Below, piece by piece: positions 1 to 64,000 of a DNA stretch of 64,000 bases. This stretch comes from Oxalobacteraceae bacterium (lineage in GTDB: Bacteria; Pseudomonadota; Gammaproteobacteria; Burkholderiales; Burkholderiaceae_D), in contig JAIXXN010000002.1 in assembly GCA_027490725.1 (NCBI GenBank), forward strand, positions 1 through 64,000. The letters are read 5' to 3'. The number at the start of each line of letters is the position of its first letter. The stretch's first letter is position 1. A model generated the notes under the pieces. That model was not told where the DNA came from. It did no database searches and worked only from the letters and a program-made list of their open reading frames with translations. A program made the position numbers and the translations under genes.

Positions 1-185
1 GGCGAACCGGCCACGGCGGTGACTTCCGGCATCGCGACGATTTCGCGGATTTTGAAGACGTTAATACCAAACAACTCCGAATGTTCGCCATTGGCATCGG
101 CGCCAAGGCGGAACAATAGCAGTTCGAATTTATTGGAGTTGGTCAGATTACTGCGCTCATCAACTTCCTGCTGAACTGATTTCAT
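1..185 (-). CDS. cheV: Chemotaxis protein CheV, N-terminal part (truncated by window edge)
   Basis: Only the first 61 codons are inside the window. The start is ATG at 185-183, with GGAG about 9 nt upstream. The readable protein begins MKSVQQEVDERSNL and continues with the CheW-like core (FELLLFRLG, then SELFGINVFKIREIV), which matches the first beta strands of a CheW domain. CheV proteins fuse such a domain to a C-terminal receiver domain and couple chemoreceptors to the CheA kinase in the cytoplasm. The receiver would lie outside the window. A plain CheW is possible, but the long polar N-terminus before the first strand and the FGINVFKIREI wording are typical of CheV. Confidence 0.8.
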   Translation of the reverse strand, partial: MKSVQQEVDERSNLTNSNKFELLLFRLGADANGEHSELFGINVFKIREIVAMPEVTAVAGS

Positions 186-346
186 AGATTTCGTCTCCGA
201 AGATGGTCCGCTGATCGGCCGCTGCTCTTGTAGGGCAGCACGACCGTTACACCTCAGTATAACGTTTGCCCGTAGGATAAGTCACATTTTGACCAGCAAA
301 GTATTGATTTACAGCACGATTTACAACGCTCGCCTGAGAAATTGCC

Positions 347-377
347 AAAAAAAAAGAAGCCCGCAGGCTTCTTTTTT
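347..377 (-). terminator. Rho-independent terminator downstream of tRNA-Gly
   Basis: A 7-bp stem AGAAGCC / GGCTTCT (355-361 with 366-372) closes a CGCA loop. It is flanked by an A run on the left (T run on the minus strand) and a T run on the right, so it can work in both directions. It sits about 20 nt past the 3' end of the tRNA. Confidence 0.85.
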
Positions 378-394
378 GATGTACTACCGAATTC

Positions 395-470
395 TGGAGC
401 GGGAGAAGAGTCTCGAACTCTCGACCTCAACCTTGGCAAGGTTGCGCTCTACCAACTGAGCTACTCCCGC
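395..470 (-). tRNA. tRNA-Gly (anticodon GCC)
   Basis: The minus strand reads GCGGGAGTAGCTCAGTTGG at the 5' end, has the anticodon arm CCTTGCCAAGG with anticodon GCC, the T arm GAGAGTTCGAGACTC, and a 3' acceptor pairing with the 5' end. CCA is encoded at 397-395. The length of 76 nt is standard. It decodes GGC and GGU. Confidence 0.97.
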
Positions 471-480
471 AGAAGCAAAG

Positions 481-508
481 ATTATGACAGAAGCATGGCA
501 GTTTGACC
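481..508 (-). promoter_or_regulatory. Candidate promoter of tRNA-Gly
   Basis: On the minus strand a CATAAT -10 box lies at 486-481, about 11 nt before the mature tRNA 5' end. A weak -35 candidate (TGGTCA/GGTCAA) lies 16-17 nt further upstream. Assigned by eye from position and -10 quality only. Confidence 0.35.
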
Positions 509-607
509 AGTGCTTACTACCAACATTTTACCGAGGTCCCGCCAACTTTTTTACGCGGCCACGATGGTGTACAGTAAGTATCGTTGTGCAATATTGAAAG
601 TCGTGCC

Positions 608-2242
608 ATGGACGCCGTCGAAGTCATACTCATCATGCTGCTGGCCGTGGTGGCCAGTGCCTATCTATCGCGCCTGCTGCCGCGTGCCATCCCCCTGCCG
701 CTGGTACAGATCTGCCTCGGCGCGCTGATCGCCGCCAAATCCAGCCACGGTGTGGAACTCGATCCGGAACTGTTTTTCCTGGCCTTCCTGCCGCCGCTGT
801 TATTTCTTGATGGCTGGCGGATTCCGAAAAGCGGTCTGCTGCGCGACAAAGGCATGATTCTCGAACTGGCACTGGGGCTGGTGATCTTCACCGTGCTCGG
901 TGCCGGCTTCCTGATCCACTGGCTGATACCGGCCATGCCGCTGCCAGTGGCGTTTGCGCTGGCCGCCATCGTCTCGCCCACCGACCCGGTCGCCGTCAGC
1001 AGTATTGCCGCCAGCACGCCAATTCCGAAACGCCTGATGCACATACTGGAAGGCGAATCGCTGCTGAACGACGCCAGCGGGCTGGTGTGCTTCCGGTTTG
1101 CCGTGGCGGCGGCATTGACCGGCAGCTTTTCACCGACTAGCGCAGCACTGACTTTTCTCTGGCTGGTGCTGGCCGGGATCGCAGCCGGTGTCACGGTGAC
1201 CTTGCTGGTCACCGGCATCCAGCGCTGGCTGACGCGCCGCTTCGGCGAACCGGTCGGTTCACCGATCCTGGTCAATCTGCTGCTGCCCTTTGGCGCCTAT
1301 CTGGTGGCCGAACGCCTGCATGGTTCCGGCATTCTGGCCGCCGTGGCAGCCGGCATCACCATGAGCTTTGTAGAACTGAGCGGCCACGCACTGGCCCACA
1401 CCCGCATTCAGCGCTCGGCCGTCTGGGATACCGTGCAGTTCACGCTGAACGGCGTGATGTTCGTGCTGCTCGGTGAGCAACTGCCGGAAGTATTCCGCGA
1501 TGCCCGCGCCACCATCGCTGAAAGTGGCCACCTCAATCCGTGGTGGCTGGCCGTGTATGCGCTAGCCATTAATGCCGGTCTACTGCTGCTGCGCATGCTG
1601 TGGGTCTGGGCCTCGCTGCGCCTGACCGTTTTCAAGCAGCGCCTGCGCCATCAGCCGCGCCTGAAAGTTAATCCACGCCTGCTGCTGGCGACCACCCTGG
1701 CCGGTGCGCGCGGCACCATCACACTGGCCGGCGTACTGACCCTGCCACTGCTGCTGCCTGATGGCCGGCCCTTCCCTGCGCGAGCACTGACCATCTTTCT
1801 GGCCTGTTCAGTGATTCTGGTGTCGCTGCTGATCGCCAGTCTAGGCTTGCCGCGCTTGCTGGCGGGCGTGAGCTTCCCTGCCGAAACAGAGGAGCAACGC
1901 GAAGAAGATCTGGCGCGCCGCACGGCCGCCAAAGCCGCCATCGCAGCCATCGAGGCAACCCAGATTGTGCGCATGGAGTCGGCATCCTGCGTCGATCCGG
2001 AAGTGTATCCGCAAGCAGCGGCGCGGCTGATTGCCTTTTACGAGCACCGCCTGCGCGAAGTGGATCCGGCTACGGAAGCAGCGTGGCGGCGAACCGACCA
2101 CGCCGAACAGGAATTGCGGATTGCCGCGCTGACGGCAGAACGCCAGAGCATTTTCGATCTGGCCCGCCATGACCATATTTCCGATGCGATCTCGCGCAAG
2201 CTGGTGCGCGAGATCGACCTGATGGAGACGCGCTTCCGCTAA
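608..2242 (+). CDS. Na+/H+ antiporter, CPA1 family
   Basis: A 544-residue inner-membrane protein with about 12 hydrophobic segments followed by a soluble C-terminal tail of about 120 residues. It carries the CPA1 hallmarks SPTDPVAV and GESLLNDASG (the Asn-Asp pair that binds cation and proton), and an ARGTITLAG motif in a late helix. Members exchange Na+ or K+ for protons in pH and salt homeostasis. ATG 608 is preferred (GAAAG 8 nt upstream, MDAVEVIL opening straight into the first helix). An in-frame TTG at 584 would add eight residues without better support. The next gene starts 4 nt after its stop. Ion specificity cannot be told from sequence. Confidence 0.9.
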   Translation: MDAVEVILIMLLAVVASAYLSRLLPRAIPLPLVQICLGALIAAKSSHGVELDPELFFLAFLPPLLFLDGWRIPKSGLLRDKGMILELALGLVIFTVLGAGFLIHWLIPAMPLPVAFALAAIVSPTDPVAVSSIAASTPIPKRLMHILEGESLLNDASGLVCFRFAVAAALTGSFSPTSAALTFLWLVLAGIAAGVTVTLLVTGIQRWLTRRFGEPVGSPILVNLLLPFGAYLVAERLHGSGILAAVAAGITMSFVELSGHALAHTRIQRSAVWDTVQFTLNGVMFVLLGEQLPEVFRDARATIAESGHLNPWWLAVYALAINAGLLLLRMLWVWASLRLTVFKQRLRHQPRLKVNPRLLLATTLAGARGTITLAGVLTLPLLLPDGRPFPARALTIFLACSVILVSLLIASLGLPRLLAGVSFPAETEEQREEDLARRTAAKAAIAAIEATQIVRMESASCVDPEVYPQAAARLIAFYEHRLREVDPATEAAWRRTDHAEQELRIAALTAERQSIFDLARHDHISDAISRKLVREIDLMETRFR

Positions 2243-2246
2243 GCCT

Positions 2247-3374
2247 ATGCAGAAAACACGCGCCATCGTCAGCATCGCCTGGGTACTGTTCTGGATCCTG
2301 ATGATTTTCACATCAGTGCAGGAATATCTGCGCGATCACCAGCACGGCTTATGGAAACCCGTGCTGTGGGAAACCACCTCGGCGCTGACGGGCACCATGC
2401 TGCTACTTATGCAACGGCGCGCCACCCGCAAATACGATGCATGGATCGCCACGCCGCTACGCTGGTTCCTGCGCCAGCTGGCATGGCTGCCGGCCTACTG
2501 GATCCTGTTCGTGCCGCTCGCTTTCGGCATGCGTCACGCAGTCTACCGTCTGATGGGTGAAGTCTATACCCACGATAGCTGGTCGCGCGTCTTTCTGTAT
2601 GAAGACATCAAGATGACGCTGTTCTTCTCGCTGTTTGCAGCGATCACCTTCGGTGTACTGTCCTTCCACGCCATGCTCGACGAGCGGGTGCGCGTGGAAA
2701 GCGCCACGGCATCGCTGCGACAGGCGCAAATACTGCGACTGAGCCAGCAGATGCAGCCGCATTTCCTGTTCAATGCACTCAACACCATCTCGTCGCTAAT
2801 GCACCGTGATCTGGCGCGCGCGGACAGCATGCTGATGCAATTGTCCGAGGTGCTGCGCGCCACGCTCGAGGTGAACGCGCGCCCTCTGGTGCCACTACAG
2901 ACCGAACTGCGCATCGTGCGTGGCTATGCCGCGCTGATGGGCGAGCGCTTTGCCGATCGGGTCAGCATTAGCTGGGAGATCGACGATGCCGCGCTGGCCT
3001 GCGAAGTGCCGGTCATGAGTATGCAGCCGCTGCTGGAGAACGTCTTCAAGCACACCGTGGAAAGACGCCGCGCGCCGATCGCTATCCATGTCTCGGCCCT
3101 GCTCCAGCAGGGCACGCTGCTGCTACGCGTACAGGACAACGGTGGCACGCTGGCGCATGCAGGCGCCGTTCCCGGCACGAGCGCCGCAAGCACCGCTGCA
3201 AGCGCTGAGACAGCTGATCGCACTGACACCGCGAAGGCCATGGCGGGCGGCATCAGTTTGCGCAATCTGCACGAGCGTCTGGCAGGACTGTATGGCGGGC
3301 GGGCCACCCTTGAATTACGCCAGTTGTCGCCCGCCGGGGTGCTGGCCGAAATCAGACTGCCATGCGCATCCTGA
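2247..3374 (+). CDS. LytS/YehU-type sensor histidine kinase
   Basis: A 375-residue kinase with four hydrophobic segments in the first 150 residues, a short linker, and the His_kinase core QMQPHFLFNALNTISSL around residue 170, where the His is the phosphoacceptor. An HATPase region follows with LLENVFKH (N box) and VQDNGG (G1 box). The glycine-rich loop after G1 holds an Ala/Thr/Ser-rich insertion of about 30 residues before GGISLRNLHERL (G2), longer than usual. There is no separate periplasmic sensor domain, so the signal is probably sensed in the membrane. The start is 4 nt after the antiporter stop without a clear Shine-Dalgarno sequence, so translational coupling is likely. Its 3' end overlaps the response regulator by 13 bp. 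Confidence 0.9.
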   Translation: MQKTRAIVSIAWVLFWILMIFTSVQEYLRDHQHGLWKPVLWETTSALTGTMLLLMQRRATRKYDAWIATPLRWFLRQLAWLPAYWILFVPLAFGMRHAVYRLMGEVYTHDSWSRVFLYEDIKMTLFFSLFAAITFGVLSFHAMLDERVRVESATASLRQAQILRLSQQMQPHFLFNALNTISSLMHRDLARADSMLMQLSEVLRATLEVNARPLVPLQTELRIVRGYAALMGERFADRVSISWEIDDAALACEVPVMSMQPLLENVFKHTVERRRAPIAIHVSALLQQGTLLLRVQDNGGTLAHAGAVPGTSAASTAASAETADRTDTAKAMAGGISLRNLHERLAGLYGGRATLELRQLSPAGVLAEIRLPCAS

Positions 3375-4105
3375 TCGTCGACGATGAACTACCGGCACGG
3401 GCGAAACTGCGCCACATGCTGGCATCCGAGCCCGGCATCAGCGCGGTCGCCGAAGCACGCGACGGCATCGAAGCACTCGAATGCCTGCCCGCCTTTGCCC
3501 CCGACCTGCTCCTGCTGGATATCCAGATGCCGGAGGTCAGCGGCCTCGAGGTCGCCGCCTCGCTGCCGGCACCCGCACCCTGTGTGGTGTTCGTGACGGC
3601 CTATGACGCGTACGCGATCCGCGCCTTCGATGCCAACGCCATCGACTACCTGCTCAAGCCCTATGACCAGCCCCGCCTGCAACGCGCGCTGCAGCGCGTG
3701 CGCGAACGGCTGGCACAGCGTAACAGCGTTGCAGTGGCTTCTTCCCGGCAGCACGCCGCTCAGCCAGCGCTGCCGGCCATCACCCAGTTACTGGTGCCCG
3801 AACGTGGCGCGACGCGCGTGCTGAAGATCGAACAGATCCAGTGGATAGAAACCGCAGACAACTACGTGATCCTGCACACGGCCGATGGCGCGCCCATGCT
3901 GCGCCAGACCCTGGCCGGCCTGCTGGAAAAACTTGGCCCGCGCTTCGTGCGCTGCCACCGGCGCGCCGCGATCCGGCTCGACGCCATCGCCAGCATTAGC
4001 CATCTCGATAAAGGCGATGGCGAAATCATCCTGCAAGATGGCCGCCGCGCGCCCCTGAGCCGCCACTACCGCGCCGAACTCGAAGCCCGCCTAAGCAGCG
4101 GCTGA
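3362..4105 (+). CDS. LytTR-family response regulator
   Basis: A 247-residue protein. The N-terminal receiver (about 1-120) has the acidic pocket DDE near the start, the phosphoacceptor Asp in LLLLDIQMPEVSG (about residue 53), a switch Thr in FVTAYD and Lys in YLLKPYD. The C-terminal LytTR DNA-binding domain (about 145-245) has IQWIETADNYVILHT and FVRCHRRAAIRLDAI. It overlaps the kinase gene by 13 bp and is its evident partner. LytTR regulators usually bind direct repeats upstream of a few targets. The acyltransferase 95 bp downstream is a natural candidate, but I found no clear repeat pair there. Confidence 0.93.
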   Translation: MRILIVDDELPARAKLRHMLASEPGISAVAEARDGIEALECLPAFAPDLLLLDIQMPEVSGLEVAASLPAPAPCVVFVTAYDAYAIRAFDANAIDYLLKPYDQPRLQRALQRVRERLAQRNSVAVASSRQHAAQPALPAITQLLVPERGATRVLKIEQIQWIETADNYVILHTADGAPMLRQTLAGLLEKLGPRFVRCHRRAAIRLDAIASISHLDKGDGEIILQDGRRAPLSRHYRAELEARLSSG

Positions 4106-4199
4106 TCCGCTTCGCCCCACACCACACCCGCTTCGCCCCATCGTCGTGGACAGCGGCGCGTACCGACATTAATCTTGCTCCATTCACAAGGAGCAAACG

Positions 4200-5489
4200 A
4201 TGCACCACAACCGCCTCTACTTCCTCGACTGGATCCGCATCAGCGCTTTCTGCCTGCTGATCCTGTATCACACCGGCATGTACTACGTGAGCTGGGACTG
4301 GCACGTCAAAAGCCCGTTTGCCAGCGATGCCATCGAACCGCTGATGCTTCTATCGTCACCATGGCGACTCGGCCTGCTGTTCATGATTTCCGGGGTTGCC
4401 AGCGCGTTCATGCTGCAGAAGCTGCGCATCGGCACCCTGCTCAAGCAGCGCAGCTGGCGTTTGCTGCTGCCACTGGTCTTCGGCATGTTCGTCATCGTGC
4501 CGCCGCAAGCGTATTTCGAAGTGGTAGAAAAAGTCGCCTATCAGGGCGGATACGCCGAGTTCATGCGCCTGTATGTCCACGCTTACCACGGCTTTTGCCG
4601 TGCTAGCAATTGCCTGCGTCTGCCGACCTGGAACCACCTGTGGTTCCTCGCCTACCTTTGGGCCTATACCATGCTGGGTGGGCTGCTGGTCTGGCTGCTG
4701 GGGATGCGCTGGCGCGCAGCGTCGGACGGGCTGGGTCGCCTGCTAAGCGGCTGGCGCATTGTGGCACTACCGGTTGCCGTGCTGGCCGCCGCACGCTTCG
4801 CACTGGCCGACAATTACCCCACCACCCATGCGCTGGTGGACGACTGGTACAGCCACGCCCAGTATTTCTTCCTGTTTGCTCTGGGCGCGCTACTGGCCAT
4901 GCAAGCATCGTTCTGGCGTCAGGTCGAAGCGCTGCGCTGGACCAGTCTGGGGCTATGGTTGACCAGTTGGGCGCTGATCGTCTGCTATTGGTCGATACCG
5001 GAAGCGCTGGCTGGCAGCGCCGATGTCCTGCAATGGCGGCCCGTGATGCGCACTGTCTACTGCCTGTGCCAGTGGGCCCCCATCCTGACCTTGTGCGGCT
5101 TCGGCCATCGCCACCTGAATTTCGATAGCGCCCAGCGGCGCTACCTGAGCGAAGCCGTGTTCCCCGTGTATATACTGCACCAGACGCTGATCGTCAGCAT
5201 GGCACACTGGCTCAAGCCGGTTGCTCTGGCGCCCGCCACCGAAGGCCTGATACTGATCGTGCTGACCTTTACCATCAGTTTCGCAGGCTTCGAAGCGGTG
5301 CGCCGGATTGCCCTACTGCGCCCACTGTTCGGACTCGGCGCGCCCGCAGCGGCGCTTACTTCACAAACGTCAGCGTGTGCACCGCAGGCCCCGGCAGCAG
5401 TGGCGTCGGACGCCCCTGCACCCAGTCCTCGCGACCATCGAGGAAGTATGGCGACAGCGGGTGTCCGCTCTGGCCACCCGGCAGGTTAA
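4200..5489 (+). CDS. Acyltransferase-3 family membrane protein (OpgC/MdoC-like)
   Basis: A 429-residue integral membrane protein with about ten hydrophobic segments. It opens with MHHNRLYFLDWIRISAF, whose Arg and the following ILYHTGM carry the family's conserved Arg and His. Late segments include FPVYILHQTLIV, typical of OpgC-like enzymes that add succinyl or other acyl groups to periplasmic glucans. CAAGGAGC lies 6-10 nt before the ATG. Family homology ends near RPLFGLGAP. The last 45 or so residues are a low-complexity Ala/Pro/Ser tail encoded antisense to the 3' end of the penicillin acylase gene, which suggests the ancestral stop was lost. The substrate is unknown. Confidence 0.85.
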   Translation: MHHNRLYFLDWIRISAFCLLILYHTGMYYVSWDWHVKSPFASDAIEPLMLLSSPWRLGLLFMISGVASAFMLQKLRIGTLLKQRSWRLLLPLVFGMFVIVPPQAYFEVVEKVAYQGGYAEFMRLYVHAYHGFCRASNCLRLPTWNHLWFLAYLWAYTMLGGLLVWLLGMRWRAASDGLGRLLSGWRIVALPVAVLAAARFALADNYPTTHALVDDWYSHAQYFFLFALGALLAMQASFWRQVEALRWTSLGLWLTSWALIVCYWSIPEALAGSADVLQWRPVMRTVYCLCQWAPILTLCGFGHRHLNFDSAQRRYLSEAVFPVYILHQTLIVSMAHWLKPVALAPATEGLILIVLTFTISFAGFEAVRRIALLRPLFGLGAPAAALTSQTSACAPQAPAAVASDAPAPSPRDHRGSMATAGVRSGHPAG

Positions 5490-7803
5490 AGATGCCCTGC
5501 TCTTCATGCCCCGGCGAGACCGACAGCCGCTCGGACTGGCCAAAGTTAGGACCCGACACGCGCGGCATGTGCTGGTCGCCGGGCAGCATGTCGGGCGCCA
5601 CTTTCAGGAAGCGCCCCAGCAAGGGCACGGCGGACGCAAACGGGTGGGCGCTGGTGGCAGTATTGCGTTCGCCCCAGCTGGCACTGGCCAGCGACTTGCC
5701 ATCCTTGGTCAGGCTGGCAATCACGCGGTCGATGGCGGCCAGATGCAGCGCCTGCCAGCTCGCATATTGTGGCGGCAGCCATGCCGCAGGTTGCTGATCC
5801 AGCACCCGCGCCACCACCACCGGCCAGCGCGAGGTGATCGACGCCATGCTGGCTTTCGGATCAATCGCCGCCAGTTGCTCATTGGCGCTTTCGAACAGCA
5901 GATCATATAGCGCGTACATATAGCCACGGCTAATACGGTAGCCGACCGAATCCACGCTAGCCTTGCCGGTCCAGCTGTCCTTGAGCAGTCGCAGCACTTC
6001 GGCACGCTGCGGCTGGTTGGCCAGCGCTTTGGCATCCAGTGCAGCCATCGCCCGGTCACGCCAGCCAGCCATAAAGATGGCACGATCATCCAGACCGATC
6101 TCGTAGACTTTCTTCACATCGGTCTTTGCACCCAGCGCCGTCAGGTCTTGGCGCACCTGATGGGTACGTGCGCCCAGATCGAAACCGCCATCACCGAGTT
6201 TTTCCGAACCGGCATTCAGCAACTGGCGGCTATTCGCCGTGTACAGTTGTCCGGAGGCCGGATTCACCACTTTCGGATAGTCTTCCGGCGCCAGCCAGCC
6301 ATTCCACACGCCAGCCGTTTCGCTGACCGACATCGGGTAGGTGGTGACGTTGCCGGTCGCGGCGCGGCGCGGCAACGGGCCGGCAACCGTCCAGCCGATA
6401 TTACCCTTGTCATCACCGCCAACGAAGTTCTGCGCCGGTATGCCCAGCGTCGGCGCGATCGCCAGCGCCTGATCCAGCGTGTCAGCCCATTCCAGTTTCT
6501 GCGCGTTGACGTTGACTGCACGCGCGGTATGGGCTACCCAGTGCACCGCGTAGCTGCGGCCACGCGACTCGCGGATAGGACCCAGCGTGGTCTCGCGCAC
6601 CGCCAGTTTTTCGGCCGCTGCACCTTTGACCAGAATGGTTTCTTCATGCAGCACCGGGGTTTCCCAGCCAGCCTGGGTGCGCACCTGCCCCGGCTTGCCG
6701 GCATCGGTATCGAGTGCGATCAGGTCAGCGTAGTCGCCATAGCTATTGGTGAAGCCCCAGGCCACGTGGCCGTTACTGCCGACCACCACCACTGGTGCAC
6801 CGGGCAACGTCACGCCGACGATGCGGCGCTGGCCGCCTTTGGCGTCGGGGAATTGCAGCGCAGCGCGGTACCAGATCGCTGGCAGCGAAATACCGAGGTG
6901 CATATCATCGGCCACGATGGCGGCGCCGGTGTCGCTGCGGCTACCGGCCACCGCCCAGTTATTGCTACCGACCGTATTCAGGAAATCGGCACTCGCCACT
7001 TTGCTATCGAACAGCGCGCGCACGCTGGCCGCTTTCGGATCGGTCAGAGCCGGCACGCCGGCCGCTTTGGGCTTGCCCCACCAGACTGGCGGCGCATCGG
7101 GAATGGTCGAAGTGCCGGCAATCGGCGAAACGTCGTCAAGCGGTGCATCCCAGTGGGTCGCTTCAGGCGCCAGGAATACCCGCTGGGCCGCACTGGCGTT
7201 CTCCGCCAGCCAGCCGCGGGCCAGTTCGCGCGCTTCCTGACCGCCCTGCAGATCGAAGTACATGGCCCAGATCACCAGCAGCGAATCATCGGCCGTCCAT
7301 GGACGCGGCGCCATTCCCACCAGTGCATATTCGAAGGGCCGGCTGCGCAGTTGGGTCAGCCCGGCATTCACCCCCTCGGCATAGCGCTCTAGCAGGGTGC
7401 GATCGGCTGCCGGCAAGTCCTTCAGTGCCTGTGCGGCACGGGCGCGGAAACGGTGCAGACGGTGCGATTTATCCACCGACAGAGCACGTTCGCCGAACAG
7501 CTCGGACAGTTCGCCCGCCGCCACGCGGCGCAGCAGGTCCATCTGGAAGTAGCGTTCCTGCGCGTGCACGTAGCCGGTGGCATACGCCACATCGAGGCGG
7601 CTGCCACCACTAATCAGGGGGACACCGTGGGCATCCCGCGCTACGCTGACATTTGCGTCCAGTCCTGCGACCTGCTGACTGCCGTCCAGTTGCGCCAGAC
7701 TGCCACGCAGGTACAGCCATCCGCCTGTGACGGACAGCGCCAGCACGCCTGTTACACCCACTGCAAGCCGTTTGGACCAGCGTGCCACTTTGCTTCGATT
7801 CAT
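5356..7803 (-). CDS. Penicillin acylase family (Ntn-hydrolase) periplasmic amidase
   Basis: An 815-residue precursor of an Ntn-hydrolase that cleaves amides such as beta-lactam side chains or acyl-homoserine lactones. It has an N-terminal basic stretch and hydrophobic segment (signal or anchor, about residues 12-35), an alpha-subunit region with VARDAHGVPLI and ATGYVHAQERYFQMDLLRR, and the autoprocessing site VGSNNWAV. There Ser 280 would become the beta-chain N-terminal nucleophile. The beta-chain Asn/Arg region follows with VGSNGHVAWGFTNSYGD. ATG 7803 is chosen because the upstream extension lacks a signal peptide. An inverted repeat spans the ribosome-binding region. It is co-directional with the LysR gene (101-bp gap) and convergent with the acyltransferase. 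Substrate cannot be predicted. Confidence 0.9.
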   Translation of the reverse strand: MNRSKVARWSKRLAVGVTGVLALSVTGGWLYLRGSLAQLDGSQQVAGLDANVSVARDAHGVPLISGGSRLDVAYATGYVHAQERYFQMDLLRRVAAGELSELFGERALSVDKSHRLHRFRARAAQALKDLPAADRTLLERYAEGVNAGLTQLRSRPFEYALVGMAPRPWTADDSLLVIWAMYFDLQGGQEARELARGWLAENASAAQRVFLAPEATHWDAPLDDVSPIAGTSTIPDAPPVWWGKPKAAGVPALTDPKAASVRALFDSKVASADFLNTVGSNNWAVAGSRSDTGAAIVADDMHLGISLPAIWYRAALQFPDAKGGQRRIVGVTLPGAPVVVVGSNGHVAWGFTNSYGDYADLIALDTDAGKPGQVRTQAGWETPVLHEETILVKGAAAEKLAVRETTLGPIRESRGRSYAVHWVAHTARAVNVNAQKLEWADTLDQALAIAPTLGIPAQNFVGGDDKGNIGWTVAGPLPRRAATGNVTTYPMSVSETAGVWNGWLAPEDYPKVVNPASGQLYTANSRQLLNAGSEKLGDGGFDLGARTHQVRQDLTALGAKTDVKKVYEIGLDDRAIFMAGWRDRAMAALDAKALANQPQRAEVLRLLKDSWTGKASVDSVGYRISRGYMYALYDLLFESANEQLAAIDPKASMASITSRWPVVVARVLDQQPAAWLPPQYASWQALHLAAIDRVIASLTKDGKSLASASWGERNTATSAHPFASAVPLLGRFLKVAPDMLPGDQHMPRVSGPNFGQSERLSVSPGHEEQGIFNLPGGQSGHPLSPYFLDGREDWVQGRPTPLLPGPAVHTLTFVK

Positions 7804-7809
7804 GGTAAT

Positions 7810-7837
7810 CCCGTCGTTGTCTACATTACATGACGGG
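7810..7837 (-). promoter_or_regulatory. Inverted repeat over the acylase ribosome-binding region
   Basis: CCCGTC (7810-7815) and GACGGG (7832-7837) are perfect inverted repeats separated by 16 nt. In the minus-strand mRNA the downstream arm includes the GGGA 5 nt before the ATG at 7803, so the stem could hide the Shine-Dalgarno sequence. Function is inferred from position only. Confidence 0.3.
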
Positions 7838-7904
7838 GAGTGTGCCAGAACAGGCTGGCATGGCGCAAGCAAGCAGTTTCAGGAAATCGCGCAGCCGTCG
7901 GCGA

Positions 7905-8843
7905 CTAGAGTAACTCGCGCGCCACTTCGCGGACCGACTTCAGTAACAGCGTGGCACCCGGCGACATGATGTGGCCATCGACGGTGATGATGCCGTAAGC
8001 ATCCATGCGGCATGGCAGCTCGATCGGCAGAATCTTCAGCACACCCTGTGATTCGTAGTATTTGGCGACTGCCACCGGCATCACGTTGAGTGCGTCGGTT
8101 TGCTGCAACAACGGTGTAATCAGCAGCACGGCGGTGGTATCAATCACGTTGACCGGCACTTCCAGACCGGCGCGGCGGAACATCAGTTCGCAGCGGGCGC
8201 GCAGAATACTGCCCTGTGGCGGCAGGATCCAAGGCTGGCTGGCCAGATCGCGCAAACTCAGTTTGCGGGTGCTCAGCAAAGGGTGCTCGGGACGCACCAC
8301 CGCACATGCCGGTTCGTCGCCCAGTTCTTCGTAGCTCAAACCCTGGGCACTCTGGCGCTCGGGAATCCGGCCGATCATGAAATCCAGCCGGCCACGCTGC
8401 AACTGCTCGAGCAGGATGTTGGACTGCTCCATCTCGACACCGATGCGCAGGCGCGGCGCCTGCTGCTTGGTGCGGGTGATCGCCTTGGGCAGCAGTTCGA
8501 TACCCGGCGTCATGATGGTGCCGATATCCACCTGCCCTGCCAGACCAGCCTTGATGGCGACGATGTCTTCGTGCGCCAGCGACAGGCTGGTCAGGGCCAT
8601 GCGCGCATGGCGGATCATGGTCTCGCCATAAATGGTCGGTTCCATGCCGCGCGGCAGACGGTCGAACAACTGCACACCCAGCATCTCCTCCAGATCCTTG
8701 AGCTGCTTGGAGGCGGCCGGTTGCGTCATGTGCAGCTCTTCCGAGGCACGGTGAATATTGCGTTGTTCGTCCAGCGCGATCAGCAACAGCAGCTGGCGCG
8801 TTTTCAGGCGCGCACGCAGAAACCAGTTCGGGTTAGTATCCAT
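7905..8843 (-). CDS. LysR-type transcriptional regulator, probable regulator of the arabinan locus
   Basis: A 312-residue LTTR. The N-terminal winged helix-turn-helix (about residues 15-75) contains RQLLLLIALDEQRNIHRASEELHMTQPAASKQLKDLEEMLG. A two-lobed effector domain follows (about 95-305). The style with an N-terminal extension before the helix-turn-helix resembles GbpR-like regulators that sit beside sugar ABC transporters and control arabinose or galactose use in other proteobacteria. It is the last gene of the transporter unit (56 bp after the GH43 gene). The palindromic box found upstream of three operons here also occurs 9 nt before its start codon, consistent with autoregulation. No ordinary Shine-Dalgarno sequence is visible. 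Effector is probably arabinose or an oxidation product, by inference. Confidence 0.9.
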   Translation of the reverse strand: MDTNPNWFLRARLKTRQLLLLIALDEQRNIHRASEELHMTQPAASKQLKDLEEMLGVQLFDRLPRGMEPTIYGETMIRHARMALTSLSLAHEDIVAIKAGLAGQVDIGTIMTPGIELLPKAITRTKQQAPRLRIGVEMEQSNILLEQLQRGRLDFMIGRIPERQSAQGLSYEELGDEPACAVVRPEHPLLSTRKLSLRDLASQPWILPPQGSILRARCELMFRRAGLEVPVNVIDTTAVLLITPLLQQTDALNVMPVAVAKYYESQGVLKILPIELPCRMDAYGIITVDGHIMSPGATLLLKSVREVARELL

Positions 8844-8851
8844 GGAAAAAT

Positions 8852-8869
8852 GATATCACAATCGGTATT
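8852..8869. promoter_or_regulatory. Putative LTTR operator, copy 4 (upstream of the LysR gene)
   Basis: GATATC-N6-GGTATT matches the reverse orientation of the three operon boxes (GATATC-N6-GGTATC) at all but the last position. It lies 9 nt before the LysR start codon, where binding would block rather than activate. Weaker support than the other copies because the promoter spacing is not conserved. Confidence 0.45.
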
Positions 8870-8899
8870 GCAGCAGGCGCGCTACTGACAGTTCGGATA

Positions 8900-9868
8900 T
8901 CACTTACAGGCAGCCGACGGATTCGCAACCGGCCCCTGTGCCGTTTGCGGAATAAAGGGAATGGTGCCATCCGCGTTGTAGCGGAATTCCTCGACTGCGA
9001 CCGAACGGCGGTACTCGCTGCCGCCGGGCAGTTTGGCATTGTGGTAGAAGATGTAGGACTTGCCGTTAAAGTCGATGATCGCCTGGTGGATGGTCTTTAC
9101 CTTGGCATTCTTCGACATGATCACGCCGCGATAGTGCCAGGGACCGGTCGCCGTTGGCCCCGTCATATAGGCGGTCTCCTCGGGGAACTGGCGCGAGTAG
9201 GACAGATAGTAGGTGCCATTGTGCTTGTGCAGATAGGACGCCTCGGTAAACATATCCATACCCACGGTCTGGATCGGGCCATCGAATTCGATCATGTTCG
9301 GTTTCAGCTTGGCGTACTTGAGTACCGTATTCCCCCAGTACAGATAGGCCTGACCGTCATCGTCCTGAAACACCGCCGGGTCGATATCGTCCCAGGCAAT
9401 CGGCGCCTGCAGCGTCATATCGTTGGTGACCAGCGCCGAGCCGCGGGCGTCCACGAACGGGCCTTCCGGACGGTCTGCGACCGCAACACCAATCGCGTGA
9501 CCGGGGATGCTGGCGTGATCCACTGTCGAATAGAAGTAGTATTTGCCGTCACGCTTGGTGATGTCGGCCGCCCACGCGTGCCCCTTGGCCCATTTGAAGG
9601 TGGCCGCCTGCACTGGCGAGCCACGGTCAGTCCAGTTCTTCATATCGCAACTGGTGTACAGACGCCATTCGTTCATCACATAGTCCGGGCTCTTCGGGGT
9701 AGCCTCATCATGACCGACGTACAGATACACGGTGCCGTTTTCCACGTAGGCGGACGGGTCGGCCGTGAACAGTTTCGGGAACAGCGGATTGGCCGCCTGC
9801 GCCGTCGACAGGCCGGCGCTGCTGACAAACAGGGCTGCCAGCGCAAGGGGTTGCAGATATTTTTTCAA
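8900..9868 (-). CDS. Secreted glycoside hydrolase family 43 (arabinofuranosidase or arabinanase)
   Basis: A 322-residue protein with a clear Sec signal peptide (MKKYLQPLALAALFVSSAG, cleavage after AQA). It is a single five-bladed propeller. The three acidic positions of GH43 are recognisable: FTADPSAYVE (general base Asp), DIDPAVFQD (pKa-modulating Asp) and MFTEASYLHK (acid Glu). The start is TTG at 9868, with AGGAG 7 nt upstream and the signal sequence beginning at once. It follows the second permease gene by 31 bp and so belongs to the transporter unit. A periplasmic role in releasing arabinofuranose for the adjacent ABC importer is inferred. Linkage specificity is not predictable. Confidence 0.88.
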   Translation of the reverse strand: MKKYLQPLALAALFVSSAGLSTAQAANPLFPKLFTADPSAYVENGTVYLYVGHDEATPKSPDYVMNEWRLYTSCDMKNWTDRGSPVQAATFKWAKGHAWAADITKRDGKYYFYSTVDHASIPGHAIGVAVADRPEGPFVDARGSALVTNDMTLQAPIAWDDIDPAVFQDDDGQAYLYWGNTVLKYAKLKPNMIEFDGPIQTVGMDMFTEASYLHKHNGTYYLSYSRQFPEETAYMTGPTATGPWHYRGVIMSKNAKVKTIHQAIIDFNGKSYIFYHNAKLPGGSEYRRSVAVEEFRYNADGTIPFIPQTAQGPVANPSAACK

Positions 9869-9899
9869 AGTAGTCTCCTAATAATGAATCGTCTAATTT

Positions 9900-10901
9900 C
9901 TATCGTCGTGCGCCAAGGGTCAGCAAGCGTTGTACCACGCAGAAGATGAACAGCAGCGCGCCGATCACGATCTTGGTCCACCACGAACTGAGCGTGCCGT
10001 CAAAGGCAATCAGGGTCTGGATGGTGCCCAGCACCAGAACGCCCGAGAGCGCCCCTGCCACGTAGCCGTAACCACCACTGAGCAGCGTGCCGCCGATGAC
10101 CACCGCAGCAATTGCATCGAGCTCGGTGCCCTGGGCATGCAGGCCATAACCGGACAGCATGTAGAACGAGAACAGCAGGCCGGACAGCGCCGCGCAGAAG
10201 CCGCTGATAGCGTAGATCAGCACCTTGGTGCGGGCCACCCGTAAGCCCATCATCTGCGCCGACTGCTCGTTACCACCCACCGCATAGATGGCCCGTCCGA
10301 ACGGCGTGCAGTGTGCAACGTAGATGGCAGCGGCCAGCGTCAGCAAGGCGATCAGCGCCGAGGGTGACAGATAGCCCTCCAGCACCGGTAACTGCGCTTG
10401 CGACATGCTGACAAACAGCGGCTGGTCGATGGTGATCGAGTTAATGCTAATCAGATAGCACAGCCCGCGCGCCAGAAACATGCCGGCCAGCGTCACGATG
10501 AAGGGCTGCAGCTTGAAGTAATGAATCAGCGCACCCATGGCAGCACCGAAGCCGGCACCAACCAGCAGCACCACGCCGATGGCCAGCAGCGGCGGCCAGT
10601 GCCAGACCTGCAGCATCCATGCGGCCAGCATGGTGCTCAGCGCTAGCACCGAGCCTACCGACAGGTCGATGCCGCCAGAGATAATCACGAAGCTCATCCC
10701 CACCGCGATCACCAGCAGGAAGGCGTTATCGATCAGCAGATTCAATAGCACCTGCAGGGACAGGAAGCCGGGATAGGCGGCGCCACCGGCACCCAGCAAA
10801 ACGATCAGCAGGCCGAGCGTGGCCAGCGAAGTGAAATACGGCGAAGCCATTGAGGCGCGTGCGCGCGCAGTCAAGCTACTCATGCTACTCATGCTACTCA
10901 T
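9900..10901 (-). CDS. Sugar ABC transporter permease (YjfF-like)
   Basis: A 333-residue inner-membrane permease of the BPD_transp_2 (RbsC-like) family with 8-10 hydrophobic segments and the motif IISGGIDLSVGSVLAL. Sequence and gene order match YjfF of the ytfQRT-yjfF galactofuranose/arabinofuranose importer. The start overlaps the YtfT-like stop in an ATGA. The first nine codons are three exact copies of ATGAGTAGC, so there are three in-frame ATG codons 9 nt apart (10901, 10892, 10883). The conserved protein begins only after SLTARAR, so the repeat is an expendable leader. Pairs with the other permease. Confidence 0.92.
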   Translation of the reverse strand: MSSMSSMSSLTARARASMASPYFTSLATLGLLIVLLGAGGAAYPGFLSLQVLLNLLIDNAFLLVIAVGMSFVIISGGIDLSVGSVLALSTMLAAWMLQVWHWPPLLAIGVVLLVGAGFGAAMGALIHYFKLQPFIVTLAGMFLARGLCYLISINSITIDQPLFVSMSQAQLPVLEGYLSPSALIALLTLAAAIYVAHCTPFGRAIYAVGGNEQSAQMMGLRVARTKVLIYAISGFCAALSGLLFSFYMLSGYGLHAQGTELDAIAAVVIGGTLLSGGYGYVAGALSGVLVLGTIQTLIAFDGTLSSWWTKIVIGALLFIFCVVQRLLTLGARR

Positions 10902-12010
10902 GCTGCATCACCTTGTACCCGGACGCGCAGTGCGCGCCACATCGTTTTGAACTCTGCCGACTGCGACAGGCAGACCAGGAACACCACCACCGACTTGACC
11001 ACCATATTGATCTCCGGCGGCAGGCCGAGCGAATAGATGGTGTAGGTCAGCGTCTGGATGATCAAGGCGCCGATCACGCTGCCAAACAGGCTGAATTTGC
11101 CGCCCGCGAGCGAGGTTCCACCCAGCGTTACTGCCAGAATTGCATCCAGTTCCAGCAGCAGCCCGGCGTTATTCGCGTCGGCACTCTTGATATTGGCACT
11201 GATAATCAGACCGGCCAGACCGGCGCAGGCACTGCAGAAAACGTACACGAAGAAAATCAGCAGCGCCGTGCGCAAGCCGGCGAGGCGCGCCGCAACCGGA
11301 TTGATGCCGACCGTCTGGATGAACAGGCCGAGCGCGGTTTTCCGCATCAGCAGCGCGGTCAGCACGAACACGGCGGCCACCAGATACAGGGAAAACGGCA
11401 GACCGAATAGATAGCCACTACCGAGGAAGAAGAAAGGCTGGTAGTAGACGGTCACGATCTGGCCGTCCGTGAACAGCTGCGCCAGTCCGCGCCCCGCCAC
11501 CATCAGAATCAGCGTAGCGACGATGGGCTGCAAGCCCAGCCCCGCCACTAGCAAGCCATTCCACGCGCCGCACAGTAGCGCTGCGCCCATGGCGGCGCAC
11601 AGCGCCCACAGCATCGGCGTATTCGCGACATAGGATGGCACGCCATCCTGCATCACCATGGTGCCACCGATCAGCATGGACGCCACCGTGGCGCTGATCG
11701 CCACCACCGCCCCCACCGAAATATCGATGCCGCGCGTGGCAATCACCAGCGTCATGCCCAGCGCCGCCAGTATCAGTGGTGCGGCGCGGTTGAGGATATC
11801 AATCAGACTGCCATACAGATGACCGTCCTTGACTTCCAGATGGAAGAAGCCTGGCACCAGCAGCAGGTCAAGCAGCAGCAGTATCGCCAGCGCCGCCAGC
11901 GGGCGGAACAAAGGATGCTGCAAAGGCGCGTACAAATAAGCGTACAAATTCATGGAGCGACTCATATGGTTCGGGGTAGCACTGCCCCCCTTGATGGACA
12001 GGCTAGACAT
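10898..12010 (-). CDS. Sugar ABC transporter permease (YtfT-like)
   Basis: A 370-residue RbsC-family permease containing ATRGIDISVGAVVAIS, the signature loop of this family, and about ten transmembrane segments. ATG 12010 (MSSLSIKGG) is preferred over the ATG at 12028 because GGGAGAAG lies 4-11 nt before it. It overlaps the ATPase stop by 8 bp in another frame, which indicates coupling. With the YjfF-like protein it forms the membrane channel of a furanose importer. In E. coli the homologous system takes up galactofuranose and also binds L-arabinofuranose. Given the surrounding enzymes, L-arabinofuranose is the likely cargo here (inference). Confidence 0.92.
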   Translation of the reverse strand: MSSLSIKGGSATPNHMSRSMNLYAYLYAPLQHPLFRPLAALAILLLLDLLLVPGFFHLEVKDGHLYGSLIDILNRAAPLILAALGMTLVIATRGIDISVGAVVAISATVASMLIGGTMVMQDGVPSYVANTPMLWALCAAMGAALLCGAWNGLLVAGLGLQPIVATLILMVAGRGLAQLFTDGQIVTVYYQPFFFLGSGYLFGLPFSLYLVAAVFVLTALLMRKTALGLFIQTVGINPVAARLAGLRTALLIFFVYVFCSACAGLAGLIISANIKSADANNAGLLLELDAILAVTLGGTSLAGGKFSLFGSVIGALIIQTLTYTIYSLGLPPEINMVVKSVVVFLVCLSQSAEFKTMWRALRVRVQGDAA

Positions 12011-13559
12011 GCGCTTCTCCCGCCGCAATCACCTGTAGCACCGAGCTTTCATCGAGCGCATTACGGGGATATTCACCGGCAGTTTTACGATCGCGCATCA
12101 CCACGATACGGTCGCTCACGCGCAGCACTTCCGCGAGTTCGGAAGAGATGAACAGAATCGACATGCCTTGGCGGCACAGCGTGGCGACGTAATCCATGAT
12201 CTCCTGCTTGGCGCGGACGTCAATGCCCCGGGTAGGTTCGTCGAGTATCATCATTTGCGGCTGGGTTACCAGCCAGCGTGCCAGCAGTACCTTCTGCTGG
12301 TTGCCACCGGAGAGTGAGCCGATCGGGGTTTCGATGCTGGCGGTCTTGATGCCGAGCGCCTTGACATACTCGTGCGCCAGTTCCTGCTGGCGTTTCAGCG
12401 GGATCGCCCGCAGGATGCCCATGCGCGCCTGCAGCGCCAGCATCATATTTTCGCGCACTGACAGGTCGAGCACCGCACCTTCATGCTTGCGGTCTTCCGA
12501 GCAGAAGCCGATGCCCGCAGCAATGGCGTCACGCGGGCTAGCAAACTGGCGCCGCGCACCGTCTACCGTAATGCTGCCACTATCGGCCTTGTCGGCACCG
12601 AACAGCAGACGTGCCAGTTCGGTACGCCCGGCGCCCAGCAGACCGGCCAGCCCTAGCAGCTCGCCCTTGCGTACTTCGATATCGATCGGGGTGAGCGAAC
12701 CGCGCCGCCCCAGTCCCAGGGCTCGCAGGAAGGCGGGCAGTTTTCCCGCCTCCGGTTGGGTAGACGCGCGTAGCGCGCTCGGCGGAGTTTGCGGATGGCT
12801 TTCGGCGCCAGCCGCTGCCCCCACCATCCTGTTTACCAGCTCGATACGCGATAACTCGCTACAGGCATACTCGCCTTCGCGCTCGCCGTTACGCATCACC
12901 GTGATGCGATCCGAGATCGCATAGGTCTGGTCGAGGAAGTGGGTCACAAACAGAATCGCCATACCCTGCTGGCGCAGATCGCGCAGCACGGCAAACAGCA
13001 GGTCGACTTCTTTTTCATCCAGGCTGGAAGTAGGCTCGTCGAGTATCAGCACCTTGGCGGAACCGAGCAGCGCGCGCGAAATCGCCACCATCTGCTGCAC
13101 CGCCAGCGGGTAGCTGGCCAGCGGGCGCGTGACGTCGATGCGTACCTGCAGGCGTTCCAGTAGCAGCGTCGCCTGTGCCGTCATGCTGGCCCAGTCGATT
13201 CGCCCGGCCTTGTGCGGATAACGTCCGATAAAGATATTCTCGGCCACCGACAGGTTCGGGCAGAGATTGACTTCCTGATAGACAGTGCTGATACCGAGCT
13301 TCTGCGCAGCCAGCGTGGAGCTTGGCCGGATCGCCCGGCCTTCCAGCAGAATCTGCCCCTGATCCGGCACATACACGCCAGTCAGCACCTTGATCAGGGT
13401 CGATTTTCCGGCGCCGTTCTGGCCCATCAGCGTATGAACTTCGCCGGGATACAGCTTGAGCGAGACTGCGTTCAGAGCCTGCACCCCCGTAAACGCTTTA
13501 CTGATGCCGCGCAGCTCCAGCACCGGCGCTAGCGCTGGCGCAGAATTGAATGTGCTCAT
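12003..13559 (-). CDS. Sugar ABC transporter ATP-binding protein (YtfR-like, two NBDs)
   Basis: A 518-residue protein with two tandem nucleotide-binding domains. The first has Walker A GQNGAGKSTLIKVL, then YPLAVQQMVAISRAL (signature region) and LILDEPTSSLD (Walker B). The second has the degenerate Walker A GLLGAGRTELARLL, the signature LSGGNQQKVLLARWL and MILDEPTRGID. This asymmetry is normal for RbsA/MglA/YtfR. It starts 4 nt after the binding-protein stop with no evident Shine-Dalgarno sequence, implying coupled translation. It energises uptake by the two permeases downstream. Confidence 0.95.
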   Translation of the reverse strand: MSTFNSAPALAPVLELRGISKAFTGVQALNAVSLKLYPGEVHTLMGQNGAGKSTLIKVLTGVYVPDQGQILLEGRAIRPSSTLAAQKLGISTVYQEVNLCPNLSVAENIFIGRYPHKAGRIDWASMTAQATLLLERLQVRIDVTRPLASYPLAVQQMVAISRALLGSAKVLILDEPTSSLDEKEVDLLFAVLRDLRQQGMAILFVTHFLDQTYAISDRITVMRNGEREGEYACSELSRIELVNRMVGAAAGAESHPQTPPSALRASTQPEAGKLPAFLRALGLGRRGSLTPIDIEVRKGELLGLAGLLGAGRTELARLLFGADKADSGSITVDGARRQFASPRDAIAAGIGFCSEDRKHEGAVLDLSVRENMMLALQARMGILRAIPLKRQQELAHEYVKALGIKTASIETPIGSLSGGNQQKVLLARWLVTQPQMMILDEPTRGIDVRAKQEIMDYVATLCRQGMSILFISSELAEVLRVSDRIVVMRDRKTAGEYPRNALDESSVLQVIAAGEAHV

Positions 13560-13563
13560 GGTG

Positions 13564-14550
13564 TCAGTATTTGCGGTTCGGGAATTCTTTGGCGGCGACT
13601 TCGGCCGGGAAGACCGCTTCCACCGTCGTGATACGGCGCGGTACCGGCTTACCGGCCACGATATCGCGCGCCAGTTGCATCAGCTGCGGGCCAAGCAGCG
13701 GACTGCATTCCACCGTGACGTTGAGCTTACCGGCGATCATGGCTTCAAAAGCGCCCTTCACCCCGTCGATCGAGATCACCACGATATCCTTGCCCGGTTT
13801 CAGCCCTGCCTCTTCGATTGCCTGAATCGCGCCGATCGCCATGTCGTCGTTGTGCGCATACAGCACGTTGATTTTTTTTCCCTCGGCTTTCAGGAAGGCT
13901 TCCATCACTTCCTTACCCTTGGCGCGCGTGAAGTCGCCGGTCTGCGAGCGGATCACCTTCAGCCTGGCATTCCCGGCGATGACTTCCTCGAAGCCCTTCT
14001 TGCGGTCCAGCGCCGGTGCCGAACCAACGGTACCTTGCAATTCCACGATGTTGAGCGTGGCATTCGGCGTTTTGGCAGCACGCTCGAGCAACCAGCGCCC
14101 AGCGCGCCGGCCTTCTTCAACGAAGTCGGAGCCGATGAAGCTCACGTAGAGCGAGGGATCGCTGACATTGACGGCACGGTCAGTCAGCACCACAGGAATC
14201 TTGGCAGCCTTCGCTTCGCGCAACACGGTATCCCAGCCCGATTCCACCACCGGCGAGAAAGCGATCAGGTCAACGCGCTGGGCGATGAAGGAACGAATCG
14301 CCTTGACCTGGTTTTCCTGCTTCTGCTGGGCGTCAGCAAATTTCAGGGTGACGCCGTCTTTTCTGGCGGCGTCCTTGATCGAGACGGTATTGGCGGTGCG
14401 CCATTCGCTCTCGGCGCCGACCTGCGAGAAGCCGATCACCAGCGGTTTGGCGGCGAAGGCCGCAGGACTTGCACCGATCGCGGCCAGGCCGGCGCTCAGA
14501 ACAAGGGACAGACTGGCTGCTGCCAGCAGGGTTCTGCGATTGCATTGCAT
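13564..14550 (-). CDS. Sugar ABC transporter periplasmic binding protein (YtfQ-like)
   Basis: A 328-residue type I periplasmic binding protein with a Sec/Tat-like signal (QCNRRTLLAAASLSLVLSAG, cleavage after AFA). VIGFSQVGAESEWRTANT is the recognisable opening of YtfQ-type galactofuranose/arabinofuranose-binding proteins and differs from AraF or RbsB. ATG 14550 has GGAG 8-11 nt upstream. It is the first gene of the transporter unit and is preceded by the conserved box-plus-promoter module at 14595-14659. In Shewanella-type arabinose systems an equivalent four-gene transporter serves L-arabinose. The cargo here is probably L-arabinofuranose from periplasmic hydrolysis. Confidence 0.93.
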   Translation of the reverse strand: MQCNRRTLLAAASLSLVLSAGLAAIGASPAAFAAKPLVIGFSQVGAESEWRTANTVSIKDAARKDGVTLKFADAQQKQENQVKAIRSFIAQRVDLIAFSPVVESGWDTVLREAKAAKIPVVLTDRAVNVSDPSLYVSFIGSDFVEEGRRAGRWLLERAAKTPNATLNIVELQGTVGSAPALDRKKGFEEVIAGNARLKVIRSQTGDFTRAKGKEVMEAFLKAEGKKINVLYAHNDDMAIGAIQAIEEAGLKPGKDIVVISIDGVKGAFEAMIAGKLNVTVECSPLLGPQLMQLARDIVAGKPVPRRITTVEAVFPAEVAAKEFPNRKY

Positions 14551-14594
14551 AGCAAAGTCTCCAGATAGTTTTTTATGGTTCTTCTGGCACCCAT

Positions 14595-14659
14595 ACTATG
14601 AGAAACACAAATATCTATCCAATCACATTTTAGGATACTTCGATACCAAAACAGATATC
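14595..14659 (-). promoter_or_regulatory. Putative LTTR box and promoter of the ABC transporter operon (copy 1)
   Basis: On the minus strand, in order: the palindrome GATATC-N6-GGTATC (14659-14642), 19 nt, -35 TTGGAT (14622-14617), 16 nt, -10 CATAGT (14600-14595). A start of transcription near 14588 would give a leader of about 38 nt before ytfQ and place the palindrome centre near -62, the usual recognition site of an activating LTTR. The palindrome overlaps the stop codon of the upstream GH127 gene. Spacing is identical to the modules at 28684 and 35944. Confidence 0.7.
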
Positions 14660-17084
14660 AGCGCAGCAGTCGTACCCCATACAAACCACCCGCCAGCGAC
14701 CCTGCGCGCGCCTCGAAGCGCAGGGTCAGGTGCTGGCCCGTCAGCCACTCTGCCGGAATCTCGTAATCGGTGCTGTAGAACGCTGGCTGCATGGCCGTCG
14801 CGCCGCCATCCAGCGTCACTTCCGCCAGCAAACGGCCATTGATGCGGATATCGAAGCGCCGACCAGCATCCTGGCGCGCATAGGTCAGTCGCAGAGTACG
14901 CGCTTCCTGTTTCGCATCCTTCAGCACATAGCTGAACCAGCCCGTCGCATGGCGCCAGTGGCGTCCCTGATTCAGACCGGCATCCGCCCCCTCGCCACGG
15001 AAAGCATGATCGGACTCCGGCTGCTGTTCGCCCGGCGCCACCTGATCGATGGTGCGCGCATCCAGCGCCAGCCGCGCCGCCTCGTTCTGGCCGGCCTGTG
15101 CCTGCAAGACAGCCAGATTCGCCGGGGTGGCGTACTGCCAGTACATCATGTAACGAGCGTCATGCAGGCGGAAAAACGGGATAAACTCCGGATCGCCGCC
15201 CGCCCCGCCCTGCACCAGACCGGGTGCAGTAAAGGTCAGCGGCCGCCCCGCGACGGGACGGAAGCGCTGCATAAAGTCTTTGGTATCGCTCACCAGCATC
15301 GGCGCCGCCTCCAGCGGACAGACCGGTCCCTGCGCCACATGCCCCATGCGCGAATCATCGGCAAGGAAATTCAGCTGCTCGTTGGCGTAAGGCCGGGTTT
15401 TGGCGGCCAGTACCACCGGGCCGTGTAGCACCGCATAGTAGTTGGACTTATCGGGCATCTGCTCGAGACGCGTCGTCATCGGCAGACGTATTTCCACCTG
15501 ATCGCCATCGCGCCACTGGCGCGACAGGCTGACGTAATGCTTGGCGTCGATCCGGACAGCGACCGGTTTGCCGTTGACGCGCAGCGCCAGTGCGCCGGCC
15601 GCCACCCATGCCGGATAACGCACCCGCAGCGTGAACTTCGCCGTGCCGCCGATGCGCAGTGTAGTGCGCCCCTCATCCGGAAAAGCGCCGGACTGGGTGA
15701 TGCTCACGCCTTTCTGGCGCCATAGCAGTGTGGACGGGATAAACAGATTGACGTACAGGCTGTCGCCGCGATGGGCGTAAATGAATTCGCCGTACTTGGC
15801 GTGGCTCTCGATGCCGGAACCGACACAGCACCACATGCCTTTATCCGCCTGCGAATACACGCGGTAGTGATTCGGGCGCATCGGCGTGAAGTACACAAAA
15901 CCGCCGCTCTCCGGTCGCTGCGAGGACAATATATGGTTGTACAGCGCGCGCTCGTAGTAATCAGCATAGCTGGCGCGGCCATCGCGCTGGAACAGCAAGC
16001 CGGTGAGCTTGAGCATATTGTAGGTATTGCAGGTCTCCGGCCCTTCCACCTCGTTGATCATCGGTGAGAAATCCTGATCGGCGTGGAAGTGCTCTTTGAC
16101 GCTATTCCCGCCTATGGCGACGGTGCGATGGTCATGCACGGTTTGCCAGAAGAAGCGTGCGGCACGTTGCCAGTCCTCGCGCCCCGTCATTTCGCCGATG
16201 CGCTGGAAGCCGATGACCTTGGGAATCTGCGTGTTGGCATGCAGACCAGTGAGCTGGTCGCGCCCCTGAGCCAGCGGCTGCACCAGCGACGGCTGCGAAA
16301 AACGCACTGCCAGATCGAGATATTTGCGCTCGCCGGTGATCTGCGCAACATCGGCCAGCACTTCGTTCATGCCGCCGTGCTCACTGCGCAGCATGGCCTG
16401 CATCTGCGCTTCGCTCAGATGGCTGGTCAGCTCCAGCGCCCAGTCGGATAAGGCAATCAGCATGTCGCGCGCATCGCTATTGCCGCCATACTGGTAGGCG
16501 TCACGCAGACCGGCATAGACCTTGTGCAGGTTATACCAGGGTACCCATTTGCCGTTGACGGAAAAATTATCGGCGTGTAGTTCGCCGCGTGCAATGCCCT
16601 GCCATGCACTGCTGCCTTCCGGGATACCACCGATATAGCCATTGCCGTTCTGCTGCTGGCAGCGTTTGAGTTCGGCCACAAAATAGTTCAGGCGACGCAG
16701 CACTTCCGCATCGCCGGTCGAAGCAAACATCAGCGCCAGCGCCGACAGGTAATGGCCACCAAGGTGGCCATCGAGCCCGCTCGACTCCCAGTTGCCATAA
16801 CCGGGCTGCTTGGATGGAAGACCCGCCTCACGCAGGAATGGTGCTAGCAGCCGGTCCGGCTCCATCTCCAGCATATAGCGTAAATCGGTACGCTGGGCGT
16901 CCAGAAACGGACTCTCGCCCAGCCGCACATCGGCCAGCGGGAACAGCCGGATCGGCTGCTCCAGCGCTGCTGCAGCGGTAGCGGTGGTAGCGGCGGCAGC
17001 CATGCTTGGCATCAGCGCTAGCAGGGGCAACAGCATCAGGGGCAAACACAGCACCTGCTCCAGACGGCGCGCCAACTGCTTCAT
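14658..17084 (-). CDS. Beta-L-arabinofuranosidase, GH127/GH146 (DUF1680)
   Basis: An 808-residue protein with an N-terminal signal peptide (hydrophobic stretch of about 15 residues ending in MAAAA) and an (alpha/alpha)6 barrel. Family landmarks are SGLDGHLGGHYLSAL (about residue 100), NGYIGGIPEG, GPETCNTYNMLKLT (about 347) and MWCCVGSGIESHAKYGEF (about 418). The Glu and the Cys pair correspond to the zinc-liganded cysteine-nucleophile centre of GH127/GH146. Long C-terminal beta domains follow. These enzymes remove terminal beta-L-arabinofuranose. It overlaps the preceding GH43 gene in an ATGA and ends unit B. GH146 may be the better subdivision, since plant-wall-type enzymes of this length with signal peptides fall there. 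Confidence 0.88.
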   Translation of the reverse strand: MKQLARRLEQVLCLPLMLLPLLALMPSMAAAATTATAAAALEQPIRLFPLADVRLGESPFLDAQRTDLRYMLEMEPDRLLAPFLREAGLPSKQPGYGNWESSGLDGHLGGHYLSALALMFASTGDAEVLRRLNYFVAELKRCQQQNGNGYIGGIPEGSSAWQGIARGELHADNFSVNGKWVPWYNLHKVYAGLRDAYQYGGNSDARDMLIALSDWALELTSHLSEAQMQAMLRSEHGGMNEVLADVAQITGERKYLDLAVRFSQPSLVQPLAQGRDQLTGLHANTQIPKVIGFQRIGEMTGREDWQRAARFFWQTVHDHRTVAIGGNSVKEHFHADQDFSPMINEVEGPETCNTYNMLKLTGLLFQRDGRASYADYYERALYNHILSSQRPESGGFVYFTPMRPNHYRVYSQADKGMWCCVGSGIESHAKYGEFIYAHRGDSLYVNLFIPSTLLWRQKGVSITQSGAFPDEGRTTLRIGGTAKFTLRVRYPAWVAAGALALRVNGKPVAVRIDAKHYVSLSRQWRDGDQVEIRLPMTTRLEQMPDKSNYYAVLHGPVVLAAKTRPYANEQLNFLADDSRMGHVAQGPVCPLEAAPMLVSDTKDFMQRFRPVAGRPLTFTAPGLVQGGAGGDPEFIPFFRLHDARYMMYWQYATPANLAVLQAQAGQNEAARLALDARTIDQVAPGEQQPESDHAFRGEGADAGLNQGRHWRHATGWFSYVLKDAKQEARTLRLTYARQDAGRRFDIRINGRLLAEVTLDGGATAMQPAFYSTDYEIPAEWLTGQHLTLRFEARAGSLAGGLYGVRLLR

Positions 17085-18139
17085 TTCGGCGCCACTACGC
17101 TGCTCTGGTAACGATCGAGATCCGCCGCATCCACCACCGGCCAGCCTTGCGCATCCCAGCGCATCTCCATGACCTTCAGCTTTTGCAGGAAATTATCCGC
17201 CGTTTCGTAGGCATGCAGGACCAGATAGTCCTTGCCGTCGAAGCTGTAGGCACTGTTGTGCCCCAGCCCGCGCCATGCCGCGTTACCGCGTATCAGGGTG
17301 CTGCCGCCGCCTTGTTGCATGTCGATGCCATCTTTGTCGAGATATGGTCCGGTGACACTGCGCGAACGGCCGACGGCAAGGTAATAGGTACTATCGCCCT
17401 TGCGGCAGCAATAACCGAACGATACGAACAGATAGTAGTAATCGCCTTTGCGGAAGATGAACGGGGCTTCGATATCGTCCTTGCCGGCAGCCTGCGTTGC
17501 CGCGCCGGGCACTGCGGAACGGCTGGCAATGGCATGCCATTCCTGCGGCTCGGCTAGGGCGGTTCTGTCCTGATTGAGCTTGACCAGCTTCAAGCCACTC
17601 CAGAAGGAACCGAACGCCATCCACGCTGCGCCCTGGCCATCTTCGACGATATTCGGGTCGATGGCATTCCAGTTATCGCGCAGCGGCACCGACTGCAGTA
17701 CCAGCCCGCGATCCACCCAGCGATAGTCCGGTGAACCGGGGTTGAGTGTCTTATTCACCGTCACACCGATACCGGACGTGTTCTTGCCGAAGCCGGAGAC
17801 GGAGTAATACAGGTAGTACAGCCCCTTGTGAAAGTGCACATCGGGTGCCCAGACATGGCCATCAAAGGTGGGCGCAACACTGCGCGCCCACTCCGGTTGC
17901 TGCGTGAAGACCTGCCCTTCCGGGGTCCAGTCGCGCATGTTTTTCGAACTGTAGAAGGTGATCCCCGGCCCGGTACTGAACAGGTACCAGGTATCGCCCT
18001 CTTTGGTCATCACCGGGTCATGCACGCTGACCTGTGTGGCACTGCAGGCCAGCATGGTGCTCAGACCCAGTGCGAGCACGCCCAGTTTGGCTATCGCCTG
18101 TGCTCTGGCCAGCAAGGCGGTCTTGATTTCTTTGATCAT
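17081..18139 (-). CDS. GH43 arabinan endo-1,5-alpha-L-arabinosidase, lipoprotein
   Basis: A 352-residue lipoprotein. The lipobox LSTMLAC lies about 30 residues in, after a basic and hydrophobic leader, so the mature protein is membrane anchored. The propeller carries SVHDPVMTKEGDTWYLFSTG (base Asp), AIDPNIVED (second Asp) and DIEAPFIF (acid Glu). WAPDVHFHKGLYYLYYSVS and LGHNSAY are typical of arabinanases. The start is ATG 18139 with AGGGAAACAAG just upstream. The 25 extra codons further upstream lack a signal and are rejected. It lies 17 bp after another GH43 gene and overlaps the GH127 gene, so all three are made together. Expected role: internal cleavage of alpha-1,5-arabinan at the cell envelope. 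Confidence 0.9.
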   Translation of the reverse strand: MIKEIKTALLARAQAIAKLGVLALGLSTMLACSATQVSVHDPVMTKEGDTWYLFSTGPGITFYSSKNMRDWTPEGQVFTQQPEWARSVAPTFDGHVWAPDVHFHKGLYYLYYSVSGFGKNTSGIGVTVNKTLNPGSPDYRWVDRGLVLQSVPLRDNWNAIDPNIVEDGQGAAWMAFGSFWSGLKLVKLNQDRTALAEPQEWHAIASRSAVPGAATQAAGKDDIEAPFIFRKGDYYYLFVSFGYCCRKGDSTYYLAVGRSRSVTGPYLDKDGIDMQQGGGSTLIRGNAAWRGLGHNSAYSFDGKDYLVLHAYETADNFLQKLKVMEMRWDAQGWPVVDAADLDRYQSSVVAPK

Positions 18140-18156
18140 CTTGTTTCCCTGACTTT

Positions 18157-19794
<1,638 letters not shown>

Positions 19795-19798
19795 CGCA

Positions 19799-21364
19799 TC
19801 ACTCCACGGCTACCACAACAACGGCCTTGGCCGGAATTTGCACACTGACCTTGCCATCCACGCCAGTCGCGCTAAACGCTGCAGGCTTGATCGCCTGTGG
19901 CGCAGCAAAGGTATTGTGGGCATCCATGGTATTCGCGGTCAGTACGCGGCCGCGCAAGGCTTTAATCGCCACACCCGGCACGCTAACGGCAACCTCGGCC
20001 GCCGCGCGCGGATTGGTATTGACCAGCGCCAGATACAGCTTGCCGTCCGCAGCGCGTGCGGCCGAGGCGCTAATACCGGGGATGCTGGCACCATCGAGCG
20101 TGTATTGCTGATTGTTGGCCAGCGTCAGCGGCAACGAAGTCGCACCCTGGAACGGCACATACATTTCAAAGGCATGATAGGTGGGCGTCAGCAGCATCTT
20201 GTCCTTGTCGGTGATGATCATCGACTGCAGCACATTGACCATCTGGGCGATATTGGTCATGCGCACGCGATCAGCGTGGGCGTGGAAGATGTTGAAGTTA
20301 AGCGCCGCAACAACTGCATCGCGCAGGGTATTCTGCTGAAACAGGAAACCGGCATTGGTGCCCTTCTCGACGTCATACCAGGTACCCCATTCATCAACGA
20401 ACAGGCCCAGCTTCTTCTCCGGATCATGCTTGTCCAGGACCGCAGAGTTCTTGCGCATATGCTCTTCCATGCGCAGGGTGTTCGACAGCGTCGAGATCCA
20501 CTCCTGCTCGGCGAAGCCGGTGGCGGCGCCCTTGACTTCCCATTTACCGGTCGGGATGGTGTAGTAGTGGAAGCTGATGCCGTCGGTCTGCTGCTTGAGG
20601 CGCTTGCTGAGCACATCCGACCATGTCAGGTCGTTGTCGTTGCCGCCGCTGGCGATCATTTTCGGACGATACTGTGCGGGTGCGCGCAGGAAGGTTTCGA
20701 CATTGCGATACAGATCGGCGTAGTGATCCGGGCTCATATTGCCGCCGCATCCCCAGGCCTCGTTACCGATGGCGAAGTAAGCGACTTTGTAAGGCTGCTC
20801 GCGGCCGTTTTTGCGGCGCAGATTGGCCAGCGTCGATTTGCTGTCCGAGGTCATGTACTCGATCCACTCCGACATCTCCTGTGCGCTGCCGGTACCGAGA
20901 TTGCCGTTGACGTAGGCGTCCGCGCCGAGCAGTTCCACCAGATCGAAGAATTCGTGGGTGCCCACGGCATTCGATTCTTCCACGCCACCCCAGTTGGCAT
21001 TCACCTTAACCGGACGCTTCTCGCGCGCGCCGATGCCGTCTTTCCAGTGATATTCGTCGGCAAAGCAGCCGCCCGGCCAGCGCACCAGCGGCACGTGCAT
21101 GGCTTTGAGCGCGCCAACCACGTCGTTACGCCAGCCTTTGGTATTCGGGATTTTCGACTTCGGACCGACCCACAGGCCGCCGTAGATGCCGGTGCCGAGG
21201 TGCTCGGCAAACTGGCCGTAGATGTCTTTATTGATGACGGCACCGGGTTTGGCGGCATCGATAGTCAGCGTCACCGGTTCGCCAGCCAGCGCACTGCCCG
21301 CCAGCGGCAGCGAGAGCGCGAACGACAGCGCGAACGAGAGGGTGCCACGTGGGATATGGTTCAT
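19799..21364 (-). CDS. Alpha-L-arabinofuranosidase, GH51, exported
   Basis: A 521-residue enzyme that removes terminal alpha-L-arabinofuranose from arabinan and arabino-oligosaccharides. The signal peptide ends near SALA (residue 27). The (beta/alpha)8 domain contains [31 protein letters not shown] (acid/base Glu, about residue 201) and [12 protein letters not shown] (nucleophile Glu, about 324). The C-terminal alpha-L-arabinofuranosidase beta-sandwich domain ends the protein. AGGAGACAGAA precedes the ATG. The gene follows GH97 by 45 bp and precedes the linker GH43 gene by 4 bp. Many GH51 enzymes are cytoplasmic. The signal peptide here argues for a periplasmic enzyme that feeds the YtfQ-like importer. 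Confidence 0.95.
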
Positions 21365-21409
21365 TTCTGTCTCCTGTTTATTAGTGTGTTGGATGGACTG
21401 TATTTCTGC

Positions 21410-23347
21410 TCAGAGCAAGATGACGAAACCGCCGTGCGGCTTGATCGTCACCACAACTTTTCTACCTGCTGCGATGGGGGTCTGTTGGAAACTGCGTGCG
21501 GCCTGCCCGTCAGTAATCAGCACACCCTGCGCTGTACCGGCAAAAGACAGGTCGAGCGTGATGCGCTTTTCCACATCGGTGGCGTTGATGCCAGCGATAT
21601 ACCAGTGCTTGCCGGCGCGGCGTGCCATCACTACGTGCTGACCGGGATAGCCATCCAGCAGGCGGCTGTCGTCCCAGCTGCGTGGCAATTCCTGCAGCAG
21701 CGCCTTGACGTATGCGGGGACACTCGCCATGCCTTCCGGGGTTTCGGCAAAATGCTGGATGCCGGACAAGTACAGCACCGAGGTCGCAAGTTCGAAGCCA
21801 TTGCTGGCGCTACGCCGGATATTGGGAATCTTGCCAAACACCATCGGTGTGAAATCCATCGGATCGAACAGGTTGCGGGTGAACGGCAGCATGGCCGCGT
21901 GAGCCGGCATTCTGTCCTCGTCGACCTGCTCGAAAGTGGTGAATTCCATGCCGCGTATCGCTTCCACGGTCATCAGATTCGGCCAGGTGCGGCTCCAGCC
22001 ACGTGGCAGCGTGGCGCCGTGGAAGTTCACCAGCAGTCCAGCGTCGGCCGCATCGCGCAGGATCTCGACGTAATAGGCGATCATCGACTGACCATCACCA
22101 CCGAAGAAATCGATCTTGACGCCTTTCACGCCCATCGCGCGCAAGCGGGCGAATTCTGCCACCCGCTGCTGGTGTGTCAGGAGCTGGCTTTTGGGCGAAT
22201 ATTCGGTGCTATTCCATGCGCCGGACGAGTTGTACCAGAGCAGAATGCCGACTTTCTTCGAGGCGGCATAGTCCACCAGTTCGCGCACCTTGTCGTAACC
22301 GATTTTGCGATCCCAGTCGGCGTCGATCAGGGTGTAATCCCAGTGCATATCGGCGGCGTAGTCGATAAACTTTTTCTGTACATCGTAGACCGTGGCATCG
22401 TCCTTGAGCAGCGCCCAGCTCCACGCGGCATGGCCGGGGCGCACCAGTGCGGCATCAAACGGCTGGGCCGGTGCGGCAAGGTCAGTGCCCAGCGTCGATT
22501 CGGTGAGCGTTTTCAGGGAGCCCAGTGCCAGCAAACGCCACGGCGTCGTGAGGGGGGCGCTACCGGTAACGTCGGCCAGCAAGCCACCGCCCGGGTAGAC
22601 TTCTGCGGGCATCGGATTCGCGATGCGATACACCGCACCATCCGCTTGCGGCGCCAGACGCGAGGCCTGGAAGCTGCCGTCCATGCCCGCTTCCGAGAGT
22701 GCTAGCCAGGTATCGCCCGTCCTAAACAGCGCCGGGAAGACCCAGCCTGCCGGCGAGGGTGACGCGCTGCCCGCCGCAATATCCATCTGGTAGTGTTCCT
22801 CGTACGAGGGATTTGTGCCGTTCCAGCCAGTCTGCGCGACTGACATGGGCTGCAACCATGCACGACTGGCAGCGGGCAGCGCGAAGCTGGTGTGCTCCTG
22901 CAGCAGTTTTTTGCGCGCCAGCGTGGCATCGGTAACCCGATAGCGGAACGCCACGCCATCGTTCGAGACGCGGAAGGTCACCTCCATGGTCTGCTGCTGC
23001 GCATTGCGCACGGTGGTCGTCTGTTCGTTGGCGCGATAGCTAATGCTGCGCCGTTTGCCGGTGGCCATCTCGTAATGCTCGCGGATCGGGCGTGGCTGGC
23101 TGCGCGCCACCACGCTCAGGCCGCTGGAGAGTTGCGCCCCTTCCAGCTGCAAACCGAGCTGCGAGGCCAGTAACACCGGCTTACCGTCGCGCGTCACCGT
23201 GTACTGCAGGCGCCCACCCTGGTCCGTGCTGACAGCAACCCGGATATGCCGATCGGGACTGCCTAAGTCAGCTGCGTTGGTCGTCGCTGCAGCCATCACA
23301 TTTGCACAGACGGCCAGAGTCAGCACGGAGAATCCTGTCTTCACCAT
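21410..23347 (-). CDS. Glycoside hydrolase family 97, exported (retaining type)
   Basis: A 645-residue enzyme with a signal peptide (cleavage near NAADL), an N-terminal beta-super-sandwich domain (about 30-290), a catalytic (beta/alpha)8 barrel (about 300-560) and a C-terminal sandwich. [26 protein letters not shown] (about residue 413) and [11 protein letters not shown] (about 460) are visible. The Asp at KIDF matches the nucleophile of retaining GH97 members, not the Glu arrangement of inverting SusB-type glucosidases. GH97 retaining enzymes include alpha-galactosidases and a beta-L-arabinopyranosidase. The arabinan context makes the latter attractive, but it is inference. AAGGTGAG precedes the ATG. 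Confidence 0.9.
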
Positions 23348-23372
23348 GTTCTCACCTTGAATTGGAGTGATA

Positions 23373-23401
23373 CCACCCGCCGCCAGTGGCGCTGCAGGTG
23401 G
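23373..23401. promoter_or_regulatory. Stem-loop between SDR and GH97 genes
   Basis: CCACC (23373-23377) pairs with GGTGG (23397-23401) around GC-rich partly complementary inner sequence in the 100-bp gap. No T run follows, so it is not an ordinary terminator. It may be a processing or mRNA-stability element separating the catabolic and hydrolase parts of unit B. Confidence 0.3.
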
Positions 23402-23447
23402 CGATCAGTACTACGGAAGTGGCTAAATCAGCGCGTGAGGCAGCGGC

Positions 23448-24215
23448 TTAGACCCAGCCGGCATCAACGATGAATTCCTGCGCGGTACACATGGCACCAT
23501 CATCGGCGGCGAGGAATAGAATCATCGACGCGATATGCTGCGGCATCAGCTTGGTGGGCAGGCACTGGTTGCGTTTGATGTCCTCCTCGCCCGCCTGGTC
23601 CAGCCACAGATCGATCTGACGCTGCGTCATCACCCAGCCCGGCGTGACGGTATTCACGCGTATCCCGTGGGCACCGAACTCGCGCGCCAGCCCGCGCGTC
23701 AGGCCGTGTACGGCCGCCTTGGAGGTGGCGTACACCGGATAGCCGGCGTTCTTCACGTGCCACGAAATCGAGCCGACGTTAATGATCGAGCCGGCGCCCT
23801 TTTTCTTCATCCCCTCCAGCACTGCCTGGCAGGTAAAGAACATCGGACGCTGGTTGATGGCGATGCGCTCGTTCCAGTAGTCCAGCGTAACCGACGCGGT
23901 GTCGTGACGCTGGTCGTTGGCGGCGTTATTCACCAGAATATCGAAGTCGCCGATGGCTGCTGCCATTTCGGCCATGCTGGCCTGCAGTGCCGGAATATCG
24001 GTGATATCACACTGACGGAACAGCGGCTCCGGATAACCGGCGTCTTTTACGCGGCGCACCAGCGCCAGACTGGCATCGCTGGCGATATCGACAAACGCCA
24101 CCTGCGCGCCCTGCTCGGCGAAGGAAATCACCATCGCCTCGCCGATGCCGGTACCGCCACCGGTGATGAATACACGCTTGCCGCGCAAGCTGCCAAATTT
24201 GGCCAATTGGGTCAT
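23448..24215 (-). CDS. SDR-family oxidoreductase, probable L-arabinose 1-dehydrogenase
   Basis: A 255-residue classical short-chain dehydrogenase. The cofactor motif VFITGGGTGIGEA, a DI at the end of beta 2 (NAD preference), NNAAND, catalytic Ser in IINVGSISW and YPVYATSKAAV (Tyr and Lys) are all present. The start is ATG 24215 with ACGGAGAC upstream. Seventeen upstream codons are rejected. It is the fourth gene of unit B, 81 bp after the semialdehyde dehydrogenase. In the oxidative (Weimberg/Entner-Doudoroff-like) route the first step is oxidation of L-arabinose to L-arabinonolactone, and this is the only candidate in the locus. Other sugar or polyol substrates cannot be excluded. Confidence 0.8.
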   Translation of the reverse strand: MTQLAKFGSLRGKRVFITGGGTGIGEAMVISFAEQGAQVAFVDIASDASLALVRRVKDAGYPEPLFRQCDITDIPALQASMAEMAAAIGDFDILVNNAANDQRHDTASVTLDYWNERIAINQRPMFFTCQAVLEGMKKKGAGSIINVGSISWHVKNAGYPVYATSKAAVHGLTRGLAREFGAHGIRVNTVTPGWVMTQRQIDLWLDQAGEEDIKRNQCLPTKLMPQHIASMILFLAADDGAMCTAQEFIVDAGWV

Positions 24216-24296
24216 ACAGTCTCCGTTAAAGCTGATATGTTTTTGTTGTTTGATCGAAAACGGCACCTTGCGGCGCCGTGGCAGTTCAGTTGCAGC

Positions 24297-25865
24297 TCAG
24301 TTGCGAGTCAGTTCGCCGTCACGACGGCGCCATGCTGCTGCGCCATTGTCGCGCAACACCGCTGGTAACAGCGCCTGCGCCAGATTCTGGTAGGCCACCG
24401 GACGCAGGAAGCGCGCAATCGCACCCGTGCCGACCGAGGTACTGCGACCGTCCGAGGTCGACGGGAACGGGCCGCCGTGCACCATCGCACTGCACACTTC
24501 CACGCCGGTCGGAAAGCCGTTGGCCAGTATCCGTCCGGCTTTGCGCTCTAGCAACGGCAGCAAGGCCTGCGCCACCGCCAGATCGCCGTCATCGAGTTGC
24601 AGGGTGGCGGTCAGCTGACCTTCCAGACTTTCGGCCACCTGATGCAATTCTGCCAGATCGCGGCAGGCCACTACCAGCGAGGCCGGGCCAAACACTTCTT
24701 CCGACAGCGCATGCTGGCTCAGGAAAGCTGCCGCGGTGGTGCGGAACAGCGCCGGTGCGCCCTTGCCTTGCTCCTGCGGCGCCAGTGCCAGCGTCGCCAC
24801 ATCGGCATGCTCAGCCAGTTGCGTGATGCCGCGCTGATAACTGCCGGCGATACCGGGCGACAGCATCGGACAGGCTGCGCCGCCGGTCAGTGCCTGCGCT
24901 GCGCTGCTGGCGAAGCGCTCCAGATCAGCGCCTTCGATAGCGATCACCAGGCCGGGGTTGGTGCACATTTGCCCCACACCCAGCACCAGCGAGCCGGCAA
25001 AGCCCTGCCCGATTGCTTCGGCGCGCGCCGCCAGTGCCTGCGGCAGCAGGAACACCGGATTAATCGAACTCATTTCCGCATACACGGGGATCGGTACCGG
25101 ACGCGCTGCTGCGACGGCCATCAGGGCCATGCCGCCACTGCGCGAACCGGTAAAGCCGACCGCCTTGATGGCCGGATGACGCACCAGTTCCTGACCAATG
25201 CCGTTGCCGCTGCCGGTCAGCAGCGCGAACACGCCGGCCGGCAGGCCGCACAGTTCGACCGCCTTGACGATGGCACGCCCCACCAGCTCGGAAGTGCCCG
25301 GATGGGCCGAGTGGGCTTTCAGCAGCACCGGACAACCGGCTGCCAGTGCCGAGGCAGTATCGCCGCCGGCCACCGAGAACGCCAGCGGGAAATTACTGGC
25401 CGCGAACACGGCCACCGGACCCAGAGCTATCATGCGCATGCGCAGGTCAGGACGCGGCGGCGTGCGTTCCGGCAGTGCCTGATCGATCCGTACGTCATGC
25501 CACGAACCTTCGCGCAGCAGGGTCGCGAACAGTTTCAGCTGGCCGACGGTACGACCACGTTCGCCTTCGACACGGGCGCGAGGCAGGCCACTCTCGGCCA
25601 TCACGCGTTCGACCAGCGTCTCGCCCAGCGCCATGATCTGCTCGCCGATGGTTTCGAGGAACACTGCGCGCGCTTCATCACCCAGCGCACGGAAGGCGTC
25701 GAACGCAGCATCGGCCAGACGGCAGGCCTGATCGATCTGCTGTGCATCGACCGCATAAAACGCTGGCTCCATGGATTCCTGCAGGGCAGGATTGTAGGCG
25801 CGAATCGGCGTACCTGTGCCTTGCACTGCCACGCCGCCAATCAGCGCTTCGCCGGTAATCATCAT
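24297..25865 (-). CDS. Alpha-ketoglutarate semialdehyde dehydrogenase
   Basis: A 522-residue aldehyde dehydrogenase that oxidises 2,5-dioxopentanoate to 2-oxoglutarate, the last step of the oxidative pentose pathway. Seen in sequence: [32 protein letters not shown] (cofactor region), [22 protein letters not shown] (general-base Glu), and [13 protein letters not shown] with the catalytic Cys. The wording matches the KgsaDH class associated with arabonate and glucarate dehydratase genes. ATG 25865 overlaps the AraD1 stop in an ATGA, so translation is coupled. Function is strongly supported by the two dehydratase neighbours. Confidence 0.93.
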
Positions 25866-26854
25866 AATGCGGTCACTTTCGCTACGTCGGTTTTATACAC
25901 GGCCAGTTTGTTGCGCAGCGCCGGACCGAACTGGGGCGCGTCAATTTCAAAGCTCTCGCCCGGTTTGACGACGATATTATCGGCCACGCTCAGAGTCGCC
26001 GTACCGAAGAAGTGGATGTGCACATCGCCGGGCCGCTTGAACAGCGGGTATTTGAAATGGTGGTGTTCCAGATTCGCCAGCGTGTGCGACATATTCTGTT
26101 CGCCGCTGTAGAAGGCCTTCTCCCAGCGCAGTTTGCCATCCACGTCGTAGATGCGCGAGGTACCGACGATATGCGCCGGTGCTTCACCAACCAGCAGCGC
26201 CGGGCCAAGGCTGCAGGCACGCAGTTTGGAATGCGCCAGATACAGGTAGTTCTGACGCTCGGTGACGTGATCGGAGAACTCGTTACCGATGGCATAGCCG
26301 ACGCGGTAAGGCTGGCCATCATCACCGATCACATACAGCCCTGCCACTTCCGGCTCTTCGCCGCCATCGAGGGCAAAGTCGGGCATATTCAGATCCTGAC
26401 CGGCGGCAGCCACGATCGAGCCATCACCTTTGTAGAACCATTCGGGCTGCACGCCCGCCGCACCGGCCGCTGGCTTGCCGCCTTCCACACCCATGCGGAA
26501 CATCTTCATGGAGTCGCTCAGCGACGCGACATCGCCACCGATTTTCTTGTGCATGGCATCGCGGGTATCGGCGCTACCCAGATGGGTCAGCCCGGTACCG
26601 GTCACGTAGCAGTGCGCGTCGTCGGCATGGTCGAGTGGCGCCAGCAGACGGCCGGAAGTGGCCACCGCGTCATACGCCAGCACGGCATTGCCTTGCGCCT
26701 GCTTTGCCAGTACCGCCAGACCGACCTTCTGACGGATCGCCGCTTGCGCCAGCGCATAGGTCGTGTCATAGCCTTCGATGACGCGAATCGCGTTCTGTTC
26801 CAGCACGCCGATCTGGCGGCCTCCCTGTTCATTCTTGAATTGCACGAGCAACAT
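25862..26854 (-). CDS. AraD1/GguC-type 2-keto-3-deoxy-L-arabonate dehydratase (FAH family)
   Basis: A 330-residue protein of the fumarylacetoacetate-hydrolase fold. It carries [45 protein letters not shown] (metal-binding Glu residues) and [12 protein letters not shown], which is the pattern of the GguC/AraD1 family found next to arabinose genes. This family is held to dehydrate 2-keto-3-deoxy-L-arabonate to 2,5-dioxopentanoate. It replaces the DHDPS-type enzyme used in Azospirillum. GGAG lies 8-11 nt before ATG, and the gene is 21 bp after the arabonate dehydratase stop. It would yield the substrate of the next gene product. Confidence 0.88.
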
Positions 26855-26875
26855 GGTATCTCCGGATTTCTATAG

Positions 26876-28618
26876 TTAGTGCGAGTGGCGTGGCACAGCA
26901 GAACCGCGATTTCCGACCAGGAAATCAAAGTCGCAGCCTTCGTCCGCTTGCAGTACGTGTTCGATATACAGTTTCTGGTAGCCGGTCTTCGGCCCCGGCG
27001 CACTGCCAGCCACGCGGGCGGCCTGACGCTGCGCCATTTCCTCGTCGGAGATTTCCAGATTCAGCACCCCGCCTGCGCAGTCGAGGGTGATCCAGTCGCC
27101 ATCCTTGACGATGCCCAGCGGACCGCCCGCCATGGCTTCCGGTGCCACGTGCAGCACCACGGTGCCGTAAGCAGTACCACTCATGCGGGCATCGGAAATG
27201 CGCACCATGTCTTTGACGCCAGCGGCCAGCAGCTTCGGTGGCAAGCCCATATTGCCCACCTCCGCCATGCCCGGATAACCTTTCGGGCCGCAGTTTTTCA
27301 TCACCAGAATCGAGCTGGCATCGACTTCCAGATCGGGATCGATGATGCTCTTCTTGTAGTGTTCGAAGTCTTCGAACACTACGGCACGGCCACGGTGCTG
27401 CATCAGTTCCGGGGTGGCTGCCGACGGTTTCAGTACCGCGCCGCGTGGTGCCAGATTGCCGCGCAGGATGCAGATGCCGCCATCCTTGAGCAGCGGTTTT
27501 TCCAGCGGACGAATGACTTCGTCATCGTAGATCGGTGCGGACTGGCAGTTTTCCCACAGAGTCTTGCCGTTCACGGTCAGGGCATCGGGATGTGGCACCA
27601 GATTGCCTTCGCCCAGACGGCGGATGGCCGCTGGCAGACCACCGGCGTAATAGAACTCTTCCATCAGGAAGCGGCCGGATGGCAGCAGGTCGACGATGGT
27701 CGGCGTGCCGCGACCGACACGGGTCCAGTCTTCCAGTTCCAGATCCACACCAATCCGGCCAGCGATGGCTTTCAGGTGTATCACAGCATTGGTCGATCCA
27801 CCGATGGCGGCGTTGACGCGGATGGCGTTTTCGAAGTTCTCGCGCTTGAGAATTTTCGACAGCTTCAAGTCTTCGCGCACCATTTCCACGGCGCGGATCC
27901 CGGACATGTGGGCCAGTATGTAGCGGCGCGAATCAACTGCAGGAATCGCGGCATTGTGCGGCAGCGTGGTGCCCAGTGCTTCGGCCATGCAGGCCATGGT
28001 GGAGGCGGTGCCCATGGTGTTGCAGGTACCGGCCGAGCGCGAGTGACCCGATTCGGCCGACATGAATTCGTGCATGGTGATTTCGCCGGCTTTCACCTGC
28101 TCGTGCAACTGCCAGACGGCAGTGCCGGAGCCGATGTTCTTGCCGTTGAGCTTACCGTTCAGCATCGGGCCGCCGCTGACCACGATGGTCGGGATATCGA
28201 CCGAGGCTGCACCCATCAGCAGAGCCGGCGTGGTCTTGTCGCAACCGACCAGCAGCACGACGCCATCCATCGGATTGCCGCGAATCGATTCTTCCACATC
28301 CATACTGGCCAGATTGCGGGTCAGCATGGCGGTCGGACGCAGATTCGATTCGCCGTTGGAGAACACCGGGAATTCTACGGGGAAGCCACCCGCTTCCAGA
28401 ATGCCGCGCTTGACGTGTTCGGCCAGTTTGCGGAAATGTGCATTGCAAGGGGTCAGCTCCGACCAGGTGTTGCAGATGCCGATGATCGGTTTGCCCTGGA
28501 ATTCATGATCAGGGATGCCCTGATTTTTCATCCAGCTGCGGTACATGAAACCGTTCTTGTCCTGCGTGCCAAACCATTCAGCAGAGCGAAGCTTGACCTT
28601 CTTGTCATTCTCAGACAT
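26876..28618 (-). CDS. L-arabonate dehydratase (IlvD/Edd family)
   Basis: A 580-residue iron-sulfur dehydratase converting L-arabonate to 2-keto-3-deoxy-L-arabonate. Cluster-ligand cysteines are in GICNTWSELTPCN, VGCDKTTPALLMG and SAGTCNTMGTAST. The conserved ISDARMSGTAYGT is near the C-terminus. The opening (LRSAEWFGTQDKNGFMYRSWMKNQG) is the sugar-acid dehydratase type, not IlvD of valine synthesis. The start is ATG 28618 with GAGGAG about 8 nt upstream. The 18 codons further upstream are rejected. It is the first gene of unit B and lies about 60 nt downstream of the module at 28684-28748. D-fuconate or D-xylonate could be side substrates. Confidence 0.92.
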   Translation of the reverse strand: MSENDKKVKLRSAEWFGTQDKNGFMYRSWMKNQGIPDHEFQGKPIIGICNTWSELTPCNAHFRKLAEHVKRGILEAGGFPVEFPVFSNGESNLRPTAMLTRNLASMDVEESIRGNPMDGVVLLVGCDKTTPALLMGAASVDIPTIVVSGGPMLNGKLNGKNIGSGTAVWQLHEQVKAGEITMHEFMSAESGHSRSAGTCNTMGTASTMACMAEALGTTLPHNAAIPAVDSRRYILAHMSGIRAVEMVREDLKLSKILKRENFENAIRVNAAIGGSTNAVIHLKAIAGRIGVDLELEDWTRVGRGTPTIVDLLPSGRFLMEEFYYAGGLPAAIRRLGEGNLVPHPDALTVNGKTLWENCQSAPIYDDEVIRPLEKPLLKDGGICILRGNLAPRGAVLKPSAATPELMQHRGRAVVFEDFEHYKKSIIDPDLEVDASSILVMKNCGPKGYPGMAEVGNMGLPPKLLAAGVKDMVRISDARMSGTAYGTVVLHVAPEAMAGGPLGIVKDGDWITLDCAGGVLNLEISDEEMAQRQAARVAGSAPGPKTGYQKLYIEHVLQADEGCDFDFLVGNRGSAVPRHSH

Positions 28619-28683
28619 GCATATCTCCTCAGTATGTTCTTGTACAGGGGCCTGCTTGTCATGCCCCTGCATCGATAAGCCAT

Positions 28684-28748
28684 ACTAAGTTGTACTGAGA
28701 TATCTTTCCAATAAATTATTATTCGACTTCGATACCAAAAACAGTATC
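28684..28748 (-). promoter_or_regulatory. Putative LTTR box and promoter of the catabolic/hydrolase operon (copy 2)
   Basis: Perfect palindrome GATAC-N8-GTATC (28731-28748), then on the minus strand 19 nt, -35 TTGGAA (28711-28706), 16 nt, -10 CTTAGT (28689-28684). A predicted transcription start near 28677 puts the palindrome centre near -62 and gives a leader of about 59 nt. The -10 flank (TAGTATGG) is identical to that of copy 1. Confidence 0.72.
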
Positions 28749-28770
28749 ACAGACATCCTCGATCACCGCA

Positions 28771-29910
28771 TCAATCAGCAACGCTGAAGCGGTAAGCCAT
28801 GGCCGTGCTGTAGCGCGTGCCGGGGCGCAGAATGGTGCTGGCAAAGTGGGCGTGATTCGGCGCATCGGGGAAATGCTGAGGTTCGAGGCAGAAGCCAGTA
28901 CGGAAATCGTAGCAGCGCCCTTTGCCGCGCACCGTCTCCGAGAGGAAGTTACCGCTGTAAAACTGCACGCCCGGCTCCTGCGTCCACACTTCCAGCACCC
29001 GTCCGGAGACCGGCTCATGGACGCGCGCCGCCAGTGCCAGCGCGCCGTCCTGTGGCCGGTTGAGCACAAAATTATGGTCGTAGCCGCTGCCGTAGCCCAG
29101 TTGCTCGTCAAGCACACCGATACGGGCGCCGATCGCATGCGGGGTGCGGAAGTCGAAGGGGGTATTTTGTACGGCACGTAATTCGCCGGTGGGAATCAGG
29201 CCGGCATCCACCGGCGTGTAGGCATCTGCGGGAATGGTCAGCTGATGGGACAGAATGTCGGCAGGCCCCGCCTCGCCCTGCCCCGCCAGATTGAAATAGG
29301 CGTGATTGGTCAGGTTGACGGGGCTGGCCTGGTCCGTGCTGGCGTGGAAAGTGATCTCTAAACCGTTATCGTTAGTCAGTTCATAGCGCACCGTGACGTC
29401 GAGATTGCCGGGATAGCCCTGCTCGCCATCCGGACTCAGATAACGCAGTATCAATCCGGCCGAGGTGGGCGTGGTGAACGTCTCGGCGCGCCACAGTTTG
29501 CGGTGGAAACCCTGCGTGCCGCCATGCAGGTGATTGATACCATTGTTGACATCAAGCTGATAGCGCTTGCCATCGAGCTCGAACTGGCCGCGTGCGATAC
29601 GGTTGCCATAACGGCCGATTAGCGCGCCAAAATAATGCGATTCGCCCATATAGGCGGCTGCATTGTCGAAACCGAGGCAGACATCGGCCAGCTTGCCATC
29701 CCGATCCGGCACATGCACCTCTGTGATCACGCCACCCAGATCGCTGATACGCACCAGCATCCCGTTCGCGTTGCTCAGCGTGTAGAGCGTGGCTTCCCGG
29801 CCGTCAGGCAAGGCTCCAAACGGTGCCGAAACGATTGCCGGCAGCTTCGCCTGATTTTCTTGATTTAACTGGTTTGACTGGTTTAACTGGTTTGACTGGT
29901 TTGCATGCAT
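28771..29910 (-). CDS. Aldose 1-epimerase (galactose/arabinose mutarotase)
   Basis: A 379-residue beta-sandwich epimerase interconverting alpha and beta anomers. Family motifs: GALIGRYGNRIARGQF (Arg in substrate site), NNGINHLHGGTQGFHRKLW (catalytic His region), NLTNHAYFNL (second His) and GVQFYSGNF (C-terminal Glu/Gln region). ATG 29910 with GAGGAA upstream is chosen. The 46 upstream codons read through the intergenic gap. Residues 3-21 are an odd Asn-Gln-rich tract built from 9-bp repeats, followed by the normal fold from about residue 24. It lies 52 bp after the unknown gene and closes unit A. Arabinose released as the furanose form would need mutarotation before oxidation. Confidence 0.93.
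   Translation of the reverse strand: MHANQSNQLNQSNQLNQENQAKLPAIVSAPFGALPDGREATLYTLSNANGMLVRISDLGGVITEVHVPDRDGKLADVCLGFDNAAAYMGESHYFGALIGRYGNRIARGQFELDGKRYQLDVNNGINHLHGGTQGFHRKLWRAETFTTPTSAGLILRYLSPDGEQGYPGNLDVTVRYELTNDNGLEITFHASTDQASPVNLTNHAYFNLAGQGEAGPADILSHQLTIPADAYTPVDAGLIPTGELRAVQNTPFDFRTPHAIGARIGVLDEQLGYGSGYDHNFVLNRPQDGALALAARVHEPVSGRVLEVWTQEPGVQFYSGNFLSETVRGKGRCYDFRTGFCLEPQHFPDAPNHAHFASTILRPGTRYSTAMAYRFSVAD
29851..29903. repeat. 9-bp tandem repeat in the epimerase N-terminus
   Basis: On the minus strand four AACCAGTYA units in a row (alternating C and T) followed by diverged AATCAAGAA and AATCAG. They encode NQS NQL NQS NQL NQE NQ. The alternation means the pair (18 bp) was itself duplicated. 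Confidence 0.9.
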
Positions 29911-29962
29911 TACTAGGTTCCTCGATGATTGCGATCCGTAGAAGCTGACCATGGCAGCAGCC

Positions 29963-30550
29963 TCAGTCGATATCTTCCAGCAGGTCGGTGAGCCGCCGGT
30001 CTTTCGGCGTACGCCGTTCCAGCACTGTAGTTGTTTGGTGATCGACATGTTCGATCAGCGTCACGGCCGCCGTAAGCGCCTGCCCCATCGCTCTGGCGGC
30101 GCTAGTGAGCGCATCGGCCGCAGAAGGCGGCGGCGTATTGACGCGTTCCGTGGCTCTGGCGCGCAGCCGTTTGGCATTGACCCAGTCACGCTCGCCCGGC
30201 AAGCGTAACCACAGGTCGCGCCAGGCCTTGCGTCCATCCCCAGCGATCGTCAAGGTCATCGCACGCGGCGACACCGAAGCCCCGCCATAAATTAGCTGAT
30301 CGCCGACCACCCGCGCAAAATAGGAGCGCTCGAGATACTCCATACGCACGCGCGTGCCATCTGGCAAAAACAACTGCTTCCATTGATAGCCGTGCAGCAC
30401 TTCCGCCCCGGCCTTTTCCTGAGCAATCCACGCCTTGATGGCCGCATCAAGCGCCTCGGTTTCCGACACCGTGCTAGCGCTCATACGGAGATAGTCCTGC
30501 AGCAACTGCAGCGAGTGCGGTGCCAGTGGATTCGTGTGTGGCGCATTCAT
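29963..30550 (-). CDS. Uncharacterised protein within the arabinan locus
   Basis: A 195-residue soluble protein that I do not recognise. There is no signal peptide or membrane segment. An N-terminal helical region is followed by a beta-rich patch (YQWKQLFLPDGTRVRMEYLERSYFARVVGDQLIYGG), a tryptophan-rich basic stretch (KAWRDLWLRLPGERDWVNAKRLRARATER) and a C-terminal helix ending in acidic DLLEDID. The basic WLRLP/NAKRLRARA region could bind nucleic acid, but no known fold is evident. ATG 30550 follows AGGGGAACGAG. An alternative start at 30736 would read through a repeat array and is unlikely. It sits between cytoplasmic GH43 (207-bp gap) and the epimerase, and its leader contains the decamer palindrome at 30565-30675. 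Confidence 0.6.
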   Translation of the reverse strand: MNAPHTNPLAPHSLQLLQDYLRMSASTVSETEALDAAIKAWIAQEKAGAEVLHGYQWKQLFLPDGTRVRMEYLERSYFARVVGDQLIYGGASVSPRAMTLTIAGDGRKAWRDLWLRLPGERDWVNAKRLRARATERVNTPPPSAADALTSAARAMGQALTAAVTLIEHVDHQTTTVLERRTPKDRRLTDLLEDID

Positions 30551-30564
30551 ACTCGTTCCCCTGT

Positions 30565-30675
30565 CTCGTTTGTACTCGTTTGTGCTGGTTCTGTCTCGTT
30601 TGAGCGGCGATAGCGGCTTAGGTTCAAACGAGACAAAACGAGTACAAACGAGACGAAACCAGACATCAAAACGAG
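30565..30675. repeat. Palindromic array of 10-bp repeats in the leader of the unknown gene
   Basis: Left half: four 10-bp units on the plus strand, CTCGTTTGTA, CTCGTTTGTG, CTGGTTCTGT, CTCGTTTGAG (30565-30604). Right half: the same unit in reverse orientation at 30623-30662 (TTCAAACGAG, ACAAAACGAG, TACAAACGAG, ACGAAACCAG), plus one more CAAAACGAG after a 3-nt shift. The halves pair as a 19-bp perfect inverted repeat (30563-30581 with 30636-30654) and an inner 11-bp one (30593-30603 with 30624-30634). The 10-bp period matches a helical turn. Confidence 0.9.
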
Positions 30676-30710
30676 ACAGTTTGCGCCACAGTGGCCTGCG
30701 CGCGTACCCC

Positions 30711-30716
30711 AATATA
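30711..30716 (-). promoter_or_regulatory. Candidate -10 element for the unknown gene
   Basis: TATATT on the minus strand within TATATATTGG, in the 207-bp gap between the cytoplasmic GH43 stop and the unknown gene. A -35 partner is poor (T-rich stretch 16 nt upstream). It would give a leader of about 155 nt carrying the decamer palindrome. Confidence 0.3.
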
Positions 30717-30757
30717 TACCCATCGGAGTGCCACAAAAAACCGCAAAAAAATCCTGT

Positions 30758-31711
30758 TTAAACCAGCGAAGGCTTGCCAAACACCGGCATGCCCTGCGCA
30801 TCCCACTGCAGCGCTTTCACATAAGTGTGACGATCCGGATTCCACAGCGGGTCACCGACAATTTCCGTGTAGGTACGGGCGTGATAGACCAGCAGCACCG
30901 TGGCGCCATCTTCGGACACGGTAAAACTATTATGCCCGGGACCATACACCCCGTGCTCGAAGCAGGTTTGCAGCACCGGCTGTGGCGACTTGGTCCATGC
31001 TGCAGGGTCGAGCAGATTCGCGTTCTCGTCGGCCCACAGCAGCCCCATGGCATAGTTTTCGTCGGTCGCACTGGCCGAATAACTGATAAAAATCTTGCCA
31101 TGCTTTTTCAGCACGGACGGACCTTCATTGACCCAGAAACCGCGGATTTCCCAGTCAAACTCGGGCTTACTGAGCATCACGGGCGGACCGCCAAGCTGCC
31201 ACGGCGTTTTCATCGGCGCGATATACAGATTCGAATTACCTTCGATTGCCACATCCTTCTGCGCCCACAGGTAGTACAGCTGCCCCTTGTGGGTGAAGGT
31301 GGTCGCATCCAGACAGAAGGTATCGATGCCGGTATCGATCTGCCCCATGAACTCCCACTCGCCTTCCAGCGGATTCGCGTGAGAGTTACGGATCGCATAC
31401 ATCCGGTGCTGGAACAGCCTGTTTTTTATCTCGCGGCTGGGCGCCGCCGCAAAATACACATACCACGCACCGTCATTGAAGTGCAGCTCCGGGGCCCACA
31501 GCAACTCGCTATAAGGCCCCGTTTCCGGCTTATGCCAGACATCGACTTTCTGCGCATCCACCAGCCCGGCCAGCGTACTGGCGCGACGCAGTTCGACACG
31601 ATCATACTGCGGCACCGATGCCGTGAAGTAGTAATAGCCGTCCGTGTGACGGTAGATATGGGGATCGGCGCGCTGTTCGATCAGCGGCTTGAGAACTTGT
31701 ACAGTTTCCAT
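30758..31711 (-). CDS. Cytoplasmic GH43 exo-arabinofuranosidase
   Basis: A 317-residue GH43 protein without signal peptide. It begins METVQVLKPLIEQRADPHIYRH, where the Asp after RA is the general base. CLDATTFTHKGQLYYLWAQ holds the second Asp and GFWVNEGPSVLKKHGK the acid Glu. GPGHNSFTV is the typical late propeller motif. The RADPHIYRHTDGYYYFTASVP opening matches exo-1,5-alpha-L-arabinofuranosidases (subfamily 26 type). It lies 41 bp after the GPH transporter gene, so a cytoplasmic enzyme acting on imported arabino-oligosaccharides is the natural reading. GAAGAGC precedes the ATG. Confidence 0.88.
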   Translation of the reverse strand: METVQVLKPLIEQRADPHIYRHTDGYYYFTASVPQYDRVELRRASTLAGLVDAQKVDVWHKPETGPYSELLWAPELHFNDGAWYVYFAAAPSREIKNRLFQHRMYAIRNSHANPLEGEWEFMGQIDTGIDTFCLDATTFTHKGQLYYLWAQKDVAIEGNSNLYIAPMKTPWQLGGPPVMLSKPEFDWEIRGFWVNEGPSVLKKHGKIFISYSASATDENYAMGLLWADENANLLDPAAWTKSPQPVLQTCFEHGVYGPGHNSFTVSEDGATVLLVYHARTYTEIVGDPLWNPDRHTYVKALQWDAQGMPVFGKPSLV

Positions 31712-31752
31712 GCTCTTCGCAACTCTCGATTAATTGTAAATTTATTGACTTT

Positions 31753-33105
31753 TTAATGACTGGCGTAGCCCAGCTTCCGCATTTCCTGTTTCACCTGCGC
31801 ATAATAATCATCGCTAATCCGGTACTTAAACATCAGCAAGCCCATAATCAGGTGGAAGCAGCCCGGAATCACCGTCAGCATCAGCGCAATCCCGCTCATG
31901 GACAGCGCCGACTGAGCCTGATTCGGCACGTACTGGAAATAGGTCAGCAACACACCCACCATGCCACCGGCCACCGCCATCCCGGCCTTCTGGCAGATCG
32001 AAATTCCGCCGAACGCCAGACCGGACACGCGCTTACCGCTTTGCACTTGACCATAATCGATGGTCTCCGCTATCGAGGACCAGAACACCGGCGCATGCAG
32101 ATCGACCACGAAGGACAGCGTGAAATACAGCACATAGGCCAGCATGATGTCACCAGGCTTGACCAGATAATAGATCGCGATACTCAGCGCAAACACCAGC
32201 AACTGGGTATTGCGGAACAGCTTGACCTTGCAATAGGTTTTGGTAATCCAGGTCGAGGCGATCATCGACAGTATCGCTGCCACCACCCCCAGCGACAGAA
32301 AAGTCGACTGGACCGACACGCCACCACCCAGATAGTATTTGGCGTAATACAGTGCCACCGAGCCGCGGATCACATAGCCTACCGTGCCGGTCACGCAGGC
32401 ACCGGCCAGCAGCAGCCACTGGTCATTTTTCATCAGTAATTTGAACTGGGCCAGCAGCGAAGTACGCTCGACTTTGTGCACCACCCGTTCGGTGGTGCCG
32501 AATACGCAGAACAGGAACAGCAGCACACCCATCGCCGCCATAACACCCATGGCAGCCTGATAGCCGGCGGCAGCTTTGCCCTCGCCCCAGTATTCGGCCA
32601 GCACTGGCACCACGATGGTGACCATGAAGGCGCCAATTTTGGCGAAGAACAGCCGGTAGCCATTGGCCGACAGACGCTCCTGCGGATCGCTGGTCAGGCC
32701 GCTAATGAGGGAGATATACGGCACGCCCACCCCGGACGTCATCACCGTCATCAGGATATAGGTGGCATACGCCCAGATCAGCTTGGCGCTATAGGCCCAG
32801 TCCGGCGTCGTGAACACGAAAAACACACTGATTCCGTAAGGCAGCGCCAGCAGCAGCAACCACGGACGGTAGCGTCCCATGGCAGTGGCAAAGCGGTCAG
32901 TCAGCTGGCCCACCGCCAGATCCGATAAGGCGCCGGCAAATTTCACCAGCACAAACAGCAAGGCCAGATCCTGGGTGTGCAAGCCGTAAATGTCGGTGTA
33001 GAAGAAGGTAATAATCAGCATCATCGACGAGATGACGACATTGAGCGCCATATCGCCAGCACCAAAGGCGACTTTTTCAAGCGTGGTAAGTTTCGGGTTT
33101 TGCAT
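31753..33105 (-). CDS. GPH-family sugar transporter (MFS), probable arabino-oligosaccharide importer
   Basis: A 450-residue inner-membrane protein with 12 predicted segments of the glycoside-pentoside-hexuronide:cation symporter family. Motifs: EKVAFGAGDMALN near the start, GALSDLAVGQLTDRFATAMGRYRPWLL (the family's loop 2-3 signature) and PYISLISGLTSDPQERLSANGYR. It uses a cation gradient to import glycosides. ATG 33105 with TTGAGG upstream is used. An upstream extension is rejected. The start lies only 15 nt past a terminator-like hairpin at 33119-33160, leaving no room for its own promoter, so expression depends on read-through from the TonB receptor gene. The downstream cytoplasmic GH43 fits import of oligosaccharides. 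Confidence 0.9.
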   Translation of the reverse strand: MQNPKLTTLEKVAFGAGDMALNVVISSMMLIITFFYTDIYGLHTQDLALLFVLVKFAGALSDLAVGQLTDRFATAMGRYRPWLLLLALPYGISVFFVFTTPDWAYSAKLIWAYATYILMTVMTSGVGVPYISLISGLTSDPQERLSANGYRLFFAKIGAFMVTIVVPVLAEYWGEGKAAAGYQAAMGVMAAMGVLLFLFCVFGTTERVVHKVERTSLLAQFKLLMKNDQWLLLAGACVTGTVGYVIRGSVALYYAKYYLGGGVSVQSTFLSLGVVAAILSMIASTWITKTYCKVKLFRNTQLLVFALSIAIYYLVKPGDIMLAYVLYFTLSFVVDLHAPVFWSSIAETIDYGQVQSGKRVSGLAFGGISICQKAGMAVAGGMVGVLLTYFQYVPNQAQSALSMSGIALMLTVIPGCFHLIMGLLMFKYRISDDYYAQVKQEMRKLGYASH

Positions 33106-33118
33106 GGCCTCAATCCAG

Positions 33119-33160
33119 TAAAAAAACAGGGGTGCCGTCCGACTCTCGGCACAGCACCCC
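33119..33160 (-). terminator. Intra-operon terminator/attenuator between TonB receptor and GPH transporter
   Basis: On the minus strand GGGGTGC (33160-33154) pairs with GCACCCC (33135-33129), and a TTTTTTT tract follows at 33126-33120. An alternative inner stem (TGCCG with CGGCA) overlaps the same arms. Position: 105 nt past the receptor stop and 15 nt before the transporter start. Confidence 0.75.
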
Positions 33161-33220
33161 ATCAGACTACTCAGTCCCGCTACAGCTTACTGTAAGGACA
33201 CAGTGCACGCTCATGCACTA

Positions 33221-33268
33221 TCAAACTGATGCACAGTCAAGCTGATGCACGGTCAAGCTGATGCTTAG
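33221..33268. repeat. Three 16-bp tandem repeats at the receptor stop codon
   Basis: Units TCAAACTGATGCACAG (33221-33236), TCAAGCTGATGCACGG (33237-33252) and TCAAGCTGATGCTTAG (33253-33268), with a partial diverged copy just before. The last unit includes the TonB receptor stop codon (33265-33267). 16 bp is not a multiple of three, consistent with a non-coding position. Confidence 0.9.
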
Positions 33269-35889
33269 TTTCTCCAGCGCAGCGACACACCGACCACACG
33301 GTCATAGCGACGCACATCACGTGGTGCAGCGGGCGTACCGTGGTAATCGTGGTAGGCGAAGTTCAGCAGATTATTCGCATCAACACTGATGGTCAGATCT
33401 TTGCCCAGTTTGTACGACACGGAAGCGTCCAGGAACTTGATCGGGTCGACTACCAGATCGCAGCAATTGCGGTAGTTGTACTCGGCCACGAACTTGTCGC
33501 GCCAGCTGTAGGCCAGACGGGCCGACAGTTTATCGTTTTCATACAGACCGACCAGATTGTACGAGTTCTTCGACATGCCAGGGAAAGTCGGCGTGCTCGC
33601 GCTGCCATCTTCGTTCTGCAAGCCACCTTTCATATAGGTGTAGTTGGCTTGCATGCCCAGACCACTCATCCAGCCCGGCAGCATGGTGAAGAACTGCTGA
33701 TACGAGATCTCGCCACCTTGCAGCTTGGCTTTACCGACGTTGTACGGACGGTTCACCAGATAAGTCTTGCCGTTGATGGTTTCGTTACGCTGCTTCCACA
33801 TCTCGTAGTCAGTGAAGCGGTGTTCGAATACGGTCGCGGTCAGCGAACTGGCTGGTGCGAAATACCATTCCAGCGAGACATCGACGTTGGTACTCTGGGT
33901 CGGACGCAGGTTCGGGTTGCCGGCGCTACCAGTGGCCAGCGTGGTGGCGGTCGAATCATGCAGCACCAGACCCGGATTGAAGTCACCGAAGTTGGCACGC
34001 TGGATGGCCTTACCGGCGACCAGACGCGATTGCAGATTATCGGCCCACTTGGCACGCAGGGAAGCACTTGGCAGGACGTTGTTGGTGGTGCTATCGCTGT
34101 AAGCCGGAGTAATCGTGCTAGCGCCGGTGGCCGAGGTCACCTGGGTATAGCCCGCCACTTTCTGGTTCGTCTGGACGTAACGCACACCGGCACTACCGTC
34201 GACCGGAATACTGCCCACATCAAAGCCGAATTTCCCCTTCAGGTACAGCGCGCTGGTGGTTTCCGTATCCGAGTAGTAGGACAGCGGATCGTCCAGACTG
34301 CGACCTTTCAGACCCAGCGCGGTACGCAGTTCCTGGGTGTTATTCAGCAGATAGCTCTGGCACGGTGCATAGAACTGGTTCATGCCGTAGTTGCCACCAG
34401 TGGACTGGGTCACGCAGTTGAGCGAGCTCGACAGCGAAGTGACAGGAATTGCCGCCACTTTATTGAAGTTGTTCAGCTCGTGCACATAGGTCGCGAAACG
34501 CTTGGCAACGCGCACGCCGCCGGCCAGTTCTTTCAGGAAGCCATGGTTTTCCGGTTCCCAGATCACGTCGCTACGCCAGTCGGTCGCACGACCGGACGAA
34601 GCATTGTGGTTATCCCAGAACACATCGGTAACCCATTTGTTCGGGCTGGTCATATCGACGCCCGGATATTGCAGGAAACCGCCACCGTCACGCACCGCCG
34701 CCGAAATGTTGAGCGGACCTGGCAGCACGGCATCGAGAATCGGGTTTTCCTGGCTGTAGTTACTGACGGTACGCGCCAGTTCCGTGGTGACCCGCAGCGT
34801 CGGCGTCAGGTTGTAACGGCCGCCGATGGCGCCCTGATGGCCGGTCGACTCGTCGCGACGTCCCTGCGTCGAGCTCAGCGTGAACAGATCGGTCGCGCCG
34901 TTTTTGCTGATCGAATCCAGATACTTGGTGCCGGACTGGTTAGTCACGGTGGAACCGGTCTGGAACCATGGCAGCACGCCGACAAAGAACACGCTCGACG
35001 AATCATGATCGATCTTGGTGCTAAAGCCTTCCGCATACAGTTCCAGATCCGAGTTCGGACGCCATTGTGCCGAGACATTACCGGCCCAGCGTTTGCGGTC
35101 GCCCTGCCCCATCACGCGGCCCATCGAATCGGCGCCCTGGGTGTTGCCATACAGGGGCCAGCTGATCGGTGGCGCAACCCACGCCGTTTCATCGTGGTAA
35201 CGACCACGCTGATAGGAAACACCCGCCAGCAGACCCACGTCGCCATAAGCGGTTTTCCAGCGGTCCGAAATCATGCCGGACAGATTCGGATCGGTCGAAC
35301 CGGCTTTATCGCGGTGCTCGACGCGCGCATTGACGGCCGTCTGCTGGCCCTTGAAATCGAATGGACGGTTGGTGCGCACGTCGATCACGCCGGCCACGCC
35401 GCCTTCGTTCATGTCGGCGCCCTGCGATTTATAGACATCCACGCGCTGCAGCATGGCCACTGGCACATCGGCCAGGAACAGGCTACGACCGGCGGCGGTG
35501 AACATTTCACGGCCGTTCAGGGTGGTCACGATGCCGCCCAGACCGCGAATGATGACCTGACCGGCTTCGCCGTTGTCACGGATGATCTGCACGCCCGGTA
35601 CCCGGCCCAGAATTTCGGCGACGTTTTTATCGGGGAATTTGCCGATATCGTCGGCCACGATGGAGTCGATCACCTGCTCGGCGTTCTGTTTGATGTACTG
35701 GGCGCTCTGCGCCGCTTTACGCACGCCGCTGACGTTCACCACCGGGCTACCGTCGGCACCCAGGGTTTCCTGCGCCAGCACGGGGAAAGCGCTCATCAGG
35801 CCGGCAGCGGCGAGTACCGCCACGCCGGTTTTCAGGGCAAAGCGGTGCTTATTCTGGGACATGGAAGTCCCGACTGTGTAGTCGTTCAT
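33265..35889 (-). CDS. TonB-dependent receptor for arabino-oligosaccharides
   Basis: An 874-residue outer-membrane receptor. The signal peptide is in FALKTGVAVLAAAGLMSAFPVLAQ, the TonB-box-like segment is PVVNVSGVRKA, and the plug domain has SIVADDIGKFPDKNVAEILGRVPGVQIIRDNGEAGQVIIRGLGG. A 22-strand barrel ends in VVGVSLRWRN (aromatic/Asn end). The IGKFPDKNVAE plug is typical of proteobacterial carbohydrate receptors that work without SusD. AGGAGACGT lies directly before the ATG. It is the first gene of unit A, preceded by the box and promoter at 35944-36008. Arabinan fragments are the inferred substrate from the co-transcribed genes. Confidence 0.94.
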   Translation of the reverse strand: MNDYTVGTSMSQNKHRFALKTGVAVLAAAGLMSAFPVLAQETLGADGSPVVNVSGVRKAAQSAQYIKQNAEQVIDSIVADDIGKFPDKNVAEILGRVPGVQIIRDNGEAGQVIIRGLGGIVTTLNGREMFTAAGRSLFLADVPVAMLQRVDVYKSQGADMNEGGVAGVIDVRTNRPFDFKGQQTAVNARVEHRDKAGSTDPNLSGMISDRWKTAYGDVGLLAGVSYQRGRYHDETAWVAPPISWPLYGNTQGADSMGRVMGQGDRKRWAGNVSAQWRPNSDLELYAEGFSTKIDHDSSSVFFVGVLPWFQTGSTVTNQSGTKYLDSISKNGATDLFTLSSTQGRRDESTGHQGAIGGRYNLTPTLRVTTELARTVSNYSQENPILDAVLPGPLNISAAVRDGGGFLQYPGVDMTSPNKWVTDVFWDNHNASSGRATDWRSDVIWEPENHGFLKELAGGVRVAKRFATYVHELNNFNKVAAIPVTSLSSSLNCVTQSTGGNYGMNQFYAPCQSYLLNNTQELRTALGLKGRSLDDPLSYYSDTETTSALYLKGKFGFDVGSIPVDGSAGVRYVQTNQKVAGYTQVTSATGASTITPAYSDSTTNNVLPSASLRAKWADNLQSRLVAGKAIQRANFGDFNPGLVLHDSTATTLATGSAGNPNLRPTQSTNVDVSLEWYFAPASSLTATVFEHRFTDYEMWKQRNETINGKTYLVNRPYNVGKAKLQGGEISYQQFFTMLPGWMSGLGMQANYTYMKGGLQNEDGSASTPTFPGMSKNSYNLVGLYENDKLSARLAYSWRDKFVAEYNYRNCCDLVVDPIKFLDASVSYKLGKDLTISVDANNLLNFAYHDYHGTPAAPRDVRRYDRVVGVSLRWRN

Positions 35890-35943
35890 ACGTCTCCTGT
35901 GTTATCTGTTTTATAGTGTTTTTGCAGCTACCTCGGAAATCAT

Positions 35944-36008
35944 CTTAGGGTCTGAGCAAAAAACAAACCAATCAATTTTTTCCGGTTTTCGATACCAAAA
36001 AAGATATC
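35944..36008 (-). promoter_or_regulatory. Putative LTTR box and promoter of the TonB receptor operon (copy 3)
   Basis: GATATC-N6-GGTATC (36008-35991 on the minus strand), 19 nt, -35 TTGGTT (35971-35966), 16 nt, -10 CCTAAG (35949-35944). A predicted transcription start near 35937 gives a leader of about 48 nt. Element spacing equals that of copies 1 and 2 to the nucleotide, although the sequence between elements is unrelated. Confidence 0.7.
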
Positions 36009-36026
36009 AACACAGGATCGCTATTT

Positions 36027-36053
36027 ATAAAAAAAGCCCGCGCAGGGCGGGCT
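36027..36053 (-). terminator. Rho-independent terminator downstream of amn
   Basis: On the minus strand a 7-bp stem AGCCCGC / GCGGGCT (36053-36047 with 36041-36035) with a 5-nt loop is followed by a T7 tract. It lies 24 nt past the amn stop and insulates the receptor promoter. Confidence 0.9.
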
Positions 36054-36076
36054 GGAATTGTAGTGTGCGCGCAGCC

Positions 36077-37579
36077 TTATTGGAAGGCAACCTCCGTAAA
36101 ACTGCGCAGTTTGCGGCTATGCAGCTTGTCTACCCCCAGTTCCCGCAACAGATCGAGCGCGCGCATGCCGATACGCAGATGCTGATCGACCCGTTCGCGA
36201 TAAAACTGGTTAGCCATGCCCGGTAACTTAATCTCACCGTGCATGGGTTTGTCGCTCACGCACAACAAGGTGCCATACGGCACCCGGAAGCGGAAGCCGT
36301 TGGCGGCGATGGTGGCGCTCTCCATATCCAGCGCAATTGCGCGGCTCTGGCTGAAACGACGCTCCGGGGTGCGCTGCGGCAGCAATTCCCAGTTGCGATT
36401 ATCCGTGCTGGCCACGGTGCCGGTGCGCATCACCCGCTTGAGGTCGTGGCCGGTCAGCTGGGTAACCTCGGCAACCGCGGCCTCGATCGCCACCTGCACC
36501 TCGGCCAGCGGCGGAATCGGCACCCACAGCGGCAAGTCCTCGTCCAGCACATGGTCCTCGCGCACATAGCCGTGCGCCAGCACGTAGTCGCCCAGTTCCT
36601 GGGTATTGCGCAAACCGGCACAATGGCCCAGCATCAGCCAGGCATGCGGGCGCAACACGGCGATATGGTCGGTGATGGTCTTGGCATTGGCCGGGCCGAC
36701 GCCGATATTGACCATGGAAATGCCGCTACCATCGGCGCGGATCAGGTGATAACCGGGCATTTGCGGCAGACGCGGCGGTGCCGCGCCCAGTGCATCGGTG
36801 GCCTGCACGGCCTGGCCGACCCGGCGCGTCACCAGATTACCGGGCTCGACGAACGCAATATAGTCGTCGCTGCCCTCGCTGGCAGGCTGGGCCATCATCT
36901 GCTGCCCCAGCTTGACGAATTCGTCGATGTAGAACTGGTAATTGGTAAACAGTACGAATTTCTGGAAGTGCTCGCAGGAGGTGCCCGTGTAGTGACGCAG
37001 CCGCAACAGCGAGTAATCGACCCGTGGCGCGGTAAACAGTGACAGCGGCTGGGCCTCGCCGGGGCGCGGCTCGTGGGTGCCGTTGGCGATGCCGTCATCC
37101 ATGGCCGCCAGATCCGGCAAATCGAACACATCGCGCATCAATAAGCGCCGTTCTGCGCTCATGCTGCCTTCAATGTGCTCGTGCTCGGCAAACGAAAAGT
37201 GGATCGGAATCGGCTGCGAACTGGTGCCAACTTCCAGCTTCAGGTGATGCTCGCCATGGTTTTTCAAGAGCAAACGGAATTGCTGCTCGTAATAGCGGGC
37301 AAACAGGTCGGGCCGGGTCAGGGTGGTTTCATAGGTGCCGGGGCCGGCCACAAAACCGAAGGCCAGCGTGGAATCGGCGCGCGCCACCGTATCGGTATGC
37401 ACCCGCACGAAAGGATAGCAGGCCCGCACATGCTCGCCCACCTCTTCGCCGGCCACGAAGCGCTTCATTGCCTCACGCAGGTAGCTGATATTGGCAGTAT
37501 AGATCGCTAGTACCTGCTGGTAGGCCGCCAGCGGGTCATCAAATTGCATCGGCGCGATAAACGGACGGCTCATAAACAT
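36077..37579 (-). CDS. amn: AMP nucleosidase
   Basis: A 500-residue cytoplasmic enzyme hydrolysing AMP to adenine and ribose 5-phosphate. The N-terminal AMP_N domain (about 1-180) and C-terminal nucleoside-phosphorylase-like domain (about 290-480) are in the usual order. MVNIGVGPANAKTITDHIAVLRPHAWLMLGHCAGLR, ALDMESATIAANGFRFRVPYGTLLCVSDKPMHGE and ERVDQHLRIGMRALDLL are near-diagnostic. GAGGAG lies 4-5 nt before ATG 37579. A second in-frame ATG at 37573 is equally usable. The gene stands alone between a terminator and a divergent synthetase gene (156-bp gap) and is not obviously connected with either neighbouring locus. Confidence 0.95.
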   Translation of the reverse strand: MFMSRPFIAPMQFDDPLAAYQQVLAIYTANISYLREAMKRFVAGEEVGEHVRACYPFVRVHTDTVARADSTLAFGFVAGPGTYETTLTRPDLFARYYEQQFRLLLKNHGEHHLKLEVGTSSQPIPIHFSFAEHEHIEGSMSAERRLLMRDVFDLPDLAAMDDGIANGTHEPRPGEAQPLSLFTAPRVDYSLLRLRHYTGTSCEHFQKFVLFTNYQFYIDEFVKLGQQMMAQPASEGSDDYIAFVEPGNLVTRRVGQAVQATDALGAAPPRLPQMPGYHLIRADGSGISMVNIGVGPANAKTITDHIAVLRPHAWLMLGHCAGLRNTQELGDYVLAHGYVREDHVLDEDLPLWVPIPPLAEVQVAIEAAVAEVTQLTGHDLKRVMRTGTVASTDNRNWELLPQRTPERRFSQSRAIALDMESATIAANGFRFRVPYGTLLCVSDKPMHGEIKLPGMANQFYRERVDQHLRIGMRALDLLRELGVDKLHSRKLRSFTEVAFQ

Positions 37580-37735
37580 ACAACTCCTCGAAAAGCGAAC
37601 CTGCAGTAGAAAAATCCGGATCAGCCCATTGTAAGGGCTGACAGCGGAGTTTGCATACGCGAAACGCGTGCCGGACTAGAGCAGGCCTCGGGCGTACCGT
37701 ACAATGACTGGGTTCACGCAAAATAAAGTTTCACC

Positions 37736-40700
37736 ATGACCGTACCCGCATCGCCGCAGCTCCCGCCAGCCCATCCGGACATCCTGTACGGCGCGGCGCA
37801 ACCCGGACTGTTGCGGGAGGAAATTCTGGCCGATCTGCTCGAAGCGAGCGCCGCCCGTCAGCCCGACCATCCGGCGCTGATTGGCGGCGCGCGCACGCTC
37901 AGCTACGGCGAGCTGAATGCGCAGGCTGATCTGGTAGCGGCGCGGCTGATCGCTGCGGGCGTCGGCCCCGGCCAGATTGTCGGGCTGTGGCTGCCGCGCG
38001 GCATCGAGCTACTGATTCTGCAGGCCGGTATCGCTAAAGCCGGGGCAGCGTGGCTGCCAGTTGACGAAGATACCCCGGTCGAGCGCCTGCAGGTCTGCCT
38101 CGACGACGCCAGCGCCAGCGGCGTGCTGACCTGTGCAGCGTTTGCGCCCCGTCTGAGCGCCGCTGCCAGCGCCACCCCAACGCCGGCGACAGCAGCGCAG
38201 CCGACGCCTGCCGCGCCGGCGCTCACGCCGACCGGACGCGCCATCTGGACGGCGGAAGCGCTACTGGCACCTGCCGCGCCGGACGCCGTACTGGCGCGCC
38301 GTGGCGCTGTCTCGCCCGATGCGCCGGCCTACGTGATCTACACCTCTGGCTCGACCGGCAAGCCGAAAGGCATCCTGATCAGCCAGCGCAGCATCTGCCA
38401 CTTCCTGCGCAGCGAAAACGCGGTGCTCGGCGTGCAGGCCAGCGACAAGGTCTATCAGGGCTTTTCCGTCGCCTTCGACATGTCCTTCGAAGAAATCTGG
38501 ATCGCCTATCTGGCCGGCGCCACGCTCTGGCTGGGCCCGAAAGACATCAGCGCCGACCCGGAAACCCTGCCGCGCATGCTGGCCGAACAGCAGGTCACCG
38601 TGTTGCACGCCGTACCGACCCTGCTGGCCCTGTTCAATCAGGAGGTGCCCAGCCTGCGCCTGATCAATCTGGGTGGCGAGATGTGTCCGGAAGCACTGGT
38701 GGAACGCTGGTCACGCCCGGGCCGCCAGATGTTCAACACCTACGGCCCCACCGAAGCGACCGTGTCGGCCAGTCTGGCGCGTCTGCAGCCTGGCCAGCCC
38801 GTCACCATCGGCAGCCCGCTGCCCAACTATGGCTTGCTGGTGATCGCGACCGAGGAGATGGCGCTTGCGGCCAGCGCCATGGCGAGCGACGCGGCTAGCG
38901 ATATGCGCAGCAAGGCCGCACCACTGCGGCTACTGGCGCGCGGCGAAACGGGGGAACTGTGCATCACCGGGCCCGGACTGGCCGATGGCTATCTGGGCCG
39001 CCCCGACCTGACGGCCGAGAAATTCCTCGCCAATCCGTGGCGCAGCGGTGCTCATGATGCGCGCCTGTACCGCACCGGCGATCTGGCGCGCATCGGCGCG
39101 GACGGCGAAGTGCTCTGTCTCGGACGCGCCGACGATCAGGTCAAGATCCGCGGCTTCCGCGTCGAACTGGGCGAAATCGAAGCCGTGCTGGCGCAACAGC
39201 CGGGTGTCGGCACGGTCGCCGTGCTACTGCGCCAGGATGACGGCATCGACCAGTTGGTGGCCTATCTGGTGGCCGAAGCGGGCGCGGCGCCGGACACTGC
39301 GTTGGACACTAAGCGGGATACTAAGCTGGACACTAAGCTGGACACCAAGGCCTTGCGCGCTACGCTGGCCGGCGTGCTGCCGCCGTATATGGTACCGGGA
39401 CGCTACCAGCTACTGGATGCCATGCCGCGTCTGACCTCGGGAAAAATCGATCGCAAAGCCCTGAAAGCGCTGCCCTTGCAGGCTGCAGCGGCAGGCAGTG
39501 TGGCCGATTCCGATCTGGCCGAGACGCCCGCCGAACAGGCCCTGTTTGCCGCACTGGCCACGCTATTTCCCGGCCAGCCCATCCTGCGGCAAGCCGATTT
39601 CTTCAGCGACCTTGGCGGTCACTCCTTCTTCGCCGCGCGGCTAGCTTCGGCCTTGCGGGCCGACCCGCGCTTTGCCCACATTACGGTGCGCGACATCTAT
39701 CAGCAGCGCCAGATCGGCAAGATCGCCGCGATTCTGGACTGTGCCCCGGCCAGCGGCGTTGCAGAAGCGCCATGGACACCGCCCACGGCCCTGAAACGCT
39801 GGACCTGCGGGCTGGCGCAGGCCGCCGCCATGCCGGCGCTGGTCGCCCTGCGCATGGCGCAGTGGCTGGCGCCGTTCTTCACTTATCACTTCTTCACGGG
39901 CGATCCGGGCGACTCGGTGAGCCGCGCAATTGCCGCCTCGGTCGGGGTATTCCTGCTCGCCACCATGATGGAATTTGCCATCGCCATCGCCGGCAAATGG
40001 CTGATCGCCGGCCGCCTGCAGGCTGGCTCCTACCCGCTGTGGGGCTGGACCTACTACCGCTGGTGGCTGGCCGACCGGCTGGTGGAAGCGGCACCGGCCT
40101 ACCTGCTGAGTGGCTCCTCGCTGGCCACCTGGTGGTTGCGCGCCCTCGGCGCCAAGGTAGGGCACGACGTCATCATCGGTTCGATGACGCTGCGCGCCCC
40201 TGACCTGCTGCAGATCGATGACCACGTCAGCATCGGCAACGCCGTCAATTTCGAAAACGCCCGCGTCTATCGTGGCCGTCTGCTGCTCGGCCAGATCACA
40301 CTGGAACACGACGCCTGCGTCAGTTCCTTTGCCGTCCTGGAAGGCAATACCCGCGTCGAAGCCTACGGCCATCTGGAAGGCCAGTCGGCACTCGGCGACG
40401 GCCAGCGCGTCAGCGCAGGCCGCATCTGGTCTGGCGCACCAGCGCGTGATTGCGGCGCATTCGACCCGCAGCGCCTGCCGCCACGCCCCACGGTCAGCAG
40501 CGCGCGCCGGCTAGCTGAAACCCTGTACTTCATCTTTGGCATCCTGCTGATCGTGACGCTATTCTTCATGCCGGTATTCCCCAGCTTCGTGCTGATCGAC
40601 TGGTTCGACGAAGCGGGCTGGCTGCCATGGATACAGGGCGAGGACATGCGGGTGCGCCTGCTGCGCTACTTCCTGCTGGCCTTCCCCGCCAGCACCGTAC

Positions 40701-41932
40701 TGATCATTCTCACCGCACTCCTATCGGCCGGGATACGCTGGACTGTCCTGCCACGCTTGCAACCGGGCCGCTTCGCCGTCCACAGCAAGACCTATTGCGC
40801 GAAATGGCTGGTCAGCCAGATCCAGGAATCGAGCCTGAATGTGCTGCACGGGATTTACGCCACCGTGTTCGCCCCCAACTGGTATCGCCTGCTGGGCGCC
40901 AAGGTCGGCAAAGATGCCGAAATTTCCACCGCCCTCGGGGTGGTGCCGGACATGCTGACGCTGGGCGATGAAACCTTTATCGCCGATGCCGTGATGCTGG
41001 GCGACGAAGAGATCGACGGCGGCTGGATGACTATGCAGCCTACCGTCATTTCGCAGCGCAGCTTTGTCGGCAATGGCGCTTACATCCCGGACGGCACCAT
41101 CCTGCCCGAGCATGTGCTGATCGGCGTGCATTCGCGCGCCCCCGACAACGCCCGCATGCACAGTGGCGATACCTGGCTCGGTTCACCGCCCATCAATCTG
41201 CCTGCCCGCGAGCAGACCAGCGGCTACCCGGAATGGCTGACCTTCCATCCCAGCCCGCTGCGCCGGCTGGGTCGCGGCCTGATCGAAGCATTCCGCATCG
41301 TCGCCCCGCACGCGCTGGTGATTGCCGTTGGCTACACGCTGGTGCTGGCCGTGATGCCGGCCGCCGGTGCCGGGCGCTGGGCCGAAGTCACCTGGGATCT
41401 GACGCTGGCCGGTCTGGTCTACGGCATCGGTAATTATGTCTTTGTGGTGCTGCTCAAATGGCTGCTGATCGGGCGCTACCGCAAACAGTCCGAGCCGATG
41501 TGGACGCCGTTTGTGTGGCTCTCCGAAGGCGTCACCAATCTGTATGAAGGCATCGCCGTGCCGAACTTCATGCGCTATCTGCGCGGCACCCCGTGGCTGC
41601 CGCTGGCCTTCAATCTGCTCGGCTGCCGCATCGGCAAAGGCGTGTATTTGGACACCACCGATATCACCGAATTCGATTGCGTGCACATTGGCGACCACAG
41701 CGAACTGAATGCGCTGACCTGCCCGCAGACCCACTTATTCGAAGACCGCGTGATGAAAATCGACCATGTCCACATCGGCAGCAAGGTGTATATGGGACCA
41801 CGCAGCTCGGTGCTGTACAGCGCCGTGGTGGGCGACCATGCGCGCCTCGGCGCACTCACGCTGGTGATGAAAGGTGAACAGATTCCGGAACGCAGTTACT
41901 GGTCCGGTTGCCCGGCAGCGCCGGCACAATGA
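37736..41932 (+). CDS. Pls/PosA-type nonribosomal peptide synthetase (A-T-membrane LbH domains)
   Basis: A 1398-residue membrane NRPS. The adenylation domain (about 1-590) has YVIYTSGSTGKPKG (A3), FDMSFEEIW (A4), NTYGPTEAT (A5) and YRTGDLARIGADGEVLCLGRADDQVKIRGFRVELGEIEA (A7-A8). The carrier domain has LGGHSFFAARL (phosphopantetheine Ser about residue 628). From about 700 on, paired membrane segments alternate with three soluble left-handed-beta-helix-like regions (about 805-915, 1040-1150, 1290-1398). This is the layout of epsilon-poly-lysine synthetase and relatives, where the C-terminal part catalyses peptide bonding of a single monomer. The conserved A4 Asp fits an alpha-amino acid. Met and Glu at the next code positions suggest a basic monomer (tentative). 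No clear Shine-Dalgarno sequence. The PPTase gene follows 13 bp later. Confidence 0.9.
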   Translation: MTVPASPQLPPAHPDILYGAAQPGLLREEILADLLEASAARQPDHPALIGGARTLSYGELNAQADLVAARLIAAGVGPGQIVGLWLPRGIELLILQAGIAKAGAAWLPVDEDTPVERLQVCLDDASASGVLTCAAFAPRLSAAASATPTPATAAQPTPAAPALTPTGRAIWTAEALLAPAAPDAVLARRGAVSPDAPAYVIYTSGSTGKPKGILISQRSICHFLRSENAVLGVQASDKVYQGFSVAFDMSFEEIWIAYLAGATLWLGPKDISADPETLPRMLAEQQVTVLHAVPTLLALFNQEVPSLRLINLGGEMCPEALVERWSRPGRQMFNTYGPTEATVSASLARLQPGQPVTIGSPLPNYGLLVIATEEMALAASAMASDAASDMRSKAAPLRLLARGETGELCITGPGLADGYLGRPDLTAEKFLANPWRSGAHDARLYRTGDLARIGADGEVLCLGRADDQVKIRGFRVELGEIEAVLAQQPGVGTVAVLLRQDDGIDQLVAYLVAEAGAAPDTALDTKRDTKLDTKLDTKALRATLAGVLPPYMVPGRYQLLDAMPRLTSGKIDRKALKALPLQAAAAGSVADSDLAETPAEQALFAALATLFPGQPILRQADFFSDLGGHSFFAARLASALRADPRFAHITVRDIYQQRQIGKIAAILDCAPASGVAEAPWTPPTALKRWTCGLAQAAAMPALVALRMAQWLAPFFTYHFFTGDPGDSVSRAIAASVGVFLLATMMEFAIAIAGKWLIAGRLQAGSYPLWGWTYYRWWLADRLVEAAPAYLLSGSSLATWWLRALGAKVGHDVIIGSMTLRAPDLLQIDDHVSIGNAVNFENARVYRGRLLLGQITLEHDACVSSFAVLEGNTRVEAYGHLEGQSALGDGQRVSAGRIWSGAPARDCGAFDPQRLPPRPTVSSARRLAETLYFIFGILLIVTLFFMPVFPSFVLIDWFDEAGWLPWIQGEDMRVRLLRYFLLAFPASTVLIILTALLSAGIRWTVLPRLQPGRFAVHSKTYCAKWLVSQIQESSLNVLHGIYATVFAPNWYRLLGAKVGKDAEISTALGVVPDMLTLGDETFIADAVMLGDEEIDGGWMTMQPTVISQRSFVGNGAYIPDGTILPEHVLIGVHSRAPDNARMHSGDTWLGSPPINLPAREQTSGYPEWLTFHPSPLRRLGRGLIEAFRIVAPHALVIAVGYTLVLAVMPAAGAGRWAEVTWDLTLAGLVYGIGNYVFVVLLKWLLIGRYRKQSEPMWTPFVWLSEGVTNLYEGIAVPNFMRYLRGTPWLPLAFNLLGCRIGKGVYLDTTDITEFDCVHIGDHSELNALTCPQTHLFEDRVMKIDHVHIGSKVYMGPRSSVLYSAVVGDHARLGALTLVMKGEQIPERSYWSGCPAAPAQ
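39302..39349. repeat. 12-bp tandem repeat in the synthetase A domain tail
   Basis: Four in-frame 12-bp units (TTGGACACTAAG, CGGGATACTAAG, CTGGACACTAAG, CTGGACACCAAG) encode LDTK RDTK LDTK LDTK in the small A subdomain before the A10 lysine. The tract is absent from ordinary A domains and probably forms a surface loop. Confidence 0.9.
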
Positions 41933-41945
41933 GCTGCGCCACGCC

Positions 41946-42587
41946 ATGCAGCAACTGACAGTGTGCCGCTGGCCGGGCCGCGTGGTCCCTGTCGCACCCG
42001 GCCTGTACGTGATAGTCGTCGCGACTGCGCCGCAGCGCGAGATAGCACGCCAGCAGGTGCGTCTGGCCCTGCGCGAGTTACTGGCGCAGGTCTCGGGGTG
42101 CGCGCTGTCCAGCATTAGCATTGATAACCGGCGCGGCCACGCGCCGCAGCTCAGCATCGCCGGCTTGGCGCAATCCTACGGATGTTCGTTCAGCTATGCG
42201 GGCAACTCGGCACTGGCGGCACTCTATCTGCACGGTACGGTCGGCGTCGATATGATGCTGCCGTCCGAGATGCCGGATTGGCAGGTGGTCGCGCGCGACT
42301 ATCTTGGTCCGGCCGTGGCGGCCACGCTGGCCGCCACGCCACCTGCGCAGCGCGCCCGCGCCTTCAGCAAGGCCTGGTGTGCGCTGGAAGCCGGACTGAA
42401 ATGCCGCGGCGAAGCACTCGGCGAATGGCGCGCCGGGCGCAGTCCAGCAGCGCTGCAGGCCAGCCTGGCGATCCCGCCCTACTCCACCCTCACCTCCGCC
42501 CACCTGCCGCCCGCCTCACCCTCGGTTTCAGCGGCGTTCACAAGCGACACTCCGAGTGGCCATCTGGTGTGGCAGGCTAGAATTTGA
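41946..42587 (+). CDS. 4'-phosphopantetheinyl transferase superfamily protein
   Basis: A 213-residue Sfp-like protein expected to load coenzyme A's phosphopantetheine onto the carrier Ser of the adjacent synthetase. Visible landmarks are [25 protein letters not shown] (the SFSH-type region), VGVDMML (the GVDIE Mg-binding motif with Met in place of the usual Ile-Glu) and [19 protein letters not shown] (a variant of WxxKEAxxKxxG retaining Trp, Glu and Lys). The first Lys of that motif is replaced, so activity is not certain. ATG 41946 is used, since earlier in-frame codons overlap the synthetase. The 3' end overlaps the convergent beta-lactamase by 11 bp. Confidence 0.78.
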
Positions 42588-43461
42588 AGGCTGCCACCGC
42601 GATGCGGGTCGCTTCGGCGATCAGCTCGCTGCGCGCTTTATCATCTTTGCCCGGCTGGGTGAAATACACCGCCAGCACGATCGGTGCCCGTCCCGGCGGC
42701 CAGATGATTGCAATATCGTTGGTACTGCCATACTCACCGGTACCGGTCTTGTCGGCGACCTGCCAGCCACTCGGCACGCCGGCACGGATCCGCGTGTCGC
42801 CGGTGGTATTACCCAGCAACCAGTCCTTCAGATGTTTGCGGGCGGCCGGCGGCAGGGCTGCGCCCAGCACCAGTTGCTGCAGCGAGCCGGCCATCGCCGC
42901 AGGCGTGGTGGTATCGCGCAGATCACCGGGAATGGCGCTATTCAGCTGGGTTTCCATGCGATCGAGGCGGAACTGGTGATCGCCGATCGACCGCGCAAAC
43001 GCCGTCACGGCAGCCGTCCCACCGAGTCGCTGGATCAGCAGATTGGCCGCGCCGTTATCGGAGTACTGGATGGTCGCCGCACACAGCGCCGCCACCGTCA
43101 TCCCTCTCCCCACATGTTTGCTGGTGACGGGCGAATAGCTCACCAGATCACTGGCCTGATACCTGATATGCTGCGCCAGCAGCGCCGGACCACGCGCCAG
43201 CACCGCTGCAGCCAGCATCATCTTGAAGGTGCTACAGAACGGGAAGCGCTCATCGCCGCGCCAATGTATATGGCGGCCATCGGCAGTATCCAGGGCAAAC
43301 AGGCCGAGTCGCCCGCCGGACTCGCTCTCCAGACGCGCCAGCAAAGCCTCGGCGGAAGAAGGCAGGCCTACCGCGACGCCATCCAGCAATTCAGCCGCGC
43401 GGCATAGCGGCGCAGCGGCCAGTGACAGTAACAGGGAACGACGGAGCGATAACACAGCCAT
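42577..43461 (-). CDS. Class A beta-lactamase
   Basis: A 294-residue periplasmic serine beta-lactamase. The leader [18 protein letters not shown] carries twin arginines (Tat or Sec). Active-site motifs are complete: FCSTFK (Ser70-x-x-Lys73), YSDNGAAN (Ser130-Asp-Asn), RMETQLNSA (Glu166 and Asn170 of the omega loop) and DKTGTGEYG (Lys234-Thr-Gly). A Cys precedes the Ser as in several carbapenemases, but the partner Cys238 is absent, so that disulfide cannot form. It is convergent with the PPTase gene and divergent from the DUF885 gene. No AmpR-type regulator is adjacent. It may protect against, or act on, other beta-lactam or amide substrates. Spectrum cannot be predicted. Confidence 0.95.
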
Positions 43462-43566
43462 AAAAACCAGTATTCTTTAAACAATATCGTGACATCATAA
43501 CAGCCGAATCTTAAGATATTTTCAGCACCGCCGTGCCGCCGGCATGGCCGCCAGCGAGGCAATGGA

Positions 43567-43595
43567 TTGACAGCGCGCCAAGCACAGGCTAAGTT
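43567..43595 (+). promoter_or_regulatory. Candidate promoter of the DUF885 gene
   Basis: Perfect -35 TTGACA (43567-43572), 17-nt spacer, weak -10 TAAGTT (43590-43595). It lies 75 nt before the start codon in the 209-bp divergent gap with the beta-lactamase gene. Confidence 0.5.
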
Positions 43596-43670
43596 CTGCC
43601 TCGCGCTATCTGCAGCCTGCACGCCCGCACCCACGCCTACACCTATCCGCCAGCCCCACTCAAGGAAGCC

Positions 43671-45524
43671 ATGAACTCACTGCCCGCCCGTCTGTCCCGC
43701 CGCGAACTGATGCTCTCTGCCTTATCGGCCACGGTACTGGGCGCCCTGCCCGGCGCCGCGCTGGCGCACAGCGCAGGCGATAGCGCTTTCAGCGGACTAC
43801 TGAATAACTTTGCCGACGAAATTCTGCGTCTGAGCCCGACCCTCGCCACCGCCCTCGGTCTGGACCGCGATGCGCGTGCCGGCCTCAAGGCACAACTCGA
43901 CGATGCGACGCCGGCAGGCGAAGCCGCATGGGCCGCACAGGTCGGCAGTATGCTGAAGCGCCTCGACGCACTCGATCGCAGCAGCCTGGGCGCCGATGCG
44001 CAGATCCGTTTCGACACCGTGCGCTATGCCGCCGCCGAAGGCGTGGCCGGCACCCGTTTCAGCGTCGGCGGCGCAGCCAGCGGCTTCTTTGGCGGTACCG
44101 CCCCGTACCCGGTATCGCAGCAGGATGGCGCCATCGTGCGGATTCCCGACTTCCTCGATAGCCAGCACCAGATCGCCAACGCCGCCGATGCGGAAGCCTA
44201 TCTGGAACGGGTGGCAGGCATGGCCCGCCTGCTCGATCAGGAAACTGCCCGCATCGCGGCGCAGGCCAGTCAGGGCATCATGCCGCCCAACTTCATCGCC
44301 CGCAGCGCACTCGCCCAGTTGCGCGACTACCGCAAAACCGCCAGCGCGCAGCAAACGCTGGTCACCTCGCTGACCAGCCGCACCGCCAAACTGGGCATCG
44401 CCGGCGACTGGCAGCAGCGCGCCACCAAACTGGTCGAGAGCGCCGTGTACCCGGCCCTCGAGCGCCAGATTGCCGCCTTCGCCAAAGCCACTGCCAAGGC
44501 CACCGATGTGGCTGGCGTACACCGTCTACCCGATGGCACCGCCTATTACGAGTGGGCCCTGAAACTGGGTACCACCACCACCCAGAGCGCGCGCGAGATT
44601 CACGCCATCGGGCTGGAACAGACCCGCCAGATACAAGGACGCATCGACGCCATCCTGAAAACCCAGGGCATGACGCACGGCAGTGTCGGTGCACGTCTGC
44701 AAAGCCTGTCCAAAGATCCCCAGCGCTGCTACCCCGACAACGATCAGGGCCGCGCCCAGTTGATCGCCTACTGTAACGAGCGCGTCGAAGCGATCCGTGC
44801 GCTGATGCCCAAAGTCTCCCATCTGGGCCTGAACGTCGCGCTGCAGATCAAGCGCGTACCGACCGATATCGAAGCCGGCGCAGCACTTGGTTATATGAAT
44901 GCCGCTTCGCTGGACGGCGTCCGCCCAGCCATCTACTACATCAACCTGAAATCTACCCGTCTGTGGCCCAAGCACGAACTGACCACCCTGACGGCGCATG
45001 AAGGGCTGCCCGGTCACGCTTTCCAGGGCGCCTATCTGGCCGAACGCCAGAGCGAGAATCCACTGATTGCCTCGATGATGGGCTTTAATGCCTTCGTCGA
45101 AGGCTGGGCGCTGTATTCGGAACAGATGGTCGACGAATTCGGCCTGTACGCCAACGACCCATTCAGCCAGGTCGGGTATCTGCAGGCGCAACTATTCCGC
45201 GCTTGCCGTCTGGTCGTCGACACCGGCATCCACGCCATGCACTGGACGCGCCCGCAGGCGATCCGCTTCCTGGTCGACAACACCGGACGCGGTGTGCAGG
45301 CCATGACCAGCGAAATCGACCGTTATGTGGCCTCGCCCGGACAGGCCTGCGGCTACAAAATGGGGCATAACGAAATCCTGCGCCAGCGCGAACGTGCCCG
45401 CACAGCGCTGGGTAGCCGCTTCGATCTGGCCAGCTTCAACGATGCGCTGGTAAAGAGCTGCGGCGTACCACTGACGGTGCTGCCAACCGTGGTCGATCGC
45501 TACATCGCCGGCGCCCGCGCCTAA
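43671..45524 (+). CDS. DUF885 family exported protein (putative metallopeptidase-like)
   Basis: A 617-residue protein with a Tat-style leader (LSRRELMLSALSATVLGALPG, cleavage near LAHS). The rest is mostly helical. The DUF885 hallmark TLTAHEGLPGHAFQGAYLAER (about residue 445) resembles a zinc-peptidase HE..H centre, and FVEGWALYSEQMVDEFGLY follows about 30 residues later, supplying further acidic ligands. Function in the family is not established. A zinc carboxypeptidase-like fold is usually proposed. AAGGAAGCC precedes the ATG, and the gene has its own likely promoter. The downstream cupin gene starts 69 bp later in the same direction. Confidence 0.85.
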   Translation: MNSLPARLSRRELMLSALSATVLGALPGAALAHSAGDSAFSGLLNNFADEILRLSPTLATALGLDRDARAGLKAQLDDATPAGEAAWAAQVGSMLKRLDALDRSSLGADAQIRFDTVRYAAAEGVAGTRFSVGGAASGFFGGTAPYPVSQQDGAIVRIPDFLDSQHQIANAADAEAYLERVAGMARLLDQETARIAAQASQGIMPPNFIARSALAQLRDYRKTASAQQTLVTSLTSRTAKLGIAGDWQQRATKLVESAVYPALERQIAAFAKATAKATDVAGVHRLPDGTAYYEWALKLGTTTTQSAREIHAIGLEQTRQIQGRIDAILKTQGMTHGSVGARLQSLSKDPQRCYPDNDQGRAQLIAYCNERVEAIRALMPKVSHLGLNVALQIKRVPTDIEAGAALGYMNAASLDGVRPAIYYINLKSTRLWPKHELTTLTAHEGLPGHAFQGAYLAERQSENPLIASMMGFNAFVEGWALYSEQMVDEFGLYANDPFSQVGYLQAQLFRACRLVVDTGIHAMHWTRPQAIRFLVDNTGRGVQAMTSEIDRYVASPGQACGYKMGHNEILRQRERARTALGSRFDLASFNDALVKSCGVPLTVLPTVVDRYIAGARA

Positions 45525-45593
45525 TTTTATGGGCTCTCGCCGCAGCGCGGCCCGGGCCAAGGCTCGCGGCCCTTGCGGCGCCTACACCGTCTG

Positions 45594-46529
45594 ATGAATA
45601 TGCAGGAAAAACTACCACTCCCCGAGCTTGATCGCCTGCCGCCGCGCGTGCTGGAAGCCGAAGCAGCTGCGCCGGAAACGGCCGCAGCACGCCAGCAGGC
45701 ACGTGCCCAGCGCGATGCAGCAGTACGCGGCGTAAGTTCGATCGCAGCCCTGCGCGCCGCCGTCCAGCGCGCCACCAGCAAGCTGCCGGCTATCAGCGCC
45801 GTGGCGCGACATGGCGTGCTCGATGCGGCGCAGTTCCGCGCGCTGGCAGCCCGGGGCCAGCCGTTTCTGATGACCGGCCTGGTCAGCCGCTGGCCACTCT
45901 GCCAGCTCACCCCACAGGTCCTGCGCGCGCAGTACAGTCAGATGCCGGTACGGGCCCGCGTCGGCGATTACATCAACACCGCCTTCGCACCGGATCGCGC
46001 CATGCAGGATATGCGCATGGGCGAGTATCTGGACCTGATCGATGCTGGCGACTACCAACTGCCGCCATATCTGGGCAATCTGGAACTGCGCGAATTGAAC
46101 CGGCTGTGCCACTGGCCCGTCTACTTCGACAAAATGGGCCCGCCGCGTTTCTGGATCGGCCCGGCCGGCACCATCACCCCGCTGCACGCCGACTACGACG
46201 ACAATATCTTCGCGCAGATCTGGGGCCGCAAGCGCATCATGCTGGCGCCGCCCCACCACGAACCCTACCTGTATCCGAAGCCCGCCAACGAGATCCTGAT
46301 CGGTTCACCGTTCGATGCCGAAGCACCCGACTACCAGCGCTACCCGCTGGCGCGTCAGGCTAGCCTGATCGAGTGCCTGGTCGAAGCCGGCGAGCTACTG
46401 TACATCCCGGCCGGCTGGTACCACCAGGTGCATGCGCTATCGTTCTCGCTATCGTCGAACCGCTGGGCGCGTGCCATGCCGCTGGTGCTCAGTCAGGATG
46501 ATCAGGGCCTGCGTGCCGGAACGGTGTGA
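45594..46529 (+). CDS. JmjC/cupin-8 domain protein (probable Fe(II)/2-oxoglutarate oxygenase)
   Basis: A 311-residue cytoplasmic protein. After a helical N-terminal region rich in Glu and Ala (about 1-70) comes a JmjC-like cupin: [12 protein letters not shown], then [27 protein letters not shown] holding the His-x-Asp iron ligands, and [24 protein letters not shown] with the distal His. The facial triad is complete, so an active hydroxylase is plausible. Substrates of bacterial cupin-8 enzymes are mostly unknown. ATG 45594 or 45600 can serve. No Shine-Dalgarno sequence is seen, and a GC-rich imperfect palindrome (about 45538-45580) fills the gap to the DUF885 gene, so translation may be weak or coupled. 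Confidence 0.83.
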
Positions 46530-46616
46530 CGGCACCGCAGCGCGCCAGCACAACGCTGGCACAGATGCTGTTTTTATTGTAAGCTGCGCTCTTTGCAAGC
46601 TGGCCAAAAGCCAAGG

Positions 46617-46817
46617 CCGTATCGGGAGAGCCTGTAGCGACCCCGTATTCCTACAGCGCCGAAGGAGCAACCGCCCCGGAAACTCTCAGGCAAAAGGACC
46701 GATACCGCATTTCAAACTCTGAAGAGCAGCCGGGCTAGCCGTCGCCCGCTGCACCGAAGGAGCAAGCGACGTCGCTATCCGTGGCCGTTGTGAATCTCTC
46801 AGGTCCCGAACAGAGGG
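46617..46817 (+). ncRNA. Tandem glycine riboswitch (two aptamers)
   Basis: Two consecutive copies of the conserved glycine aptamer core. Aptamer I (about 46617-46708): GGGAGAG near 46624, GCCGAAGGAGCAA at 46668-46680, CTCTCAGGCAAAAGGACC, closed by CGTATCGG / CCGATACCG. Aptamer II (about 46716-46817): AAGAGC, ACCGAAGGAGCAAGCG at 46753, GAATCTCTCAGGTCCCGAACAGAG, closed by CTCTG / CAGAG. The linker is short, as in natural tandem glycine switches. It ends about 57 nt before the DadA-like start codon. No classical terminator is obvious, so control may be translational and glycine-activated. The whole 345-bp gap 46530-46874 is the riboswitch plus its presumed promoter region. Confidence 0.93.
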
Positions 46818-46874
46818 GGTGTCGATCCGCATGTTGCGTGTCGATCCTACCCTTTGACGTGTCTGGAGTTCAGC

Positions 46875-48140
46875 ATGAAAAGTATCGCCATCATCGGCGC
46901 CGGCATTACCGGCGTGACCACCGCTTACGCCCTAGCCCGTCGCGGCTTCAAAGTCACCGTACTGGAACGTCACCGCTACGCCGCCATGGAAACCTCGTAT
47001 GCCAACGGCGGCCAGCTATCGGCCTCGAACGCGGAAGTCTGGAACCATACCAGCACCATTCTGAAGGGCTTGAAATGGATGCTGAAGAGCGACGCACCGC
47101 TGCTGGTCAACCCGAAACCAAGCTGGCACAAACTGTCATGGTTTGGCGAATTCATCGCCGCCATTCCCCGCTACGAAGCCAACACCATCGCCACGGCAAA
47201 ACTGGCGGTGGCAGCGCGCCAGCACCTGTTTAGCTGGGCCGAACAGGAAGGTATCGCGTTCGACCTGAAGCGGCAAGGCATCCTGCACATCTACCGCGAC
47301 AAGGCCGGCTTCGAGCATGCTGGTGCCGTCAGCCGTTTGCTGGCACAGGGCGGACTGCCGCGCCGCGCCGTCACGCCCGACGAAATGCGCGCCATCGAGC
47401 CGACGCTGGCCGGCCAGTACTATGGCGGCTATTACACTGACAGCGACAGCAGCGGCGACATCCACCAGTTCACCACCGGACTGGCGCAGGCAGCCAGCCG
47501 TCTGGGCGTGACACTGCGCTACGACCAGCAGATCAGTGCCGTACAGGCCGACGGCAACGGTGCCACCATCCGCATCGAGCACGCTGGCCACAGCAGCAGC
47601 GAACATTTTGACGCCGTAGTGGTATGCGCCGGGGTCGCCAGCCGCGCACTGGCAGCCACGCTGGGCGACCGGGTCAACGTCTATCCTGTCAAAGGCTATT
47701 CGATCACCGTCCACCTGAATGACGACGCCAGCCGCGCTGCGGCACCGACTGTCAGCCTGCTGGATGACGCCACCAAACTGGTCAGCAGCCGCTTTGGCGC
47801 CGACCGTTTCCGCGTCGCTGGCACCGCCGAATTCAATGGCTACAACCGCGACATCCGCGCCGACCGGATCGCTCCGCTGGTGGACTGGGTGCAGCAATGC
47901 TTCCCGGGCGTCAGCACCCGCAATATCACGCCGTGGGCCGGCCTGCGCCCGATGATGCCGGACCTGATGCCACGCGTCGGGCGCGGCAAAATCCCTACCG
48001 TGTTCTACAACACCGGCCATGGCCATCTGGGCTGGACCCTGTCCGCTGCCACGGCCGATATGATTGCCGACACCGTGATGGCCGCACTGGGTAAGCCGCC
48101 CGCCACAATTGCCACGACCGGGGCCTTGAAATTGGCGTAA
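46875..48140 (+). CDS. dadA: D-amino acid dehydrogenase small subunit-like FAD oxidoreductase
   Basis: A 421-residue FAD-dependent oxidoreductase of the DAO family. It begins MKSIAIIGAGITGVTTAYALARRGFKVTVLER (dinucleotide-binding fold), then TSYANGGQLSASNAEVWN, and ends with NTGHGHLGWTLSAATADMIAD, a C-terminal flavin-contact motif shared by DadA proteins. DadA oxidatively deaminates D-amino acids at the inner membrane and passes electrons to the quinone pool. ATG 46875 with GGAG 7-10 nt upstream is used. It is directly controlled by the tandem glycine riboswitch, so glycine itself, or D-alanine together with glycine, may be the physiological substrate (inference). The TPR gene follows 41 bp downstream. 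Confidence 0.92.
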   Translation: MKSIAIIGAGITGVTTAYALARRGFKVTVLERHRYAAMETSYANGGQLSASNAEVWNHTSTILKGLKWMLKSDAPLLVNPKPSWHKLSWFGEFIAAIPRYEANTIATAKLAVAARQHLFSWAEQEGIAFDLKRQGILHIYRDKAGFEHAGAVSRLLAQGGLPRRAVTPDEMRAIEPTLAGQYYGGYYTDSDSSGDIHQFTTGLAQAASRLGVTLRYDQQISAVQADGNGATIRIEHAGHSSSEHFDAVVVCAGVASRALAATLGDRVNVYPVKGYSITVHLNDDASRAAAPTVSLLDDATKLVSSRFGADRFRVAGTAEFNGYNRDIRADRIAPLVDWVQQCFPGVSTRNITPWAGLRPMMPDLMPRVGRGKIPTVFYNTGHGHLGWTLSAATADMIADTVMAALGKPPATIATTGALKLA

Positions 48141-48181
48141 ACTGCCACCAACTGAGGGCTATTGCTAACTGGAGAACTAAC

Positions 48182-49171
48182 ATGACGGCAAAATCTTACG
48201 CACGCTCGACCTTGCTGGTGAGCGCTCTGGCCAGCGCGCTGGCATTGTCTGTGCCTGCCTACGCGGCTGAACCGACTATCCACGACGTGTATGTGGCTGC
48301 CGAGGCCGGCAAATTCACGGAAGCCCAGGCCATGATGGATCAGGTCCTGAAAGCCCACCCGAACAGCGCTACAGCCCACTTTGTGGAAGCGGAACTGCTG
48401 GCCAAACAGGGTAAGTTCGTCCAGGCACAGGCCGAACTGGCGGTGGCCGAGCGCATCGCTCCGGGGCTGCCCAAAGTCGACCCGCAAGCGTTGAGCAAAC
48501 TGCGTACCTTACTGGTCGAAGGCCAGAAGCCGCGCAGCAGCTACGCCCAGACCCCGGCGCGCACTGACAGCCGCAGTGACAACAATTACAGCAACAGCAA
48601 CTACGGCGCGCCCAAAAGCAGCGGCATCCCCTGGGGCACAGTGCTGATCATGGGCGCCGGCCTGCTCGGCTTTATCTGGCTGGCGACGCGCTTCATGGCA
48701 CGCCGCAATCAAGCAGCGCAAGGCATCCAGCCTGCCGGTCAGTACACCCCCGGCGGCGCCGTTCACGACAATGCGCCCGGCTACGCTCCGGGCGGCGCCT
48801 ATCCGCAGCAAGGCTATCCACAGCAAGGCTACCCGCAACCGGGCTATGGCCAGCCCGGCTACGGTCAGCCGCAAGCCGGCCCCACCATGGGCTCGCGCAT
48901 CATGGGTGGTCTGGCGACCGGTGCCGCAGTCGGTGCCGGCATAGTTGCCGGCGAAGCGCTGGCACGCCAGTTCACCGGTGGTAGCCACGACAGCGGCAGC
49001 AGCCACGATGCCGGCAGCAGCCAGCCACGTAACGACATCGTCTACGACGACCCGGGCCGTGACGAACTGCTGCGCCGCGACGACATGGGCGGCAACGACT
49101 TCGGCGTCAGCGGCGGCTGGGACGACGGCGGCAGTGGCGGCGGCGATAGTGGTGGTGGCGACTGGGATTAA
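48182..49171 (+). CDS. Exported TPR protein with membrane segment and GYPQQ-type repeats
   Basis: A 329-residue protein not assignable to a named family. In order: signal peptide (ends VPAYAA), a tetratricopeptide pair (about 30-105: AAEAGKFTEAQAMMDQVLKAHPNSATAHF, LLAKQGKFVQAQAELAVAERI), a Ser/Asn-rich spacer, one transmembrane segment (about 157-177), a repetitive Gly-Tyr-Pro-Gln region (about 205-235), a Gly/Ala hydrophobic stretch like a glycine zipper (about 241-262), and an Asp/Gly/Ser-rich acidic tail (GGWDDGGSGGGDSGGGDWD). Envelope location is likely. GGAG precedes the ATG. It shares the riboswitch-led transcript with dadA and is followed by a strong terminator. Confidence 0.8.
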   Translation: MTAKSYARSTLLVSALASALALSVPAYAAEPTIHDVYVAAEAGKFTEAQAMMDQVLKAHPNSATAHFVEAELLAKQGKFVQAQAELAVAERIAPGLPKVDPQALSKLRTLLVEGQKPRSSYAQTPARTDSRSDNNYSNSNYGAPKSSGIPWGTVLIMGAGLLGFIWLATRFMARRNQAAQGIQPAGQYTPGGAVHDNAPGYAPGGAYPQQGYPQQGYPQPGYGQPGYGQPQAGPTMGSRIMGGLATGAAVGAGIVAGEALARQFTGGSHDSGSSHDAGSSQPRNDIVYDDPGRDELLRRDDMGGNDFGVSGGWDDGGSGGGDSGGGDWD

Positions 49172-49202
49172 TCCCCCGCAGCGCGCACCCAGCGACACCA
49201 GC

Positions 49203-49231
49203 AAGAGCGGCCATGGGCCGCTCTTTTTTTT
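49203..49231 (+). terminator. Rho-independent terminator of the dadA-TPR operon
   Basis: A 10-bp perfect stem AAGAGCGGCC / GGCCGCTCTT with an ATG loop, followed by a continuous T run to 49231. It lies 32 nt past the TPR gene stop. Confidence 0.95.
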
Positions 49232-49384
49232 GCGCCAACGCTGGTCCGCTGCACGCCTCTGTAGCAGCGCCCCGGACATTCCCCCTCAGCGAGTCCCGCG
49301 CTAAAACTGGATTCATAAGCCATGCCACTCTGACTTGTTGCGCGGCCATTTGTGTAGCATTCACGTCAGCTGTTCCGGTAATTC

Positions 49385-49414
49385 TTGTGCTGCAACGCGG
49401 GACTTGGGCATAAT
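49385..49414 (+). promoter_or_regulatory. Candidate promoter in the 396-bp gap before the serine hydrolase gene
   Basis: The gap 49172-49567 holds the terminator above, then TTGTGC (49385-49390), an 18-nt spacer and CATAAT (49409-49414). A small perfect hairpin GGCGCG / CGCGCC lies at 49478-49495. This would give a leader of about 145 nt. No convincing small ORF is seen in the gap. Confidence 0.4.
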
Positions 49415-49567
49415 CGTTGCGGCTGAAACGATCCCGACAACCTGTGGTTCCTGACGCCATCGCAGTCTCCGTCGCCCGGCGCGCTATTACGCGCCAGGCA
49501 TGCCGTCTGCTACGCCTATTTCACCTTGCCGCGCAGCCTAGCGGCGCAATTCCGGACTAGCCTGTCA

Positions 49568-50956
49568 ATGTCAAAGATCTTCCAGCGTAGCGCCATCGCC
49601 ACCCTGTTACTGCTCGGCGGCAGCACCGCAGCCCTGATGCTGCACCCACCCGAACTCATCCGCGTTGGCGCCAGTTACGGCGCCAAGATGGTGTGTTCGA
49701 ATGTCTTCATCGCCGGGCGCGACCCGCAAGCGGTGCTGGCCGACGATGTGCAGGCGCCCGGTCATCCTGTGCTGAAACTGCTACGCGTACAGGTCGACCG
49801 TGCCCAGCAAACCGTGCATGCAGATCTGCTCGGTCTGTTTGGCAAGGGGCTGGCCGTGTACCGTCCTGGCACCGGTTGTGCCGTGGTGGCCGATGGCGAC
49901 ATCGTCCGCGCGCGCCAGTACCAGTTTCCTCCGGCGCCGCTGAAGCCGCCGCCTGTGGATGCCAGCTTCCCGGACGGTGATGAACGCTCGGTAGAACGGC
50001 CACCCTTGCCACTCCTGTCGCAAGCCCAGCTGACCGGCCCCGGCATGCGCGCCGTGGTGGTGCTACACCAGGGCAAACTGGTGGGCGAAGCGTATGGCGC
50101 GGGCTTTGACCACCGGACTCCACTACTAGGCTGGTCGATGACCAAGACGGTCACCGCGGCGCTGATCGGTATCCAGATCGCCGATGGCAAACTGGCCATG
50201 AGCCAGAGCGGCTTCTGGACTGAGCCCGGCGATCCGCGCGCGGCCATCACGCTGGCCCAGCTGATGGCGATGAGTAGCGGCCTGCAATATAACGAGGGCT
50301 ATGGCGACGTCTCCGATGTCACCCGCATGCTGTATCTGGAACCGGACATGGCGCTTTTCACGGCAGCCAAACCGCTGGCACGCACCCCGGGGAGTGCATG
50401 GAATTACTCCAGCGGCACCACCGTGCTGCTGTCGCGCATCTGGCAGCGCGCAGCCGCTGGCCAGAACACGCCCACCAGTGCCGAGGTGCTGTCGCTGGCG
50501 CGACGCCGCCTGTTCGCGCCGCTCGGCATGCGCAGCGCGGTACTGGAAGCCGATGCGCGCGGCAATATGGTCGGTTCGAGCTATATGTATGCCAGCGCCT
50601 ATGACTGGGCACGCTTCGGCCAGTTCCTGCTGCAGGAAGGGGTCTGGGACGGCAAGCGCCTGCTGCCGGAAGGTTTTGTCAGCCAGATGCAGCAAGTCGC
50701 CGCGGCCTCGGGCGGACAGTATGGTCAGGGCCAGGTATGGCGCTGGGGCCCCACCGGTGCTAGCGACGACCAGCGTGATCCCGACGCCGCCTTCGATCTG
50801 CCACCCGACACCTACTGGCTGGAAGGCCATGATGGCCAGAGCATCGCTATCGTGCCGTCACGTCAGCTGGTGGTGGTGCGTCTGGGACTGACACCGCACC
50901 GTCTCAACTACCAGCCGCAGCCACTTCTGGCGGCACTCCTGAAGGCTTTACCCTGA
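49568..50956 (+). CDS. Serine hydrolase of the beta-lactamase/penicillin-binding-protein-like family (class C type)
   Basis: A 462-residue protein with an N-terminal hydrophobic signal/anchor (SAIATLLLLGGSTAALML). An extra domain of about 110 residues precedes the catalytic domain, which has LLGWSMTKTVTAALIG (Ser-x-x-Lys nucleophile motif), WNYSSGTTVLLSRIW (the Tyr-x-Ser motif) and a late EGHDGQSIAIVPSRQLVVVRLG (HxG-type third motif). Such proteins are usually esterases, D-aminopeptidases or peptidoglycan enzymes and not true beta-lactamases. ATG 49568 is preferred over an in-frame TTG at 49526. Its stop shares a base with the next start (TGATG), indicating coupling with the MaoC-like gene. 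Confidence 0.87.
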   Translation: MSKIFQRSAIATLLLLGGSTAALMLHPPELIRVGASYGAKMVCSNVFIAGRDPQAVLADDVQAPGHPVLKLLRVQVDRAQQTVHADLLGLFGKGLAVYRPGTGCAVVADGDIVRARQYQFPPAPLKPPPVDASFPDGDERSVERPPLPLLSQAQLTGPGMRAVVVLHQGKLVGEAYGAGFDHRTPLLGWSMTKTVTAALIGIQIADGKLAMSQSGFWTEPGDPRAAITLAQLMAMSSGLQYNEGYGDVSDVTRMLYLEPDMALFTAAKPLARTPGSAWNYSSGTTVLLSRIWQRAAAGQNTPTSAEVLSLARRRLFAPLGMRSAVLEADARGNMVGSSYMYASAYDWARFGQFLLQEGVWDGKRLLPEGFVSQMQQVAAASGGQYGQGQVWRWGPTGASDDQRDPDAAFDLPPDTYWLEGHDGQSIAIVPSRQLVVVRLGLTPHRLNYQPQPLLAALLKALP

Positions 50957-51855
50957 TGGCCGCGTCCGTCAAGCACGGGATTCCCTATGGTTTGCTGCGC
51001 TATCAGGGGCCGATGCTGCGCGCCAGCGGCCACATGCTGTGGCAGGCGGCGCTGCGCGGCTTATTTCCACGCAAAACTAGTCTACCGCAAGCCACAACTT
51101 TTGCGCCGGTGCGACGCCTGATTGCTGCGCCGCCGCAGGCGCTGATCGACCACTATCTGGCCTGGTGCCAGCGGCCGGATAGCTCGCCCGCCAGCCTGCC
51201 GCCCGACATGGTCGGGCAATGGAGTTTGCCGCTGGTGAGCCAGTTGCTGCTGGAATTACCGTTCAGTCTGACCCGCATCATCAATCAGGGTGTGAGTATG
51301 AAACTGCATGCCGACCTGCCGCGCGGTGTAGCGCTACAGGTGCAGGCACAGTTCGAAGAAATCGCCAGCGCCGGTGGCTGGATTCGCCTCTGCGTGCTGA
51401 TCCGGACTGGCACGCAGGCACAGGAAAATCTGCTGGAAACCCGCTTGCACATGCGCATCCGCGAGAGTGAACAGCGCACCGTTAGGAACACTCCGGCGGC
51501 ACGCCCGGCGCCGCACTGGCAAGGCCTCGGCAGCTGGCACACCGAGGCCGATGACGGCCTGCGCTTTGCTCTGCTGACGGGGGATTTCAACCCCATCCAC
51601 TGGTGCGCACCAGTGGCACGACGCTCGGTATTTCGCGGCAAAGTGCTGCATGGCTTTGGCAGTCTGGCACGCAGTTATGCCATGCTGGCGAACACCGGCA
51701 TGCGCGAACTCGAACTGCGTTTCCTGCGTCCGGTACCCCTGCCCTGCGCAGCGATCGCGCTCGAACAGAGCGCCACCACGGACGCCGATGGTTGGCGTGA
51801 GGTAAGGCTATGCAGTTCGGATGCTGCAGTGCACATGGTTGGCCGCATCAGATAA
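50956..51855 (+). CDS. MaoC-like hotdog-fold dehydratase domain protein
   Basis: A 299-residue cytoplasmic protein. The C-terminal half is a MaoC-type hotdog domain with the hydratase motif FALLTGDFNPIHWCAPVARRSVFRGKVLHGFGSLARS (catalytic Asp and His of GDxNPIH). The N-terminal half is a degenerate partner hotdog, as in two-domain acyl-CoA hydratases. Such enzymes hydrate or dehydrate acyl-CoA or acyl-ACP. It overlaps the serine hydrolase stop by one base. Pairing a lipid-type hydratase with an exported esterase-like hydrolase suggests a lipid or ester degradation unit, but this is only context. Confidence 0.85.
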   Translation: MAASVKHGIPYGLLRYQGPMLRASGHMLWQAALRGLFPRKTSLPQATTFAPVRRLIAAPPQALIDHYLAWCQRPDSSPASLPPDMVGQWSLPLVSQLLLELPFSLTRIINQGVSMKLHADLPRGVALQVQAQFEEIASAGGWIRLCVLIRTGTQAQENLLETRLHMRIRESEQRTVRNTPAARPAPHWQGLGSWHTEADDGLRFALLTGDFNPIHWCAPVARRSVFRGKVLHGFGSLARSYAMLANTGMRELELRFLRPVPLPCAAIALEQSATTDADGWREVRLCSSDAAVHMVGRIR

Positions 51856-51938
51856 CTTGCATCAGGCATGCGTAAATGTTGCATCGACTGCCAAGCAGGT
51901 GTATCTTTTATCAACGATAACACTAACAGGGGACGCAG

Positions 51939-52514
51939 ATGGAATTTCTGATTCTGGGCTTGATGATGTTTCTTGGCCTACACTCCACCCGCATCTTTGC
52001 CGACGAATGGCGCTCTTCTTTGCGCAGCAATATCGGCGAACCACGCTGGAAGTGCGTCTACGCACTCGGCTCGATTGCCGGCTTCGCGACGTTCCTGCGC
52101 GGCTTCGGCGAGGCTGGCAACGATCCTGAAGTACTGTGGGTACCGCCTGCTTATATGCACCATGTCGCGGCCGCGCTGATGATGCTGTCCTTCATCCTGC
52201 TGACCGCCGCCTACATTCCCCACAACAGCATCAAAGCCCGCCTGCATCATCCAATGACGCTGGGCATCAAGGTGTGGGCACTGGCGCACTTGCTGACCAA
52301 TGGCCAGCTGCATGAAGTGATCCTGTTCGGCAGCTTCCTGTTGTGGTCGGTCATGCTGTTCCGCTCGGCACGTCAGCGCGATGCCGCCGCCGGCACCACC
52401 TATGCTCCCGGCACCACCGGCGCCACCGTCCTGACGGTGCTGCTGGGCGGCTTCCTGGCACTGGCCTTTGCCCACTGGCTGCACCAGCCACTGATCGGTG
52501 TGAAACCGTTCTAG
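51939..52514 (+). CDS. NnrU family membrane protein
   Basis: A 191-residue integral membrane protein with about five hydrophobic segments. NnrU features: MEFLILGLMMFLGLHSTRIF at the start, and RLHHPMTLGIKVWALAHLLTNGQLHEVILFGSFLLWS in the middle, holding conserved His residues probably binding heme or metal. NnrU was named in denitrification loci, but stand-alone copies are common in proteobacteria and their role is unknown. The family is related to the isoprenylcysteine methyltransferase-like membrane fold. AGGGGACGC precedes the ATG. No denitrification genes are in this window. Confidence 0.85.
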   Translation: MEFLILGLMMFLGLHSTRIFADEWRSSLRSNIGEPRWKCVYALGSIAGFATFLRGFGEAGNDPEVLWVPPAYMHHVAAALMMLSFILLTAAYIPHNSIKARLHHPMTLGIKVWALAHLLTNGQLHEVILFGSFLLWSVMLFRSARQRDAAAGTTYAPGTTGATVLTVLLGGFLALAFAHWLHQPLIGVKPF

Positions 52515-52535
52515 GCGCTGCGAGACGGCTGCGCC
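52514..52535. terminator. Possible hairpin between convergent NnrU and small secreted gene
   Basis: GGCGC (52514-52518) and GCGCC (52531-52535) form a 5-bp stem just past the NnrU stop. A short T run appears about 12 nt later. Weak on its own, but the position between convergent genes fits. Confidence 0.25.
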
Positions 52536-52564
52536 GTATCACCGACATTTTTCACAGACATTTC

Positions 52565-52966
52565 TCACAGACACTTGCCACGTAACGCTGCCGCCACCAG
52601 CCACGGCAGCGAAAACGGCCCCACCACTCTGACCGGCCCGATCTGGGCCGGTTGCAATTTCAACGCATCATCATGCAGGCAATCCGGCACTTTGCCCTGA
52701 TTGAATGCCTGCGTCAGCCGATCCCGCGCAGTCAGCGTCGCAGCACCATACACCGCGGCATTGCGCGCCGTCGTCTCAAGCGGATGGGGATCTTCGGCCA
52801 GCGTCGCGCGCACCGCTTTGCGGATTAGCTCATCGCTGAGCGCCGGTGCCGCGTGCAGGTCGGCCACCAGCGGTTCCGCCGCTGCTGTTTCAGTTTGCGC
52901 CTGCGTGCTGCCTAAGCTAGCGGACAGCAGCAATGCCAGCAGCCAGCCCCGCTGCCAGACGCTCAT
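52565..52966 (-). CDS. Small secreted protein, last gene of the efflux operon
   Basis: A 133-residue protein with a signal peptide (WLLALLLSASLGSTQA). The mature part has a helical Ala-rich N-terminal half and a C-terminal segment (NQGKVPDCLHDDALKLQPAQIGPVRVVGPFSLPWLVAAALRGKCL) with two cysteines that could form a disulfide. I do not recognise a named family. The two-cysteine tail looks conserved-domain-like. The ATG overlaps the diguanylate cyclase stop in an ATGA, so it is co-translated with the cyclase and the RND pump genes. Periplasmic location is inferred. Confidence 0.7.
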   Translation of the reverse strand: MSVWQRGWLLALLLSASLGSTQAQTETAAAEPLVADLHAAPALSDELIRKAVRATLAEDPHPLETTARNAAVYGAATLTARDRLTQAFNQGKVPDCLHDDALKLQPAQIGPVRVVGPFSLPWLVAAALRGKCL

Positions 52967-53991
52967 ACCGGTTCTCCATGCTGTGCTACCCGTACGGTAT
53001 TGCGCCCTTCCTGTTTGGCGAGGTAGAGCATTTTATCGGCCTGTGCCAGCCACTCTGCCGGCGATGAAGATTTATCCATCAGCGCCACACCGATCGACAC
53101 CGTGACGGGACGCTGCTCCAGCAAGGCCGCACTGGCCACCGCGGCGCGCAGATTTTCCGCCAGCCGCCCGGCCGCTTCCGGCTCGGCACCGCTGGCGATG
53201 ACAGCGAATTCTTCACCGCCATAGCGGAAAATCCGGTCCGAGGCGCGCGTATGCTGACGCAGCACCTGGCACAGGCGCACCAGCACGGCATCACCGGCTG
53301 CATGGCCATAGACATCGTTGATGGATTTAAAATGGTCGAGATCGAGCAACAGCAGGCAGGACGCCAGATGGGGACGGCGCTCGTCGGCATAGTCGCCCAG
53401 CTTGCGGTCGAGGGCACGACGGTTCAGCACGCCGGTGAGAAAATCACGCTCGGCCTGGGTATGCAGGGCGCGCGTCTGGATCCCCGTGCGGTAGGCAAAA
53501 ATATAGGCAAACAGATTCACCAGCGCCGCCGTCATCAGGATGGTGAACAGGTTGAGCGTGGCCAGTTGCACACTGAGGATGGCCACCAGACCCAGCAAGG
53601 CAGCGCTATTGATGGCCAGCGCCGTGCGGGGCTGCAAAATGAAATACGCGGCGATGGCGGTCGGATACACCCAGTACACCAGCGCCACACCACCCAGATA
53701 CACGGTCGCCAGCATCCCGCCAGTGTAGAACAGCGCGACGAAAATACCGGCCACCCGGTGCCGTCCAGTGCGCAGCACATGCACGATCACCACCGCAAAC
53801 GCCATCACCAGCGCCAGATCGACCGCCGCCGAAACCCAGTGTTGCTGCCACAGCCGGAACAGACCAAACGGCAGTACGCTGGCAATACTGACTAGGCACA
53901 GCAGTACCAGTATCACCTCTTCCTGACTACGTTCGCTACGCCCGGCGAGCCAGCCAAACAGACCGGCTGCCGTTTTTTTCTGTTCAACCAT
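52963..53991 (-). CDS. Membrane diguanylate cyclase (GGDEF)
   Basis: A 342-residue protein. Five or six hydrophobic segments fill the first 170 residues (MASE-like sensor without recognised ligand motif). A GGDEF domain follows (about 180-340) with RDFLTGVLNRRALDRKL-type opening, LLLDLDHFKSINDVYGHAAGD and the active-site FRYGGEEFAVI. The GGEEF signature is intact. The RxxD inhibitory-site pattern upstream is not evident. It makes cyclic di-GMP. ATG 53991 with GAAAG upstream is preferred to a TTG at 54003. It begins 13 bp after the RND transporter stop and overlaps the following gene, so it is part of the efflux operon. Confidence 0.92.
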   Translation of the reverse strand: MVEQKKTAAGLFGWLAGRSERSQEEVILVLLCLVSIASVLPFGLFRLWQQHWVSAAVDLALVMAFAVVIVHVLRTGRHRVAGIFVALFYTGGMLATVYLGGVALVYWVYPTAIAAYFILQPRTALAINSAALLGLVAILSVQLATLNLFTILMTAALVNLFAYIFAYRTGIQTRALHTQAERDFLTGVLNRRALDRKLGDYADERRPHLASCLLLLDLDHFKSINDVYGHAAGDAVLVRLCQVLRQHTRASDRIFRYGGEEFAVIASGAEPEAAGRLAENLRAAVASAALLEQRPVTVSIGVALMDKSSSPAEWLAQADKMLYLAKQEGRNTVRVAQHGEPV

Positions 53992-54004
53992 CGTCACTTT
54001 CAAA

Positions 54005-57000
54005 TTACGTCATCGACTCCACTGCAGGGGCAGGTGGTGCGGCATGAGGGGCACGCTGCGGGTCCAGTTTATGCTGACCGGACAGGAACAGATACATGGC
54101 CGGCACCACGAACAGCGTAAACAGTGTGCCGATCGACAGACCGGTGAAGATTACCAGACCCATGGCGTGCCGGCCAGCAGCACCGGCACCGGAGGCGATG
54201 ACCAGCGGTACCACACCGAACACCATCGCCGCAGTGGTCATCAGAATCGGCCGCAAGCGCGTCGCGGCCGCTTCTTCGATGGCTTCGCGCTTGCTCTTGC
54301 CGGCAGCGCGCAAATGGTTGGCCACTTCGACAATCAGAATCCCGTGTTTGGAAATCAGCCCCATCAGCGTCACCAGCCCCACCTGCGTATAAATATTAAT
54401 CGACGCAAAGCCGAGGAAAATAAACGTCATCGCCCCGAACAGCGCCATCGGCACGGAGAACAGGATCACCACCGGATCGCGGAAGCTCTCGAACTGGGCG
54501 GCCAGCGCGAGGAATACGATGATCACGGCAAACGCCATGGTCATCACGAAGCCGCCCGACTCACTCATGTACTGCCGCGAGGAACCCGCGTAATCCACCG
54601 TATAACCGGAAGGTGCCACCTGTTTCACGGTATTGCGCAAGTATTCCAGAATCTCGCCTTGCGAGGCGCCCGTCACACCGGAGATGGTCGCCGAGTTCAA
54701 TTGCTGGAAGCGCGTCACCGATTCCGGCTGCACCGAATACTTGATGGTGGCCACGGTACTGGCCGGAATCATGGCGCCACTCGGGGTCTTGATCTGGAAG
54801 TCCAGCACATCGGATGGATTCAAGCGGTCGACCTGCTGCACTTGCGGAATCACCTTGTAGGAACGGCCCGCAATCGAGAAGTAGTTGACATAGCCGCCAC
54901 CGAGCGCGGCGCCCATGGCATTCCCGAAGTCCTGCTGGGTCAGACCCAGGGTGGCCAGTTTCTCCCGATCCACCTCGACACGCGCTTGCGGCGCATCGAT
55001 TTTCAGATCGACGTCGGCGAAGTAGAACTTGTTGTCCTGCTGGGCTTTCGCCAGCACCGCCTGCGCCACCGTGTTCAGATTTTCGAACGGCTCGGTGGTG
55101 GTAATGACGAACTGCACCGGCAGACCCGAGCTACCGGGCAGCGGCGGGAACTGGAAGGCGGCAACCCGGCCACCAGCCACCTGATTCCATTTCTGCTGCA
55201 GTTCCTGCTGGATTTCTGCAGCCGAGCGCTGGCGTTTTTCCCAGGACTTGAACAGCACCCCGCCGATGCCCGAATTGGTGGTCGGCACGCCGGTAATCTG
55301 GAACATCTGCTCGTATTCCGGCAAAGCGTGGGCAATCTCGAAGATCTGCTTGGCATAGGCCTGCATCTGGTCCGAGGTCGCGGTGGGCGCACCCACCACT
55401 TGCGACAGCACGATGCCCTGATCTTCTTCCGGCGCCAGTTCCGATTGCGACATCTTGAACATCAGCGCCAGCAACAGACTCAGAATCAGGCCCAATACGA
55501 TCAGCACGGGCCAGGTATTGAGCAGATTATGCAGCAGGCGCAGATAGCCGTGATGGACTTTATCGAACACCCGGTCGATGGCTTTGACGAATTTGCCTTC
55601 ATCCTGTTTCGGGTCGAAGAAATGGCCGCACATCATCGGCGACAGGGTCAGCGCGACAATGCCTGAAACGGCCACCGCACCGGCCAGCGTAAACGCGAAC
55701 TCGGTAAACAGCGCGCCCGTCAGACCACCCTGGAAACCGATCGGCACATATACCGCCACCAGCACTACCGTCATCGCCAGAATCGGGCTGCCCAGTTCGC
55801 GTGCTGCCACAATCGCCGCATCATACGGCTTCATCCCCTGTTTCATATGGCGGTCGACATTCTCGACCACGATGATGGCATCATCAACCACCAGACCGAT
55901 GGCCAGCACGATCGCCAGCAGTGTCAGCAGGTTGATCGAATAGCCGAGCATCAGCATTACGAAGAACGTCCCCACCAGCGATAGCGGCATGGCAATCACC
56001 GGCACGATCACCGCGCGCAGGCTGCCGAGGAACAGGTAGATCACAATCGTCACAATCACCAGCGCTTCGAGCAGGGTTTTCACCACTTCGTCGATCGAGG
56101 TATTGATGAACTCGGTCGAATCGTAGACGATTTCCCCCGTCAGGCCGTTCGGCAACTGTTCCTTGATCGCGGGGAAGGCCTGCCGCACGCGTTTCGCGAC
56201 ATCGAGAATATTCGCTTCCGGCGCCACTTTGATACCGATGAACACCGAACGCACGCCGCTAAAGGCGACGTTGAAATCATAGTTCTCCGAGCCCAGTGTG
56301 ACGGTAGCGATGTCTTCCAGATGCACGATCGCCCCGCCCGCCTGCTTGATGGCGAGCGCCTTGAATTCATCCACCGTGTGCAAGTCGGTACCGGCGGTGA
56401 GCGGCACAGTCACCATCTGTCCCTTGGTCGCGCCCAGCCCCGTCAGATAATTATTCTGCGCCAGCGCCGTGCTCACTTCGGCTGCCGTCACGCCATGGGC
56501 CGCCATCTTGCTGGCGTCCAGCCAGGCGCGCAGCGCGAACTGGCGGGCCCCCAGCAACTCGGCCGTCTGCACGCCCTGGATCGAATCGAGCTTGGGCTTG
56601 ACGACCCGCGCCAGAAAGTCCGTAACGTTATTGGTCGGCAGCGTGTCGCTGTAGAAGCCCATATACATGGCATCGGTGGTCTGGCCGGTCTGCACCGTCA
56701 GAACCGGTTGCTGCGCCTGCTGCGGCAACTGGTTGCGCACCGAATTCACCTGGGTGGTAATTTCCGTCAGCGCCCGGTTCGAATCGTAGTTCAGACGCAA
56801 GGTGGCAGTAATCACCGACACCCCGCTATTACTGGACGAGGACAGATAATCGATGCCCTGTGCCTGCGCAATCGCGCCCTCCAGCGGCTGAGTGATAAAA
56901 CCCGCCACGGTAGCGGCATCGGCACCGTAATAGGTGGTCGAAATCGTCACCACCGCATTCTGGGTCTTCGGATACTGATTGATCGGCAGACTGAATAGCG

Positions 57001-57082
57001 AACGCAAGCCCAGCACCACAATCAGCAGGCTCACCACGCTGGCCAGTACCGGCCGCTTAATGAAGATGTCGGTAAAATTCAT
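54005..57082 (-). CDS. RND efflux transporter, HAE1 family
   Basis: A 1025-residue inner-membrane pump of the AcrB/MexB type with 12 transmembrane segments and two large periplasmic loops. The start MNFTDIFIKRPVLASVVSLLIVVLG is typical. The proton-relay Asp pair is in LVVDDAIIVVENVDRH (about residue 400). FITQPLEGAIAQAQGIDYLSS and GLISKHGILIVEVANHLR are further signatures. It exports drugs or other amphiphiles together with the adaptor 13 bp upstream and the NodT-type channel. Similarity is closer to MexW/VexH-like HAE1 pumps than to metal RND pumps. Substrate unknown. Confidence 0.95.
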   Translation of the reverse strand: MNFTDIFIKRPVLASVVSLLIVVLGLRSLFSLPINQYPKTQNAVVTISTTYYGADAATVAGFITQPLEGAIAQAQGIDYLSSSSNSGVSVITATLRLNYDSNRALTEITTQVNSVRNQLPQQAQQPVLTVQTGQTTDAMYMGFYSDTLPTNNVTDFLARVVKPKLDSIQGVQTAELLGARQFALRAWLDASKMAAHGVTAAEVSTALAQNNYLTGLGATKGQMVTVPLTAGTDLHTVDEFKALAIKQAGGAIVHLEDIATVTLGSENYDFNVAFSGVRSVFIGIKVAPEANILDVAKRVRQAFPAIKEQLPNGLTGEIVYDSTEFINTSIDEVVKTLLEALVIVTIVIYLFLGSLRAVIVPVIAMPLSLVGTFFVMLMLGYSINLLTLLAIVLAIGLVVDDAIIVVENVDRHMKQGMKPYDAAIVAARELGSPILAMTVVLVAVYVPIGFQGGLTGALFTEFAFTLAGAVAVSGIVALTLSPMMCGHFFDPKQDEGKFVKAIDRVFDKVHHGYLRLLHNLLNTWPVLIVLGLILSLLLALMFKMSQSELAPEEDQGIVLSQVVGAPTATSDQMQAYAKQIFEIAHALPEYEQMFQITGVPTTNSGIGGVLFKSWEKRQRSAAEIQQELQQKWNQVAGGRVAAFQFPPLPGSSGLPVQFVITTTEPFENLNTVAQAVLAKAQQDNKFYFADVDLKIDAPQARVEVDREKLATLGLTQQDFGNAMGAALGGGYVNYFSIAGRSYKVIPQVQQVDRLNPSDVLDFQIKTPSGAMIPASTVATIKYSVQPESVTRFQQLNSATISGVTGASQGEILEYLRNTVKQVAPSGYTVDYAGSSRQYMSESGGFVMTMAFAVIIVFLALAAQFESFRDPVVILFSVPMALFGAMTFIFLGFASINIYTQVGLVTLMGLISKHGILIVEVANHLRAAGKSKREAIEEAAATRLRPILMTTAAMVFGVVPLVIASGAGAAGRHAMGLVIFTGLSIGTLFTLFVVPAMYLFLSGQHKLDPQRAPHAAPPAPAVESMT

Positions 57083-57095
57083 GGCGCGGCTTTCC

Positions 57096-58235
57096 TTAGT
57101 GTTCCTGCGGCGTCGGATGCGGATTATTAGACGGCTGCACCTTGTTGTCGATCACGGCTGGCGTACCATTTTTCAGCTTTAGCTGGCCGCTGGTGACCAC
57201 CAGCTGTCCCGCCTTCACGCCCGTCAGCACTGCCACCTGATCGCCCCGGGTCGGGCCGGTGGTCACGAAGACCTGCTGGGCCACCAGCTGGAGATTGCCC
57301 TTGTCATCCTTGGGCGCATCTTTGGCGGTCGATGGCGCCAGCACGAACACGGTCGCACCGTAAGGGTTGTAGGTAATCGCCGTCTGCGGCAGGGTCAGGT
57401 ATTCCTTCTGCTCGCCCTGATCCAGACTGACATTGGCAAACATGCCCGGCAGCAGTTGTCGTTTGCCGTTCGGCACGGTCGCCTGCACTTGCACATTGCG
57501 GGTGGCCGCATCGACTTTCGGGCTAATAGACGTGACCTTGCCGGCGAAGCTCACGCCCGGATAGGCATCCGCCGTCAGGACCAGCTTCTGGCCCAGCGAC
57601 AGACTGGCCAGCTGGCGTTGCGGCACAAAGAAGTCAACATACACGGTATCGATGGTCTGCAGCGTCACCAGCTTGTCGCCGGCATTCACATACTGACCGG
57701 GATTGATGGCGCTAATTCCCAGCTTGCCCGCAAACGGGGCGCGGATGGTTTTTTTGTCGACCAGCGCCTGCTGCTGGGCCACCTGCGCCTTGCGGCTTTT
57801 CAGGTCAGCTTCATCATTGTCGAGCTGGGCCTGACTGATGGCTTGCGCGGCAAATTGCAGGCGGTCACGCTTGAGCACCGAGGCCGACAGGTCGGCAGCA
57901 GCCTGCAGGGCTTGCAGCTGTGCCACATCGGCTTCCGCGTTCAAGCTGAACAGCACCTGACCAGCGCGCACTTCATCGCCGGAACGGAAGTGCACCTGCC
58001 GCACCATGCCGGCCAGTTCGGTGCTGATGTCCACGCCACGCACCGGCACCAGCGTACCCACCGACGTCAACTGCGGCTGCCATGCCGAACGTTCGGCTTT
58101 CAGCGCCGTCACCGTCTCGGCGCCGGGCTTGGGGGCCGAAGCGATCATTTTCTGGATCTGCAGATATTTGCCGAACGCCAGCACGGCGATCAGTACGATG
58201 ACACCACCTATCATGATGAACATACGCTTGGTCAT
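57096..58235 (-). CDS. RND efflux periplasmic adaptor (membrane fusion protein)
   Basis: A 379-residue adaptor with an N-terminal anchor segment (FIMIGGVIVLIAVLAFG), lipoyl half-motifs (VHFRSGDEVRAGQVLFSLNAEAD and TIRAPFAGKLGISAINPGQYVNAGDKLVTLQ), a helical hairpin between them (about 110-165) and beta-barrel/MP domains (VFVPQRQLASLSLGQKL, LPGMFANVSLDQGEQ). AGGAG lies about 9 nt before the ATG. It bridges the RND pump to the outer-membrane channel. It lies 70 bp after the channel gene and 13 bp before the pump gene. Confidence 0.94.
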   Translation of the reverse strand: MTKRMFIMIGGVIVLIAVLAFGKYLQIQKMIASAPKPGAETVTALKAERSAWQPQLTSVGTLVPVRGVDISTELAGMVRQVHFRSGDEVRAGQVLFSLNAEADVAQLQALQAAADLSASVLKRDRLQFAAQAISQAQLDNDEADLKSRKAQVAQQQALVDKKTIRAPFAGKLGISAINPGQYVNAGDKLVTLQTIDTVYVDFFVPQRQLASLSLGQKLVLTADAYPGVSFAGKVTSISPKVDAATRNVQVQATVPNGKRQLLPGMFANVSLDQGEQKEYLTLPQTAITYNPYGATVFVLAPSTAKDAPKDDKGNLQLVAQQVFVTTGPTRGDQVAVLTGVKAGQLVVTSGQLKLKNGTPAVIDNKVQPSNNPHPTPQEH

Positions 58236-58305
58236 GAATCAGTCTCCTGCCTGAGGATGTAAAAATAAGAAGAAATAGTCGCTGCAGCGCACGGCCTGCA
58301 GCCGC

Positions 58306-59841
58306 CTAGCGCTGACTACCGAATACGGGCGCGGCCGATACTCTGGTCGCCGCCGGGGCACCGTCATTGCGGTTCCACCAGCCGCCACCGAGGGCCTGGA
58401 ACAGCGCCGCCGTATCGGCGAAGCGCGCCGCCTGCGCCTGCACCAGCGCCACATGGGCTTGCTGATAGCTGCGCTGGGCGTCCAGCAAGGCCAGATAGCT
58501 GATGCCACCCAGTTTGTACTGCTGGGTCGCCAGTGCCAGTGCTTCGGCTGCCAGCGCATCGGACTCGGCCTGCGCTTTCAGGGCCGTGGCATCGCTCTCC
58601 AGTGCCCGCAGACTGTCCGCCACGTTCTGGAACGCGCCCAGCACGGTGGCACGGTACTGCGCCGCTGCGCCGTCATAGGCCGCCTCGGCCGCACGGCGCT
58701 TGGCGCTCAGCGCACCGCCATTAAAGATTGGCGCCGTGAGATTGCTGGCCAGACTCCAGGCCGTCGTCTCGGCATCGAACAGCTTGCCGAAGTTGGCGGC
58801 CGAAGAACCATAGCTGCCACTCAGCGTCAGCTGGGGATACTGGGCCGCGGTGGCCACCCCGATCGCGGCACTGGCCGCCTGCAACTGGGCTTCGCTGGCA
58901 CGGATATCGGGCCGCTGGCGCACCAGTGCAGAAGGCAGCGAGACGGGGAGATTTTGCGGCAGGGTCAGCGCGTCGAGCGTGAAATCGGGCAAGCCGCCCT
59001 CACCCGGCAATTTTCCGACCAGCACAGATAACTGGTGCTGGTTCTGCGCCAGCGCTTTTTCCAGCGGCGGCAGGCTGACTTTCAGCTGCGCCACCTGGTT
59101 GCGCTGACTGAGCAAGGTGCTACGTGCAATCGCGCCCAGCGCGAACTGCTGTTCGATGACGACTAGCTGGCGCGACAGGGCATCCAGCACTTCCTGCGTC
59201 GCCTGCAATTGCGCCCGCAGCGCGGCGCTACGGATCGCCGTGGTCACCACATTCGCGCTCAGGGTCAGATAGGTTGCCTCAACCTGGTAGCGCTGATAGT
59301 CAAGCTGGGCTTGCGCACCTTCCAGGGTGCGCCGGCTGGCACCGAACACATCGGGGGTATACGAGACATTGACGGAAGCGTTGTAGAGCGTGTACACCCC
59401 GGCGCCATTACCGGCACTGGCGGCCGGTTTTTTTTCGCGCGCCACGCCCAGCTGGCCATTAACGGCCGGATAACTGAGGCTTCCGGACTGTGCGTTATAG
59501 GATTCCTGGGCCTGCCGCAAACTCGCTTCCGCTGCGGCCATGCTAGGGTTCTGCGCCAGCGCAGCACGGATCAGCTGATCGAGTGCGGCTGAGCCGAAGA
59601 CTTGCCACCACTGGGCCGGCAGTTCCTGCCCCGCCACAAACTGCTGTGCCGCACCGCCCACCACCCCGGCCGCCTCGGCAGTCCGCGCCGCCAGTGGCGT
59701 CGGCGTATAACTGGCGCCGTCGGTGACGGGCGCGGCCGGTGTCTGGAAATTCGGTCCCAGCGCACAGCCGCCCAATCCGCTCAAGCCACTCACCAGCAGC
59801 AACGCCAGTCCAGTTCGCTGTTTGATGTTCTTTTTTCTCAC
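58306..59841 (-). CDS. Outer-membrane efflux lipoprotein, NodT family
   Basis: A 511-residue TolC-like channel. It has a lipoprotein signal with lipobox LSGLGGC (about residue 25), followed by ALGPNFQTP, the usual mature N-terminus of NodT/OprM proteins. Two OEP repeats follow, each with long helices (LIRAALAQNPSMAAAEASLRQAQESYNAQ and RPDIRASEAQLQAASAAIGVATAAQYPQLTLSGSYG). GTG 59841 is chosen as start because GGGGG lies 6 nt upstream. A TTG at 59856 would bury that sequence in the ORF. It is the first gene of the operon channel-adaptor-pump-cyclase-small protein. No TetR or MarR regulator is adjacent. Confidence 0.93.
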   Translation of the reverse strand: MRKKNIKQRTGLALLLVSGLSGLGGCALGPNFQTPAAPVTDGASYTPTPLAARTAEAAGVVGGAAQQFVAGQELPAQWWQVFGSAALDQLIRAALAQNPSMAAAEASLRQAQESYNAQSGSLSYPAVNGQLGVAREKKPAASAGNGAGVYTLYNASVNVSYTPDVFGASRRTLEGAQAQLDYQRYQVEATYLTLSANVVTTAIRSAALRAQLQATQEVLDALSRQLVVIEQQFALGAIARSTLLSQRNQVAQLKVSLPPLEKALAQNQHQLSVLVGKLPGEGGLPDFTLDALTLPQNLPVSLPSALVRQRPDIRASEAQLQAASAAIGVATAAQYPQLTLSGSYGSSAANFGKLFDAETTAWSLASNLTAPIFNGGALSAKRRAAEAAYDGAAAQYRATVLGAFQNVADSLRALESDATALKAQAESDALAAEALALATQQYKLGGISYLALLDAQRSYQQAHVALVQAQAARFADTAALFQALGGGWWNRNDGAPAATRVSAAPVFGSQR

Positions 59842-59969
59842 AAAAAGCCCCCACAAAAAGGTCGCCCCCGAGCTCTGGCGAACCGAACAGATCCGTAGTT
59901 TCGCATATTCGCATTTTTTATCCCGGATGTGTGCTTTTTATACGGACTTCTGCGGGGCGGTCGGTCCGC

Positions 59970-61535
59970 CTAGCCACTCAGCAGTTGCAGCAGCCGGCCA
60001 CCGACGGGACTGCCCCAGCCGCTACCGGCATCCCAGCCCGGTACACCCAGCATGGCGCCATTATTCCCCTGTACCACGTCGCGCGTCCCGCCATGGCCGC
60101 GCAGACCGCCATACAGCAAAGGCTGCAAAAATCCCACCGGATAGCCCAGCTGCTGATTAATCCGTGCCAGCAAACCGGCCCACAGCGGAGCAACCGCGCT
60201 GGTGCCACCGACGATCTGTTCCTGCCCGTTGACGCGGATGGCATACCCGCTGGCAGGATCGGCATGGCCGGTCACATCGGGCAGACCACGGAACCAGCCC
60301 TGTTCCACCAGCTGCGCCTGGTAGCCGGGGCGGCTGAAATACCGGCTAAAGCCCCCCCCGCTGGCCATCGCGGGGCCGCTATTCCACACCACTTCGCACA
60401 GCGGGCAGTCCGGATAGACCACGATGCGGGTGCCGCCGCAGGCCAGCGCATGCGGTGCCGAGGCGGGAAAATCCACGTGCAGCTGGCCGTCGCTGACGCC
60501 ATCCGTGGCGCCGTTGTCGCCCGCCGCACAGAGTATCGTCACGCCCATGCTGGCTGCCAGACTGAAGGCCTGCTCGATGGCGCTCATGGCCTGTTCGGTC
60601 CAGGCCGACTCCGGCGCGCCCCAGCTAATCGAAATCACACTGGGCCGGTTGACGTCATCATGCACCGCCGCCGTCACGGCATCCAGAAAGCCGCGCTCGT
60701 TGTTGGGCGCAAAATAGACGGCGATCAGCGCCCCCGGCGCCAGTGCACCGGCAATTTCGATATCCAGCATCACCTCGGTGTCGGCACTGGCATCCTGGCC
60801 GGGACGATTCGCCGCGTGATCAATGGCGATGCTGCGCACCCGCGGCGGCTTGAGGCCTAGCGTTTTGAAATAGGCGCGCAGATCCGCCGCGCGGCTACCG
60901 CCACCCAGTTCGATCAGCGCGATACACTGGCCGCTGCCATCGAGTCCGGACGGGAACTGGTAGAGCTGCGCCAGTTGCAGCGGCGTGTAGGCCGTGACGA
61001 CCCCGCTATCCCCGGCTTGCGCGGCGCGCTGGCGGAAGCGTGGCGTGGCAATCGGCCGGTCATCGAGGCCGAACACGCCTTCCACCACATCGGCCAGTTC
61101 GGCAGGCACACTCAGCGCGCCAGTACGTCCCCGGAAACTGCCATCGGCCGACTGATACTGCTGCAATTGTGCGCCGAACGCCAATGCCATCTGCTGCGCC
61201 GTGCCGGCGAGCACCACGCGCCGTTCGGCGCTGCTCCTGCTCAGCACATGCATGCCGTAGCGCGCCGCAAACGCCCCCACCCGCGCCATATCGGCCTCGC
61301 TGGCACCATGCGCGGCGGCGCACTGGCTGCGGCTCAGATAGCTGCGCTGCCGCGGCAATTGCTCGCCCGTGGCGGCAGCCTCGTCCGCTACATCACTTGC
61401 GGCGCGCAGGCGCACGGTAATTTCCAGCATCAGCGCGGCATCGACCGGCCCCAGTGCACGCGCACCGGGCAAGGCTAGCTGCTGGCTACCCGGCAAGATC
61501 CGGGGCTGGCTAAACGGGATTTGAGGCTGTGGCAT
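59970..61535 (-). CDS. Sedolisin (S53) family serine protease, pro-kumamolisin type
   Basis: A 521-residue protease precursor. The pro-domain (about 25-165) contains ERRVVLAGTAQQMALAFGAQLQQY. The catalytic domain has the Glu/Asp pair in DTEVMLDIEIAGALAPGA, the oxyanion Asp/Glu neighbourhood near VISISWGAPES, and the Ser nucleophile in VGGTSAVAPLWAGLLARINQ. A Ca-site-like C-terminal segment (DVVQGNNGAMLGVPGWDAGSGWGSPVG) is present. Sedolisins are acid-active endopeptidases. MPQPQIPF at 61535 is the likely start, with GGGAG upstream. No classical signal peptide is visible, so export route is unclear. It is divergent from the phosphatase-like gene and 128 bp upstream of the efflux operon. Confidence 0.92.
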   Translation of the reverse strand: MPQPQIPFSQPRILPGSQQLALPGARALGPVDAALMLEITVRLRAASDVADEAAATGEQLPRQRSYLSRSQCAAAHGASEADMARVGAFAARYGMHVLSRSSAERRVVLAGTAQQMALAFGAQLQQYQSADGSFRGRTGALSVPAELADVVEGVFGLDDRPIATPRFRQRAAQAGDSGVVTAYTPLQLAQLYQFPSGLDGSGQCIALIELGGGSRAADLRAYFKTLGLKPPRVRSIAIDHAANRPGQDASADTEVMLDIEIAGALAPGALIAVYFAPNNERGFLDAVTAAVHDDVNRPSVISISWGAPESAWTEQAMSAIEQAFSLAASMGVTILCAAGDNGATDGVSDGQLHVDFPASAPHALACGGTRIVVYPDCPLCEVVWNSGPAMASGGGFSRYFSRPGYQAQLVEQGWFRGLPDVTGHADPASGYAIRVNGQEQIVGGTSAVAPLWAGLLARINQQLGYPVGFLQPLLYGGLRGHGGTRDVVQGNNGAMLGVPGWDAGSGWGSPVGGRLLQLLSG

Positions 61536-61765
61536 GGCAGGCTCCCGAGACAATGCGACTCGGGCAAACGATACTGCCCAGCCGTACCCTGCGCTTGAGG
61601 CAGCACAGAGGTGTCCGCAATACCCTGCGGCGCCGCATGCCTGCGGGGCCGCGGCGCGCTAGCGTACCGGGCTGTCACGCTGTCGTCATATGCAAACGCT
61701 AACATCAGCGCCGCAACGTGGTACGCTATACGCCGCAGCAACTTTACAACCCGAATCGATACCCC

Positions 61766-63448
61766 ATGATCAAGAAACTGTCCCTGCCCGCCCTCCTCGT
61801 TGCCAGCACCCTGCTGGCACAGCCCGTCGCCGCCGCGAATGCTAGCCCGGCCAACCCTGCCACCGGCAGCACAGCTGCCCAGCCGAAACTGGTGGTGGTA
61901 CTAGTGGTTGACGGCTTGCCGAACGAGCAGGTGCTGCGCTACCGCGCGCAATTCGGTCAGGGCGGTCTGCGCCGCATGCTCGATCAGGGCGCCTCCTTCA
62001 ATAACGCCCACCAGGCGCACGGCATCACCGTTACCGCGATCGGCCACAGTGCCGTGCTGACGGGCGCCTACCCTTATGTGCACGGCATCATCGGCAATAA
62101 CTGGATCGATCCGCAGACCGGCAAATCGGTCTACTGCACGGAAGACACCAATTACCATTACCTCAACGAAGAGACCAAGCCCAGCGATGGCACCGCGCCG
62201 ACCCGTCTGAAGGTCGATACGCTGGGCGACCAGCTGCGCTACGCCACCGGTGGCCAGAGTAAGGTGCTGGCTGTGTCCGGCAAAGACCGTGGCGCAATTC
62301 TGCTGGCAGGGAAAACCGGTACCGCCTATATGTACATGGACAAGACCGGCAACTTCGCCAGCAGCAGCTACTATATGCAGCAGCATCCGGCCTGGGTGCA
62401 GCAATATCAGGCGGGCAAGCCACAGGACCGCTACTACGGCAAAAGCTGGGCCCCCTTGCTGCCGCCAGCGGCCTACGCCGGTGATGCCAGCGAAGAGCTG
62501 AATCAGGTCAAGGCCGGCAGCCACAACCGCCTGCCCTTCAGCTACTACAGCGAAAGCGGCAACATCGACGCCGAGTACTACAACCTGCTGAAGACCGGCC
62601 CCTATCTCGACCAGCTGACGCTGGACTTCGCGCGCGCCGCCATCGAAGGCGAAAACCTCGGTCGCAACCCGGCCGGTGTGCCGGATCTGCTGGGTGTCAG
62701 TCTGTCGGCCCACGACTACGTCAACCACGCGTTCGGCCCCGAAAGCAAGCTGTCGCATGACCACCTGCAACGGGTCGACCGCATGCTAGCCGAGTTCTTC
62801 AGCTACCTCGACAAGCGGGTCGGCATGGACAATGTGCTGGTGGTACTGACGGCCGACCATGGTTTCCCGAACACCCCGGAATTTTCGCGCACCCAGCACA
62901 TCGACGCCCAGCGCATCGACGGCGGCAAACTGATGGCGGCGCTCGATCAGCACCTGCGCGGCAAATTCGGCGGCGCCAAGCTGCTCAGCGCCTGGTCGCT
63001 GCCCAACATCCACCTCGACTACCAGCAGATCGAGAAAAGCGGCCTGAGGCGCGAAGAAGTCGAAACCGCCGCCGCCCGCTTCCTGCTGGCGCAGAACGGC
63101 ATCGTCGAAGCCTACACCCGCACCCAGCTGGAAAGTGGTGCCGTCAACACCACCCGCATGGCGATCCTGATGCGGCGCGCCTGGAACCGCGAAGCATCCG
63201 GTGACCTGATGATCGTCGCCAAACCGTACTGGTATTTCGGCACGGGCGTGAGCGGTACTTCGCACGGTTCGCCCTACGCCTACGATACCAATGTTCCCCT
63301 GCTGATTATGGGCAAACGCTGGATCAAACCGGGTGCCTATGGCCAGTATGCCGAGGTGATGGACATTGCCCCGACGCTGGCCCACCTGCTGCGTGTGCGC
63401 CCGCCGGCGGGTGCAGAGGGTCGCATTTTGACGGAAATACTACAGTAA
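61766..63448 (+). CDS. Alkaline phosphatase superfamily enzyme (PafA/NPP-like), exported
   Basis: A 560-residue protein with a signal peptide (LSLPALLVASTLLAQPVAA). The metal-binding core begins LVVVLVVDGLPNEQVLRY (first Asp). HGITVTAIGHSAVLTGAYPYVHGIIGNNW carries the Thr or Ser nucleophile region. GVSLSAHDYVNHAFGPES (Asp, His) and VVLTADHGFPNTPE (Asp, His) are metal ligands, and GTSHGSPYAYDTNVPLLIMG the last His. This arrangement is that of phosphate-irrepressible periplasmic phosphatases (PafA type) and nucleotide pyrophosphatase/phosphodiesterases. ATG 61766 is chosen. The 16 upstream codons do not add to the signal. Monoesterase versus diesterase activity cannot be decided here. Confidence 0.88.
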   Translation: MIKKLSLPALLVASTLLAQPVAAANASPANPATGSTAAQPKLVVVLVVDGLPNEQVLRYRAQFGQGGLRRMLDQGASFNNAHQAHGITVTAIGHSAVLTGAYPYVHGIIGNNWIDPQTGKSVYCTEDTNYHYLNEETKPSDGTAPTRLKVDTLGDQLRYATGGQSKVLAVSGKDRGAILLAGKTGTAYMYMDKTGNFASSSYYMQQHPAWVQQYQAGKPQDRYYGKSWAPLLPPAAYAGDASEELNQVKAGSHNRLPFSYYSESGNIDAEYYNLLKTGPYLDQLTLDFARAAIEGENLGRNPAGVPDLLGVSLSAHDYVNHAFGPESKLSHDHLQRVDRMLAEFFSYLDKRVGMDNVLVVLTADHGFPNTPEFSRTQHIDAQRIDGGKLMAALDQHLRGKFGGAKLLSAWSLPNIHLDYQQIEKSGLRREEVETAAARFLLAQNGIVEAYTRTQLESGAVNTTRMAILMRRAWNREASGDLMIVAKPYWYFGTGVSGTSHGSPYAYDTNVPLLIMGKRWIKPGAYGQYAEVMDIAPTLAHLLRVRPPAGAEGRILTEILQ

Positions 63449-63452
63449 AAAA

Positions 63453-63509
63453 ATATCATTTAGTTATTTCAAAAAATTAATTGATATGAAAATAATGTAA
63501 TGATAATTT
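63453..63509 (+). promoter_or_regulatory. AT-rich promoter region of the exported protein gene
   Basis: The 91-bp gap 63449-63539 is about 75 per cent A+T in an otherwise GC-rich window. It holds the inverted repeat ATATCA / TGATAT (63453-63458 with 63482-63487), a -35 candidate TTGATA (63481-63486) and -10 candidates GATAAT (63502-63507) or TAATTT (63504-63509, 17-nt spacing). Confidence 0.45.
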
Positions 63510-63539
63510 GTCACTTCTTACACCACAAATGGGGAAGTG

Positions 63540-64000
63540 ATGAAAAAAATTGCATTCGCAGTACTCGCTCTGGCAGCCGGTTTCAGCAACGCTGCCGAGC
63601 TGTATAACAACGGTCCTGTGGTAGAAAGCAACGGCTTATCCGTGATTGCTCAGGATGCGACCACCTTTGGCTTCGGCGCCCAAAGCACCGCCGGCAATAA
63701 AGTCGCGGACGACTTCATCATTACCGCCGGTAAAACCTGGAATGTGTCCAGCCTGAGCTTCTTCGGCTACCAGACCGGTGCCGGCAAATTCACCTTCACC
63801 AGTGCCGACTGGAGCATCATCGCCGGCGATACCCTGAGCACCGGCACGCTGGTCGCTTCGGGCAGCACCAGCGTCTCCAGTGGCGGCCTGGTCGGCTATC
63901 GTGTCACCGACTCCACCCTGACCAGTACCCAGCGCGGTATCTATCAGGTCAATGCCGACATCACCGATATCACGCTGGGCAGCGGTCACTACTGGCTGAC
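63540..64000 (+). CDS. Exported protein, N-terminal part (cut by window edge)
   Basis: The first 153 codons are in the window. ATG 63540 with GGGGAAG upstream. The Sec signal peptide MKKIAFAVLALAAGFSNA ends before AELYNNGPVV. The mature part is Gly/Ser/Thr-rich and beta-like (VADDFIITAGKTWNVSSLSFFGYQTGAGKF, with later SGGLVGYRVTDSTLTS). The DDFxI...WxVSSLSFFGYQ pattern resembles PEP-CTERM-anchored exoproteins of this bacterial group, but the sorting tail would be beyond the edge, so that assignment is unproven. No function can be given. Confidence 0.7.
   Translation, partial: MKKIAFAVLALAAGFSNAAELYNNGPVVESNGLSVIAQDATTFGFGAQSTAGNKVADDFIITAGKTWNVSSLSFFGYQTGAGKFTFTSADWSIIAGDTLSTGTLVASGSTSVSSGGLVGYRVTDSTLTSTQRGIYQVNADITDITLGSGHYWL

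What the first reader, a model, noticed from the sequence alone, without database searches (positions are those of the whole stretch)
14595..36008. Three arabinan operons share one promoter layout with an invariant palindrome-to-promoter spacing
At 14642-14659, 28731-28748 and 35991-36008 the same 18-bp palindrome (GATAC-N8-GTATC type) occurs. On the minus strand each is followed by exactly 19 nt, TTGGAT/TTGGAA/TTGGTT, exactly 16 nt, and CATAGT/CTTAGT/CCTAAG. The sequence between these blocks is unrelated, so spacing is under selection. The palindrome centre falls near -62 of the predicted starts, the usual site for an activating LysR-type regulator. Each copy heads one unit: TonB receptor, catabolic/hydrolase, ABC transporter. 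Together they define a regulon with the LysR gene at 7905-8843 as the obvious candidate.
Basis: partly seen in the sequence, partly recalled or inferred. Interest (0 to 1): 0.75.

Follow-up and report, generated by a model that had tools for sequence, protein, structure and literature searches.

The report
Arabinose regulator's shared promoter switch
Three neighbouring sets of genes for eating plant arabinan carry the same control switch, built to a fixed ruler, and related bacteria suggest strongly that it belongs to a sugar-sensing LysR regulator whose gene lies in the same cluster.

Summary
Three palindromes, each 19 nt from TTGG, stand at the stated places; the 22-bp core occurs exactly three times in the 5.14-Mb genome. 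The ruler is conserved: a search allowing gaps of 8-30 matched 143 of 392 family genomes, and 148 of the 150 rows listed have gap 19.

The LysR gene is very probably the regulator. Boxes occur in 182 of 187 family genomes with it (strict or tolerant pattern) and in 5 of 205 without it (strict pattern; the tolerant one, run on 49 of these, found 1). Outside the family a box stands beside the lysR homologue in 9 of 14 loci, to Azospirillum, Sinorhizobium and Halomonas. The protein resembles GbpR, regulator of chvE; its exact branch is unresolved.

New: a palindrome at 8852-8869 sits 8 nt before lysR's start codon, as in 51 of 80 relatives (9 nt in 3). lysR thus ends an operon it probably activates and carries its own operator. 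Binding, inducer and start sites are untested.

The parts
14642..14659 (-). LysR recognition palindrome before ytfQ (GATAT-N8-GTATC); it begins inside the stop codon of the GH127 gene
14617..14622 (-). TTGGAT: -35 element, probably overlapped by the activation site (TTGGATAGATAT), ytfQ promoter
14593..14598 (-). TAGTAT: -10 element, ytfQ promoter, 18 nt after TTGGAT
28731..28748 (-). LysR recognition palindrome before the L-arabinonate dehydratase operon (perfect dyad)
28706..28711 (-). TTGGAA: -35 element / activation site, dehydratase promoter
28682..28687 (-). TAGTAT: -10 element, dehydratase promoter
35991..36008 (-). LysR recognition palindrome before the TonB-dependent receptor
35966..35971 (-). 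TTGGTT: -35 element / activation site, receptor promoter (GATAT half-site not visible here)
35942..35947 (-). TAAGAT: -10 element, receptor promoter
7905..8843 (-). LysR-type regulator resembling GbpR (312 aa), last gene of the ytfQ unit
8852..8869 (+). fourth palindrome GATATCACAATCGGTATT, 8 nt before the lysR start codon: proposed autoregulatory operator
8896..8901 (+). GATATC half-site 44-49 nt into the operator frame, the place of the conserved half-site in the promoters
7905..14550 (-). unit 1: ytfQ-ytfR-ytfT-yjfF, GH43, lysR
14658..28618 (-). unit 2: arabinonate-dehydratase-like enzyme, AraD1/GguC family, aldehyde dehydrogenase, SDR, GH97, GH51, two GH43, GH127
28771..35889 (-). unit 3: TonB-dependent receptor, GPH symporter, GH43, an ORF without a Pfam match, aldose epimerase

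Best explanation
The three promoters form a regulon of the LysR-type protein at 7905-8843, a GbpR-like regulator. Shown by sequence: an even palindrome (ATAY-N8-RTAT) centred near -64.5 of the predicted starts, exactly 19 nt from ATTGG, a GATAT half-site about three helical turns from the palindrome's right arm in two of the three copies, and a TANNAT -10 element. Inferred: a LysR tetramer holds the palindrome (recognition site) with one dimer; with inducer, the second dimer settles on the ATTGGA..GATAT activation site that overlaps -35 and recruits RNA polymerase. The fixed 19 nt is the footprint geometry of that tetramer. The inducer is probably L-arabinose or a close metabolite, with galactose possible. 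The regulator is the last gene of the ytfQ unit, so activation raises its own level; its own palindrome 8 nt before the start codon probably limits it. The output is coordinated outer-membrane uptake, arabinan breakdown, inner-membrane transport and non-phosphorylative arabinose catabolism.
For: Spacing: 392 genomes searched with gap 8-30; 143 match, the reversed-pattern control is zero in the genome table, and 148 of the 150 listed rows have gap 19, the other 2 gap 20 (list truncated). 58 of 58 distinct sequences in held loci have 19 among gaps 0-60, though some of those loci were fetched with the pattern. With the palindrome and -10 positions left free, 63 of 67 ytfQ promoters have 19 as sole best gap and 2 more tie. 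Regulator: strict box in 138 of 187 lysR-bearing and 5 of 205 lysR-lacking genomes, Fisher p about 5e-56 (genomes are not independent); a tolerant pattern finds boxes in 44 of the other 49 lysR genomes and in 1 of 49 lysR-lacking ones tested. In two other genera the box lies between a divergent lysR ortholog (65-68% identity) and a porin gene. Out of sample: a matrix trained on family boxes gives a clear outlier beside the lysR homologue in 8 of 14 distant loci with gap 19, and in a ninth (Halomonas) with gap 20. A LysR-family arabinose regulator is independently predicted in Halomonas (PMC5507952, passages). The ATA-N10-TAT geometry matches the PcaQ site, placed 65.5 bp upstream in PMC5002191 (passages). 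A palindrome of the same kind precedes lysR in 55 of 81 upstream regions; shuffles give at most 1.
Against: No binding, expression or start-site data. Co-occurrence alone cannot separate lysR from the ytfQ operon it travels with; that separation rests on the varied target genes. 5 of 187 lysR genomes show no box even with the tolerant pattern, and 5 genomes have a box without a detected lysR. In 3 of 14 distant loci, including one annotated gbpR, no box was found, 2 more scored weakly, and one needs a gap of 20. In L191 a second, weaker match (-7.7) lies before a MarR gene. The receptor promoter lacks the GATAT half-site, so the activation-site assignment is partial. TANNAT was built into the pattern; only one search tests it freely. 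The tree does not resolve whether the window protein and the chvE-linked proteins form a clade apart from PcaQ.
Confidence: 0.9

Rival explanations
1. The box belongs to another transcription factor that also controls the lysR gene, and the LysR protein binds elsewhere.
For: No direct binding evidence. The palindrome is even, whereas the classic LysR box is T-N11-A (passage). In the window lysR is co-directional, not divergent.
Against: The target genes change between genera (ytfQ, dehydratase, porin, chvE) while a lysR homologue stays beside the box. The PcaQ LysR site has the same even geometry. Among the window proteins scanned, the only other transcription factor seen is a LytTR response regulator at 3362-4105 (not every ORF was scanned).
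Confidence: 0.06
2. The three copies are recent duplications of one promoter, so the equal spacing is shared descent and not selection.
For: The 22-bp core is nearly identical in the three copies of this genome.
Against: Flanks and most of the spacer differ within the window. The same spacing holds in diverged promoters of many genera and of Alphaproteobacteria. Length changes are rare: gap 20 in 2 of 150 listed rows and in Halomonas.
Confidence: 0.02
3. The protein acts at these promoters mainly as a repressor, released by sugar.
For: The direction of control cannot be read from sequence; LysR proteins can repress.
Against: A site centred near -64.5 with a second half-site by a poor -35 element is the usual layout of activation by LysR proteins (family knowledge; PMC5002191 passages).
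Confidence: 0.05
4. The palindrome before lysR is a relic of an ancestral divergent promoter and has no present function.
For: As a promoter on the antisense strand it scores only -20 to +9 where it passes the -20 threshold, and divergent layouts exist in other genera.
Against: It is kept at 8 nt in 51 of 80 relatives, and the 55 palindromes found comprise 27 distinct sequences with 30 distinct spacers, so letters change while position stays.
Confidence: 0.3

Closest known systems
GbpR (LysR-type regulator of chvE/sbpA; Agrobacterium, Azospirillum, Sinorhizobium)
   Same: The same box lies before chvE in Azospirillum and S. meliloti records beside a lysR homologue, and before genes passing the ChvE model in two family genera. 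The window has a gene passing the GguC/AraD1 model. Papers describe GbpR control of chvE in the presence of sugars (PMC4086400 passage) and gbpR beside sbpA and an arabonate dehydratase (PMC3141670 passage).
   Different: 43.8% identity to the A. brasilense protein, 34.7% to that of S. meliloti. Here the targets are a YtfQ-type transporter, a TonB receptor and arabinan hydrolases, and the gene is last in its own unit. The tree leaves the grouping unresolved. The Agrobacterium protein itself was not compared.
AraR, a LysR-family regulator predicted in Halomonas
   Same: Predicted from genome context to control divergently transcribed L-arabinose genes, with its own DNA motif (PMC5507952 passages). 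A Halomonas homologue (41.7% identity) has a divergent box of the same plan with gap 20.
   Different: A prediction for Halomonas only; its motif is in a supplement that I could not see. I did not test whether the Halomonas plasmid gene examined here is that AraR.
PcaQ (LysR-type regulator of protocatechuate genes)
   Same: Best NCBIfam match (193 bits); same even ATA-N10-TAT site. A weak best-in-locus match with the same 19-nt gap lies upstream of pcaD.
   Different: Below the PcaQ cut-off of 303.8 bits, about 30% identity to Rhizobium PcaQ, and PcaQ controls aromatic-acid genes.
Classical LysR-type activators (OccR, CatR, BenM type)
   Same: Recognition site near -65, second site by -35, often divergent (partly recalled; passages).
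   Different: Even rather than odd palindrome, and a co-directional operon-distal regulator gene.

Membership tests
LysR-type transcriptional regulator | N-terminal HTH_1 and C-terminal LysR substrate-binding domain | tested here: met
   Pfam HTH_1 E 1.6e-19, LysR_substrate E 2e-33
LysR-type regulon | recognition site centred near -65 of target promoters | tested here: inconclusive
   Centre at -64.5 from predicted -10 elements; starts not mapped
LysR-type regulon | T-N11-A motif | tested here: not met
   The palindrome is even, T-N12-A; PcaQ shares this exception
LysR-type regulon | regulator gene divergent from a target | tested here: inconclusive
   Not in the window; present in relatives
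GbpR | forms a clade with chvE-linked LysR proteins, apart from PcaQ | tested here: inconclusive
   First tree, no outgroup: window and chvE-linked groups on one side, PcaQ, Phaeobacter and Methylobacterium rows on the other, support 83/55. With two outgroup LysR proteins the forks are open; holding the clade together is neither rejected nor shown, p-AU 0.54
GbpR | controls a chvE-type sugar-binding protein gene | tested here: inconclusive
   Box before chvE-type genes in relatives; the window's own genome shows only its three boxes
GbpR | responds to L-arabinose, D-galactose or D-fucose | not testable with these tools
   Needs expression or binding assays; the inducer list is recalled
PcaQ | reaches the curated TIGR02424 score | tested here: not met
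   193.2 bits against 303.8

The most novel reading that the evidence does not exclude
GbpR-like LysR regulators use one promoter grammar of about 70 bp that is shared by Alpha-, Beta- and (with one extra base) Gammaproteobacteria: even palindrome, 19 nt, ATTnG with a GATAT half-site, TANNnT. In Oxalobacteraceae the regulator gene has become the last gene of an operon it activates and carries its own operator fixed 8 nt before its start codon, where a ribosome site would normally lie. The same protein would then give positive feedback through the operon and a roadblock or start-site block at its own gene.
Probability: 0.4. Interest if true: 0.6.

Novelty: new member of a known kind. Interest (0 to 1): 0.5.

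Why it matters
It gives GbpR-like sugar regulators a precise DNA signature that predicts their regulons from sequence, puts outer-membrane uptake, arabinan breakdown and arabinose catabolism under one switch, and offers a clean case in which fixed spacing can be tested as the geometry of a LysR tetramer. The site before lysR makes a double-feedback circuit directly testable.

Tried and rejected
Loose palindrome counts (GATAY-N8-GTATC with 2 mismatches) were uninformative: 70 against 42 expected. The 22-bp pattern with 2 mismatches in 392 genomes mixed real boxes with chance hits (99 genomes, with some reversed-control hits), so the spaced pattern replaced it. A search of 160 genomes drawn from the order with the strict pattern gave the window's own genome and two others with gaps of 27 and 11, which I take as chance, plus 1 reversed-control hit; the matrix reaches further. 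Sigma-70 and terminator scans around lysR found nothing. A relaxed own-genome search returned the three boxes plus 15 matches with 2-3 mismatches, against 7 in the reversed control; I take the 15 as chance. A search of solved structures gave only general LysR relatives. Papers: in open-access searches (two searches listed 20 of 134 and 20 of 54) I saw titles and the starts of abstracts; none names this box or an Oxalobacteraceae LysR arabinose regulon. On re-checking, passages of PMC5507952 do predict a LysR-family AraR with a motif in Halomonas, so a LysR arabinose regulator as such is not new. Subscription papers and supplements were not searchable.

My first claim of a GbpR clade was weakened to 'GbpR-like' after a second tree with outgroups.

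Limits: one search is in-sample, since the matrix was trained on loci of the same family; searches are out of sample, with 5 and 3 shuffles per locus. The gap-20 reading for Halomonas came after seeing the fixed-gap result. In one search, 7 of 80 loci have no hit of 0 or more (L006, L032, L039, L065, L072, L075, L078); the gene map shows no ytfQ in any of them. The 49 lysR-lacking genomes were G366 and low handle numbers, not a random draw from the 200 with neither. The column fractions printed are not used: truncated rows stayed in the denominator. L039's region in that call is spurious (no ytfQ start on the contig). The Shine-Dalgarno comparison is thin: lysR 1 of 80, ytfQ 9 of 9, GH43c 7 of 8, but also ytfR 0 of 19, ALDH 0 of 5, abnA 0 of 2, so absence before lysR is only suggestive.
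Full report
WHAT IS THERE. The window lies in an Oxalobacteraceae-type genome: its LysR protein is 96% identical to those of Duganella qianjiadongensis and D. fentianensis and 99% to a Burkholderiaceae MAG. On the minus strand three units follow one another: a TonB-dependent receptor, a GPH-type symporter, a GH43 enzyme and an aldose epimerase (28771-35889); a dehydratase close to the L-arabinonate dehydratase model (829 bits against an 882 cut-off), an AraD1/GguC family protein (522 bits, cut-off 340), an aldehyde dehydrogenase, an SDR dehydrogenase and GH97, GH51, GH43 and GH127 enzymes (14658-28618); and ytfQ-ytfR-ytfT-yjfF, a GH43 enzyme and lysR (7905-14550). The content fits arabinan breakdown and the non-phosphorylative arabinose route (pathway knowledge).

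THE BOX. At each unit's head stands TGATAY-N3-TTTTGGTATCGAA. It occurs exactly three times in the genome; the only other matches within three mismatches are two with three, and the reversed control gives one. In the window 3 were found against 0.02 expected.

IS THE SPACING SELECTED? I searched 392 family genomes with GATAY-N8-RTATC, a free gap of 8-30, TTGG, 20 nt and TANNAT. 143 genomes match and the reversed control is zero in the genome table. Of the 150 rows listed (the list is truncated), 148 have gap 19 and 2 have gap 20 (recount); one of the two looks like a real box with one more A in an A-run, the other like chance. In held loci 58 of 58 distinct sequences have gap 19 when 0-60 are allowed, though some of these loci were fetched with the pattern itself. 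A freer test used 68 upstream regions of ytfQ: 67 have ATTGGW; the best palindrome among gaps 6-33 lies at 19 alone in 63, tied in 2, elsewhere in 2; TANNAT follows TTGGNN by 18 nt in 57 and by 19 nt in 7. So the palindrome-to-TTGG distance is nearly invariant and the -35/-10 spacer slightly less so. Relatives also keep an A-tract and ATTGGA..GnTAT, which suggests that the LysR activation site overlaps -35 (inference). In the window this half-site is present in the ytfQ and dehydratase promoters and absent in the receptor promoter.

WHO BINDS? In the same 392 genomes, lysR orthologs (E up to 1e-110) are in 187. Box and lysR together 138, box alone 5, lysR alone 49, neither 200; Fisher p about 5e-56 (species are related, so this is not a clean probability). 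With a longer, tolerant pattern 44 of the 49 lysR-alone genomes show boxes, against 1 of 49 genomes with neither, so 182 of 187 lysR genomes carry boxes by one pattern or the other. Co-occurrence could come from lysR travelling with ytfQ. What separates them is that the targets change. In genera g27 and g29 the box lies between a divergent lysR ortholog (65-68% identity) and another gene; in the four loci looked at this gene reads as a porin, confirmed by Pfam in the three tested. In genus g6, whose ytfQ promoter matches that of the Janthinobacterium loci, a further box stands before a ChvE gene (L145, 559 bits, cut-off 460; L099 by eye) and in one genome before a 2-keto-3-deoxygalactonokinase-family gene (L102); in genus g39 a box stands before a ChvE gene (L144, 523 bits). 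In Comamonadaceae, Paraburkholderia, Diaphorobacter and Caballeronia records the lysR homologue is divergent from a ytfQ-like or IlvD/Edd gene; in two Azospirillum records it stands between arabinose-type genes and chvE; in S. meliloti it is divergent from chvE.

OUT-OF-SAMPLE TEST. A weight matrix from 68 distinct family boxes (34 effective) was scanned over 14 plasmid-borne loci of distant homologues (30-55% identity). In 8 (L181, L182, L183, L184, L186, L191, L193, L194) the best match is a clear outlier upstream of the neighbouring target, or, in unannotated L194, just upstream of lysR on the other strand: scores +3.6 to +29.7 against shuffled maxima of -21 to -59. L183 and L193 have three sites each, before chvE, ytfQ and the lactonase-led operon; two of those in L183 score just below zero. 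When the gap is varied from 16 to 22, 19 is the best in all 8, and a ninth locus, Halomonas L188, shows an outlier (+10.1, divergent from lysR) at gap 20. L187 (PcaQ, before pcaD) and L189 are weak best-in-locus matches at gap 19; L185 (annotated gbpR), L190 and L192 show none. In L191 a second match at -7.7 lies before a MarR gene.

WHAT KIND OF REGULATOR. By identity the protein is nearer to chvE-linked LysR proteins (A. brasilense 43.8%, S. meliloti 34.7%) than to Rhizobium PcaQ (about 30%). A first tree of 38 proteins put the window and chvE-linked groups on one side with weak support (83/55); with two outgroups the order is open and the clade is neither rejected nor shown (p-AU 0.54). The best NCBIfam model is PcaQ, well below its cut-off. 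The even geometry ATA-N10-TAT matches the PcaQ site in PMC5002191, which gives its centre as 65.5 bp upstream (passages). Papers describe GbpR as the LysR regulator of chvE in the presence of sugars (PMC4086400), GbpR, GguA/B and SbpA in A. brasilense on wheat roots (PMC4042000), a gbpR-sbpA-arabonate dehydratase cluster in Roseobacter (PMC3141670), a gene gbpR SMb20896 in S. meliloti (PMC11387232), and a LysR-family AraR predicted to control arabinose genes in Halomonas (PMC5507952); all were seen as passages only. I therefore call the window protein GbpR-like. That it answers to arabinose is inferred.

A FOURTH SITE. Upstream of lysR itself, at 8852-8869, lies GATATCACAATCGGTATT, 8 nt before the start codon. 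Of 81 upstream regions (window plus 80 loci; L006 is nearly the window itself) 55 have an ATAY-N8-RTAT palindrome 7-13 nt before the start; 200 shuffles give a mean of 0.035 and a maximum of 1. Measured to the in-frame ATG it is 8 nt in 51 and 9 nt in 3 of 80, 41 nt in 1 and absent in 25; the 55 palindromes comprise 27 distinct sequences and 30 distinct spacers. A GATATC half-site recurs at the offset seen in the promoters. A Shine-Dalgarno-like motif precedes lysR in 1 of 80 loci, but other genes of the operon also lack it. In L014, L018 and L026 the sequence leaves no room for the palindrome (my reading). I propose that this is lysR's own operator: the regulator is the last gene of an operon it activates and limits itself there. 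Whether it acts by roadblock, at an internal promoter, or is a relic of a divergent ancestor is open.

VERDICT. It is a new member of a known kind, well supported by comparison, with a testable double-feedback twist.

Noticed in passing
window 8852-8869 and 8896-8901: A LysR-type palindrome 8 nt before the lysR start codon, with a second half-site, found in most relatives examined; it occupies the usual ribosome-binding region.
   Followed up: yes
L188 5880-6003 (Halomonas plasmid): A divergent box of the same plan with a gap of 20 instead of 19 beside a 41.7% identical LysR homologue.
   Followed up: partly
window 14658-14660: The ytfQ promoter palindrome begins within the stop codon of the GH127 gene, so operator and coding sequence overlap.
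   Followed up: no
window 28616-28618: Probable true start codon of the dehydratase, after GAGGAG; the longer ORF start at 28672 lies about 10 nt after the -10 element.
   Followed up: partly
G338 contig C31 5872-6107; G298 contig C3 574201-574484; G212 contig C1 4365122-4365391: Pairs of boxes facing away from each other about 105-155 bp apart in other genera, suggesting divergent double promoters.
   Followed up: no
window 37736-41932: A 1398-aa protein with an AMP-binding domain and a hexapeptide-repeat match, perhaps a small peptide-synthetase-like enzyme.
   Followed up: no
window 42577-43461 and 49526-50956: Two proteins with beta-lactamase-family domains.
   Followed up: no
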